IMG/VR virus record: IMGVR_UViG_3300035689_000030
Span: 1 to 44,855 of that record
DNA length: 44,855 nucleotides
Reading direction: 5' to 3' (one strand)
DNA from: a virus
The notes beneath the pieces were generated by a model. That model did not search any database and was not told where the DNA came from. It saw only the letters and a list, made by a program, of their open reading frames with translations. Shown piece by piece: positions 1-44,855 of the stretch. The position numbers and the translations under genes are program-made. Position 1 is the stretch's first letter. Each line of letters opens with the position of its first letter.

Positions 1-17
1 AAGGGGTTTTCGTTCAT
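1..17 (-). CDS. 5' end of a gene running off the window
   Basis: Only the first five codons (M-N-E-N-P) are inside the window, so the product cannot be identified. The start is supported by a Shine-Dalgarno-like GAGGTGAA ending about five bases before the ATG on the minus strand, and by a position just downstream of a terminator, as expected for the first gene of a new transcription unit. Confidence 0.5.
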
Positions 18-103
18 ACGCTTCACCTCTATATTCTACTACTATCTAGGTGTTTTGTGTTGATTCCTTAACAATAATTTATGCCTACGAGTTTATACCT
101 ATT

Positions 104-128
104 AAAAAAGGAGGGAATCAACCCCTCC
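104..128 (-). terminator. Rho-independent terminator
   Basis: On the minus strand a GGAGGG/CCCTCC stem with a seven-base loop (110-128) is followed directly by six T residues. It lies six bases beyond the stop of the 27-aa ORF and would end the operon of small genes upstream of it. Confidence 0.75.
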
Positions 129-133
129 GATTT

Positions 134-217
134 CTACTTAAATAAAAATTGAATATAAAGAGACAATAACACTATTGCAACCGCAGATCCTGCTGCAATT
201 TGTAATATTGCAAACAT
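134..217 (-). CDS. 27-aa single-pass membrane micropeptide
   Basis: I translate a 27-residue product (starts MFAILQIAAGSA, ends YIQFLFK) that is almost entirely one hydrophobic helix followed by a lysine. The ATG overlaps the stop of the preceding ORF (TGATG) and has GGAG about eight bases upstream, inside the preceding gene, so translation is probably coupled. A terminator follows directly. Size and shape resemble small single-helix subunits of photosynthetic complexes, but I cannot match it to any of them. Function unknown; the call rests on the ribosome binding site, the coupling and the membrane-helix character. Confidence 0.55.
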   Translation of the reverse strand: MFAILQIAAGSAVAIVLLSLYIQFLFK

Positions 218-315
218 CACTTTGCTCCAACTAGTTGTGCTAATTGTGCTTGGTGACGACGCTCTTCTTTTTGTTTTTGTTCTTTGATAAGTTGTAGGAA
301 GTTTAGCTTTTGCAT
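217..315 (-). CDS. 32-aa charged helical micropeptide
   Basis: A 32-residue ORF (starts MQKLNFLQLIKEQK, ends AQLVGAK) rich in Gln, Lys, Glu and Arg, likely one amphipathic or coiled-coil helix. It has a near-perfect Shine-Dalgarno (AAGGAGGG) upstream of the ATG. Its start overlaps the stop of the DUF4278-like gene (TGATG) and its own stop overlaps the start of the next micropeptide. The chain of three overlapping small ORFs ending at a terminator supports all three as real. Function unknown. Confidence 0.6.
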   Translation of the reverse strand: MQKLNFLQLIKEQKQKEERRHQAQLAQLVGAK

Positions 316-452
316 CACTTATGTCCCTCCTTTACAAACTTAACACCACGATAGGTTTCGTTGTATTGTTGGGCTTGTTGTTGCATTTGCTGTTGATACT
401 GAATACGCTTTTCAGTATCGTATTCAACGCCCCTGTAGACAATTTTAGCCAT
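315..452 (-). CDS. DUF4278-like small protein (YRG motif)
   Basis: A 45-aa product beginning MAKIVYRGVEYDTEKR and ending in a short YRGVKF segment. The YRGVxYD core is what I know from the DUF4278 family, small proteins common in cyanobacteria and their phages; this family assignment is from memory. The middle is very Gln-rich (about ten Gln in residues 18-29). An AGGGGA Shine-Dalgarno-like stretch precedes the ATG. First of three overlapping small genes that end at the terminator near 104-128. Molecular function of the family is unknown. Confidence 0.72.
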   Translation of the reverse strand: MAKIVYRGVEYDTEKRIQYQQQMQQQAQQYNETYRGVKFVKEGHK

Positions 453-495
453 TTGTTTTCCCCTAAAGAAATGAGAGTTTTTAATTCCCGTTCCT

Positions 496-702
496 TCAGT
501 CGGCTTTTGCGTCTATTTTACACTCTTTTGGAGAAATCTGTTTTATTTCCCAAATCAAGTCATTTTTGGCTTGTTTTGGAATATCAACTTTATGAATTCT
601 CCCAACCATTAACTGTGCTTGTAGGCAAGTTAAAATGAGTGTTTCCATAGATGAACGTTCCGTTCCGAGTCGGCTTACTTGCGTCCTATTTAATTTTAGC
701 AC
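496..702 (-). CDS. Hypothetical small protein, start uncertain
   Basis: The open frame encodes up to 68 aa from a GTG at 702 that overlaps the end of the upstream gene by seven bases. The GTG lacks a well-placed ribosome binding site. The internal ATG at 651 (METLILTCLQAQ...) has a GGAACG stretch about eight bases upstream and would give 51 aa. The N-terminal part of this shorter form is mildly hydrophobic and the rest is polar with many Lys and Ile. I do not recognise it. Position in a same-strand series of small genes supports it; lack of a known family and of a strong start keeps confidence low. Confidence 0.4.
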   Translation of the reverse strand: MLKLNRTQVSRLGTERSSMETLILTCLQAQLMVGRIHKVDIPKQAKNDLIWEIKQISPKECKIDAKAD

Positions 703-902
703 TTAAGTTTTATAACGTCCTTTCGGAGTTCTGATAGCAATCGGTTTTCTTTTCTTTGGTCTACTACATCGTCGTTTTTAACGATGTCCATTAGTTCCCA
801 CGCTGCGTCGCAACTTATTGTCACCTGATTTGATTTGGCAAGTTGTGGCGTAGAAATAGAAAGAAGTGGAACCCATGCTAAAAGCAAAAGTGCTTTAGTC
901 AT
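696..902 (-). CDS. Small exported or membrane-anchored protein
   Basis: A 68-aa product with a clear N-terminal signal-like segment (MTKALLLLAWVPLLSISTP), then a polar mature part with two Cys (in ISCDAAW and at the C-terminus KLKC). This suggests export to the periplasm or membrane anchoring, with a possible disulfide between the two cysteines. Similar short signal-bearing proteins are frequent among cyanomyovirus accessory genes, but I cannot name a family. The gene is preceded by a TATAAT box and a CCTAAATA late-like motif and may be the first gene of its unit. Confidence 0.65.
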   Translation of the reverse strand: MTKALLLLAWVPLLSISTPQLAKSNQVTISCDAAWELMDIVKNDDVVDQRKENRLLSELRKDVIKLKC

Positions 903-922
903 AGGATGAACGTTAGAGGATT

Positions 923-949
923 ATTATACCTCTATTCACTGTATTTAGG
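923..949 (-). promoter_or_regulatory. Candidate promoter region
   Basis: On the minus strand a perfect TATAAT (923-928) lies about 20 bases before the start codon of the signal-bearing small gene, with a CCTAAATA motif (942-949), like the T4-type late box, just upstream. No convincing -35 is seen at 17 bases (best TTCCTA). Part of a gene-free stretch of about 130 bases that also holds weak GGGAAA/TTTCCC hairpins (about 1008-1037). Confidence 0.35.
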
Positions 950-1035
950 AAGTTTTGTGTGTATTTCCTGATACAATTTTAGAAAACTTTAAGAAGTCAA
1001 AATTTTGCCGGGAAATTTTTCCCCGATCTGGGAAA

Positions 1036-1374
1036 TCACTTTCGCTTTTTCTTTTCGGGTGCTTTATAACCCCAGGTCTTTGGATTATGTCTACCATATC
1101 CAAAACCAATACTCTTTAAATTTTCACGAAACTTATCCCAGTACATATCAAACAAACGAGTTCTTGTTCCTCTGGTCAGATCGAAACAAATCTTATCATC
1201 TACAAGATACTTAATGATATAGGCATCATTGGGTGCCTCTTTAGTGCAGACATCAGCATAAGAACCATTTTCAATCAGAATGTCGCAACCATAACGTGAC
1301 TTACAAGTTTCTTTTTCTGCGGGTGTCCAATGGTCCATATGCTTTTCCTGTACTTTTTCAAGAACCTGACTCAC
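1036..1374 (-). CDS. Hypothetical protein, GTG start coupled to upstream gene
   Basis: I choose the GTG at 1374 (112 aa, VSQVLEKVQEKHMDHWTP...) rather than the GTG at 1389. A strong GGGGAGGG Shine-Dalgarno sits about five bases before it, and it forms a four-base GTGA overlap with the stop of the upstream gene, typical of translational coupling. The protein is mixed polar with four Cys (two in the TCKSRYGC segment) and ends in a very basic tail (PEKKKRK). No domain recognised. The basic tail could mean nucleic-acid binding, but that is only a guess. Confidence 0.7.
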   Translation of the reverse strand: MSQVLEKVQEKHMDHWTPAEKETCKSRYGCDILIENGSYADVCTKEAPNDAYIIKYLVDDKICFDLTRGTRTRLFDMYWDKFRENLKSIGFGYGRHNPKTWGYKAPEKKKRK

Positions 1375-1976
1375 GAACGCCCTCCCCACTGAATGTCGGG
1401 ATAAGCTTCAGATACAACTTCCTTTGTAATCTTATACTTTTCTTCAAGTCTTTTATCCTTTACAAGACACAGAATTTCTGCTTCAAAAGGATGAAGTCCT
1501 TGTAGGATATTAATGAACATTGTTTCTCTACGAAGAGAACTCAGTCCATCATTTCCACCTTTAACGAAATTATAAAACTTCTCATATTCTTTGCGAATCG
1601 ATGAACGCCCTTGATCCTGAGATCCTAGAGAGTTACTTCCAAGTTCTCCCATTTTGGAAACAGCGTCATCAATTTTTCCAGAGAGAGTTCCGCTAAATGA
1701 AGTCTGTTCATTTGTAGCGGCATAAGGAACATCTCCAGGAGGAAGAACTGAGATGATACTCTCATCAAAGTTCCAAATAAAAATTGCCTTCAAAGAAGGA
1801 TGGTCATATTTTCTCAGTGCTTCAACTTTTTTAGCATTTGATCTTTGCTTTGAAACAAGTTGAAGAACTTCAAATGCAAATGGATTTCCAGGAAGATCTG
1901 GAATCTGTTCTGTCTTTGTTTTGGCAGTAACTGTTTTGGGTTTGCTAGTTACTTTTTTCTGTGTTGTTGTAGTCAT
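1371..1976 (-). CDS. Cyanophage conserved protein (DUF6433-like)
   Basis: A 201-aa soluble protein. The first 25 residues are a low-complexity Thr/Lys tail. Residues around 30-85 (EVLQLVSKQRSNAKKVEALRK..HPSLKAIFIWNFD) match my memory of a family found almost only in T4-like cyanophages (DUF6433); the assignment is by recall, not search. The C-terminal half (FVKGGNDGLSSLRRETMF... ILCLVKDKRL) is helical and well formed. Function unknown; members are sometimes discussed as recombination or structural accessory factors without proof. It shares a four-base overlap with the downstream GTG-started gene. Confidence 0.82.
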   Translation of the reverse strand: MTTTTQKKVTSKPKTVTAKTKTEQIPDLPGNPFAFEVLQLVSKQRSNAKKVEALRKYDHPSLKAIFIWNFDESIISVLPPGDVPYAATNEQTSFSGTLSGKIDDAVSKMGELGSNSLGSQDQGRSSIRKEYEKFYNFVKGGNDGLSSLRRETMFINILQGLHPFEAEILCLVKDKRLEEKYKITKEVVSEAYPDIQWGGRS

Positions 1977-2005
1977 AAAAATCCAAAATCTAAATTCATT
2001 TACAC

Positions 2006-2013
2006 TATTTAGT
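2006..2013 (-). promoter_or_regulatory. Late-promoter-like ACTAAATA
   Basis: ACTAAATA on the minus strand about 30 bases upstream of the 201-aa gene and touching the end of the preceding gene. It resembles the NCTAAATA variant of the T4-like late promoter. No experimental support. Confidence 0.4.
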
Positions 2014-2243
2014 TATTCCTCTTCATCCTCATCTTCGTAATCATCGAAGTAATCAGGATTAAAGCTAATTGCTAATACTTCATCAGGAATTACATTGCCT
2101 TTGCTATCAAAAAACTCTGGATGGAGTTTTGGACGGTCCTGATAATTCATCATATATTCTCGGGCGACCCAACCAGTTACAAGTCCCACTATAAGAAATA
2201 ATACTGTTAAAAAACAACCTAAAACCAAACTAGTTGCTAACAT
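2013..2243 (-). CDS. Small membrane protein with acidic tail
   Basis: A 76-aa protein. Residues about 2-27 are one transmembrane helix (LVLGCFLTVLFLIVGLVTG). A conserved-looking polar middle follows (REYMMNYQDRPKLHPEFFD) and then a strongly acidic C-terminus (YFDDYEDEDEEE). GGAGAAAAAGAA precedes the ATG and serves as ribosome binding site. I recall very similar proteins in most cyanomyoviruses, always unnamed. Probably inner-membrane located with the acidic tail in the cytoplasm (inference). Confidence 0.8.
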   Translation of the reverse strand: MLATSLVLGCFLTVLFLIVGLVTGWVAREYMMNYQDRPKLHPEFFDSKGNVIPDEVLAISFNPDYFDDYEDEDEEE

Positions 2244-2481
2244 TTCTTTTTCTCCGGGAAACTACTTTTCTTTTCCTTGATTTAAAGGAAAATTCAAAAT
2301 AGATGGTTACTTCCCGATTCAGAAAGCAAACCATCTTTTCAAAGATGATGTGGAAAGGTTGAGTTTGCTTTCTTTTTCCTCCATTAAGAATCAATTCAAC
2401 ACCACGATTAAAGTGGTCTTCCTTTTTATTTAGGTTAGGATTTGATGATTTGTTGCTCCTTGAGGAATTTGATTGTGTCAA
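2230..2481 (-). CDS. Doubtful ORF between grx and membrane-protein gene
   Basis: An open frame of up to 83 codons that starts only from TTG inside the glutaredoxin gene. Without that overlap it has a basic, plausible C-terminal half (VCFLNREVTIYFEFSFK then RKRK-type tail) but no good start with a ribosome binding site. It overlaps the next gene by 14 bases. The roughly 190 bases between the glutaredoxin stop and the next start otherwise hold a CCTAAATA motif and nothing else I can name. Kept because the gap is unusually long here; may be non-coding leader. Confidence 0.22.
   Translation of the reverse strand: MTQSNSSRSNKSSNPNLNKKEDHFNRGVELILNGGKRKQTQPFHIIFEKMVCFLNREVTIYFEFSFKSRKRKVVSRRKRNVSN
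2427..2434 (-). promoter_or_regulatory. Late-promoter-like CCTAAATA
   Basis: CCTAAATA directly after the glutaredoxin stop codon on the minus strand, upstream of the membrane-protein gene. Same motif class as at 942-949 and 2006-2013. Confidence 0.4.
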
Positions 2482-2677
2482 CGGATCCTCCTATCTTTTG
2501 ATCATCGCAAACAACTTGAGGAAAGGTTGATCCTTGCCCAAATTCAGCATAAAACTCTTCTCTAGAGAAATGCTCACCTAAATTATACACTACATAACTA
2601 CTTCCAGTCAATTCAAGGACTTGTTTAACTTTATAGCAATAGGGGCAATTATCTTTAGAATATACTGTGAAATTCAT
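2435..2677 (-). CDS. grx: Glutaredoxin
   Basis: An 80-aa glutaredoxin, full length for the short phage/bacterial type. The dithiol active site CPYC is at residues 11-14, the cis-proline loop TFPQV at 51-55, and the glutathione-binding GG at 63-64 (IGGSVDT). It would reduce disulfides with glutathione, and in T4-like phages is thought to supply electrons to ribonucleotide reductase for deoxynucleotide synthesis in the host cytoplasm. It lies four bases downstream of a coiled-coil small gene and probably shares its transcript. Confidence 0.93.
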   Translation of the reverse strand: MNFTVYSKDNCPYCYKVKQVLELTGSSYVVYNLGEHFSREEFYAEFGQGSTFPQVVCDDQKIGGSVDTIKFLKEQQIIKS

Positions 2678-2681
2678 TGAA

Positions 2682-2894
2682 TTATTCTGCTGCTACTTCC
2701 GCTTCTGCAGTCTCTTCAGCAACTTCTGGTTCTGGAACAGTCACACCAGTTTGTTGAAGATATTCAATGATTCCTTGGAGTTTCACTGCCATCTCTCTTT
2801 TTTCAACAATCTTAGTATTCAGTTCTTGAATTTCTTGAATCAATTCACTCTGCTGTTGAATAGCAGACTGTAGGTGTAGTTGTTGTTCGTTCAT
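2682..2894 (-). CDS. Small coiled-coil protein
   Basis: A 70-aa protein. Residues 1-48 are a Gln/Glu-rich amphipathic helix with heptad-like leucine and isoleucine spacing (IQQQSELIQEIQELNTKIVE), likely a coiled coil. A short hydrophobic turn and an acidic Ala/Glu tail follow (EVAEETAEAEVAAE). It sits directly upstream of glutaredoxin. Such proteins are common small unknowns in cyanomyoviruses; no function is known to me. Oligomerisation is likely from the sequence. Confidence 0.75.
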   Translation of the reverse strand: MNEQQLHLQSAIQQQSELIQEIQELNTKIVEKREMAVKLQGIIEYLQQTGVTVPEPEVAEETAEAEVAAE

Positions 2895-2959
2895 TGGTTT
2901 CTTTTAAATACTTCTATATTAAATTAAAAAATTTATTCTGTCAAGTATTGACAAGACCT

Positions 2960-2991
2960 AAAAAGGCGACTAGACTAGGTTTGTCGCCTTT
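2960..2991 (-). terminator. Rho-independent terminator
   Basis: A nine-base-pair AAAGGCGAC/GTCGCCTTT stem with a 12-base loop (2962-2991), followed on the minus strand by a run of five T residues. It lies about 20 bases after the stop of the 85-aa gene and separates it from the coiled-coil/glutaredoxin unit. Confidence 0.8.
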
Positions 2992-3009
2992 GAAGATCAG
3001 GGTTTAGCT

Positions 3010-3267
3010 TCAGCTATGTTCTGCAACGAATGCTTTACCAGCAGTGATTGCTGCTTCAACATCAGAAAGGTCATCATCAGCACCACTAATGTGCTCGTTA
3101 CCCATTTGAAGTTCTAAGTGTGCAACGTTTCTACCAACAGCATCAACGACTTCCTTAGTGACTTCTTCCTTTTCCATCTCACTCGTAATTACCCATACAC
3201 TATCACGCATTGCAGAGATAGCACCAGCAATTTCTTCAGCAGTAGGAACTTTAGTTTCTTCAGACAT
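3010..3267 (-). CDS. Hypothetical acidic small protein
   Basis: An 85-aa acidic protein, predicted mostly helical (EEIAGAISAMRDSVWVI and SDVEAAITAGKAFVAEHS). It has a perfect AAAAGGAGT ribosome binding site upstream of the ATG and a CATAAATA motif before that. It is followed directly by a strong terminator, so it may be the last gene of the sugar-modification operon or a single-gene unit from its own late promoter. I do not recognise a functional family; similar short proteins occur in cyanomyoviruses. Confidence 0.75.
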   Translation of the reverse strand: MSEETKVPTAEEIAGAISAMRDSVWVITSEMEKEEVTKEVVDAVGRNVAHLELQMGNEHISGADDDLSDVEAAITAGKAFVAEHS

Positions 3268-3287
3268 TGTTTAACTCCTTTTTAGTT

Positions 3288-3295
3288 TATTTATG
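3288..3295 (-). promoter_or_regulatory. Late-promoter-like CATAAATA
   Basis: CATAAATA on the minus strand 20 bases before the start of the 85-aa gene, next to the sulfotransferase stop. Spacing leaves room for the AAGGAGT ribosome binding site. Confidence 0.5.
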
Positions 3296-3299
3296 AATA

Positions 3300-4247
3300 T
3301 CAACCACCGATTAAACCAGAATCATCTGACTCTTCGGTAGTGATTTCCGAAACTTCTTCAGTTTCTTCTACCTCATCGGTATCTTGTACGACTCTCCAGA
3401 ACTCAGTGTTCTTGCACTTCTCTAGAATTTCTTCTGAGAGAATTTCTTCTGGACTTGGTGCAGTTGATTTTACAACTGGACGTACTTCGTGCATATCAGC
3501 AAATCCATAAACCATACCATCATTCTCACGATTTTCATTCTTAAGATTATCAAAGGTATGTTCAAATGGTTCTTCACCCAAGAACTCATAAAGTTTTTGA
3601 ATAGTTTCCTGAGGATTGGTTGTTAACTCACGATACTCTACAAAGTGCAGTGATTCATCATAACCTTCCATTAGTGCTTTTCTGAGTCCTTCTACCGACT
3701 GACCAAGAATACCTGCAGGGCTTGCAAGCAGTTCGCAACGATTATCATCCGTCAGAGGAATGTTATTCTTGATGAGCATTTCATCAATGAAGTTAATACG
3801 TCCATCAACCTGATAAGGATTGCGACGAATCATTGAGATAAACGAAGTCAGAATCTCTGCAGTGTCACGAACAGGGCAGATAACCTTAGGTGGAACATCA
3901 AAGTAACCAGGAATATATTCCATACGAACAGTCCAAGAACGGTTCTTATCGAAAATTACTGGTTCTGGACGATCACCATAAAACTGGGGAAGAACTGAAG
4001 CAATGATTTCTCTTGCTTGTTGTGGTTTTGGATAACCCAGATACAGTTCATCATTGGCAAGGCTATTCTCCAGAGCAATCATTGTAGGTACTACAGGAGA
4101 GCTAGGTCCAGAATAAAATCTTGGATTCTGGTTTAGAATTGACGAAAGCAGTGTGCTTCCAGACCTTGGAAGACCTGCCATAAAATAGAATGTTTTATTC
4201 ATTCTGCTCATTTCCTCACGGATAATTTCTTTAATCATTTCCTTCAT
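3300..4247 (-). CDS. PAPS-dependent sulfotransferase family protein
   Basis: A 315-aa protein of the Sulfotransfer_3 type. The 5'-phosphosulfate loop is GLPRSGSTLL (residues 25-34). The 3'-phosphate-binding region is CPVRDTAEILTSFIS (124-138), with Arg127 and the following serines in the expected place. These enzymes move sulfate from PAPS to a hydroxyl of a glycan, lipid or protein. The start at 4247 follows AGGAGG by about 11 bases; an internal ATG (M16, MNKTFYFMAG...) with GAGGAA upstream is an equally good start. The last 27 residues are very acidic. It follows four sugar/methyl-transferase genes, which suggests sulfation of the same glycan (inference). Confidence 0.85.
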   Translation of the reverse strand: MKEMIKEIIREEMSRMNKTFYFMAGLPRSGSTLLSSILNQNPRFYSGPSSPVVPTMIALENSLANDELYLGYPKPQQAREIIASVLPQFYGDRPEPVIFDKNRSWTVRMEYIPGYFDVPPKVICPVRDTAEILTSFISMIRRNPYQVDGRINFIDEMLIKNNIPLTDDNRCELLASPAGILGQSVEGLRKALMEGYDESLHFVEYRELTTNPQETIQKLYEFLGEEPFEHTFDNLKNENRENDGMVYGFADMHEVRPVVKSTAPSPEEILSEEILEKCKNTEFWRVVQDTDEVEETEEVSEITTEESDDSGLIGG

Positions 4248-4262
4248 TGGTTTTTAATCCTC

Positions 4263-5171
4263 CTATTGTTTGTCGATAGATGCAATGACTTTATCAAAAT
4301 CATAAAGTTCTTCTTGTTCTCCAAATGGATACTCTACTTCGTTTCCATTGAAATCAAAATCAAAAAAGTAACTTCCTGGAAGTTTAAAGTCATATGGAAT
4401 TTCGGTGCAGATATTATCGTGCATTTCATAACCAAAAACTTTCGGACTCGTGCCGCTCCAAAGAACTGTAGAGGGTAATCTTAATGCTGCTGCTGCGTGT
4501 TGCATACAGGAGTCGATTAAGATTCTCTTCTTACTATGTATAAGAATACTAAAAAGTTCGATGAGAGATAGTGAACTTTCTGGAGTTGCAAAAATTGGAT
4601 AAGCATCCTCCAGTTTTGGAGAGTTCAATTTGGTAATTTGATAAATGTGATACTTGTCCTTGTAATGATCTACAATTCTCTGTGCCAGTTCAAATGGCAT
4701 ATCACGAGTCCAGGAATATGGTTTGGCATCTGTCGTCATCATACCTCCATTGGTATGAATGACCATTACAGGTTTTTTACCCTTGCACCAAACTTCTCTG
4801 GAAATATTTTTCTGAAGATTATTAAACTTCAGTTCTGGTTTTTCATTATTAAATTTAAGATTATATAACTTACACCAATTTTCAATCAGTGGAAGTTTCT
4901 TGTGAATATGGTCCGTTGTATAATAAGGTTCGTGTTGGAAGATGAGTGAGTCCTTATCACGAATATAATTCTGATAGAAGTAACTCGTATTTCCTAATTG
5001 ATAGACACGATCAACAAAAGAAATGTTGATAAAGATTTCTGTGTAGACGCAAACTACAATTAACTTCCTATCAGGATAATTGTTTTTAATACACTTTGCG
5101 ACTGCTGTTGCTGCAATGTGCTTTCCGATTCCACCCTGAACGTGGAATATGCAGTACTTTTTAGAACTCAT
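4263..5171 (-). CDS. GT-B glycosyltransferase, heptosyltransferase (GT9)-like
   Basis: A 302-aa protein with the shape of a GT9/heptosyltransferase. The N-terminal Rossmann half opens FHVQGGIGKHIAATAVAK (residues 9-26). The C-terminal half contains IDSCMQHAAAALRLPSTVLW (219-238) then SGTSPKVFGYEM, the place where this family binds the nucleotide-sugar donor (compare D-S/T-GxxHxAAAL..P in ADP-heptose LPS heptosyltransferases). It likely adds a sugar to a saccharide acceptor. The usual family length is around 330-350 aa, so this one is compact. Neighbours are two GT-A transferases and a methyltransferase upstream and a sulfotransferase downstream. Confidence 0.75.
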   Translation of the reverse strand: MSSKKYCIFHVQGGIGKHIAATAVAKCIKNNYPDRKLIVVCVYTEIFINISFVDRVYQLGNTSYFYQNYIRDKDSLIFQHEPYYTTDHIHKKLPLIENWCKLYNLKFNNEKPELKFNNLQKNISREVWCKGKKPVMVIHTNGGMMTTDAKPYSWTRDMPFELAQRIVDHYKDKYHIYQITKLNSPKLEDAYPIFATPESSLSLIELFSILIHSKKRILIDSCMQHAAAALRLPSTVLWSGTSPKVFGYEMHDNICTEIPYDFKLPGSYFFDFDFNGNEVEYPFGEQEELYDFDKVIASIDKQ

Positions 5172-5217
5172 AAAAATTTCAATTCATTCTATATTATGTA
5201 TAAGAGATTTAAAACGC

Positions 5218-5793
5218 TTAAAGTTGAAACGTGGTTCGGATTTCTTCTATTAAATCCTGGTCCTTTGATACCACACCAAGACCATAAGAGCAGGTGAAAT
5301 TGACCTTAGGTAGATTCAATTCTGCAAAAAATCTATCGACTTCATATCCTGGTTTTTGAACAAAGGTATCGTGAAATAAAATCACACCATCGTCTTTTAC
5401 AAATTTGCTCCAGGTATCATAATCATTCTTCACTGCTTGATAAGTGTGATAACCATCAATGTGTAGAATATCAATTGGATGCTTCCATTGTTTTGCAACC
5501 ATTCCAAAGTAACCTTTTACAAACTTAACGTGATTGAATTGAAGTTCTTTTTTCTTTTGCTTGACATATTCAAACGTGTTTTTAAATCCTACCATTGGAT
5601 CTCCTTCAAAGCAATCGATACCATATACTGTACCGATCTTTGGTAGAGCAAAGCAGAATGTTGAATAACCAAAATCAACACCTAGATCTACAGTCACTTC
5701 TGGATTTTTTCTGTTAACAATCCATTGGGCAAATGTAATATGATCAGTCCAACCCGTTGGAACTTGTTCTATAATGCGAAGTTCGTTTTCCAT
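5218..5793 (-). CDS. SAM-dependent class I methyltransferase (Methyltransf_24-like)
   Basis: A 191-aa methyltransferase. SAM-binding motif I is VTVDLGVDFGYSTF (33-46), an acidic residue ends strand beta2 (GID, 58-60), and DILHIDGYHTYQAVKNDYDTW-type sequence spans 108-128 with DGVILFHDTF at 135-144. This pattern is typical of the Methyltransf_24 group found in saccharide biosynthesis clusters, where members O-methylate sugars. The ATG overlaps the stop of the upstream glycosyltransferase by one base (TAATG). Sugar methylation is inferred from context. Confidence 0.83.
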   Translation of the reverse strand: MENELRIIEQVPTGWTDHITFAQWIVNRKNPEVTVDLGVDFGYSTFCFALPKIGTVYGIDCFEGDPMVGFKNTFEYVKQKKKELQFNHVKFVKGYFGMVAKQWKHPIDILHIDGYHTYQAVKNDYDTWSKFVKDDGVILFHDTFVQKPGYEVDRFFAELNLPKVNFTCSYGLGVVSKDQDLIEEIRTTFQL

Positions 5794-6533
5794 TAGTATC
5801 CAAAAATATTTGTTTTAGGTTGAAGAGTATGTTTTATAATGTCCCATTGCTTTGCACCCTTAAAGTGATTGTACTGATAGGCATTATGTGTGTCCAGATC
5901 AATTCGTTTTTGTATCGGACCTTTTTTGATTCCAAGAGTTTTTGAAATTTCACCACTGATCTTATTGGTTTTCAGAGCATAAATGTTCTCACAGTTCTGA
6001 ATTAAGTAGTCATCACCATACCAGACCTTATAAAGGCTTGGAATGACTTTGTACTTGGAGCGTTTGATAAACATACAAACACCAAATGCATAACTCTGAC
6101 TTCCAATCGGTCTGTTCTTTAGAATATTCAGTTTGATCAGTTCGTCTGATTGATCTGGTTGATGTGCGATATGAAAGTTATCAACACTTCCTTTCAGATA
6201 AGAACCAATGATATCAATATTCTCCATATCCAATGTGGAGATATAATTGAAGATACCTTCTTCTACAAAGACATCATCATTCAAAATGCATAGAACATCT
6301 GAATTGGAACGATAGTAACCTTCATTCCAAGCAGGATTCACATAGATGTTTTTGTTGTAGCAAACCAATTTAATCTTTGGATGCTGAAGAATCGGATCAT
6401 TAGGTCTTTTGGATTTTTGATTATCGATTAAAATAATCGAATTAACTGCTGAGAATTCACAGTATTGTTTCAGATAATCGATAAAATTTTCCACACACCA
6501 CATTGTAGGTGTTACAATATCAATGGAGTTCAT
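5793..6533 (-). CDS. GT-A glycosyltransferase (GT2-like)
   Basis: A 246-aa GT2-fold protein. The opening strand is SIDIVTPTMW, a second strand is SIILIDN (residues 32-38), and the metal/nucleotide DxD-type site is LCILNDDVFVEEG (81-93). A later FGVCMFIKRSKY segment and YGDDYLI (acceptor-side acidic motif) match the second half of GT2 enzymes. It should transfer a sugar from a nucleotide donor to a glycan. It overlaps the upstream transferase by four bases (ATGA) and the downstream methyltransferase by one base, so the three are translationally coupled. Confidence 0.8.
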   Translation of the reverse strand: MNSIDIVTPTMWCVENFIDYLKQYCEFSAVNSIILIDNQKSKRPNDPILQHPKIKLVCYNKNIYVNPAWNEGYYRSNSDVLCILNDDVFVEEGIFNYISTLDMENIDIIGSYLKGSVDNFHIAHQPDQSDELIKLNILKNRPIGSQSYAFGVCMFIKRSKYKVIPSLYKVWYGDDYLIQNCENIYALKTNKISGEISKTLGIKKGPIQKRIDLDTHNAYQYNHFKGAKQWDIIKHTLQPKTNIFGY

Positions 6534-7168
6534 AGGTTATATGACTTTTGAAAATCGCCTTTAAACTTTTTGGTTCCAATATGTGTCACCGTATGTGTTG
6601 GATTTAACCAAATCTGGTAACCAAGTTCTTTGATCTTTTCGCAGAGAACAATATCTTCTCCGTGAAAACTATCATTAATGACTGTGTATTCGCAAATGTA
6701 CTTTAGTGGTCTGCCTCGAAATTCACAGACAGGATTGCTCTCCCATAGGTCACGAATGACTTTCTGTGAGAGTTTTAGGAATCCAGTACCACAGCGTCCA
6801 ATCTTCAGGTATCCATCCGTGTCTGGTTCTTTCTGAACATCATAGACATTGTACTGGATTTTTTTATCACCTTTATTAACAACTGGAACTGCTACTACGT
6901 CTTTTGGAGAATTCACGATATTCAGAAGAACTTTTGGATCCCATTCTTCGTCATCATCAATAAAGACCATTGCATCATAGCGTTCTCTATAGGCAAGATT
7001 CAGAAGTTCATTTCTTGCCATTGGTAGAATGCTCTCATTAGCAAGAAACACTGGTTGGAACATTATATCGTTCGCAAGACCAAGTTTTGTACTTTCATAT
7101 AATGAATTAACAAACCAGGCATCAACCTTGCCATCAAGGCACGGCGTTGCAATTAATACTCTTTTCAT
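6530..7168 (-). CDS. GT-A glycosyltransferase
   Basis: A 212-aa GT-A fold protein. It opens MKRVLIATPCLDGKVDAWF, carries a DxD-type DDDEEWDP at 71-78 (after AMVFI), and a catalytic/acceptor motif FHGEDIVLCEKIKELG (168-183) followed by a His-rich strand (THTVTHIGT). The RNELLNLAYRERYD segment (52-65) is typical of transferases that anchor a donor-binding helix. First gene of the coupled modification operon; it follows the orphan S74 fragment across a short gap. Specific sugar unknown. Confidence 0.8.
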   Translation of the reverse strand: MKRVLIATPCLDGKVDAWFVNSLYESTKLGLANDIMFQPVFLANESILPMARNELLNLAYRERYDAMVFIDDDEEWDPKVLLNIVNSPKDVVAVPVVNKGDKKIQYNVYDVQKEPDTDGYLKIGRCGTGFLKLSQKVIRDLWESNPVCEFRGRPLKYICEYTVINDSFHGEDIVLCEKIKELGYQIWLNPTHTVTHIGTKKFKGDFQKSYNL

Positions 7169-7187
7169 TTGGAATAATGATGTATCT

Positions 7188-7463
7188 TTAAGTATTTAGT
7201 TTGTTCTCCAGAGCCTCTATTCTTGCTTTCAGGTCTTGGTTTTCAGTATCAAGTTGTTTCACAGCATTAATCAAATACCAAGTTAAATTAGAAGTATCAA
7301 CACTATAAACACCAGTACTTTCTTGCTTAACAATTTCTGGTAGTACTTCCGATGCTTCTTGAGCAATTAAACCAATTTGTACTCCTTCTTTATTAATTGC
7401 AGTGTGCTCTGGAAGTTCAGTGATTTCTTCTGGTTTGCGGTATTCATTCAAGAGTTTCAACAT
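7188..7463 (-). CDS. Orphan S74 chaperone-domain fragment
   Basis: A 91-aa product that is only the C-terminal two-thirds of an S74 intramolecular chaperone domain: GLIAQEASEVLPEIV (31-45), a strand pair, WYLINAVKQLD (62-72) and a long coiled coil to the end. The catalytic SDxRxK segment that starts a complete domain, present in three neighbours, is absent. It begins inside the last 20 bases of the 157-aa gene, in another frame, with no strong ribosome binding site. It could be a broken end of a lost fibre or a trans-acting trimerisation aid for the nearby 1285-aa fibre, which lacks its own S74. Confidence 0.72.
   Translation of the reverse strand: MLKLLNEYRKPEEITELPEHTAINKEGVQIGLIAQEASEVLPEIVKQESTGVYSVDTSNLTWYLINAVKQLDTENQDLKARIEALENKLNT
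7193..7200 (-). promoter_or_regulatory. Late-promoter-like ACTAAATA
   Basis: ACTAAATA overlapping the last codons of the S74 fragment, 24 bases upstream of the first glycosyltransferase; a possible promoter of the modification operon. Confidence 0.4.
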
Positions 7464-7917
7464 TCCAAGGAGTTGCTGGCCTCATTGTAGGTTGTTCAGC
7501 ATTTAGACCATAAAAAGATTGAATTTTTTTAGCAACAGTATTCTTTAACTGTTCTTTTTCAGATTCTTCTAATAGAGTTTCAATCCAACCAACCACGATT
7601 TCTGGGGTGAGATCTTCAAATGGAACAAAATTATTCCAATCAATTGGTCTAATATACTTTACCGAAACAATTTTCTTAATTTCATTTCCATTTTCATCTA
7701 ATAGAATGTTCCCATTGTTATCAATTATTGTCTGTTCTTCATCTTGATATACAATCTCTTCAAATGGCAATTTAAAATCAAAAACTTCGGTTGTATTGAA
7801 TCCATTTTCATCTTCTCCACGAATGTATGCTTTGATATATTCAACTGCACCATCAGGGGATTGATTTGTTTCATCAACTTTTAATTGACAAATATGATAA
7901 GTATAAGTAATACTCAT
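7444..7917 (-). CDS. Fibre-adjacent protein of unknown function
   Basis: A 157-aa acidic protein. Residues 1-100 are beta-rich (MSITYTYHICQLKVDE..., VEYIKAYIRGED), with an NGN/DENGN turn-rich insert near 66-78. Residues 105-140 are helical (TPEIVVGWIETLLEESEKEQ, LKNTVAKKIQSFYG), ending in a short proline-rich tail. It has AGGAA ahead of the ATG and an AATAAATA late box about 25 bases upstream. I recall similar proteins beside fibre genes in cyanophages and other marine phages; a role as fibre assembly factor or tip is plausible but not shown. Confidence 0.7.
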   Translation of the reverse strand: MSITYTYHICQLKVDETNQSPDGAVEYIKAYIRGEDENGFNTTEVFDFKLPFEEIVYQDEEQTIIDNNGNILLDENGNEIKKIVSVKYIRPIDWNNFVPFEDLTPEIVVGWIETLLEESEKEQLKNTVAKKIQSFYGLNAEQPTMRPATPWNVETLE

Positions 7918-7941
7918 ATTCCTAATTTCCTTTGATTTTTG

Positions 7942-7949
7942 TATTTATT
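7942..7949 (-). promoter_or_regulatory. Late promoter AATAAATA
   Basis: AATAAATA in the gap between the 1285-aa fibre and the 157-aa gene, on the minus strand. Confidence 0.55.
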
Positions 7950-7958
7950 CAGACAAAT

Positions 7959-10900
7959 TTATAAATTATATCCAGCAGAAATAGCTGCAACTGTCCAGTT
8001 TCCTGAACCGCAATTGACAGTTAACGTATTTGATCCAGATTGTCCAAAAGTTACAAAATCAGTATCGCCAGAAATAAATGTGCTTCCTGGTGTATTATTT
8101 CCAGTAATATAAAACTGAACTCGATAAATTGCAGAATCACCAGATGTTCCATCAGAGGTATTTCTACTAGCTAAAACTAACATTGTTGCTCCACCGTTAC
8201 TCTGATTTACTGACAATCCAGTATCGATAACAGTGTTACCAGAACTAGATGCAACTTCTCTTAATTGAGCTGTGTATGCTGCACCACCAGCTCTTACTAC
8301 ACCACTAAGTGTTATGGATCCAGCGACCTGCAACTTATAAATAGTTGGATTTGTAAGACCTATACCAACATTACCACTACTAGTACCATAAATCCAGTTC
8401 ACACCACCAGCACCAATCGCTAACTGACAGCTACCAGTTGCTGATGGAACTTGTGCATTGTTTCCAAGAGCAATATTATTAGAACCAGTGGTAACAGAGC
8501 ATCCTGCATAATGACCTAAGAATGTGTTGCAAGAACCAAAAGTATTAAGGCATCCAGCATTCGCTCCTATAAAGTTATTGTTGGATCCTGTGGTGTTACA
8601 ACGTCCTGCAAGTGATCCTATAAAGTTGTTGTTGTTTCCGGTAGTATTTTTTTGCCCCGCATAACGACCCATAAAGATATTGCAACTTCCAAAAGTATTA
8701 AAAGCTCCAGCACACTGTCCTATGAAGTTATTGTTGGATCCTGTGGTGTTTTTACCACCCGCATACCAACCAAAAAAGTTGTTACAAGAACCAGTAGTAT
8801 TGCAATAACCGGCAGCAAATCCAATAAAGTTATTGGCAGATCCAGTTGTATTAAAAGAACCTGCACGACATCCAAAGAAATTATTACAATTTCCAGTGGT
8901 GTTATAGTAACCAGCATAAAATCCAAAAAAGTTATTGTGACATCCAAAAGTATTAGAAAATCCAGCATTATTGCCTATAAAGTTATTGTTGGATCCAGTA
9001 GTGTTACATAGTCCAGCATTAATACCAAAGAAGTTATTATAACAACCAAAAGTATTCGAATATCCAGCACACTGTCCTATAAAGACGTTGCTGTTTCCTG
9101 TGGTGTTACAGATACCAGCACATAAACCGAAGAAGTTATTATTACTTCCTGTGGTATTACGATATCCAGCAGCACACCCTATGAAGTTGTTGAAACTACC
9201 AAAGGTATTAAACTCTCCTGCTTCACGACCAATAAAGTTATTGGAATTTCCTGTGGTATTGCAGCATCCAGCAAGATATCCAAAGAAGTTATTAGCACTA
9301 CCAGTAGTGTTAGCAAATCCAGCACATCTTCCTATAAAGTTATTGTCTACTCCTGTGGTATTACTATACCCTCCAGCATATCCAAAGAAGTTGTTATTAG
9401 ATCCAGTTGTATTACGAAATCCTGTGTCTTGTCCAAAGAAATTATTGCAACTTCCTGTGGTGCTGCAACGTCCCGCATTAACTCCAAAATAGTTATTACG
9501 AGATCCTGTGGTATTAAGACATCCAGCATCACGACCAATAAAGTTATTGAAGGATCCAGTGTCGTTGCATCTTCCTGCTTTATATCCACCAAAGAAGTTA
9601 TGACATCCTGTAGTATTGCAATATCCTGCACTGGCACCTAAAAATGTATTGTAAGATCCAAAGGTATTAAATTGCCCTGTAAGTTGACCTATGAAAACAT
9701 TAAATCCACCGGTGGTATTACATCTTCCAGCAGAGCGACCAAAAAATACGTTATAGCAACCAGTAGTATTTTTTTGCCCAGCATAAGGACCCATAAAGAT
9801 ATTACAACTTCCAGTGGTGTTACAACTTCCTGCTTGATTACCTACAAAAACATTACTACTTCCAGTGGTGTTGGTGCATCCAGCATTATATCCACCGAAG
9901 AAATTATGATTTCCAGTGGTATTTGAAAATCCAGCAGCACGACCTATAAAGTTATTATTGGTTCCAATTGTATTATTCTGCCCTGCATAAGGTCCAATAA
10001 AATTATTTCTACTTCCAGTGGTGTTACATAATCCTACATTAATACCAAAGAAATTATTTTGATTTCCAAAAGTATTAGAATATCCAGCACAGAAACCTAT
10101 AAAGTTATTGTTGGATCCTGTGGTATTAGAAAGACCAGCATTTTGTCCAAAGAAGTTATTAAAAGATCCAGAAATATTATAAACACCTGTACTATTTCCT
10201 ACAAAGAAATTATGAGATCCAAATGTATTGCAACGACCAGTGGCACGACCAATAAACGTATTATTACTTCCAGTTGTATTTGCTTGACCTGCAAGAGATC
10301 CAATGAAAACATTACGAGTTCCTGTTGTATTGCACTGCCCAACACAGTCACCAATAAAGTTATTATGACATCCAAAAGTATTCGAAAATCCAGCACATAA
10401 TCCAATAAAGTTGTTGTTGGATCCTGTGGTGTTATATCTTCCAGCATTACGACCAATAAAATTATTATTCTGTCCAATAGTGTTGCAGTATCCTGCCTCA
10501 CGCCCTATGAAGTTATTGTTGGATCCTGTGGTGTTGTATCTTCCAGCATTACGACCAAAGAAGTTATTATAACAACCAGTAGTATTATACTGCCCCGCAA
10601 AGACACCAAAGAAGTTATTATAAGCACCGAAAGTATTAGAAAATCCTGCACTATTTCCTATGAAGTTGTTGTGGTTTCCTGTGGCGTTACAATGTCCAGC
10701 AGATCTTCCAATAAAATTATTAGAACTACCAGTGGTATTATTACGCCCTGCATTATATCCACCAAAGAAGTTATGACATCCAGTGGTGTTACAGCGTCCA
10801 GCAAGAAATCCAAAGAAATTGTTATAAGAACCAATAGTATTAATACATCCTGATTGAGTTCCAATAAAATTATTATGATTTCCAGTAGTATTATTGATTC

Positions 10901-11816
10901 CAGCACACTGTCCAAAGAAGTTATTATAGCTTCCAGTAGTATTAGAAAATCCAGATTGCCTACCTAAGAAGTTGTTGTTGTTTCCTGTAGTGTTAGAACA
11001 TCCTGCTTGAATACCAAAGAAGTTATTATAGCAACCAAAGGTATTATTGCGCCCAGCACAGTTGCCTATAAAGTTATTGTTGGATCCTGTGGTATTGCAA
11101 AGTCCAGAAGAATTGCCAAAGAAGTTATTATGATTTCCATTGGTGTTATTATATCCAGCACATAATCCTATAAAGGTATTATTGTTTCCTGTGGTATTAT
11201 TAAATCCTGCTCGGGAACCTAAGAAGTTATTGCAACTTCCAGTGGTGTTTAAACGTCCAGCACCACATCCAAAGAAGTTATTATAACTTCCAATAGTATT
11301 ATAACCTCCTGCAGCATTACCAAAGAAGTTATTATTACTTCCAGTGGTGCTGCACCATCCAGCATAATAACCAAAGAAGTTATTGCAACAACCAAAAGTA
11401 TTAGAACGTCCAGCAGCATATCCAATGAAGTTATTATGACATCCAGTAGTATTACTTCTACCAGCACCAACACCAGCAAAGAAGTTATCCGTACCACCAC
11501 TTAAACTACCACCAGTTGTTGTATCACCAATTCTGATATTGGCAGTAGAACCAAAAGATACTTGAGTGAATGTAGCAACACCAGTGATATTCAGGTCAGT
11601 GAAAGTATTAGGTCCAATTGAAATCGAACTTTCAATGGTTGCTGCAGTAACGGCATCTAATGAAGCAATGTTCTGTAACTGCCTTGCACTTGAAACAATC
11701 TGAGTTGAACCAATACTTAACGAATTTGCAGTTACAATACCTGCAGTGTTAATATTTTCTACAACTAGATTTGCGCCTGTTTCAATACCAGCAGCGTTAA
11801 CCTTCGTGAATGCCAT
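7959..11816 (-). CDS. Giant repeat fibre 5 (1285 aa), non-S74 C-terminus
   Basis: Virion fibre-like protein. Residues 1-109 form an N-terminal module homologous to that of the 1640-aa fibre (shared SIGSTQ, RQLQNI, ITGVATFTQVSFGSTANI). About 59 copies of the 17-aa repeat follow (about 110-1107). The tail of about 178 aa has no S74 domain. It first carries a linker nearly identical in DNA to that of the 1632-aa fibre (NNAQVPSATGSCQLAIGAGG), then a beta-rich domain I cannot place (IYRVQFYITGNNTPGS ... CGSGNWTVAA). Glycine/asparagine-rich with no signal peptide, as for phage fibres. Probably a trimeric shaft with a C-terminal tip (inference). The start lacks a Shine-Dalgarno and follows a TATAAATA box by 14 bases. 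Confidence 0.88.
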   Translation of the reverse strand: MAFTKVNAAGIETGANLVVENINTAGIVTANSLSIGSTQIVSSARQLQNIASLDAVTAATIESSISIGPNTFTDLNITGVATFTQVSFGSTANIRIGDTTTGGSLSGGTDNFFAGVGAGRSNTTGCHNNFIGYAAGRSNTFGCCNNFFGYYAGWCSTTGSNNNFFGNAAGGYNTIGSYNNFFGCGAGRLNTTGSCNNFLGSRAGFNNTTGNNNTFIGLCAGYNNTNGNHNNFFGNSSGLCNTTGSNNNFIGNCAGRNNTFGCYNNFFGIQAGCSNTTGNNNNFLGRQSGFSNTTGSYNNFFGQCAGINNTTGNHNNFIGTQSGCINTIGSYNNFFGFLAGRCNTTGCHNFFGGYNAGRNNTTGSSNNFIGRSAGHCNATGNHNNFIGNSAGFSNTFGAYNNFFGVFAGQYNTTGCYNNFFGRNAGRYNTTGSNNNFIGREAGYCNTIGQNNNFIGRNAGRYNTTGSNNNFIGLCAGFSNTFGCHNNFIGDCVGQCNTTGTRNVFIGSLAGQANTTGSNNTFIGRATGRCNTFGSHNFFVGNSTGVYNISGSFNNFFGQNAGLSNTTGSNNNFIGFCAGYSNTFGNQNNFFGINVGLCNTTGSRNNFIGPYAGQNNTIGTNNNFIGRAAGFSNTTGNHNFFGGYNAGCTNTTGSSNVFVGNQAGSCNTTGSCNIFMGPYAGQKNTTGCYNVFFGRSAGRCNTTGGFNVFIGQLTGQFNTFGSYNTFLGASAGYCNTTGCHNFFGGYKAGRCNDTGSFNNFIGRDAGCLNTTGSRNNYFGVNAGRCSTTGSCNNFFGQDTGFRNTTGSNNNFFGYAGGYSNTTGVDNNFIGRCAGFANTTGSANNFFGYLAGCCNTTGNSNNFIGREAGEFNTFGSFNNFIGCAAGYRNTTGSNNNFFGLCAGICNTTGNSNVFIGQCAGYSNTFGCYNNFFGINAGLCNTTGSNNNFIGNNAGFSNTFGCHNNFFGFYAGYYNTTGNCNNFFGCRAGSFNTTGSANNFIGFAAGYCNTTGSCNNFFGWYAGGKNTTGSNNNFIGQCAGAFNTFGSCNIFMGRYAGQKNTTGNNNNFIGSLAGRCNTTGSNNNFIGANAGCLNTFGSCNTFLGHYAGCSVTTGSNNIALGNNAQVPSATGSCQLAIGAGGVNWIYGTSSGNVGIGLTNPTIYKLQVAGSITLSGVVRAGGAAYTAQLREVASSSGNTVIDTGLSVNQSNGGATMLVLASRNTSDGTSGDSAIYRVQFYITGNNTPGSTFISGDTDFVTFGQSGSNTLTVNCGSGNWTVAAISAGYNL
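8344..8537 (-). repeat. 194-bp block shared with the 1632-aa fibre gene
   Basis: By direct comparison this block and 23071-23264 have equal length and differ at four positions. It covers the last repeat unit and the VPSATGSCQLAIG linker, after which the two proteins become unrelated. Marks a module-exchange boundary. Confidence 0.85.
8496..11489 (-). repeat. 51-bp tandem repeat array, about 59 units
   Basis: Tandem in-frame 51-bp units encoding the 17-residue repeat near NTTGxxNNFFGxxAGxx. Paired positions after NTTG, after FFG and after AG vary; the rest is nearly fixed. Count estimated from array length divided by 51. Confidence 0.92.
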
Positions 11817-11830
11817 TATGGTTTTTTATG

Positions 11831-11838
11831 TATTTATA
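11831..11838 (-). promoter_or_regulatory. Late promoter TATAAATA with embedded stop codon
   Basis: Perfect T4-type TATAAATA. The TAA stop of the 1637-aa fibre lies inside the box. ATG of the next fibre is 14 bases downstream, after a TAAAAAACCATA leader shared with other fibre genes. Confidence 0.65.
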
Positions 11839-14800
11839 GACCTGCGGCATCTAAACGCTTAAGAACTTCTTTTAATGTATTTCTGAGTTCTGTGTTTTCT
11901 TGGTCGAGTTCTTGAATCGCTTTAATCAGAATAGGAATAAAGTTGGTCTTATAAATTCCTAAACTATCAGGTGCATTGTCGTCTACTAATCTGAGGTAAT
12001 CTGCATTGTATTCTTCTTGGACTGCTTGGACTTCTTGTGCAATTAAACCTGCTTCTTCCTTGCCTTGTGGAGGCAACTTCTTCTTCTCTTCGTCACGGAA
12101 GTCCCACTGGAATTTAACTGGTCTGAGTTTTCCTAAGAAATCTTTTCCTTGTGGTAGGTTTTGAATATTGATTTTATCTCTACCGTCAGAAGTGTTACCC
12201 CAAGCACTAAATGCACCACTGTAGCAGGCAGCAGTCGCATTACCAGAAGAGATGACGACTTGGTTGCTGTTGGTTGCTGATGGAACGTTATATGGTCCAA
12301 GAACAACGTTACAAGAACCAATAGTATTATTGCATCCTGCATATGCACCAATAAAAACATTTTTTATTCCAGTGGTATTTGCTCTTCCAGCACCAATACC
12401 CATAAAACTATTGTAACATCCAGTGCTATTGCAAAGTCCTGCATTAACACCAAAGAATTGATTATATCTTCCACTGGTATTATTCAATCCAGCAACTGTC
12501 CCCATAAACTGGTTGTGTCTACCAATAGTATTAGAATATCCAGCACAGGTTCCTATAAAGGTGTTGTCGCCTCCTGTAGTGTTGGAATATCCAGCAGTGA
12601 CACCAAAGAAATTGTTGTTGGTTCCTGTGGTGTTTGTTTGTCCAGCACGAAGACCAAAGAAAATATTATTAGATCCAGTTGTATTGAAATATCCAGCGTA
12701 TTTTCCAAAGAAAGTATTATAGCAACCAGAAGTATTCGCTAATCCTGCAGCACGACCAAAGAAATTGTTATAAGAACCTGTTGTGTTACATCTACCTGCA
12801 CTAGATCCAAAGAAGTTATTAAAGGAACCAGTGGTATTACACCATCCAGCAAGAGCCCCAAAGAAATTATTAAGATCACCAAAAGTATTAGAATATCCAG
12901 CACACTGTCCTATAAAGGTGTTGTTGGATCCTGTGGTGTTGCAACGTCCCGAAAGAAGACCAAAGAAGTTGTTATTAGATCCAGTCGTATTAGAACGTCC
13001 AACATCTACTCCAAAGAAGTTATTATAATTACCAAAAGTATTACTACAACCTGTAGCATCACCAATGAAGTTATTACCATTTCCTGTGGTGTTGCCTTGC
13101 CCTGCTCTCCATCCAATAAAGTTGTTATGAAAACCAAAAGTATTGTTACGTCCTGCACAGGCACCAATAAAGGTATTATTTCCTCCAGTGGTATTAGCGC
13201 ATCCTGCACATAATCCGAAGAAAGTATTGCAACTTCCTGTAGTATTACAATATCCTGCAGAAGTGCCAAGGAAATTATTATGAGACCCAGTAGTGTTAAA
13301 TCTTCCCGCCTCGGCACCAGAGAAAAAGTTTTGCTCTCCAGTTGTATTTGATGTTCCCGTATTGCGTCCAATAAAAGTATTAAAAAATCCAGTGGTGTTA
13401 CATTTACCTGCACTTCTTCCAATAAAAGTATTGTAACAACCAAAAGTATTAGCAAATCCAGCACACTGTCCTATAAAGGTATTGTCTGCTCCTGTGGTGT
13501 TGGAGTATCCAGCATTTAATCCAAAGAAGTTATTATGACTTCCTGTGGTATTGGAATTTCCAGCAGCATTGCCAAAAAAGTTATTATAGCATCCAGTAGT
13601 ATTGTAACGTCCAGAAACATTGCCAAAGAAGTTATTAAAGCAACCAGTAATGTTGCAACGTCCTGTAAAACGACCAAAGAAGTTATTATAACCACCAAAA
13701 GTATTAGAATATCCAGCACATAGTCCTATAAAGGTGTTGTGGCATCCAGTGGTGTTGCTATTTCCTGCACGGGACCCAAAGAAGTTATTATAATTACCAA
13801 AAGTATTGGAAACTCCCGTATTTGGTCCAATGAAATTATTTCTAGACCCAGTAGTATTGCATAAACCTGCATTAAAACCAAAGAAGTTATTATAAGCACC
13901 AAAGGTATTGGAATATCCAGCACAGAATCCTATAAAGTTATTGTGGTTTCCAGTGGTGTTGCTTCTTCCTGCATAATAACCAAAGAAGTTATTATTGGTA
14001 CCAGTAGTATTAGAAAGTCCAGAAAATTGCCCAAAGAAATTGTTGCGAATTCCAGTTGTGTTACAGCGACCTGCAGAAGGTCCAAAGAAATTATTAAAGC
14101 AACCAAAAGTATTAGAAAGACCAGCAAGGGTTCCTATAAAGTTATTATCAGTTCCTGTAGTATTGGAATATCCAGCACATAGACCTATAAAGTTATTGCA
14201 ATTTCCTGCGGTGTTACTGAAACCTGCAAATTTTCCAAAGAAATTATTATAACCACCAAAAGTATTAGAATATCCAGCACAGAATCCTATAAAGGTATTG
14301 TGATTTCCAGTAGTGTTACAGAATCCTACTTGAAGTCCAAAGAAGTTATTATTTTCACCAAAAGTATTAGAATATCCAGCACACTGTCCTATAAAGGTAT
14401 TGTTGGTTCCTGTGGTGTTGCAAGCACCAGCAAGATATCCAAAGAAGTTATTAAAAGATCCAGTAGTATTTCGATATCCAGCAGCATATCCACCAAAAAA
14501 GTTGTTACTTCCAGTAGTGTTTAATTGACCTGCACGAAACCCAATGAAAATATTGCAGTTTCCTGTCGTATTAGCACAACCTGCATAAAATCCAAAGAAG
14601 TTATTATACTTACCAGTGGTGTTGCAGAGACCAGCAATATTTCCAAAGAAGTTGTTGTGAGATCCTGTAGTATTTTTAAATCCTGCCTGAACACCAAAAA
14701 AGGTGTTATCAGTTCCTGTGGTATTGCATTGTCCTGCAGCACGACCAAAGAAATTATTATTATTTCCAGTGGTATTTTCACGTCCCGCAAGATATCCAAA

Positions 14801-16747
14801 GAAATTATTATTACTTCCTGTGGTGTTGTATCTACCAGCACCACAACCAAAGAAATTATTATAACATCCAGTAGTATTACAAAATCCTGCAGCACTACCT
14901 ATAAAGTTATTATGACATCCAAAAGTATTCGAAAATCCAGCACACTGACCTATAAAGATGTTGAAGCTTCCTGTGGTGTTATAACGTCCTGCATAATAAC
15001 CTATGAAGTTGTTGTGAGATCCTGTAGTATTGACACGTCCAGTAGCACGACCAATAAAGTTATTATAACTTCCAATGCTATTTAAATATCCTGCACGACA
15101 TCCAATAAAAACATTATCATTACCAAAAGTATTATAAAAACCAGATTGCTGTCCTATAAAGACGTTTCTATTTCCAGTAGTGTTGCAATAACCTGTACCA
15201 TTACCAATGAAGTTATTGTTATTTCCGGTCGTGTTAAAAAATCCAGCATTTGGACCAAAGAAATTATTAGCATTTCCCGTAGTGTTACAACGTCCAGCAC
15301 TTGTACCAAAAAAGTTATTATAACAACCTGTTGTATTACACTGACCTGATGTGTTTCCAAAGAAGTTATTAAAGGATCCAAAAGTATTAGAAAATCCTGT
15401 ACATTGTCCTATAAAGTTGTTGTTGGTTCCTGTGGTGTTATTACATCCTGAAAAAAGACCGAAGAAATTATTATAAGCACCAGTAGTATTACAAAATCCT
15501 GCACGTTGTCCAATAAAGTTGTTATTAGATGCAGTTGTATTACTTCTACCAGCAAGGTATCCTAAAAAATTATTTGATATTCCCGTAGTATTGCAAGCAC
15601 CAGCATATCTACCAAAGAAGTTATTGTAGCATCCAGTTGTGTTACTAAGTCCTGAACACTGACCAATAAAGTTATTAAAACATCCAAAGGTATTCGAATA
15701 TCCAGCACATAGTCCTATAAAGGTGTTGTTGGATCCTGTAGTGTTGCATCTACCTGCTTGCAGACCAAAGAAGTTATTATTGCCCCCTGTAGTATTGTAT
15801 CTCCCTGCCAAATAACCAAAGAAGTTATTATAACAACCAGTAGTATTAGAGAACCCTGCAATTGCTCCAAAGAAGTTATTAAAAGCACCAAAAGTATTAG
15901 AATATCCAGCACACTGTCCTATAAAGGTATTGTTGGTTCCTGTGGTGTTTAAGTATCCTGCAGCATATCCAAAGAAGTTATTGAAGCATCCAAAAGTATT
16001 AGAATATCCAGCACACAGTCCTATAAAGTTATTGTTGTTTCCTGTGGTGTTAGAACGTCCTGCCTGTGAACCAAAAAAGTTATTATAATTACCAAACGTA
16101 TTAGATTGACCTGCACCAAAACCTAAGAAGTTATTATATGCTCCACAGGTATTGTTGAATCCTGCACTATTACCTAAGAAGTTATTAGAAACTCCAGTGG
16201 TGTTTGATCTTCCTGCAGATCTACCAAAGAAATTATTATTAGATCCTGTAGTATTAAGGCGTCCAGCACTAGAACCAAAGAAATTATTACGAGTTCCTGT
16301 TGTATTGGAATATCCAGCACACTGACCTATAAAAGTATTGTATACTCCAGTAGTATTATAATACCCAGCACATTGTCCAATAAAAACATTATGAGTTCCA
16401 GTCGTCGTAGAACTACCAGCACCAACCCCAGCAAAAAAGTTATGAACACCATCAGTAACAACAGCACCAGTGGTACTATCACCAATCTTAATATTCGTAT
16501 CGCAATATCCAATGACACCAGCAACCTGAAGTTTGACGGTTGGGTTGGTCACACCAAGTCCAAGTTCACCCAAACTATCAACAACAACGATTGTACTTCC
16601 AGACCCTACCTGAAACTGTTGTACTGGAGAGTTCGTTGCAATTCCAACCGTACCTGCATTTAAAGTACTTACAGTTGTAACCCCTGTTAGAGTAACGTTA
16701 CTAGAGATACCTATATTGGTTACTTGCGTAAGACGTTCAAGTGCCAT
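11834..16747 (-). CDS. Giant repeat fibre 4 (1637 aa) with S74 domain
   Basis: N-terminal module of about 100 aa (MALERLTQVTNIGISSNVTL, then LGLGVTNPTVKLQVAG and IKIGDSTTGAVV) shared in part with the 1696- and 1632-aa fibres. About 81 copies of the 17-aa repeat follow (about 101-1473). A C-terminal S74 intramolecular chaperone starts near residue 1515 with NTSDGRDKINI (putative cleavage serine about 1520), continues with LRPVKFQWDF and AGLIAQEVQAV, and ends in a leucine-rich coiled coil (IKAIQELDQENTELR). S74 domains drive trimer folding of phage fibres and endosialidases and then cut themselves off before the serine. Hence likely a trimeric fibre with a released C-terminus. Confidence 0.92.
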   Translation of the reverse strand: MALERLTQVTNIGISSNVTLTGVTTVSTLNAGTVGIATNSPVQQFQVGSGSTIVVVDSLGELGLGVTNPTVKLQVAGVIGYCDTNIKIGDSTTGAVVTDGVHNFFAGVGAGSSTTTGTHNVFIGQCAGYYNTTGVYNTFIGQCAGYSNTTGTRNNFFGSSAGRLNTTGSNNNFFGRSAGRSNTTGVSNNFLGNSAGFNNTCGAYNNFLGFGAGQSNTFGNYNNFFGSQAGRSNTTGNNNNFIGLCAGYSNTFGCFNNFFGYAAGYLNTTGTNNTFIGQCAGYSNTFGAFNNFFGAIAGFSNTTGCYNNFFGYLAGRYNTTGGNNNFFGLQAGRCNTTGSNNTFIGLCAGYSNTFGCFNNFIGQCSGLSNTTGCYNNFFGRYAGACNTTGISNNFLGYLAGRSNTTASNNNFIGQRAGFCNTTGAYNNFFGLFSGCNNTTGTNNNFIGQCTGFSNTFGSFNNFFGNTSGQCNTTGCYNNFFGTSAGRCNTTGNANNFFGPNAGFFNTTGNNNNFIGNGTGYCNTTGNRNVFIGQQSGFYNTFGNDNVFIGCRAGYLNSIGSYNNFIGRATGRVNTTGSHNNFIGYYAGRYNTTGSFNIFIGQCAGFSNTFGCHNNFIGSAAGFCNTTGCYNNFFGCGAGRYNTTGSNNNFFGYLAGRENTTGNNNNFFGRAAGQCNTTGTDNTFFGVQAGFKNTTGSHNNFFGNIAGLCNTTGKYNNFFGFYAGCANTTGNCNIFIGFRAGQLNTTGSNNFFGGYAAGYRNTTGSFNNFFGYLAGACNTTGTNNTFIGQCAGYSNTFGENNNFFGLQVGFCNTTGNHNTFIGFCAGYSNTFGGYNNFFGKFAGFSNTAGNCNNFIGLCAGYSNTTGTDNNFIGTLAGLSNTFGCFNNFFGPSAGRCNTTGIRNNFFGQFSGLSNTTGTNNNFFGYYAGRSNTTGNHNNFIGFCAGYSNTFGAYNNFFGFNAGLCNTTGSRNNFIGPNTGVSNTFGNYNNFFGSRAGNSNTTGCHNTFIGLCAGYSNTFGGYNNFFGRFTGRCNITGCFNNFFGNVSGRYNTTGCYNNFFGNAAGNSNTTGSHNNFFGLNAGYSNTTGADNTFIGQCAGFANTFGCYNTFIGRSAGKCNTTGFFNTFIGRNTGTSNTTGEQNFFSGAEAGRFNTTGSHNNFLGTSAGYCNTTGSCNTFFGLCAGCANTTGGNNTFIGACAGRNNTFGFHNNFIGWRAGQGNTTGNGNNFIGDATGCSNTFGNYNNFFGVDVGRSNTTGSNNNFFGLLSGRCNTTGSNNTFIGQCAGYSNTFGDLNNFFGALAGWCNTTGSFNNFFGSSAGRCNTTGSYNNFFGRAAGLANTSGCYNTFFGKYAGYFNTTGSNNIFFGLRAGQTNTTGTNNNFFGVTAGYSNTTGGDNTFIGTCAGYSNTIGRHNQFMGTVAGLNNTSGRYNQFFGVNAGLCNSTGCYNSFMGIGAGRANTTGIKNVFIGAYAGCNNTIGSCNVVLGPYNVPSATNSNQVVISSGNATAACYSGAFSAWGNTSDGRDKINIQNLPQGKDFLGKLRPVKFQWDFRDEEKKKLPPQGKEEAGLIAQEVQAVQEEYNADYLRLVDDNAPDSLGIYKTNFIPILIKAIQELDQENTELRNTLKEVLKRLDAAGL
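12329..16447 (-). repeat. 51-bp tandem repeat array, about 81 units
   Basis: Same 17-aa repeat as in the four sister genes, without visible interruption. Many units of the class FIGxCAG(Y/F)S followed by NTFG are interspersed among the NTTG units. Confidence 0.92.
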
Positions 16748-16760
16748 TTTTGTTTTTTAG

Positions 16761-19700
16761 TTATTTATTCTGGTTCTTAAGGTCATTAAGTTCTTGTCTT
16801 AATGAAGTCACTTCTGCATCAAGTTCTTTGATTGCATTGACGAGCACTGGGATCATATAGTCGTGTGTGATACCAAGATTATCTGGGTCAGAGTTATTGA
16901 CGATAATTGGTTCATCACCCTCTAGAGACATTACTTCTTGTGCTGAGAATCCATATCTCTTTCTTGGATCCTTGAGTTCTCCTGTCTCTTTGTCCTTAAA
17001 GGAGTACTTGATTGGGTTGACTCCTCTTAAGAAATCTCTACCGTATGGTACGTTGCCCCAGACACACTTGTATCTGATATCGGAGGCGACACCCCAAGCA
17101 ATCTGGATACAGGCTGTTGTATGGGATGAGTTACCCATAACAATTTGGTTACCAGTGGTTGTCATATTAATGAGACCACCTGGAGATGATCCAGTTGTTC
17201 CAGAAAAACGACCAATTGCTATATTATTAGATGCTGTAGTATTGTTCTGACCTGCACCATAACCAATAAAAACATTACAGCAACCACCAGTGTTACTAAA
17301 TCCAGCATCACGACCAAAGAATTGGTTATAACAACCAGTGGTGTTATAACGCCCAGCATTACAACCAATAGCATTGTTATGGCATCCAGTAGTATTAGTA
17401 ACTCCTGCCTCTCTACCAAGAAAAACATTCCAACTTCCAATAGTATTGCTAGCTCCTGCTCCAAAACCTATAAAAACATTACAACTTCCTGTGGTATTGA
17501 AGTATCCTGCAGATTCTCCAAAGAAAATATTGTTGTTTCCAGTAGTATTACAAAAACCAGAGGCATTACCAGCAAAAACATTACTATATCCAAAAGTATT
17601 AGAATATCCAACACATCTCCCTATAAAGACATTGTTGGTTCCTGTGGTGTTGGAGTATCCTGTATTAAGTCCAAAGAAGTTGTTGTTGTTTCCTGTGGTG
17701 TTATAACGTCCAGCTTCACGTCCTATAAAGTTATTATTAGATCCTGTAGTATTTTTATATCCAGAAACAGGACCAAAGAAGTTATTACACTGTCCTGTCG
17801 TATTATAATATCCACTTGCACGTCCAAAGAAGTTATTATACTGACCTATTGTATTGCAATATCCAGCACATCCACCTATAAAGTTATTATTGTTTCCTGT
17901 AGTGTTACTGCGACCTGCAAATAACCCAAAGAAGTTATTAAAACATCCAGTGGTGTTGCAGAAACCTGCTTGTGTTCCAATGAAATTATTACAACTACCA
18001 AAAGTATTAAGACATCCTGCTTGTTGACCTATAAAGTTATTAGCAGTTCCAGTTGTATTAGATTGTCCAGCATAAACACCTATAAAATTATTGTTTATAC
18101 CAAAAGTATTAGAATATCCAGCACACGCACCTATAAAGTTATTGTTGTTTCCTGTGGTATTACTTCTACCTGCATAACGACCAAAGAAGTTGTTACTGGA
18201 TCCTGTAGTATTAGAAAATCCTGCTTGTCTTCCGAAGAAGTTATTATATCCACCAAAAGTATTAGAATATCCGGAATCGCAACCAATAAAGGTATTACTA
18301 TTTCCTGTAGTATTACAAATACCAGCATTCAAACCAAAGAAGTTATTAAAGCATCCTGTAGTATTTCTAAATCCTGCTTGTCTTCCAAAGAAATTATTGA
18401 AACCACCAGTAGTATTGAAAAATCCTGCATCACATCCAAAGAAGTTATTATAGTTTCCAGTGGTGTTGCAAAGTCCTGCACCACGTCCAATGAAATTATT
18501 AAAGCAACCAAAAGTATTAGAATATCCAGCGCATAGTCCTATAAAGTTATTGTTGGATCCTGTGGTGTTATATCTTCCTGCAGCATAACCAAAGAAGGTA
18601 TTGTATGATCCTGTGGTATTTTTACATCCAGCAAGTTGTCCAAAGATATTATTATTATTTCCTGTAGTGCTGCAAAGTCCTGCATAACGTCCAAAGATAT
18701 TATTATTACTTCCTGTAGTGTTTGAATATCCTGCATAATAACCAAAGAAATTATTGCAGTTACCAAAAGTGTTAGTATATCCAGCACGTTGTCCTATAAA
18801 GTTATTATTAGATCCTGTAGTATTTCCTTGTCCAGCACGGCAACCAAAGAAGTTATTATTACTTCCAAAGGTATTTGCATAACCAGCAAGAAGACCAATA
18901 AAAGTATTATGATTTCCTGTGGTGTTACAACGTCCAGCATCAACGCCAAAGAAATTATTATAGCAACCAGTAGTATTATCACGCCCAGCACCACACCCAA
19001 AGAAATTATTGTGACATCCTGTGGTGTTAGAAGCACCTGCATAACGACCAAAGAAGTTGTTAAAACAACCTGTGGTGTTACAACGTCCTGCAGAACATCC
19101 TAAAAAGTTATTAAAACAACCAAAAGTATTATAAAGTCCTGCTGCTTGCCCTATAAAAATATTAGAACCGCCAGTAGTATTACAACGTCCGGCACTATTT
19201 CCAATAAAATTATTAGCACCCCCAAAAGTATTAGAATATCCAGCACACTGTCCTATAAAGGTATTGTTGATTCCTGTGGTGTTTAAGTATCCTGCAAAAA
19301 ACCCAAAGAAATTATTGTTAGAACCAAAGGTATTGCAAAAACCTGCATTACGACCTATAAAGTTGTTGTTGTTTCCTGTGGTGTTTAAGTATCCTGCTTG
19401 GCACCCAAAAAAGTTATTATGACTTCCAGTGGTATTATAATATCCAGAATATTTGCCAAAGAAATTATTATAGTTTCCTGTTGTATTACATCTTCCTGCT
19501 TCACGATTGAAGAAATTATTATAACTTCCAATGGTATTTGCATTTCCTGCGTTATAACCTATAAAGTTATTATGTTTTCCAGTTGTATTAGAAAATCCTG
19601 ATGTAGTACCAAAGAAGTTATTAAAGCAACCAAAAGTATTAGAATATCCAGCACACTGTCCTATAAAGGTATTGTTGGATCCAGTGGTGTTGCTTCTACC

Positions 19701-21851
19701 TGCAAAAATACCAAAGAAATTATTTTGAGAACCAGTGGTATTGCAAAATCCTGATTGAACACCAAAGAAATTATTGTTGGATCCTGTGGTGTTATAACGA
19801 CCTGCACTACCACCAAAGAAATTATTATAATTACCAGATGTGTTGCTTTTACCTGCATAACCGCCAAAGAAGTTATTACACTGTCCTGTCGTATTATAAT
19901 ATCCACTTGCACGTCCAAAGAAGTTATTATACTGACCTGTAGTATTGCATCTACCTGCACTAGGTCCAAAAAAGTTATTAAAGCAACCAGTGGTATTACA
20001 AAGTCCTGCGAAGATACCAAAGAAATTGTTATAACCACCAAAAGTATTAGAGTATCCAGCACATCGCCCTATGAAGTTGTTATTGTTTCCTGTGGTGTTT
20101 TTACATCCTGCTTGTAGACCAAAGAAATTATTGAAACTACCAAAAGTGTTAGCAGCACCTGCACTAGCACCAATAAAATTATTATGTTCTCCTGTAGTGG
20201 TACAATATCCTCCACGAAAACCAAAAAAGTTATTATAGCTACCAGAAGTACTAAATTGACCCGCCCTTCTTCCAATAAAAATATTTCGGCATCCGGTAAT
20301 ATTGCAAATCCCTGCATTGTATCCACCAAAGAAGTTATCAGAACCAAAAGTATTAGCAAATCCAGCACACTGTCCTATAAAGGTATTGTTGTTTCCTGTA
20401 GTATTACAACGTCCAGCAAGATATCCAAAGAAGTTATTGTAACTACCAAAAGTATTATAAGTTCCAACACCCTGTCCTATAAAATTATTGCGATTTCCAG
20501 TCGTGTTAAATTTGCCTACGTTGGTTCCTAAGAAGTTATTACCTTGTCCAGTAGTATTAGAATATCCAGCACACAGTCCTATAAAGTTATTATTAACTCC
20601 TGTAGTATTGGATTGACCGGCACGGAAACCAAGGAAGTTATTATAACAACCAGTGGTGTTATAACGACCTGCACCAAATCCAATAAAATTGTTGCTATTT
20701 CCTTCTGTGTTATCACGTCCAGCAAAACGACCAATAAAGTTATTGTATGCACCAAAAGTATTCGAATATCCAGCACATAGTCCTATAAAGTTGTTGTTGG
20801 TTCCTGTGGTGTTGCTTCTACCCGCAGCATATCCACCAAAGAAATTATGATTTCCTGTCGTATTGCAACGTCCTGCATTTAATCCAAAGAAATTATTATG
20901 ACATCCAGTAGTATTACAAAGTCCAGAATTAATACCAAAAAAGTTATTGTAACAACCAAAAGTATTGGAGAATCCAGCACACTGTCCTATGAAGGCGTTG
21001 CCGTTTCCAGTAGTATTAGAATATCCAGCACACTGTCCTATAAAGGTATTGTTGGATCCTGTGGTGTTGCAGAAACCAGCACGAAGACCAAAGAAATTGT
21101 TAGCGCATCCGGTGGTATTGCTATATCCCGCACTAGGACCAAGGAAGTTATTATAAGAACCGATAGTATTTAAATTACCTGCACGACATCCAATAAAATT
21201 ATTACATCTTCCAGTAGTATTGCAAAGTCCAGCACGACTACCAAAGAAATTGTTATTATTTCCGGTGGTATTATAATATCCAGCACATTGCCCAAAGAAG
21301 TTATTACCATTTCCAGTCGTCGTAGAACTACCAGCACCAACACCAGCAAAGAAGTTATGAGACCCAGTGGTTACAACAGCACCAGTGGTACTATCACCTA
21401 ACTTAATGTTTGTATCATTAAATCCAATCGTCCCACCGACTTGTAACTTAACTTGTGGGCTTGTTGTATCAATACCAATGCGATTATTAACAGTATCTAA
21501 GTATAATAATCCAGAGTTATAATTGAATGGCGAAGATAACTTTGAACCAGTTACAGTTCCATCTCCAGGAACTCCAACACCCAATGCAGTTCCTAAAACA
21601 ATACAGAAGAAATCACTTCCTGCAAGTGGAGCAGAAGCAAAAGTGATTTGATTTAGATTGATTGTATATGCCTTAATTGGTTCTTGTACAACACCGCCGA
21701 GTGATACAAGAATTGAAAAAGCAGAACCAGGATAAAATGGTTGCCCACCAGAAGTTAAATTAAATGTTACCTCAGTTCCATTAAAAAAACTTTGGAGATC
21801 ATCTAATTTTAAATAATTTCCGTTGCTAAGAGCTCTTCCAATATATGACAT
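16761..21851 (-). CDS. Giant repeat fibre 3 (1696 aa) with S74 domain
   Basis: The longest protein in the window. Residues 1-160: an N-terminal beta module (MSYIGRALSNGNYLKLDDL..., SFFNGTEVTFNLTSGGQPFY, VSLGGVVQEPIKAY) resembling tail-fibre attachment domains of phages, then VKLQVGGTIGFNDTNIKLGD as in the 1632-aa fibre. Residues about 163-1536: about 81 repeats of 17 aa. C-terminus: S74 chaperone with VASDIRYKC (serine near 1590), GVNPIKYSFKD, YGFSAQEVMSLEG, VLVNAIKELDAEV and a final coiled coil. It contains a perfect 75-bp internal duplication (17773-17847 and 19864-19938). Likely a trimeric self-cleaving fibre. Confidence 0.92.
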   Translation of the reverse strand: MSYIGRALSNGNYLKLDDLQSFFNGTEVTFNLTSGGQPFYPGSAFSILVSLGGVVQEPIKAYTINLNQITFASAPLAGSDFFCIVLGTALGVGVPGDGTVTGSKLSSPFNYNSGLLYLDTVNNRIGIDTTSPQVKLQVGGTIGFNDTNIKLGDSTTGAVVTTGSHNFFAGVGAGSSTTTGNGNNFFGQCAGYYNTTGNNNNFFGSRAGLCNTTGRCNNFIGCRAGNLNTIGSYNNFLGPSAGYSNTTGCANNFFGLRAGFCNTTGSNNTFIGQCAGYSNTTGNGNAFIGQCAGFSNTFGCYNNFFGINSGLCNTTGCHNNFFGLNAGRCNTTGNHNFFGGYAAGRSNTTGTNNNFIGLCAGYSNTFGAYNNFIGRFAGRDNTEGNSNNFIGFGAGRYNTTGCYNNFLGFRAGQSNTTGVNNNFIGLCAGYSNTTGQGNNFLGTNVGKFNTTGNRNNFIGQGVGTYNTFGSYNNFFGYLAGRCNTTGNNNTFIGQCAGFANTFGSDNFFGGYNAGICNITGCRNIFIGRRAGQFSTSGSYNNFFGFRGGYCTTTGEHNNFIGASAGAANTFGSFNNFFGLQAGCKNTTGNNNNFIGRCAGYSNTFGGYNNFFGIFAGLCNTTGCFNNFFGPSAGRCNTTGQYNNFFGRASGYYNTTGQCNNFFGGYAGKSNTSGNYNNFFGGSAGRYNTTGSNNNFFGVQSGFCNTTGSQNNFFGIFAGRSNTTGSNNTFIGQCAGYSNTFGCFNNFFGTTSGFSNTTGKHNNFIGYNAGNANTIGSYNNFFNREAGRCNTTGNYNNFFGKYSGYYNTTGSHNNFFGCQAGYLNTTGNNNNFIGRNAGFCNTFGSNNNFFGFFAGYLNTTGINNTFIGQCAGYSNTFGGANNFIGNSAGRCNTTGGSNIFIGQAAGLYNTFGCFNNFLGCSAGRCNTTGCFNNFFGRYAGASNTTGCHNNFFGCGAGRDNTTGCYNNFFGVDAGRCNTTGNHNTFIGLLAGYANTFGSNNNFFGCRAGQGNTTGSNNNFIGQRAGYTNTFGNCNNFFGYYAGYSNTTGSNNNIFGRYAGLCSTTGNNNNIFGQLAGCKNTTGSYNTFFGYAAGRYNTTGSNNNFIGLCAGYSNTFGCFNNFIGRGAGLCNTTGNYNNFFGCDAGFFNTTGGFNNFFGRQAGFRNTTGCFNNFFGLNAGICNTTGNSNTFIGCDSGYSNTFGGYNNFFGRQAGFSNTTGSSNNFFGRYAGRSNTTGNNNNFIGACAGYSNTFGINNNFIGVYAGQSNTTGTANNFIGQQAGCLNTFGSCNNFIGTQAGFCNTTGCFNNFFGLFAGRSNTTGNNNNFIGGCAGYCNTIGQYNNFFGRASGYYNTTGQCNNFFGPVSGYKNTTGSNNNFIGREAGRYNTTGNNNNFFGLNTGYSNTTGTNNVFIGRCVGYSNTFGYSNVFAGNASGFCNTTGNNNIFFGESAGYFNTTGSCNVFIGFGAGASNTIGSWNVFLGREAGVTNTTGCHNNAIGCNAGRYNTTGCYNQFFGRDAGFSNTGGCCNVFIGYGAGQNNTTASNNIAIGRFSGTTGSSPGGLINMTTTGNQIVMGNSSHTTACIQIAWGVASDIRYKCVWGNVPYGRDFLRGVNPIKYSFKDKETGELKDPRKRYGFSAQEVMSLEGDEPIIVNNSDPDNLGITHDYMIPVLVNAIKELDAEVTSLRQELNDLKNQNK
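16762..16769 (-). promoter_or_regulatory. Late promoter AATAAATA with embedded stop codon
   Basis: AATAAATA overlapping the TAA stop of the 1696-aa fibre; followed by CTAAAAAACAAA and the ATG of the 1637-aa fibre. Confidence 0.6.
17244..21365 (-). repeat. 51-bp tandem repeat array, about 81 units
   Basis: In-frame 17-aa repeats. Includes a stretch (18912-19186) made of two blocks whose partners lie at separate places in the 1640-aa fibre gene. Confidence 0.92.
18986..19186 (-). repeat. 201-bp block shared with the 1640-aa fibre gene
   Basis: Direct comparison with 31159-31359 gives equal length and eight differences. It spans about four repeat units including rare variants (NNFLGCSAG and a NIFIGQ unit), so it is not just the common consensus. 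Confidence 0.82.
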
Positions 21852-21865
21852 TATGGTTTTTTAGT

Positions 21866-21873
21866 TATTTATT
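21866..21873 (-). promoter_or_regulatory. Late promoter AATAAATA with embedded stop codon
   Basis: AATAAATA overlapping the TAA stop of the 89-aa gene, 14 bases before the ATG of the 1696-aa fibre and followed by the shared CTAAAAAACCATA leader. Confidence 0.6.
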
Positions 21874-22138
21874 CGGGCAATCTTGGTGCTTCTTCATTTC
21901 TTTGTGCTGCTGTCTTGACTAAACCTTCTTCATAAGCTGCTAGAACCATATCAGGTTTATTAGTAGCGGTAATAGGTTGGTTGTTTTCTAGTTTAGTTTT
22001 AACATAAAGATCGCAGATTTCATCAATCGCAATTCTTGCTCTATTAGTTGCTGCATTATCAATCCATTCTTGTGGATCAGCAGCAACATATTGAAGTGCT
22101 AGGTCTTCTGCTTCGGTTAAGGTGATCGTATAGTCCAT
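21869..22138 (-). CDS. Small helical fibre-cluster protein
   Basis: An 89-aa acidic protein predicted all-helical: LTEAEDLALQYVAADPQEWI (7-26), then NRARIAIDEICDLYVKTKLE and a polar tail. The DPxxWIDNAxxNRA pattern is one I associate with small proteins beside fibre genes in diverse phages; their role is unknown to me. It lies between two giant fibres with late boxes on either side, so it is probably expressed with virion proteins. A chaperone or connector role is a guess. Confidence 0.72.
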   Translation of the reverse strand: MDYTITLTEAEDLALQYVAADPQEWIDNAATNRARIAIDEICDLYVKTKLENNQPITATNKPDMVLAAYEEGLVKTAAQRNEEAPRLPE

Positions 22139-22154
22139 ATTAAGTCTTTTTGAG

Positions 22155-22162
22155 TATTTATC
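22155..22162 (-). promoter_or_regulatory. Late-promoter-like GATAAATA
   Basis: GATAAATA between the 1632-aa fibre stop and the 89-aa gene start, minus strand. Confidence 0.5.
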
Positions 22163-22163
22163 T

Positions 22164-25100
22164 TTATCCTACAAGATAACCTGAAAAAGTTCCAGTATTA
22201 TCAAGAGCAAATGAAGTCATTGTTGGAAATATTTCTGCTTCAACATAATCATTTGCGGATAAATTTATTAAGCTGGAAGTAACTATAGACTCATAAGCAC
22301 TTATTGTAATGGTAGCATATGTTGTTCCATAAAAACCACTACCATTTTTTTTCAGGGACATTCTCAAATATCCTGCATTTGGTGAAGATCCCATACATGT
22401 AAATTGAAATTGATATGTTCCACTTACAGGAGCAGTGAATTTATTACTAGAATAATTACTACCAATGTCTATAACTTCTGTATCAAAGGAAACGACATTA
22501 TTGACAGATTGAGTAAGAGTTTGTCCGGAACTTTTTGTAGCAATAAATGCTGGTTGATAAGGTAAGGTCAATCTGCCGGAACTATCAAACCTAGCAACTT
22601 CAGCAAAAACTGGTCCTGCTGATTGTGTTTTGAATGCGAGTGCAGTGGTATCATTTCCCGTTCCGACACATTCTATTCCAACGAAAGCAGTATTTCCGTT
22701 TCTAGCATTTCCTAATGCAATACCAGAAAAGGTAGTCGTTGCTGTTGTATTGGTATTTAAAAGTGTAATTGCGTTTGCAGTTTGTGGTGTAGCAGTTGCA
22801 CTATAAGCAGTTGAAGATGAATAATTAATTTGTAATTTTGAGAATGGATTTGTAAGTCCTACACCGACATTACCAGCACCAGTAACCGCAAGCAATGAAT
22901 TTGAACTATGATCTTCTACATAAATTTTATAATTACTGGAATGTCCTTTAATTCTTAATTCGGCATTTGTAGGTGCAATACTTCCTGGAATAATATTATT
23001 AGGACGTTGAATGAATATAACTGGTGCAACCGAAGGAGTTGCTGCAAGATCTACTGCTTCAAGTTTTGATGTTGGATTTGTAAGTCCTACACCAATATTA
23101 CCACTACTAGTACCATAAATCCAGTTCACACCACCAGCACCAATCGCTAACTGACAGCTACCAGTTGCTGATGGAACTTGTGCATTGTTTCCAAGAGCAA
23201 TATTATTAGAACCAGTGGTAACAGAGCATCCTGCATAACGACCTAAGAATGTGTTGCAAGAACCTGTAGTAGTTTTTCCTCCTGCATAACGACCAAAGAA
23301 ATTATTATAACAACCAGTGGTGTTTGCATATCCAGCAATATTTCCAAAGAAGTTGTTGTTGTTTCCTGTGGTGTTGCTAGCACCAGCAAGATATCCAAAG
23401 AAATTGTTATTAGAACCAGTAGTATTTTCTCTTCCAGCATTAAAACCTAAGAAGTTGTTGAAAGTTCCAGTAGTGGTTTTATAACCTCCATAATATCCGA
23501 AGAAATTATTATTGCAACCAGTGGTATTTGCATATCCAGCAAAAGTTCCTAGGAAATTATTACAACCTCCAAAAGTATTACAGTATCCTGCACCTTGTCC
23601 AATAAAGTTGTTGTTGTTTCCTGTAGTATTATATCTTCCTGCAGAAGATCCAAAGAAGTTATTATAAGAACCAGTGGTATTACAAAGTCCAGCACTAACT
23701 CCAATAAAATTATTTCTTACACCAGTAGTATTACAGAATCCTGTACGTAATCCAATAAAGTTGTTATAGTTACCAAAAGTATTAGAATATCCAGCACACT
23801 GTCCTATAAAGGTGTTGTTGTTTCCTGTGGTATTAGAAAATCCTGTACTATTACCGAAGAAGTTATTACAACTTCCAGTGGTATTTTTATAACCACCAAA
23901 CGCACCCATAAAGTTATTATTATTTCCAAAAGTATTACAATAACCGGCATTCACTCCTATGAAATTATTGCAGTTTCCAGTAGTGTTAAATCGACCTGCT
24001 TGACTTGTAAAGAAATTATTAAAATTTCCTGTGGTATTGGAGCATCCTGCGGCATTACCAAAGAAGTTATTATCTCCACCAAAAGTATTAGAAAATCCAG
24101 TACATCTTCCTATAAAGTTGTTATGATCTCCTGTAGTATTACAGTGTCCTGCTTGGAAACCAAAAAAGTTGTTATTAGTTCCTGTAGTGTTATAACGTCC
24201 TGCACTACGTCCCATAAAGTTATTGTTGACTCCTGTGGTGTTAGAGAACCCAGCACACATACCAAAGAAGTTATTGCAACTTCCTGTAGTATTACAATAT
24301 CCTGCACACTGTCCTATAAAGTTATTGTTGTTTCCTGTGGTGTTTCTATTTCCAGCATAACGACCAAGGAAATTATTATGACTTCCAAAAGTATTACAAT
24401 ATCCTCCAATTTGCCCTATGAAAATATTATAACTTCCAGTGCTGTTAAAACGCCCTGCTCTATCACCAAAGAAAGTATTATTATTTCCAGTTGTGTTACC
24501 CGATCCGGCATAACTACCAACGAAGAAATTACTACTACCAAAAGTATTAGAAGTTCCAGATTTATTTCCTATAAAGTTGTTGTTGGATCCTGTGGTATTG
24601 GAGAAACCAGCACGGCAACCAAAAAAGTTATTATTACATCCAGTAGTGTTACAGTATCCTGCAAGATTACCAAAGAAATTATTATAAGCACCAAAAGTAT
24701 TAGAAAGTCCAGCACATCTTCCTATAAAGTTGTTGTTGATTCCTGTGGTGTTACAGTATCCTGCAAGAGCACCAAAGAAATTATTATACTGACCGGTGGT
24801 ATTAAAATATCCAGCATTGTTTCCTATAAAAGTATTGTGGCTTCCTGTGGTGTTGCTTCTACCTGCTTGATTTCCAAAGAAGTTATTAAAACAAGCAGTG
24901 GTGTTATTTCTACCTGCTTGAAATCCAAAGAAGTTATTGCAACTACCAAAAGTATTATATCTTCCAGCAGCATTACCAATAAAATTATTGGCATTTCCTG
25001 TAGCATTACATTGACCAGTAATACGCCCAAAGAAATTATTGTAACAACCAGTGGTATTATAACGCCCTGCATTAATACCAAAGAAGTTATTATACCCTCC

Positions 25101-27062
25101 AGTCGTCGTAGAACTACCAGCACCAGCACCAGCAAAGAAGTTATTCGAACCAGTGGTTACAACAGCACCAGTCGTACTGTCACCTAACTTAATGTTACTA
25201 TCATTAAATCCAATGGTACCACCGACTTGCAATTTAACCAGTGGATTTGTGGTTCCTACACCGACATTACCATTAAAATAAGCACCACCACTAACTTGAA
25301 GTGGTTGTGATGAGGTTCCTGTTGCTGTTGTCGTATTAACTAAAACTTCACCCGTTGATGTAATTGCTACTCTATTTCCCGTATTTGTTACATCTCGAAT
25401 TACTAATTGAGTAGAACCTTGTATTCCAATTCTATAATGCATTAAAGAATTTTGGAATCTTAATGCAGCAACATTACTATCTCCAGTTACAACCCAAGCA
25501 GAATTTTCTCCAGAATTTCTATAAGAATAAAATGAATTTGAAGTTGATGAATTGATTTGTAATTGTGCTGTTGGATTTGTGGTCCCTATGCCAACCGAAC
25601 CACTGAAATAAGCACCACCAGTGACTTGAAGATCTTGATTTGCAGTTCCAGTTGTTGCACCAGAACCAATCTTAATTGTACCACCAGTAATTTTAAGTCT
25701 TTCATTTGCTGCTAATGTACCACCAGTGAAGAATGAAAGTGTCTTACCAATTCCAGCAACACCAATACTTAAACTTCCATCACTGGTATATAAGTATCCG
25801 TCATTGGCACCATTGATTGTCCAAGTTGACGTTGAGAATTCACTGTTGTTAATGCCTAAGTCTATAAAGTTCGTTGTATCACTACCATTATCTGCAGTTA
25901 CAACAAAGTCCGCAGAAGCAGCATTTCCAGTATTTGAGTTACGAAGATTAACCTGAGTATAATTATTCGCAAACGCAGTGAAGTCAGCAACACAGGAAGT
26001 CAGTCCGGAAAGTGCAGGAGTACCAGTTGGAGAGACTGTTAAATTATAAGGTGGATTTGTGATTCCAATGCCAAGATTTCCAGAAATATAAGAACCACCA
26101 GCAACTTGAAGTCTTTGATTTGCAGTTCCTGATGAGGTTGCAGTACCGACTAAGATACTTGAAACTACAATTGAATCATTAGTTGTTAATCCTACATTAC
26201 CAGTTCTTCCATAGAATCCAGTCACTGCACTGGACGTAGCACCAGCAAAACCAATATGACGAACCTGAATGATTGTACCACTTCCAGGTGCTTCAACGAA
26301 CGTCAGAACGTTTCCAATGACGCTATAAGCTCTAACAGTCGTTGCATCATCTGGATACTGAACAACACCATTGATTGTAACTAATACGTTCTGATTGTTT
26401 GGTGGTGTTTTTGAAAGTGTGAAGTTTGTTTGAGATCCATTGCCAACGAAACTATCAACAGTATTATCACTGGTATCAAACGTTGGGTAATTGTTTGCAA
26501 TGACATTACCCCAGAAGGCATCAGTGTCTACAGGAGGAACTGAAAATACAATGGTACTATCAGTTTCAATACCAAAACCATTTGAAGGTGTGGAACTGTC
26601 ACTTGGTTGTTGGAGAACACCATTAATGGAGATTTGTAATTGTGCTCCTCTGGTGACTTGTGCTTTGGTTCCGTTATTATAAGTTGCTTTGAACTTTGTA
26701 TTAATACCATCAAAACCAACAACTAATGTGTGAGTTGTTCCAGTTCCTAATGCTGTAAGAGTAATATTTGAATTATTATTTGCGTTTGCAAGTGATGTGG
26801 CAAGACGAATTGTATTTTGATCTACTTTTATGATATAATAGTAAGTACCAGACGTTAAACCACCAATTGCAGTTCCAGTAGTCGAATATAAAACTCTCTG
26901 ACCAGTAATGAAGCGATGACCAGTCAGAGAAATGGAGGAATCAGATACTGATACAGTTGCGGATGATGCACCATCAAACGTTTGTGTGAACGTTGAAATG
27001 TCATCAAGTATTCTGAAACTATTATCTCCGCTTACCGGAAAGTTGCCGATATAAGAAGCCAT
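22164..27062 (-). CDS. Giant repeat fibre 2 (1632 aa) with C1q-like domain
   Basis: The most modular of the five. Residues 1-130 hold an N-terminal module (MASYIGNFPVSGDNSFRILD..., GTYYYIIKVDQNTIRLA); about 130-290 hold repeated fibre domains (FVGNGSQTNFTLSKTPPNN, LVTINGVVQ). About 290-640 hold several copies of a G(I/V)GxTNPxxxLQVxGGxY-type linker. About 38 repeats of 17 aa follow (about 637-1279). The tail starts with the linker shared with the 1285-aa fibre and ends in a C1q-like jelly-roll (about 1504-1632): SSGQTLTQSVNNVVSFDTEV, then NKFTAPVSGTYQFQFTC and LKKNGSG. C1q/TNF-like domains are trimeric and often bind ligands, so this may be a receptor-binding tip. No S74 domain. Confidence 0.9.
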   Translation of the reverse strand: MASYIGNFPVSGDNSFRILDDISTFTQTFDGASSATVSVSDSSISLTGHRFITGQRVLYSTTGTAIGGLTSGTYYYIIKVDQNTIRLATSLANANNNSNITLTALGTGTTHTLVVGFDGINTKFKATYNNGTKAQVTRGAQLQISINGVLQQPSDSSTPSNGFGIETDSTIVFSVPPVDTDAFWGNVIANNYPTFDTSDNTVDSFVGNGSQTNFTLSKTPPNNQNVLVTINGVVQYPDDATTVRAYSVIGNVLTFVEAPGSGTIIQVRHIGFAGATSSAVTGFYGRTGNVGLTTNDSIVVSSILVGTATSSGTANQRLQVAGGSYISGNLGIGITNPPYNLTVSPTGTPALSGLTSCVADFTAFANNYTQVNLRNSNTGNAASADFVVTADNGSDTTNFIDLGINNSEFSTSTWTINGANDGYLYTSDGSLSIGVAGIGKTLSFFTGGTLAANERLKITGGTIKIGSGATTGTANQDLQVTGGAYFSGSVGIGTTNPTAQLQINSSTSNSFYSYRNSGENSAWVVTGDSNVAALRFQNSLMHYRIGIQGSTQLVIRDVTNTGNRVAITSTGEVLVNTTTATGTSSQPLQVSGGAYFNGNVGVGTTNPLVKLQVGGTIGFNDSNIKLGDSTTGAVVTTGSNNFFAGAGAGSSTTTGGYNNFFGINAGRYNTTGCYNNFFGRITGQCNATGNANNFIGNAAGRYNTFGSCNNFFGFQAGRNNTTACFNNFFGNQAGRSNTTGSHNTFIGNNAGYFNTTGQYNNFFGALAGYCNTTGINNNFIGRCAGLSNTFGAYNNFFGNLAGYCNTTGCNNNFFGCRAGFSNTTGSNNNFIGNKSGTSNTFGSSNFFVGSYAGSGNTTGNNNTFFGDRAGRFNSTGSYNIFIGQIGGYCNTFGSHNNFLGRYAGNRNTTGNNNNFIGQCAGYCNTTGSCNNFFGMCAGFSNTTGVNNNFMGRSAGRYNTTGTNNNFFGFQAGHCNTTGDHNNFIGRCTGFSNTFGGDNNFFGNAAGCSNTTGNFNNFFTSQAGRFNTTGNCNNFIGVNAGYCNTFGNNNNFMGAFGGYKNTTGSCNNFFGNSTGFSNTTGNNNTFIGQCAGYSNTFGNYNNFIGLRTGFCNTTGVRNNFIGVSAGLCNTTGSYNNFFGSSAGRYNTTGNNNNFIGQGAGYCNTFGGCNNFLGTFAGYANTTGCNNNFFGYYGGYKTTTGTFNNFLGFNAGRENTTGSNNNFFGYLAGASNTTGNNNNFFGNIAGYANTTGCYNNFFGRYAGGKTTTGSCNTFLGRYAGCSVTTGSNNIALGNNAQVPSATGSCQLAIGAGGVNWIYGTSSGNIGVGLTNPTSKLEAVDLAATPSVAPVIFIQRPNNIIPGSIAPTNAELRIKGHSSNYKIYVEDHSSNSLLAVTGAGNVGVGLTNPFSKLQINYSSSTAYSATATPQTANAITLLNTNTTATTTFSGIALGNARNGNTAFVGIECVGTGNDTTALAFKTQSAGPVFAEVARFDSSGRLTLPYQPAFIATKSSGQTLTQSVNNVVSFDTEVIDIGSNYSSNKFTAPVSGTYQFQFTCMGSSPNAGYLRMSLKKNGSGFYGTTYATITISAYESIVTSSLINLSANDYVEAEIFPTMTSFALDNTGTFSGYLVG
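23071..23264 (-). repeat. 194-bp block shared with the 1285-aa fibre gene
   Basis: Partner of 8344-8537, four differences. Lies at the junction between repeat array and C-terminal domains. Confidence 0.85.
23223..25150 (-). repeat. 51-bp tandem repeat array, about 38 units
   Basis: The shortest of the five arrays; same 17-aa repeat. Contains a 70-bp stretch (24578-24647) identical to 30367-30436 in the 1640-aa fibre gene. Confidence 0.92.
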
Positions 27063-27076
27063 TATGGTTTTTTAGA

Positions 27077-27084
27077 TATTTATA
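27077..27084 (-). promoter_or_regulatory. Late promoter TATAAATA with embedded stop codon
   Basis: TATAAATA containing the TAA stop of the 1640-aa fibre; the 1632-aa fibre ATG is 14 bases downstream with the shared CTAAAAAACCATA leader. Confidence 0.65.
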
Positions 27085-30000
27085 GACCTGCAGCGTCTAA
27101 ACGAGCACGGATTTCATTGTTTTCATTTTGAAGAGTTTGTACTGTTTCTTTGAGTTCTGTGTTTTCTTGATCGAGTTCTTTGATTGCGTTGATCATAATA
27201 GGAATTAAGTTTGTTGCACCTAATGTGTACTGGTTTGGATCATTGGTATCAACAAGATTTGTATATGGAGCATTGTACTGCTCTACTGTTTCTAGGACTT
27301 CTTGTGCAATAAAACCAATTGCTTCCTTACCTTTATCGGCATCAGTGTGTCTATGATTCCACTTAAACTTACGTGGTTTGACACCTTTTAAGAAATCACG
27401 ACCAAGTGATAATGGTTGAATATCAGTTTTATCTCTTTGGTCGGAAGTGAATGTCCAAGAAGTTGCGGCACCTTGGAAACGTGCTGTGTTTGTTCCGTTC
27501 CAAAGAGTAACTTCATTAGATACTGATGAACTTGAAGTTTGACCACTAGAACCAATTACAACATTATTGGAACCTGTGACATTATTGCAACCCGCATAAC
27601 GACCTAAGAATGTGTTGTTAGAACCACTGGTAGTTTTACCTCCTGCATACCAACCCATAAAAGTGTTAGCTGCTCCAGTGGAGTTGCAAAGTCCTGCATT
27701 AATACCAACAAAAGTACCTAAACATGCTGTAGTGTTATTACGTCCTGCATTAGTGCCAAAGAAACTGTTGTAACATCCTACAGTATTAGCACATCCTGTG
27801 CGGAAACCGAAGAAGGTATTATAAGAACCAGTGGTATTATTAAATCCAGCACATCTTCCTATAAAGTTATTGTCATTTCCTGTGGTGTTGAAACGTCCAG
27901 CAGCACATCCAAGAAAAACGTTATATTGTCCAGTGGTGTTTGCACGTCCTGCATTATATCCACCGAAGAAATTATGACCTCCTGTGGTATTAGAAAGTCC
28001 TGCATAACGACCAAAGAAATTATTCATTTGTCCGGTCGTATTAGAACAACCAGCATTCTGTCCTATAAAGTTGTTGAAGCTTCCTGTGGTGTTTTTGCAT
28101 CCTGCATAACGACCAAAAAAGTTATTATGACTTCCTGTGGTGTTGCAAAGACCTGCTTTATATCCACCAAAGAAATTAAATGATCCTGTGGTATTAAAAC
28201 GTCCTGGAGTATATCCAATAAAAATATTGGCACATCCTGTAGTATTAGAACGTCCTGCATAAACACCAAAGAAGTTATTATAACATCCTGTGGTATTTGC
28301 ACATCCTGCAAGACTTCCAAAGAAATTATTAAGTCTACCAGTTGTATTAGAATATCCAGCACACAGTCCTATAAAGGTATTGTTGTCTCCTGTGGTGTTG
28401 CAACGTCCTGCACGAAAACCAAAGAAGTTATTAAAAGATCCAGTAGTATTAGCGCGTCCAGCGTCATTGCCCAAGAAATTATTATTACATCCTGTAGAAT
28501 TTACACATCCTGCTTCTGCACCAAAAAAGTTATTTTGATTTCCTGTAGTATTAAGTAATCCAGCACTACGTCCAAAGAAAACATTGTATCCACCAGAAGT
28601 ATTGCAACATCCTGCTTGATTTCCTACAAAGATATTATTACTTCCTGTAGTATTATAACGACCAGTACACTTACCTATAAAAACGTTAAAACTTCCAATT
28701 GTAGTATTGCATCCAGAATCATTACCAATAAAAATATTCTGAGTTCCAGTGGTATTGGCGAAACCAGCATTTTGTCCAAAGAAGTTGTTGTGAGATCCTG
28801 TAGTGTTACAGAAACCAGAACGATTGCCAAAGAAATTATTATGATTTCCAGTGGTATTAAAACGTCCCGCTTCAAGACCAAAGAAGTTATTGTATGTGCC
28901 CGTAGTATTGCAGCATCCTGCTTCTTGTCCTAAGAACGTATTAAAATTACCAGTAGTATTACTATATCCAGCAAGATTGCCAACAAAGAAGTTACTGCAA
29001 CCAAAAGTATTACAATATCCAGTACATCTTCCAATAAATGTATTTTGATTTCCTGTAGTATTGCAACGCCCAGCATTGAACCCAAAGAAATTATTATAAC
29101 AACCAGTAGTATTTTCTCTTCCTGCTGTATTTCCTATAAAGTTATTGTGACATCCTCCAGTATTGCACTGACCTGCATTGAGACCAATGAAATTATTTCT
29201 TGAACCGAATGTGTTATTTTGCCCAGCATAAGCACCAATGAAGTTATTGAATATACCCGTAGTATTACAACGTCCAGCATATGATCCAAAGAAATTATTA
29301 AAACATCCAAAAGTATTAGAATATCCAGCACACTGTCCTATAAAGTTATTATTGTTTCCTGTGGTGTTAGAACGTCCCGCCTGACATCCAAAAAAGTTAT
29401 TATTATTACCAAAAGTATTGCAATATCCAGCACACTGTCCTATAAAGTTGTTGTTGTTTCCTGTGGTGTTTGAATTTCCTGCACTAATACCAAAGAAGTT
29501 ATTGCAAGAACCAGTCGTGTTACATATTCCTGCACTATTACCAATAAAGTTATTATTATTTCCTGTGGTGTTACAACGTCCAGCATCAACGCCAAAGAAA
29601 TTATTATAGCAACCAGTAGTATTATCACGCCCTGCACGTAACCCAAAGAAGTTATTAAAGCTTCCAGTGGTATTAGAATATCCAGCACACTGACCTATAA
29701 AGTTGTTGTTGGATCCTGTGGTATTATATCTTCCCGCATAACGACCAAAGAAATTATTATTAGATCCTGTGGTGTTATATCTTCCAGCACGGTTTCCAAA
29801 GAAATTGTTATTAGATCCTGTAGTATTACAGCATCCGGCAACAAGACCAAAGAAGTTATTATAACATCCAGTAGTATTTGCACATCCTGCTCCGCCTCCA
29901 AAGAAATTATTATATCTTCCAAAAGTGTTGCAAAGACCAGCATTAGTCCCTATGAAGTTATTATCTTGTCCAGTGGTGTTTTCAAATCCAGCGCAAACAC

Positions 30001-32002
30001 CTATAAAGATATTTTGAACTCCAATAGTGTTTTTATATCCAGCACACAGTCCTATGAAATTATTGCAACTTCCTGTGGTGTTGAGTGCTCCTGCATTACG
30101 ACCAAAAAAGTTATTATAAGAACCAGTAGTGTTTTTGCAACCTGCATAAAAACCAATAAAAGTGTTAAAACTTCCTGTAGTATTATAAAAACCTGCGCCA
30201 CGACCAAAGAAGTTATTATTATATCCTGTTGTATTACAAAGTCCAGCATTAGTGCCAATGAAGTTATTATTAATTCCAGTAGTATTGAAACGACCTGCAT
30301 TACGTCCAAAGAAATTATTATAAGCACCAAAAGTATTAGCAAATCCAGCACACTGTCCTATAAAAGTGTTGTTGGATCCTGTGGTATTGGAGAAACCAGC
30401 ACGGCAACCAAAAAAGTTATTATTACATCCAGTAGTATTACAAGCTCCTGCACAGAATCCAAGGAAGTTATTATAAGCACCAAAAGTATTAGCAAATCCA
30501 GCACACTGTCCTATGAAGTTATTATTGGTTCCTGTGGTGTTAGAACGTCCTGCCTGTGAACCAAAAAAGTTATTATAACAACCAGTAGTATTGCAACCTG
30601 CCTGAAGACCTAAGAAGTTATTATTACTTCCTGTTGTTGCTAACCTTCCTGCATAACGACCGATAAAAATATTATTGATTCCTGTAGTATTACAAAGTCC
30701 TGCGTGAAGTCCAAAGAAGTTATTATAACCACCAAAAGTATTACAAAGTCCAGCACACTGTCCTATAAAGGTGTTGTTGGATCCTGTGGTGTTGCAGAAA
30801 CCAGCAGAACAACCAAAAAAGTTATTGTTGGATCCTGTGGTATTAGAATATCCAGCACACAGTCCTATGAAATTATTGCAACTTCCTGTGGTGTTACAGT
30901 ATCCAGAATAACGACCAAAGAAGTTATTGTTAGAACCTGTGGTATTCGATTGTCCTGCAAGAATACCAAAAAAGTTATTGTATGAACCAAAAGTATTGGA
31001 ATATCCTGCTTGGTTTCCTATAAAGTTGTTGTTGGTTCCTGTGGTGTTGCAATATCCTGTATTATTACCAAAGAAGTTATTGTGGGATCCTGTGGTATTA
31101 TAACGCCCTGCCCAAAAACCAATAAAAGTATTACTACATCCCGTGGTATTGCAAATACCAGCACCACATCCAAAGAAATTATTGTGACATCCTGTGGTAT
31201 TAGAAAATCCTGCATAACGACCAAAGAAGTTGTTAAAACAACCTGTGGTGTTACAACGTCCTGCAGAACATCCTAAAAAGTTATTAAAACAACCAAAAGT
31301 ATTATAACGTCCTGCTGATTGCCCTATAAAAATATTAGAACTGCCAGTAGTATTACAACTACCAGCATTAAGTCCAAAGAAATTATTAGCTTGCCCAAAA
31401 GTATTAGAAAATCCAGCACACTGACCTATAAAGTTATTGTTGACTCCTGTGGTGTTGCTTTGTCCTGCACTACATCCAAAGAAGTTATTGTTTGATCCTG
31501 TGGTATTAGAACATCCAGCACACAGTCCTATAAAGTTGTTGAAACTTCCTGTGGTGTTTGTGTTTCCTGCACGACGACCAAAAAAGTTATTGTTACAACC
31601 AGTGGTATTATAAAGACCTGCATTTGGACCGATAAAAATATTAGCATTTGCAGTAGTCGTAGAACTACCAGCACCAACACCAGCAAAGAAATTATTCTGA
31701 CCACCACTTAAACTGCTACCAGTGGTTGTATCTCCAATTCTAATATTTGCAGTAGAACCAAAAGATACTTGAGTGAATGTAGCAACACCAGTGATATTCA
31801 GATCTGCAAACGTATTAGGTCCAGAAGAAATTGCAGTTTCAATTGTCGCTGCTGTTGTAGCGTCTAGCGACGTAATGTTCTGAAGTTGTCTTTCAGAACT
31901 GATAACTTGTGTTGAACCAATGGATAAGGTTCTTACACTCGTAACACCAACACTAAAATTATCGTCTTGAACGTTATCTCCGCTAATTCTAGTTAATGGC
32001 AT
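27080..32002 (-). CDS. Giant repeat fibre 1 (1640 aa) with S74 domain
   Basis: N-terminal module of about 100 aa, homologous to the 1285-aa fibre (SIGSTQVISSERQLQNI, ITGVATFTQVSFGSTANI). About 81 repeats of 17 aa follow (about 101-1473), one of them one residue short (AGCNTTG near 30590). The C-terminal S74 chaperone runs from about 1517: FTSDQRDKTDI (serine about 1520), GVKPRKFKWNH, AIGFIAQEVLETV, IPIMINAIKELDQE and a long coiled coil ending RLDAAGL, the same ending as the 1637-aa fibre. GGAG lies upstream of the ATG, inside the end of the 108-aa gene, whose TGA precedes the start (TGATATG), so translation is likely coupled. Confidence 0.92.
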   Translation of the reverse strand: MPLTRISGDNVQDDNFSVGVTSVRTLSIGSTQVISSERQLQNITSLDATTAATIETAISSGPNTFADLNITGVATFTQVSFGSTANIRIGDTTTGSSLSGGQNNFFAGVGAGSSTTTANANIFIGPNAGLYNTTGCNNNFFGRRAGNTNTTGSFNNFIGLCAGCSNTTGSNNNFFGCSAGQSNTTGVNNNFIGQCAGFSNTFGQANNFFGLNAGSCNTTGSSNIFIGQSAGRYNTFGCFNNFLGCSAGRCNTTGCFNNFFGRYAGFSNTTGCHNNFFGCGAGICNTTGCSNTFIGFWAGRYNTTGSHNNFFGNNTGYCNTTGTNNNFIGNQAGYSNTFGSYNNFFGILAGQSNTTGSNNNFFGRYSGYCNTTGSCNNFIGLCAGYSNTTGSNNNFFGCSAGFCNTTGSNNTFIGQCAGLCNTFGGYNNFFGLHAGLCNTTGINNIFIGRYAGRLATTGSNNNFLGLQAGCNTTGCYNNFFGSQAGRSNTTGTNNNFIGQCAGFANTFGAYNNFLGFCAGACNTTGCNNNFFGCRAGFSNTTGSNNTFIGQCAGFANTFGAYNNFFGRNAGRFNTTGINNNFIGTNAGLCNTTGYNNNFFGRGAGFYNTTGSFNTFIGFYAGCKNTTGSYNNFFGRNAGALNTTGSCNNFIGLCAGYKNTIGVQNIFIGVCAGFENTTGQDNNFIGTNAGLCNTFGRYNNFFGGGAGCANTTGCYNNFFGLVAGCCNTTGSNNNFFGNRAGRYNTTGSNNNFFGRYAGRYNTTGSNNNFIGQCAGYSNTTGSFNNFFGLRAGRDNTTGCYNNFFGVDAGRCNTTGNNNNFIGNSAGICNTTGSCNNFFGISAGNSNTTGNNNNFIGQCAGYCNTFGNNNNFFGCQAGRSNTTGNNNNFIGQCAGYSNTFGCFNNFFGSYAGRCNTTGIFNNFIGAYAGQNNTFGSRNNFIGLNAGQCNTGGCHNNFIGNTAGRENTTGCYNNFFGFNAGRCNTTGNQNTFIGRCTGYCNTFGCSNFFVGNLAGYSNTTGNFNTFLGQEAGCCNTTGTYNNFFGLEAGRFNTTGNHNNFFGNRSGFCNTTGSHNNFFGQNAGFANTTGTQNIFIGNDSGCNTTIGSFNVFIGKCTGRYNTTGSNNIFVGNQAGCCNTSGGYNVFFGRSAGLLNTTGNQNNFFGAEAGCVNSTGCNNNFLGNDAGRANTTGSFNNFFGFRAGRCNTTGDNNTFIGLCAGYSNTTGRLNNFFGSLAGCANTTGCYNNFFGVYAGRSNTTGCANIFIGYTPGRFNTTGSFNFFGGYKAGLCNTTGSHNNFFGRYAGCKNTTGSFNNFIGQNAGCSNTTGQMNNFFGRYAGLSNTTGGHNFFGGYNAGRANTTGQYNVFLGCAAGRFNTTGNDNNFIGRCAGFNNTTGSYNTFFGFRTGCANTVGCYNSFFGTNAGRNNTTACLGTFVGINAGLCNSTGAANTFMGWYAGGKTTSGSNNTFLGRYAGCNNVTGSNNVVIGSSGQTSSSSVSNEVTLWNGTNTARFQGAATSWTFTSDQRDKTDIQPLSLGRDFLKGVKPRKFKWNHRHTDADKGKEAIGFIAQEVLETVEQYNAPYTNLVDTNDPNQYTLGATNLIPIMINAIKELDQENTELKETVQTLQNENNEIRARLDAAGL
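27584..31702 (-). repeat. 51-bp tandem repeat array, about 81 units
   Basis: 17-aa repeat as in sister genes. Holds the only length exception I noticed in any array (a 48-bp unit near 30590). Confidence 0.92.
31159..31359 (-). repeat. 201-bp block shared with the 1696-aa fibre gene
   Basis: Partner of 18986-19186, eight differences by direct reading. Confidence 0.82.
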
Positions 32003-32003
32003 A

Positions 32004-32330
32004 TCAGGTCATCTCCAGAATCGATAAGCTTGCGTCTAAACTTGAATTAACATCACTGATTGCAGTTAAACTATCATTTGCTTCCATAATAATTTTGTTT
32101 CCCTGCATTACTTCCAGTGAAGAACCTTGTGGAATTGGAACATTCTTAATCAAACTCACACTATCGGTATTTGTTCTTGAAATACCTACCGTGACATTAA
32201 TACTTCCTCCAGAAATATTTGCTAATGTCAGACCAATAATTGTGGTCATTGTTGCGGATGGAACAGTATAAATCCCAACAGTGCTTACGCCGATGTTTGT
32301 TTTTGTTCGTAACCGGAATACATTTGCCAT
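32004..32330 (-). CDS. Small beta-rich structural protein (108 aa)
   Basis: A 108-aa protein predicted as a beta-sandwich (GVSTVGIYTVPSATMTTIIG, then INVTVGISRTNTDSVSLIK and KIIMEANDSLTAISDVNSS). It is a distant paralogue of the 113-aa protein at 40195-40536: both start with a short F-R/K-T segment, share the VGIYT(V/A)P motif, a K-N-(V/F)P turn and a D(S/V)L element near the end. Each lies directly beside a fibre gene. I recall such small proteins in cyanomyovirus tail clusters. Probably a tail or fibre accessory subunit; exact role unknown. Confidence 0.75.
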   Translation of the reverse strand: MANVFRLRTKTNIGVSTVGIYTVPSATMTTIIGLTLANISGGSINVTVGISRTNTDSVSLIKNVPIPQGSSLEVMQGNKIIMEANDSLTAISDVNSSLDASLSILEMT

Positions 32331-32337
32331 TTATAGT

Positions 32338-35300
32338 TTATCCAAATGCTATTGAGAGACGTAATGCTTCATCAAGAATATTAACTCCACCCACTTTAAT
32401 TGCGGTTGAACTATTTATATCACCCACCACATCTAACTTATATGCTGGGGCTGATGTACCTATACCGACGCTGCGAGTTTGAGTATCAAAGACGAATGGG
32501 TCTGTGGAAGTTGAAATACCGATGATTGATGTTGAAGCACTTCCAACAAAAGCAATACTTTGATAACGTGGATTTGTAACTGTGGAGATACTTAATGCAC
32601 CAGCAGCAGCGGAGAGTTGACTGAAATCAACAACGACCGTGCTTCCATATCCAGCGATTGTAATTCCACTTCCAACAATATTAATATCAGTGAATCCAAC
32701 ACCGATTCTTTGATTGATAACACCAGACTGCGGATTAACACCTGTAGAACCAATACCAATTCCAGAAGTGAATAATTGACCATTCTGATATAAGGATCCA
32801 CTGAAGTTTAGATTTCCACCAACGTCTAATGTATATCCAGGAGTTGTAGAATTAATACCAACTCTTGGACCATTGGTTGTTGTGATAATCGTTCCACCAG
32901 TACCAACATTCAGAAGTCCAGTGGTTGTAATTCCACTGACACTGAGATTGGTAACATTCAATCTTGTAATAGTACCAACACCAGTGTAGTTTAAGTTGGT
33001 ACCAGAAATAAATGGTAATGATGCAGTTCCACTGACTGCTAAACTATTCAGTGTTCCAACAGAAGTCAGTGAAGAATTAGTGACTCCAGTTCCAAGAGAA
33101 GTTGAACTGAGGACATCAATTCCATTAATCTTATAAGTCTTACCAGATGCAAGATTTAGATTCTCACTGGATCTTAATGAGTCATTGACATAATCATAAG
33201 TGAAAGTCTTACGAATGTTTGTGGAACCAATTCCGATTCCAGCACCATCTAGAAGAACATTACTTGAAACGCTTGTAGCAATACCAACAATAAAATCACC
33301 AAGAGCAATTGCAGTTGAATTAACTACAACCTGAGTACCATCAACATAAAGGTCACCCTTGATTCTTACTGCTCCGCTATTATCTCCAATCGCAGCAGGG
33401 TCGATAATAATACTCGAAGGTCCAGTAAGTGTATCGCTTGTAATATTAATCGATGAACCAACTGCACCTGTTGATAGACGAGTTGCAGTTACAATCCCAG
33501 TTGAATTGAGATTTGTAATTGAAGCCGCAGTGCTATTGAAGTTGGTGATTGTACCAACACCAGTATAATTGAGACTTGTACCACTGATAGTTGTAACGAC
33601 GCCTGTTACAATATTACCTCTGTTTGCGTTCAGAGTGGTAGAATCTACGTTAGTATAATTTGCGGTGGTACCAGTGATTGAAGTTACAACACCAGAAGTA
33701 ATATAAGCACTATCAAAATCTGCAAACGTATAAGTGAGATTGGTACCACTCAGAGTATCAACAGTACCAATTCCAGTGTAATTTAAGAACAGACCCGTTG
33801 CACTGGTTATGATGCCAGTAACGATATTGGCAGTATTAAAGTTACCAGTAGTGTAAGTTGCATTGGTTCCACTGAGAGTTACAATTGAACCAGTCGTGCT
33901 ATTCAGTGTTGCAATCGTACCAACACCAGTGTAGTTTAAGTTGGTACCTGATAGATTCGTTGCAACACCAGTAACAATATTTGCGGTTCCAAGATTGCCA
34001 GTGGTGTATGTTAGGTTGGTACCACTTAACGTATTAATAGTACCGATACCAGTGTAATTTAATGTAGTACCAGTGATACTTGTAACAACACCAGTGACTA
34101 CATTCGCAGTTCCAAAATTACCAGTGGTATAGGTTGCACTTGAACCACTAATGGTTGAAATGCTTCCCGTTGTGCTGTTGAGTGTTGCAATCGTACCAAC
34201 ACCCGTATAATTTAAATCAGTACCACTAATGGTTGTGACGACACCAGCAACTACATTGGCAGTTCCAAAGTTACCTGTCGTGTATGTTGCATTTGTACCA
34301 CTCAGAGTTGTGACAGAACCAGTGGTGCTATTCAGTGTTGAAATCGTACCAACACCAGTGTAATTCAGATTTGTACCAGTGATACTTGTTACAAGACCAC
34401 TTACAATGTTAGCGGTTCCAAGATTGCCAGTTATATAGGTTAAGTTAGTACCACTTAATGTTCCTACAGAACCAGTGGTGCTGTTTAATGTAGCAATCGT
34501 ACCAACGCCCGTGTAGTTCAGGTCGGTTCCAGAAATTGTAGTAACGATTCCAGTGACTACATTCGCAGTTCCGAAATTGCCAGTGGTATAAGTTAGGTTG
34601 GTACCAGAAAGAGTTGTGGCAGATGCAAGAGTGCTATTTAATGTAGCAATCGTACCGACACCTGTATAGTTTAGATTGGTACCAGTGATACTTGTTACAA
34701 GACCACTTACAATGTTAGCAGTTCCAAGATTACCAGTCGTATAAGTTAGATTGGTACCACTTAATGTTGCAATACTACCTGTAGTGCTATTAAGTGTTGC
34801 AATCGTACCATTAGTGCTACTGAGTGTTGCAATGGTACCAACACCCACGTAGTTCAGGTCAGTTCCAGAAATTGTCGTAACAACACCAGTAACGACATTT
34901 GCAGTTCCAAGATTACCAGTGGTGTATGTTAAATTAGAACCAGAAATTGTGGTAACGACACCTGTAACGGCATTTGCAGTTCCAAAGTTACCAGTGGTAT
35001 AAGTTGCATTCGTACCACTCAGAGTCGTAACAACACCAGTTACAATATTTGCAGTGTTTGCATTTAATGTTGTAAGAGTACCTGTTGTTCCAGTAAGATT
35101 GGTAATCGTACCGACACCAGTATAATTTAAGTTAGTACCACTGATGGTTGTAACAATACCAGATACAATATTAGCATTACTGATATTTCCAGTGCTAATA
35201 TCGGCATTTGTAATGCTAGCAGTCGGTGCAGTAATAATACCAGAAGCATTAATATTTCTTACGACTGCCAAATCGTTTTCTGTAAATTGAACAGAACCAG

Positions 35301-37365
35301 CAGCAAGACGAGTTCCTGTTGGGAATTGGGTTGAACCAATACCAACTGCATAATTGATTAACCAAGCATCAGTACCTAATCCAGCAAAATCACCAGTCTT
35401 GAACCACAGAATTTTCTTATATGTTGCAGGAAGTGTTTCAATACCAGCAGCAACAAGTCGGACGAGAGGAGTTCCTTCTGTTGAAGCAATGGCAATACCA
35501 CCGTGTCTTGCAGTATTATCATTTGAAGCATCATTATTAAAAGCATCAGTTCTATATCCAAGAATAATTTCGGCATCACTAATCGTAATTGTTTCTGCAA
35601 AAATTGCGGCAGAAGTTCCACCAATTGTAATATTTCCATCAACATTTAAGTTACGATTAACCTGTAGGTCTCTTGTAACTGTTACATCTTGAGGAAGGAC
35701 TAAATTATTTGGAAGACTTAATGTTGGTGTGGAACTTTCTCCAGTGCCACCAGTAACCGTGATTTGATTTGAAGTTCCAGAAATCGTCTGAACATAATCT
35801 CCAGTTGTATCAGAACCAAGAGCAACACTATTTGGTTGAATTGTTGCTGCTAGTGATACATTACCAGTACCATCAAAGAAAACTGGTGAAGCAACAACAT
35901 CACCAGTAATTTCAAAAGTTCTTGGTGTTACAAGTTGTGTTGCTGATGCTGCAATACCAGTCAGATTTCCTACAAATCCACCAGTAGAAGTTGTAACTCC
36001 AGATATGAGAAGATTACTTGCTGTAATAATACCTGCAACTGATAGATTACCAGCCGCACTCAGTCTCATTACCTGAGTTGTATCACCGTACCACTTAAAT
36101 CCTTGTGCTTCTAAATTACTATCAACACCAAACCAAACGTGACTTCCTTCAACACCAATCGCATAATTAGTTTTGGTATTATTGTTGAAGTCATATAAAC
36201 GAAGTCTTTCACCACCATAGTTACCAGCAGTTGGTGCAAGAAGTGTAGTTGATGTAGAAATGAAACTACTTGCAGTAGAAAAACCAGCAACGTTTAGATT
36301 ATTTGCAACAAGAACGTTTGGAGATGCACTTCCAGTAAATTCTAGTGCTTTATAACCAGCAGCATTATTAATCTGCCCAACACCAATCGTTCCCTGGAAA
36401 GCAACGTTTCCAGTGCCACTATAAATGTAGAAAGAATTGGTTCCGTCTGCTGCTTGAATGTAACCGCTACTTGGACGGAACGTAGAACCAGTTACAATAC
36501 CAGAAGAATTAATACTTTGAGCAGTTAAATGAGTTACAGAAGTAACTCCAAGAGTACTAATTCCAGTATAACTTAAATTTGTACCCGATAGATTCGTTAC
36601 AATACCAGTAACGACATTTGCTGTACCAAAGTTTCCAGTCGTGTATGTTAAGTTGGTACCAGAGATTGTGGTAACAACACCAGTTACAATATTACCAGTC
36701 GTAAAATTACCATTACCATAAGTTAGGTTCGTTCCAGAAATCGTAGTAACGACACCAGTAACGACATTCGCAGTCCCTAAGTTACCAGTTGTGTATGTTA
36801 AGTTAGTACCACTTAGAGTATCAACGGTACCAATGCCAGTATAGTTTAATGTGGTACCAGTGATGCTGGTAACAACACCAGATACAATGTTGGCAGTTCC
36901 AAGATTACCAGTTGTATAAGTTAGATTCGTACCACTCAGAGTGTTGATGGTACCAATACCACTGTAATTTAATGTGGTACCGGTGATACTCGTTACAAGT
37001 CCACTTACAATATTTGCATTCGTATAATTAAGTGTTGTACCATCAAGAGTTGTAATGGTACCAACACCAGTATAACTGATATTTGTACCACTTAATGTTG
37101 TTACAATTCCAGTAACGACATTTGCGGTTCCAAGATTACCAGTCGTATAAGTTAAGTTGGTACCACCCAACGTTGCAATGGTACCAATACCTGTGATATT
37201 TAAATTCGTACCGCTGATATTTGTAAGAGTCGCAATACCAGCGTTAATGTTTCCGTTAAAAGTAGTGGCTGTAACTACACCAGTAACCAGTACGTCTCCA
37301 ATTACGTGCAATGCTGACGTTGGATTCGTTGTTCCTATACCAGTATTACTTCTAAGTAGAGCCAT
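32338..37365 (-). CDS. Long tail fibre-like structural protein (1675 aa)
   Basis: A Thr/Gly/Asn-rich fibre. Residues 1-45: N-terminal module (GIGTTNPTSALHVIGDVLVT). About 48-275 and about 715-1285: tandem repeats of about 41 aa (GTNLTYTTGNLGTAN, then VTGVVTTISGTxLNYTGVGT). A distinct beta-rich centre lies between them (about 280-710; SFYIYSGTGNVAFQGTIG, AEIILGYRTDAFNNDASN). About 1300-1450 is a block homologous to the 639-aa protein (IKGDLYVDGTQVVVNST, LLDGAGIGIGSTNIRK, SGKTYKINGIDVLSS). The end reads KLDVVGDINSSTAIKVGG. AAGGAAGAAG precedes the ATG. Likely a long beta-helical tail fibre of the cyanomyovirus type. Confidence 0.88.
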   Translation of the reverse strand: MALLRSNTGIGTTNPTSALHVIGDVLVTGVVTATTFNGNINAGIATLTNISGTNLNITGIGTIATLGGTNLTYTTGNLGTANVVTGIVTTLSGTNISYTGVGTITTLDGTTLNYTNANIVSGLVTSITGTTLNYSGIGTINTLSGTNLTYTTGNLGTANIVSGVVTSITGTTLNYTGIGTVDTLSGTNLTYTTGNLGTANVVTGVVTTISGTNLTYGNGNFTTGNIVTGVVTTISGTNLTYTTGNFGTANVVTGIVTNLSGTNLSYTGISTLGVTSVTHLTAQSINSSGIVTGSTFRPSSGYIQAADGTNSFYIYSGTGNVAFQGTIGVGQINNAAGYKALEFTGSASPNVLVANNLNVAGFSTASSFISTSTTLLAPTAGNYGGERLRLYDFNNNTKTNYAIGVEGSHVWFGVDSNLEAQGFKWYGDTTQVMRLSAAGNLSVAGIITASNLLISGVTTSTGGFVGNLTGIAASATQLVTPRTFEITGDVVASPVFFDGTGNVSLAATIQPNSVALGSDTTGDYVQTISGTSNQITVTGGTGESSTPTLSLPNNLVLPQDVTVTRDLQVNRNLNVDGNITIGGTSAAIFAETITISDAEIILGYRTDAFNNDASNDNTARHGGIAIASTEGTPLVRLVAAGIETLPATYKKILWFKTGDFAGLGTDAWLINYAVGIGSTQFPTGTRLAAGSVQFTENDLAVVRNINASGIITAPTASITNADISTGNISNANIVSGIVTTISGTNLNYTGVGTITNLTGTTGTLTTLNANTANIVTGVVTTLSGTNATYTTGNFGTANAVTGVVTTISGSNLTYTTGNLGTANVVTGVVTTISGTDLNYVGVGTIATLSSTNGTIATLNSTTGSIATLSGTNLTYTTGNLGTANIVSGLVTSITGTNLNYTGVGTIATLNSTLASATTLSGTNLTYTTGNFGTANVVTGIVTTISGTDLNYTGVGTIATLNSTTGSVGTLSGTNLTYITGNLGTANIVSGLVTSITGTNLNYTGVGTISTLNSTTGSVTTLSGTNATYTTGNFGTANVVAGVVTTISGTDLNYTGVGTIATLNSTTGSISTISGSSATYTTGNFGTANVVTGVVTSITGTTLNYTGIGTINTLSGTNLTYTTGNLGTANIVTGVATNLSGTNLNYTGVGTIATLNSTTGSIVTLSGTNATYTTGNFNTANIVTGIITSATGLFLNYTGIGTVDTLSGTNLTYTFADFDSAYITSGVVTSITGTTANYTNVDSTTLNANRGNIVTGVVTTISGTSLNYTGVGTITNFNSTAASITNLNSTGIVTATRLSTGAVGSSINITSDTLTGPSSIIIDPAAIGDNSGAVRIKGDLYVDGTQVVVNSTAIALGDFIVGIATSVSSNVLLDGAGIGIGSTNIRKTFTYDYVNDSLRSSENLNLASGKTYKINGIDVLSSTSLGTGVTNSSLTSVGTLNSLAVSGTASLPFISGTNLNYTGVGTITRLNVTNLSVSGITTTGLLNVGTGGTIITTTNGPRVGINSTTPGYTLDVGGNLNFSGSLYQNGQLFTSGIGIGSTGVNPQSGVINQRIGVGFTDINIVGSGITIAGYGSTVVVDFSQLSAAAGALSISTVTNPRYQSIAFVGSASTSIIGISTSTDPFVFDTQTRSVGIGTSAPAYKLDVVGDINSSTAIKVGGVNILDEALRLSIAFG
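33505..35215 (-). repeat. About 41-aa (123-bp) repeats, second block
   Basis: Repeats built of TLSGTNLTYTTGNLGTAN and VTSITGTTLNYTGIGT halves, some halves replaced by a TLNST(T/L)GS(I/V) insert. A first, shorter block is at about 36541-37224. Boundaries approximate. Confidence 0.8.
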
Positions 37366-37385
37366 CTTCTTCCTTTATATAAGGT

Positions 37386-37393
37386 TATTTATT
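37386..37393 (-). promoter_or_regulatory. Late promoter AATAAATA
   Basis: AATAAATA 20 bases before the ATG of the 1675-aa fibre, leaving room for its AAGGAAGAAG ribosome binding site. Confidence 0.55.
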
Positions 37394-37406
37394 TGTAGCA
37401 TTATCA

Positions 37407-38273
37407 TCAATAATTCACATTGTAACCGGTGTAAATCGTCCAACTTGTACCATCAGCATTACCTTCAAAAACATAACTCTGATTTTGAGATAATGTATAA
37501 GTTGCATATTGTGTTGTAGCACTCGCAACCATTCTTGCTCCAGTGAGTCTTGAATGATTGCCGACTAACAATTCAAGTACATTTTTTCCACCCATAACGT
37601 TTGGATCGAATAATGTAATTTCAAGAACAATATTTGGAGAACCTACAGTTCCTACCGTTGCTGCAGTGCCTTCATAACGAATTCTTTGATAGTTCGTTCC
37701 ACTTGCAAATCTAGAAACTCTTTGATAAGAGTTATCGGCAGAACCAAAATGAAACTTTGGAACTGGTGGGCGTGTTGCACCCAATGTACCAAGGTTTCCA
37801 TATTCACTTGCACCAGCACTGAATGTAAGATACGTGTTAGAACCCATATAGGTTGTAGTATATCCAGATCCAGCAATATAAAATGTAAATGGAAGACTGA
37901 TAGTTAAGAAATTATTATCATCACTAGCATTTTGAATACCAGTCCATCCAGAAGGAGGATAAGTTCCACCACCAGATCCAAAAATAGGTAACTTTGTTCC
38001 CGATACAATTGAATATGTACCAGAAGGAGGTGGAGGAGTTACATCGCTTACTCCAGTCAATTCATCAAAGTAATTAAAAACTCTTAAGTCCTTATTACTT
38101 ACAATTCTCATTGGAGTATTGCTATTCAAATCAGAAAAGGTCCCTTCCTGCATTGTGTTGGAGTAGAACACTCCATACTGGTCTACACTTACATTTCGAC
38201 TTGGAGCACTGAATTCATCAAACAGATTTGTAAATAAAACTCCATCTGAACGTAATCTTGCTACTGTATTCAT
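37407..38273 (-). CDS. Beta-rich tail structural protein (288 aa)
   Basis: Residues 1-75 look like a fibre N-terminus (LRSDGVLFTNLFDEFSAPS, VSVDQYGVFYSNTM). A Pro/Gly hinge (PPPPSG) near 80 is followed by a beta-sandwich domain (FTFYIAGSGYTTTYMGSNTY, RIRYEGTAAT, NIVLEITLFDPNVMGG). The latter recalls NIDO/adhesin-like folds, but the match is too weak to name. It sits between two fibre genes and starts one base into the stop of the 639-aa gene (TAATG). Virion tail component by context. Confidence 0.75.
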   Translation of the reverse strand: MNTVARLRSDGVLFTNLFDEFSAPSRNVSVDQYGVFYSNTMQEGTFSDLNSNTPMRIVSNKDLRVFNYFDELTGVSDVTPPPPSGTYSIVSGTKLPIFGSGGGTYPPSGWTGIQNASDDNNFLTISLPFTFYIAGSGYTTTYMGSNTYLTFSAGASEYGNLGTLGATRPPVPKFHFGSADNSYQRVSRFASGTNYQRIRYEGTAATVGTVGSPNIVLEITLFDPNVMGGKNVLELLVGNHSRLTGARMVASATTQYATYTLSQNQSYVFEGNADGTSWTIYTGYNVNY

Positions 38274-40192
38274 TAGATAAAGATAAAGTCTAAGGAGTTT
38301 AAAGCAGAATTATGTTGAATTTCAAAACGATTTGCTGATCCACTTGCCTGAACACCAACAGTTCCAATCACGTCCAAAGTCTCTCTTGGTGCTGCTGTTC
38401 CAATTCCAACATCACCACTTACATAAGCACCGCCAGTGACTTGTAATCTCTGACTTGCGGTACCAGTACTTGTACCACTTCCAATCAGTACTGGACCGTT
38501 TGTGAATGTGGAAACCCCAGTGACACGAAGTTGAATCAGTGTTCCAACAGAAGTCAGTGATGAATTAACAACTCCACCACCTAATGTTGTAGAAGATAAT
38601 ACATCAGTACCATTAATCTTATAGGTCTTTCCGGAAAGAATGTTAAAGTTTTCACTGGATCTTAGAGCATCATTTGTGAAGTCATAGGTGAATAACTTAC
38701 GAATGTTTGTAGAACCGATTCCGATTCCAGCACCATCAAGAAGTGCATTTGATGCAACAGTAGAGGCAATACCAACATTGAAGTCAGCAAGTTCAATTGT
38801 CGATGAATTAACAATGAACTCAGTTCCATCAACATATAAGTCACCCTTAATTCTAACTGCTCCAGTGTTATCGCCAACACCAGCAGGGTCAATAGTGATT
38901 GTTGAAGGTCCAGTAATCGAACCACTTGTAATATTAATTCCAGTTCCTGATGCACCAGTCGAAAACTGAGTTGCAGTAATAATACCAGATGTGTTAATGT
39001 AAGTTGTATTCAGATTGGCAATGGTACCAATTCCAATATAATTCAGATTGGTACCACTGATTGTCGTAACAACACCTGTTACAATATTTGCTGTACCAAA
39101 ATTACCAGTCGTATAAGTTGCATTGATACCATTCAGTGTTGTAATACTTCCAAGAGTACTATTCAGTGTTGCAATAGTACCAACACCAGTATAATTTAAG
39201 TTAGTACCACTAATGGTTGTGACGACACCAGTAACGACATTTGCAGTTCCTAAGTTACCAGTGCTGTAGGTAAGATTAGTACCACTCAGAGTATTGATCG
39301 TACCAATACCGCTGTAATTTAATGTGGTACCAGTAATGCTAGTAACAAGACCACTGACGATATTAGCGGTTCCAAGATTACCAGTTGTGTAGGTTAAGTT
39401 AGTACCACCAACCGTTGCAATGGTACCAATGCCACTATAGTTTAGATAAGTACCAGAAACGTTGGTAACAATACCAGTGACGACATTTGCAGTTCCTAAG
39501 TTACCAGTCGTATAAGTGAGATTGGTTCCACTTAATGTATTAATGGTACCAATACCACTGTAATTTAATGTTGTACCAGTGATACTTGTGACAAGACCAC
39601 TGACGATATTAGCAGTTCCTAAGTTGCCAGTGGTATAAGTGAGATTCGTACCACCAACCGTTGCAATGGTACCAATGCCACTATAATTTAAATAAGTACC
39701 AGAAACGTTTGTAACAATACCAGTAACAATGTTTCCAGTTGTAAAATTGCCATTGTTAAAGGTAAGATTTGTACCACTTGCAGTAATAATGGCACTATTA
39801 ACACTGTTGAAGTTGGTAATACTTCCAGTTCCAGTGTAGTTTAGATTGATACCTCGAACGGTATCAATTGTTCCATCATTATAGAAAAGTTCAGAACCAT
39901 ATAAAATAGTAATGGTTCCAACACCAGCATTAATGTATCCGCTGAATGTTCTAGCAGTTACAACTCCAGTGAAGAGTCCATCACCAACAACAGACAGTTT
40001 TGAAGTTGGAATTGTGGTACCAATTCCAAGATTACGATCAATATAAACGTCACCAAAGACATCTAATGAGGTACTTGCATTTGTTGTTGCAATACCAACT
40101 CTACCAGTTACATCAAGTACTGTTTGATTTTCGGTATAAGAACTAATACCAACTTTAATTTTTTGTTGTCTGCCGCTGGTATATTTTGCCAT
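38273..40192 (-). CDS. Tail fibre-like structural protein (639 aa)
   Basis: A short paralogue of the 1675-aa fibre. Residues about 25-75 carry a fibre linker (VGIATTNASTSLDVFGDVYI). About 85-400 hold about 41-aa repeats with identical segments recurring (GIGTIATVGGTNLTYTTGNL). About 415-555 hold the block shared with the 1675-aa protein (RIKGDLYVDGTEFIVNS, LLDGAGIGIGSTNIRK, SGKTYKINGTDVLSS). The last 80 aa are a QRLQVTGGAYVSGDVGIG-type linker and a short end (NRFEIQHNSALNSLDFIFI). No strong ribosome binding site; it starts three bases after the upstream stop. Likely a tail fibre or its proximal segment. Confidence 0.85.
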   Translation of the reverse strand: MAKYTSGRQQKIKVGISSYTENQTVLDVTGRVGIATTNASTSLDVFGDVYIDRNLGIGTTIPTSKLSVVGDGLFTGVVTARTFSGYINAGVGTITILYGSELFYNDGTIDTVRGINLNYTGTGSITNFNSVNSAIITASGTNLTFNNGNFTTGNIVTGIVTNVSGTYLNYSGIGTIATVGGTNLTYTTGNLGTANIVSGLVTSITGTTLNYSGIGTINTLSGTNLTYTTGNLGTANVVTGIVTNVSGTYLNYSGIGTIATVGGTNLTYTTGNLGTANIVSGLVTSITGTTLNYSGIGTINTLSGTNLTYSTGNLGTANVVTGVVTTISGTNLNYTGVGTIATLNSTLGSITTLNGINATYTTGNFGTANIVTGVVTTISGTNLNYIGIGTIANLNTTYINTSGIITATQFSTGASGTGINITSGSITGPSTITIDPAGVGDNTGAVRIKGDLYVDGTEFIVNSSTIELADFNVGIASTVASNALLDGAGIGIGSTNIRKLFTYDFTNDALRSSENFNILSGKTYKINGTDVLSSTTLGGGVVNSSLTSVGTLIQLRVTGVSTFTNGPVLIGSGTSTGTASQRLQVTGGAYVSGDVGIGTAAPRETLDVIGTVGVQASGSANRFEIQHNSALNSLDFIFI

Positions 40193-40194
40193 TG

Positions 40195-40536
40195 TTAGTT
40201 AAGAGTTTCTAGAATGCTTCCCAAGAACTTAATATCTGTTGCGTTACTTGCAGAGAGAACAAGCACGTCACCGGATTCAAGAACAAGTTTTCCGGCAAGA
40301 AGATTTGCAGTATCGCTTGAAGAAACTGGAAAGTTTTTTAAGATTTCTGTCGTAACTGCAATTCCAGAGGTTGTTCTCTTATGTGAAAAAGAAATCGTTT
40401 GAGTATTATTTCCAATATTTGCTGCTTGTGCTAAAAGAACAACACCCGTGTATCCAACAGGTGCTGTATAAATTCCTACGGCATCTGTTGTTGCAACCTT
40501 TGTAACTGTTTTAAATACATTTAATGGTAATGCCAT
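40195..40536 (-). CDS. Small beta-rich structural protein (113 aa)
   Basis: A 113-aa beta protein (VGIYTAPVGYTGVVLLAQAA, TISFSHKRTTSGIAVTTE, LESGDVLVLSASNATD) with a strong AGGAGGAG ribosome binding site. Distant paralogue of the 108-aa protein at 32004. It lies between the 617-aa protein and the 639-aa fibre with gaps of a few bases, so it is part of the structural operon. Probably a minor tail or baseplate subunit. Confidence 0.78.
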   Translation of the reverse strand: MALPLNVFKTVTKVATTDAVGIYTAPVGYTGVVLLAQAANIGNNTQTISFSHKRTTSGIAVTTEILKNFPVSSSDTANLLAGKLVLESGDVLVLSASNATDIKFLGSILETLN

Positions 40537-40540
40537 TCTA

Positions 40541-42394
40541 TTAATCTCCTCCTAATGCTAGAATGAATGGTGTCATCGTGGCGAACAAACTCTTCGAATA
40601 GAATGTTCCAGATATGGTTCCTGTGTTTTGATTAACAATAACACCATCACCAATTCTAAAATTGCCAGACTGATCAGTGCTTGTGAAAACTACTAGACCA
40701 CCATTACGAGCATCAGTTTCATTGTCTTGAATTGGAACCCCACCTTGAGCAGGAAGAGCAGAACCAATATTTGTTCCAGATCCAATGTATTCAAAAGAGT
40801 GACCAGAAGCTAAGACTCTACTTTGCTTAAAGAATGGAACCGTCGATCCAACACCAACTGCATAAGGTACATTTTCAGAAACTGTAATGGTACAAATACC
40901 AGTAGAAATTGGTGTTGATTCTAGAATCGAATAATATGTTGGTAGAAGTTCTAAAATAGCCGTTGCTGTATTTATTCCAACATTTGGAGCAGAAATTGTA
41001 ATTGTAGGTGCTGTAGTATAACCCCTTCCACTTGAAACAATTTCAATTCCAATCACACTTCCATTTCTAATTTCTACAACTGCTGTCGCTTGTACACCCC
41101 AATCTGTTGTTGGTGCAGAAATTGTAACTGTTGGAGTTGAAGTGTATCCCGTACCGCCAGAACCAACCGTAATCTTATTCACAGTATTATAAAGGTTATC
41201 AAAATAAATTACTTGCCCATCAAATGGACGAACTACATTAATCTTAACTGTTCCACCAGAACTATAAGTATGAGATAATGTTGAAGGACCTACGTTCACT
41301 ACAAATTGATTTGCTGCAGGAACAGATTTAACTTCAAACACATATCCATAATTGCCACTTGGATAGGTTACAATTCCAGGACCAGAAGAACAAGTAAATC
41401 CAAGTCCAGCAAGAGTTACTCCCATTCCAACTGCAAAATTATGATTGGAAGAAGTTGTAACAGTTGCAACACCACTTACATTATCATAAATTGCGTTAGA
41501 GACATTGTACGTTGGAACATTCAAGTCTAAAACAAAAGTATCACTATTCACCGCTGCAGACTGCGTAACAATTCCAGTATATTTTCTAGGTCCAACACCA
41601 TCTGCAATCAATCCATAATTACCAAAAGAAGAGTTGCTATTCGTTAAGTCGCAAGCAGCTCCAGTTCCACAGTAGACTGCAGTATCAGGGCAGATTGTAA
41701 ACAAAGAAACTAATTGAGCATATCCTTCATTTGTAATTGAAACTCCAATACCATTAGCATTATACTGAGTATAAGAATCAAGGACCATTGATTTTGTAGG
41801 TCCAATTGAATGCCTACCATCAATTTTCATTCCAATACTATTTGGAATGAAGTTTGTACAGTTTTGAATATAAGGTGATTGATTATTATAAACCGCTTTG
41901 TTTGGATTAAATGCTACGATTGCTCCAGTATTTGCAGTCCCAACAAAGGACATTTCTGCAATATAATTACCATTTCCAACATAGAAAAGGTCTCCTTGAT
42001 TCTGTGGAGATACAGAGACTTCTCTTAAACTTGATCCAACAAGACTTACTTGATCTGGCAATACGATCGGATTATTTTCTATATAAGTCCCAGCACTAAT
42101 TTTAATAACAGTTCCTGCTGTTGCTGCTGTGACTGCTGCTCCGATTGTTCGCTTTGCGTCTCCGAGTTTGAGTCCTGTGTTTGTGTCCTGTCCATCGGGA
42201 GTAACATAAAGAATATTAGTAACTGTTGCGCCAGCAGCGACACGTACAACTTCTGATCCAATACCTGCTCTATTTCTGACCGCATAGAGTTCAGCATCAT
42301 GAATATTATAGGCTAATTCGCCATATTGTAACGCTCCTTGTGCTGGAATTTTTCCAGGTACAGCAGAACGTTTAATCCGAATCGGAGTTGCCAT
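40541..42394 (-). CDS. Virion structural protein with beta-helix region (617 aa)
   Basis: Residues 4-40 (IRIKRSAVPGKIPAQGALQY, then GELAYNIHDAELY) match the N-terminal module of phage tropism-determinant and fibre proteins (Mtd_N-like). Residues about 60-260 resemble a pectate-lyase-type right-handed beta-helix (YVTPDGQDTNTGLKLGDAKR, GTVIKISAGTYIENNPI, LVGSSLREVS). A Gly/Thr-rich middle with two similar segments (GGTGYTSTPTVTISAP and GRGYTTAPTITISAP) follows, then a C-terminus GNFRIGDGVIVNQNTGTISG that I know from cyanomyovirus structural proteins. Probably a baseplate or tail-spike component. Confidence 0.85.
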   Translation of the reverse strand: MATPIRIKRSAVPGKIPAQGALQYGELAYNIHDAELYAVRNRAGIGSEVVRVAAGATVTNILYVTPDGQDTNTGLKLGDAKRTIGAAVTAATAGTVIKISAGTYIENNPIVLPDQVSLVGSSLREVSVSPQNQGDLFYVGNGNYIAEMSFVGTANTGAIVAFNPNKAVYNNQSPYIQNCTNFIPNSIGMKIDGRHSIGPTKSMVLDSYTQYNANGIGVSITNEGYAQLVSLFTICPDTAVYCGTGAACDLTNSNSSFGNYGLIADGVGPRKYTGIVTQSAAVNSDTFVLDLNVPTYNVSNAIYDNVSGVATVTTSSNHNFAVGMGVTLAGLGFTCSSGPGIVTYPSGNYGYVFEVKSVPAANQFVVNVGPSTLSHTYSSGGTVKINVVRPFDGQVIYFDNLYNTVNKITVGSGGTGYTSTPTVTISAPTTDWGVQATAVVEIRNGSVIGIEIVSSGRGYTTAPTITISAPNVGINTATAILELLPTYYSILESTPISTGICTITVSENVPYAVGVGSTVPFFKQSRVLASGHSFEYIGSGTNIGSALPAQGGVPIQDNETDARNGGLVVFTSTDQSGNFRIGDGVIVNQNTGTISGTFYSKSLFATMTPFILALGGD

Positions 42395-42423
42395 TTATTA
42401 TATTCGGTATGTACCAGAAGAAA

Positions 42424-42435
42424 CAGTATATACTG
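42424..42435. repeat. 12-bp perfect palindrome
   Basis: CAGTATATACTG in the 57-base gap before the 617-aa gene, between a late box and the start codon. Could form a small hairpin in the leader or bind a dimeric protein; may also be chance. Confidence 0.4.
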
Positions 42436-42444
42436 CTCTTGATA

Positions 42445-42452
42445 TATTTATT
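42445..42452 (-). promoter_or_regulatory. Late promoter AATAAATA
   Basis: AATAAATA directly after the HNH gene on the minus strand, about 50 bases before the structural gene start, giving an unusually long leader for this cluster. Confidence 0.55.
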
Positions 42453-42829
42453 CAACTCGCATTATTCCTTCTAGGACGATAAGTGAATAAATTCGTTGGT
42501 GGATCTGGTTTCATCCATTCCTCTATTTTATTAAATCTTTCTTCACTATAAAAGTCTTGTTGAACATACCATAACTTCCAGTGCTCGTGCCCCTTATCTT
42601 GGTTACAAGAGTGGCAGCAACAGACTACATTTTTAGTAAAGTCCATTCCACCTTTTGATTGAGGAACAATATGATCAATTGTAAGTCTCTCTTCCGATCC
42701 GCAATAAGCGCATTGATGTTCCCACTTTTCCCGTATTTGCTGTCTCCATAATCGTTTCGCTTCTGCCGGACTTGTTGTTCGTAGATTGAACAAGTACTCT
42801 GAGGGCGAACGGAGGAGATCCATAAGCAT
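42452..42829 (-). CDS. HNH endonuclease (125 aa)
   Basis: Compact HNH nuclease. Zinc pair CAYC (40-43), catalytic core LTIDHIVPQSKGG (49-61; Asp52-His53), Asn67 and second zinc pair CHSC (72-75) followed by NQDKGH. The N-terminal 35 residues are basic and helical. It should cut double-stranded DNA with a divalent metal. Phage HNH genes of this size are usually selfish homing nucleases, though some act in packaging. Two ATGs lie at the start (codons 1 and 3), neither with a clear ribosome binding site; an AATAAATA box lies just upstream. No intron is evident around it. Confidence 0.88.
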   Translation of the reverse strand: MLMDLLRSPSEYLFNLRTTSPAEAKRLWRQQIREKWEHQCAYCGSEERLTIDHIVPQSKGGMDFTKNVVCCCHSCNQDKGHEHWKLWYVQQDFYSEERFNKIEEWMKPDPPTNLFTYRPRRNNAS

Positions 42830-42842
42830 CTGCGATTTTAGT

Positions 42843-42850
42843 TATTTATT
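42843..42850 (-). promoter_or_regulatory. Late promoter AATAAATA
   Basis: AATAAATA beside the stop of the 98-aa gene, 13 bases before the first HNH ATG. Confidence 0.5.
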
Positions 42851-43146
42851 CATACGATCACAGGTTCTCCTTGACCTTCTGGAAGTTTGATCTGAGATAG
42901 TTCTTTAACTTCCCAAGAACCACCTACTCCACCATCCATATTCACCACGATCTCATTAGTCGGAAGTGCCTTTGGAATTTCAACGTCAATTACAGGACTC
43001 ATTAGAATCTTATTACGAGTATAAGTTCTGTTCTGTGGGTCAAAAGCAACCATTGCAAGAGCATCAAACTCTTCACCACAGTCTAAAATTTTTCTCCCAG
43101 TCTTTTTATCTAAAACTGAAAAATACTCATCACGATACTTGTTCAT
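42850..43146 (-). CDS. Hypothetical protein (98 aa)
   Basis: A mixed alpha/beta polar protein (MNKYRDEYFSVLDKKTGRK, FDALAMVAFDPQNRTYTRNK, PKALPTNEIVVNMDGGVGG). AAGGAAATAGAAG provides a ribosome binding site inside the preceding 41-aa ORF, and the two genes overlap by 17 bases. I do not recognise a family. Position between two HNH genes downstream of psbD gives no clear clue to function. Confidence 0.7.
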   Translation of the reverse strand: MNKYRDEYFSVLDKKTGRKILDCGEEFDALAMVAFDPQNRTYTRNKILMSPVIDVEIPKALPTNEIVVNMDGGVGGSWEVKELSQIKLPEGQGEPVIV

Positions 43147-43255
43147 CTTCTATTTCCTTTTCTTCATTATAAGATGATTCTGGTTTTCTGTAAAGACCTG
43201 GCCAGGTATCACGAATAATTTCTGCGAGTTTATAAGGTGTTTCAGAAGTTATCAT
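43130..43255 (-). CDS. 41-aa acidic micro-ORF
   Basis: A 41-residue product (starts MITSETPYKLAEIIRDTWPG, ends EIEDEQVS), acidic and helical. Its ATG overlaps the stop of the 24-aa ORF by four bases (ATGA) and its end overlaps the 98-aa gene by 17 bases, carrying that gene's ribosome binding site. This nested arrangement supports a real, coupled gene although its own ribosome binding site is weak. Function unknown. Confidence 0.58.
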   Translation of the reverse strand: MITSETPYKLAEIIRDTWPGLYRKPESSYNEEKEIEDEQVS

Positions 43256-43326
43256 AATTCTTGTGTAAGAGACATTATAAACATAAAAACTCCAAAGAGT
43301 ATAAAGAGTGTTAGGATGAGTAGCAT
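43252..43326 (-). CDS. 24-aa transmembrane micropeptide
   Basis: A 24-residue, almost wholly hydrophobic peptide (MLLILTLFILFGVFMFIMSL then TQEL). It starts inside the last codons of the HNH gene and ends in a four-base overlap with the 41-aa ORF. A single membrane helix is clear; a weak ribosome binding site is the main doubt. It could be a small membrane effector or, given psbD nearby, a helper of thylakoid complexes, but nothing specific supports either. Confidence 0.48.
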   Translation of the reverse strand: MLLILTLFILFGVFMFIMSLTQEL

Positions 43327-43892
43327 TTAAGATTTTCTACTAATAGTTCTAGTTCTTGTAGGGTGGCGTCGTTTTTGAGAGTGTTTGCTCTATTACTTAT
43401 GACCCACACATTACCTTTTATGTATCCTTTTGTGGGGTCTATACGGTCTAATGATGGAGAGTTTCCTTGCTGACTTCCTTTACCACGATGACACTCTAGT
43501 GGTATTCCAAGAAGAGGACATTTATCAGGAATAATAATATCTTTTTGTTCTATTGTAAAGTCTAATCCTTTTTGCTTTGCTCTATATTTTGCTCTAGACC
43601 ACATAGCAGAAACTTCATCAATACCTTTTTCTCTTCTTTCTTGATGCAATTCCTGCAATCTGCACCCACAAGATTTTACTTCTGCTTTCGGTCCTATTAT
43701 ATAATCTTTACGAACTTTATTTTTTATATTACCACATTCACATTGACACTTAAAGAAAACATTTTTCTTATCACTATATTGTTCTAAAATAGTAAGTCTC
43801 CCATAAGTCTGTCCGACATATGAGAGACCTTTTGGGCGACCCCCTTTACATCGGGGGTCTCTTTTTAAACCTGTATTCCAAACCATTAGCAT
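43311..43892 (-). CDS. HNH homing-type endonuclease (193 aa) behind psbD
   Basis: Two-part protein. Residues 25-77 hold a cysteine-rich DNA-binding module (YVGQTYGRLTILEQYSDKKN, with C49, C51, C53, C75, C77) like those preceding the nuclease in many phage homing enzymes. Residues about 114-165 hold the HNH core: CPLLGIPLE, then SLDRIDPTKGYIKGNVWVIS (Asp-Arg-Ile-Asp, Gly-Asn) and NRANTLKNDAT. Free-standing endonucleases beside psbA are known in cyanophages (F-CphI, which targets the psbA intron site); this one is next to psbD instead. A TATAAATA box precedes it. Alternative start at the second ATG (codon 3). Confidence 0.85.
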   Translation of the reverse strand: MLMVWNTGLKRDPRCKGGRPKGLSYVGQTYGRLTILEQYSDKKNVFFKCQCECGNIKNKVRKDYIIGPKAEVKSCGCRLQELHQERREKGIDEVSAMWSRAKYRAKQKGLDFTIEQKDIIIPDKCPLLGIPLECHRGKGSQQGNSPSLDRIDPTKGYIKGNVWVISNRANTLKNDATLQELELLVENLKCYSS

Positions 43893-43907
43893 TACCGCGA
43901 GTAATAC

Positions 43908-43915
43908 TATTTATA
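43908..43915 (-). promoter_or_regulatory. Late promoter TATAAATA
   Basis: Perfect TATAAATA in the 34-base gap between psbD and the HNH gene on the minus strand. Confidence 0.6.
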
Positions 43916-43926
43916 TAAAAATAATA

Positions 43927-44855
43927 TTATAGGGCATTCCCTCTCGGAAGAACCTCATCTGGAAAAACGAACGATTCGTGTGGCTGATCTACAGGAGCCA
44001 TCCACGCTCGAAGACCTTCATTCAGAAGAATGTTTTTCGTGTAGAAGGTTTCAAACTCAGGATCCTCTGCGGCACGAATCTCCTGACTCACAAAGTCGTA
44101 AGCACGAAGATTAAGGGCAAGACCAATAATGCCAATGGAAGAAGTCCAGAGACCCATAACAGGAACAAACAACATAAAAAAGTGCAACCAACGCTTGTTA
44201 CTAAAAGCAATACCGAAGATCTGAGACCAGAATCTGTTAGCCGTAACCATAGAATACGTCTCTTCCTCTTGAGTCGGTTCAAATGCTTTGAAAGTGTTTG
44301 CCTGATCACTGTCTTCAAACAGAGTGTTTTCTACAGTTGCTCCGTGAATCGCACAGAGAAGTGCTCCTCCCAGTATACCAGCAACTCCCATCATATGGAA
44401 GGGGTTGAGGGTCCAGTTGTGGAAACCCTGAAGAAACAGAAGGAACCTGAAGATAGCAGCAACTCCAAAAGAAGGTGCGAAGAACCAACTGGATTGACCA
44501 AGAGGATACATCAAGAATACAGAAACGAATACTGCGATGGGACCAGAGAATGCGATTGCGTTATAAGGACGAATGCCCACCAGGCGAGCAATCTCAAACT
44601 GGCGAAGCATAAAACCAATCAGACTAAAGGCCCCGTGGAGTGCCACAAAAGGCCAGAGTCCCCCAAGTTGGAACCACCTGACGATATCCCCTTGAGCCTC
44701 AGGACCCCAGAGAAGAAGAAGAGAATGACCCATAGCGTCTGCTGGAGTACTAACTGCCGCAGTAAGAAAGTTTGCACCCTCAAGATAGGAACTTGCCAAC
44801 CCGTGAGTATACCAACTCGTAACGAAAGTTGTCCCAGTAAGCCAACCACCAAGAG
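43927..44855 (-). CDS. psbD: Photosystem II D2 protein, 5' end outside window
   Basis: 308 codons and stop of D2; the frame continues off the right edge (first codons [18 protein letters not shown]). Alignment from memory to the 352-aa cyanobacterial protein puts exactly 44 residues outside. Key residues are kept, D2 numbering: TyrD Tyr160 (in FLMYPLG), chlorophyll ligand His197 (NPFHMMG), iron/QA His214 (AIHGATVEN) and iron His268 (WLHFF); the C-terminus is the canonical LPRGNAL. D2 pairs with D1 in the photosystem II reaction centre in the thylakoid. Phage copies are thought to keep photosynthesis running during infection. No intron or frameshift in the visible part. Confidence 0.98.

Follow-up and report, generated by a model that had tools for sequence, protein, structure and literature searches.

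A cluster of five probable tail-fibre genes with long 17-residue repeat arrays, predicted to form YadA-like beta-roll shafts, in a T4-like cyanophage

In the heads of trimeric autotransporters such as YadA and BpaC, a left-handed parallel beta-roll is built from repeats of 14-15 residues with fixed Asn and Gly, each repeat forming one two-strand coil, and the BpaC head counts 42 such coils. The rise of the beta-roll has been measured at 4.8 Å per turn (PMC9543794). On the phage side, fibres and spikes of the S74 (endosialidase) type carry a C-terminal S74 domain with the motif SDxRxK. Phages with several receptor-binding proteins per virion, and with exchange of modules among them, are also described: most Ackermannviridae have up to four tailspikes, and phage phiKp24 has 14 (PMC11414711). 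These tailspikes are joined by conserved XD domains and lack repeat arrays of the kind discussed here. The 17-residue repeat itself occurs in the marine virus AG-345-L05 (MH319754; 40 units), in Prochlorococcus phage P-SSM2 (gene PSSM2_298; 6 units) and in Pelagibacter phage HTVC112P (gp48; 19 units), each with one array gene in the stretches read and with arrays shorter and less regular than those described here. The parts are known; what is new is the presence of five fibres at once, with arrays that are not homogenised and with cysteine-rich shaft surfaces.

The window, i.e., the whole stretch of DNA that was analysed, is the IMG/VR virus record IMGVR_UViG_3300035689_000030 (44,855 bases). 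It is part of the genome of a T4-like cyanophage, a virus of picocyanobacteria, as indicated by psbD at the window end, by nrdC, and by a gene order that matches Prochlorococcus phage P-SSM2 and Synechococcus phage S-SRM01. A search against Rfam gave no match. The five fibre genes, A to E, are all on the minus strand, and their ORFs take up 53% of the window, the arrays 39%:

7959-11816, minus strand: fibre gene A, 1285 aa; N-terminal module also in E; unique non-S74 tip
8445-11504, minus strand: array of A, 60 units of 17 aa
11834-16747, minus strand: fibre gene B, 1637 aa
12278-16459, minus strand: array of B, 82 units
16761-21851, minus strand: fibre gene C, 1696 aa
17193-21374, minus strand: array of C, 82 units
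21869-22138, minus strand: 89-aa gene between C and D, 94% identity to S-SRM01 gp010
22164-27062, minus strand: fibre gene D, 1632 aa
23172-25160, minus strand: array of D, 39 units
27080-32002, minus strand: fibre gene E, 1640 aa
27533-31711, minus strand: array of E, 82 units, with a 16-aa unit at 30593-30640

The ORFs and the scoring of units confirm what had been read from the sequence alone, namely that five array-bearing genes lie within 7959-32002. They do share one minus-strand run, but they are not strictly adjacent, since the 89-aa gene stands between C and D. Sulfotransferase-, methyltransferase- and glycosyltransferase-like genes adjoin the cluster at 3300-7168, and their products could modify the fibres or the glycans of the host surface. 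The genes at 32338-37365 and 38273-40192 encode large repeat-rich, cysteine-free proteins with repeats of about 25 and 41 residues (TYTTGNLGTANVVTG type), and the first of them matches a baseplate wedge PHROG. The lengths of B, C, D and E and of the 32338-37365 protein all fall within 1632-1696 aa, an agreement noted post hoc.

Position-specific scoring of the five ORFs called 345 units, and a control with the same residues shuffled gave about 2. The counts per gene (60, 82, 82, 39 and 82 for A to E, the last being 81 plus the 16-residue unit) are within one unit of the 59, 81, 81, 38 and 81 first reported. Spacing is exactly 17 aa throughout, with the 16-residue unit as the sole exception. 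Positions N1, T2, G4, N7, F9, G11 and G15 are nearly fixed, while positions 5, 6, 12, 13, 16 and 17 vary freely. The earlier figure of about 340 copies of one repeat holds as a count, but the units are diverse: 327 of the 334 internal 17-mers are distinct. Units within an array are as similar as units of different arrays.

The silent sites of the units are strongly diverged. At the fixed positions, units differ from one another by 1.7% at codon positions 1 and 2 and by 49% at position 3, so the core is under strong purifying selection; at the variable positions, the corresponding values are 66% and 53%. Neighbouring units are coupled as well. When a unit has F10, the next has T3 in 149 of 154 cases; among the residues tabulated, F3 is preceded by I10 of the previous unit in 64 of 65; and after I10, the next unit has T or F at position 3. 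That residue 10 predicts residue 3 of the next unit is expected if both share one core as packing partners. A search of PDB sequences with the array profile gave no match, and a single array block compared with cellular genome contigs found no relative.

For the fold, a 14-unit block of E was modelled as a monomer, using an ungapped alignment with 34 aligned paralogous unit blocks. The best of five models has pLDDT 88 and pTM 0.84 (the five span pLDDT 59-88), and shows two short strands per 17 residues, in most units at positions 2-3 and 8-10; by this prediction, a unit is a single beta-roll coil of two strands, as in YadA and BpaC. In a Foldseek search of the PDB, the only match below E 0.001 was the trimeric BpaC head (7o23), at a low TM of 0.23, and in BFVD the model matched viral S74/YadA-like proteins. 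The comparison with trimeric-autotransporter heads made in the sequence-only reading agrees with the predicted fold, BpaC being the best match of solved structure. The fixed Asn and Gly are common to both, but the phage unit has 17 residues, the arrays have 39-82 units, and, set against those of YadA and BpaC, the units are not homogenised. Unlike YadA-type heads, the phage proteins have no autotransporter domain, and the Pfam YadA head model PF05658 did not match the arrays even at E 10; membership of YadA_head by sequence was rejected on this search. The C-terminal membrane anchor of YadA-like autotransporters is also absent. At 4.8 Å per turn (PMC9543794), 82, 60 and 39 coils correspond to about 39, 29 and 19 nm, and the description of these fibres as giant was not sustained: the predicted shafts, of roughly 19-39 nm, are long for a beta-roll, not giant.

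At the C-termini, the following features were located:

12011-12190, minus strand: S74 intramolecular chaperone domain of B (PF13884, E 1.9e-10; motif SDGRDK)
16929-17084, minus strand: S74 domain of C (PF13884, E 5.3e-6; motif SDIRYK)
22170-22499, minus strand: C1q-like C-terminal domain of D (phmmer against PDB, C1q-related factor, E 0.0013)
27284-27445, minus strand: S74 domain of E (PF13884, E 9.1e-10; motif SDQRDK)
7188-7463, minus strand: orphan C-terminal half of an S74 domain, 91 aa, without a shaft of its own

B, C and E score above the curated Pfam cut-off for PF13884, and A and D have no match at that cut-off. The motif SDxRxK, with its Ser and Lys, is present in B, C and E, as in S74 fibres and spikes, and in an alignment of 37 sequences that were themselves selected for SDxRxK its S, D and K are invariant. 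By sequence, a profile of the S74 ends matched chaperone domains in the PDB, among them that of a distal subunit of a long tail fibre. The monomer model of the E C-terminus (pLDDT 89) ends in a long helix, and in Foldseek chaperone domains ranked at the top, weakly (best E 0.028). Together, PF13884, SDxRxK, the 14-unit model and Foldseek support the proposal of long beta-roll shafts with S74 ends. Where the locus departs from the S74 phage fibres and spikes is in A and D, which lack S74, and in the shaft, here a very long 17-residue array. For the tips of A and D, homologues were too few for structure prediction. The orphan half domain matches the C-terminal end of the E relative in G009, a 236-kb related genome, at 86% identity, and is probably a remnant of another fibre.

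How these proteins were put together is suggested by their relatives. The cultured phage S-SRM01, with a complete genome, has the same locus, sharing with the window the anchors of C and D, the 89-aa gene and a relative of the C1q-like tip of D (33% identity). Its fibre genes are short and lack the 17-residue unit, whereas those of the window have long arrays. The N-terminus of C is 73% identical to the array-less gp007 (132 aa), and the N-terminal ~330-332 aa of D are 66% identical to gp001. Since S-SRM01 has these anchors in the corresponding position but no array, the shaft is best seen as an optional cassette. Within the cluster, A and E have their N-terminal module in common (65%), B, C and D the segment before the array, and A and D the array end. 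In G009, the N-terminus of E is 94-95% identical, the shaft only ~65%. C and E share a non-collinear block (92% at best). The arrays of B, C and E are non-collinear yet have 82 units each, an observation made post hoc; in one relative, E counts 87. A collinear whole-gene duplication as the explanation was rejected, as there is no unit-by-unit diagonal, and either chance or selection for length may account for the equal numbers.

ATAAATA, the core of T4-type late promoters in T4-like phages, was found at these sites:

11831-11837, minus strand: before A, beginning 21 nt upstream
16762-16768, minus strand: before B, beginning 21 nt upstream
21866-21872, minus strand: before C, beginning 21 nt upstream
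22155-22161, minus strand: before the 89-aa gene, beginning 23 nt upstream
27077-27083, minus strand: before D, beginning 21 nt upstream
7942-7948, 37386-37392, 42843-42849 and 43908-43914, minus strand: further copies directly before starts

The total number of ATAAATA is not above chance; its placement is (P 1.5e-14), with 11 of 13 minus-strand copies no more than 60 nt upstream of a start. The copies ahead of A to D overlap the 3' end of the upstream gene and give these four the core expected of late structural genes in T4-like cyanophages (Kyanoviridae); E has no ATAAATA directly upstream.

The cluster also recurs in other contigs, which likely come from independent samples. Contig 3300034019_001476 is 99.97% identical across all 44,855 bases, all five arrays included. 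In contig 3300035665_000074, B, C and D are identical, A has one codon changed, and E has an in-frame insertion of five units, a clean duplication that includes a second 16-residue unit. Contig 3300042527_001212 carries the same insertion in E, and from unit 58 onward its E sequence is wholly different; this switch, near the contig end, may be due to recombination or to a chimeric contig end.

Taken as a whole, these data make it probable that the five genes are paralogues coding for modular tail fibres of a T4-like cyanomyovirus, with YadA-like beta-roll shafts and presumably trimeric; we infer the trimer, the cleavage, the placement in the virion and the recognition of the host. Each protein would begin with an N-terminal anchor module and end in a C-terminal tip, with a rigid shaft between the two. 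In the shaft, where three chains presumably intertwine, every 17-residue unit would be one two-strand coil. The S74 chaperone of B, C and E would nucleate the trimer and then presumably be released by cleavage behind the Ser of SDxRxK, while D would bear a C1q-like head and A a different, non-S74 domain. The shaft cassette would be optional, its length changing by tandem duplication and its segments being swapped by recombination, and the turn residues would form a highly varied surface meeting the host together with the tip.

Is the cluster mainly a reservoir, with one or two fibres assembled at a time and the rest serving as recombination partners for the exchange of shafts and tips? The non-collinear block of C and E, the replacement of distal E, the orphan S74 half and the equal identity of units within and between arrays would all suit this reading. 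It is nevertheless the unlikelier one, given that the five ORFs are intact and under strong purifying selection, that four of them have promoter cores, and that A to D are unchanged or nearly so in the related contigs; the switch in E could, after all, be a chimera. That the five proteins are other virion appendages, for instance capsid or neck fibres, appears improbable. The repeat also occurs in PHROGs 23837 and 6002, both classed as virion structural protein in the head and packaging category, but the locus is syntenic with the tail-fibre region of P-SSM2 and with S-SRM01 genes annotated as tail fibre, baseplate wedge and endosialidase, and similar S74 ends occur in tail-fibre families. Finally, that an assembly artefact multiplied repeats or genes is hardly credible: tandem repeats are difficult for short reads and two array genes of G009 are frameshifted, but the units are almost all distinct, the longest exact repeat within the cluster is below 150 bp, and the arrays, which the sequence-only reading feared might be inflated, recur in 3300034019_001476 and, four of them near-unchanged, in 3300035665_000074. 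As for G009, the array genes of the stretch L034 (G009:C1:166001-186000) are, like other genes of that record, split by frameshifts; phase variation was rejected as the cause, and sequencing errors are the probable one, given that the breaks extend to genes without arrays.

With five tail fibres as the preferred reading, how unusual is their number? Relatives of the arrays are encoded in 559 or more stretches of IMG/VR. Among 77 loci surveyed, counting array ORFs within the fetched stretches only, ORFs with at least 10 units numbered one in 57 loci, two in 13, three in 1, four in 1 and none in 5; in the four-ORF locus, at least one gene is split by a frameshift. Five were seen only in the window group (the window, 3300034019_001476 and 3300035665_000074). 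Five is the most seen for this repeat; other phages have more receptor-binding proteins (PMC11414711).

Another question is posed by cysteine. Of the cysteines in the five proteins, 300 lie in the 344 array units scored, nearly all of them at variable turn positions, and 12 lie elsewhere. Relatives are bimodal, with arrays either rich in cysteine or nearly free of it, and unit type explains this split only partly. The late-promoter core precedes 24 of 44 cysteine-rich arrays (some six of these 44 belong to the window group) and 1 of 31 cysteine-poor ones. Direct stacking of cysteines as ladders was rejected, as no enrichment was found and position 17 is depleted. Given the 300 against 12, the turn positions, the two cysteine-free repeat-rich neighbours and the bimodal relatives, we offer as a speculation, and a rather doubtful one, that the shaft cysteines are functional: the fibres would fold in the reduced state within the cell and, after release into oxic water, link chains or coils by disulfides or take up metal, making the shaft harder or readying it for adsorption. 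Their enrichment in any case raises the question of fibre chemistry after lysis.

The coil is common in IMG/VR, in hundreds of stretches, yet Pfam and NCBIfam yielded no model of it. The locus indicates that a very small coil, itself evolvable, is enough for a phage to build fibre shafts that are long and diverse, and that the shaft cassette may be there or missing between the same anchors and tips. A fixed core combined with a surface that is almost never repeated runs contrary to the usual homogenisation of tandem repeats, and these arrays are a testable system for the evolution of fibre length and surface diversity against picocyanobacterial hosts.
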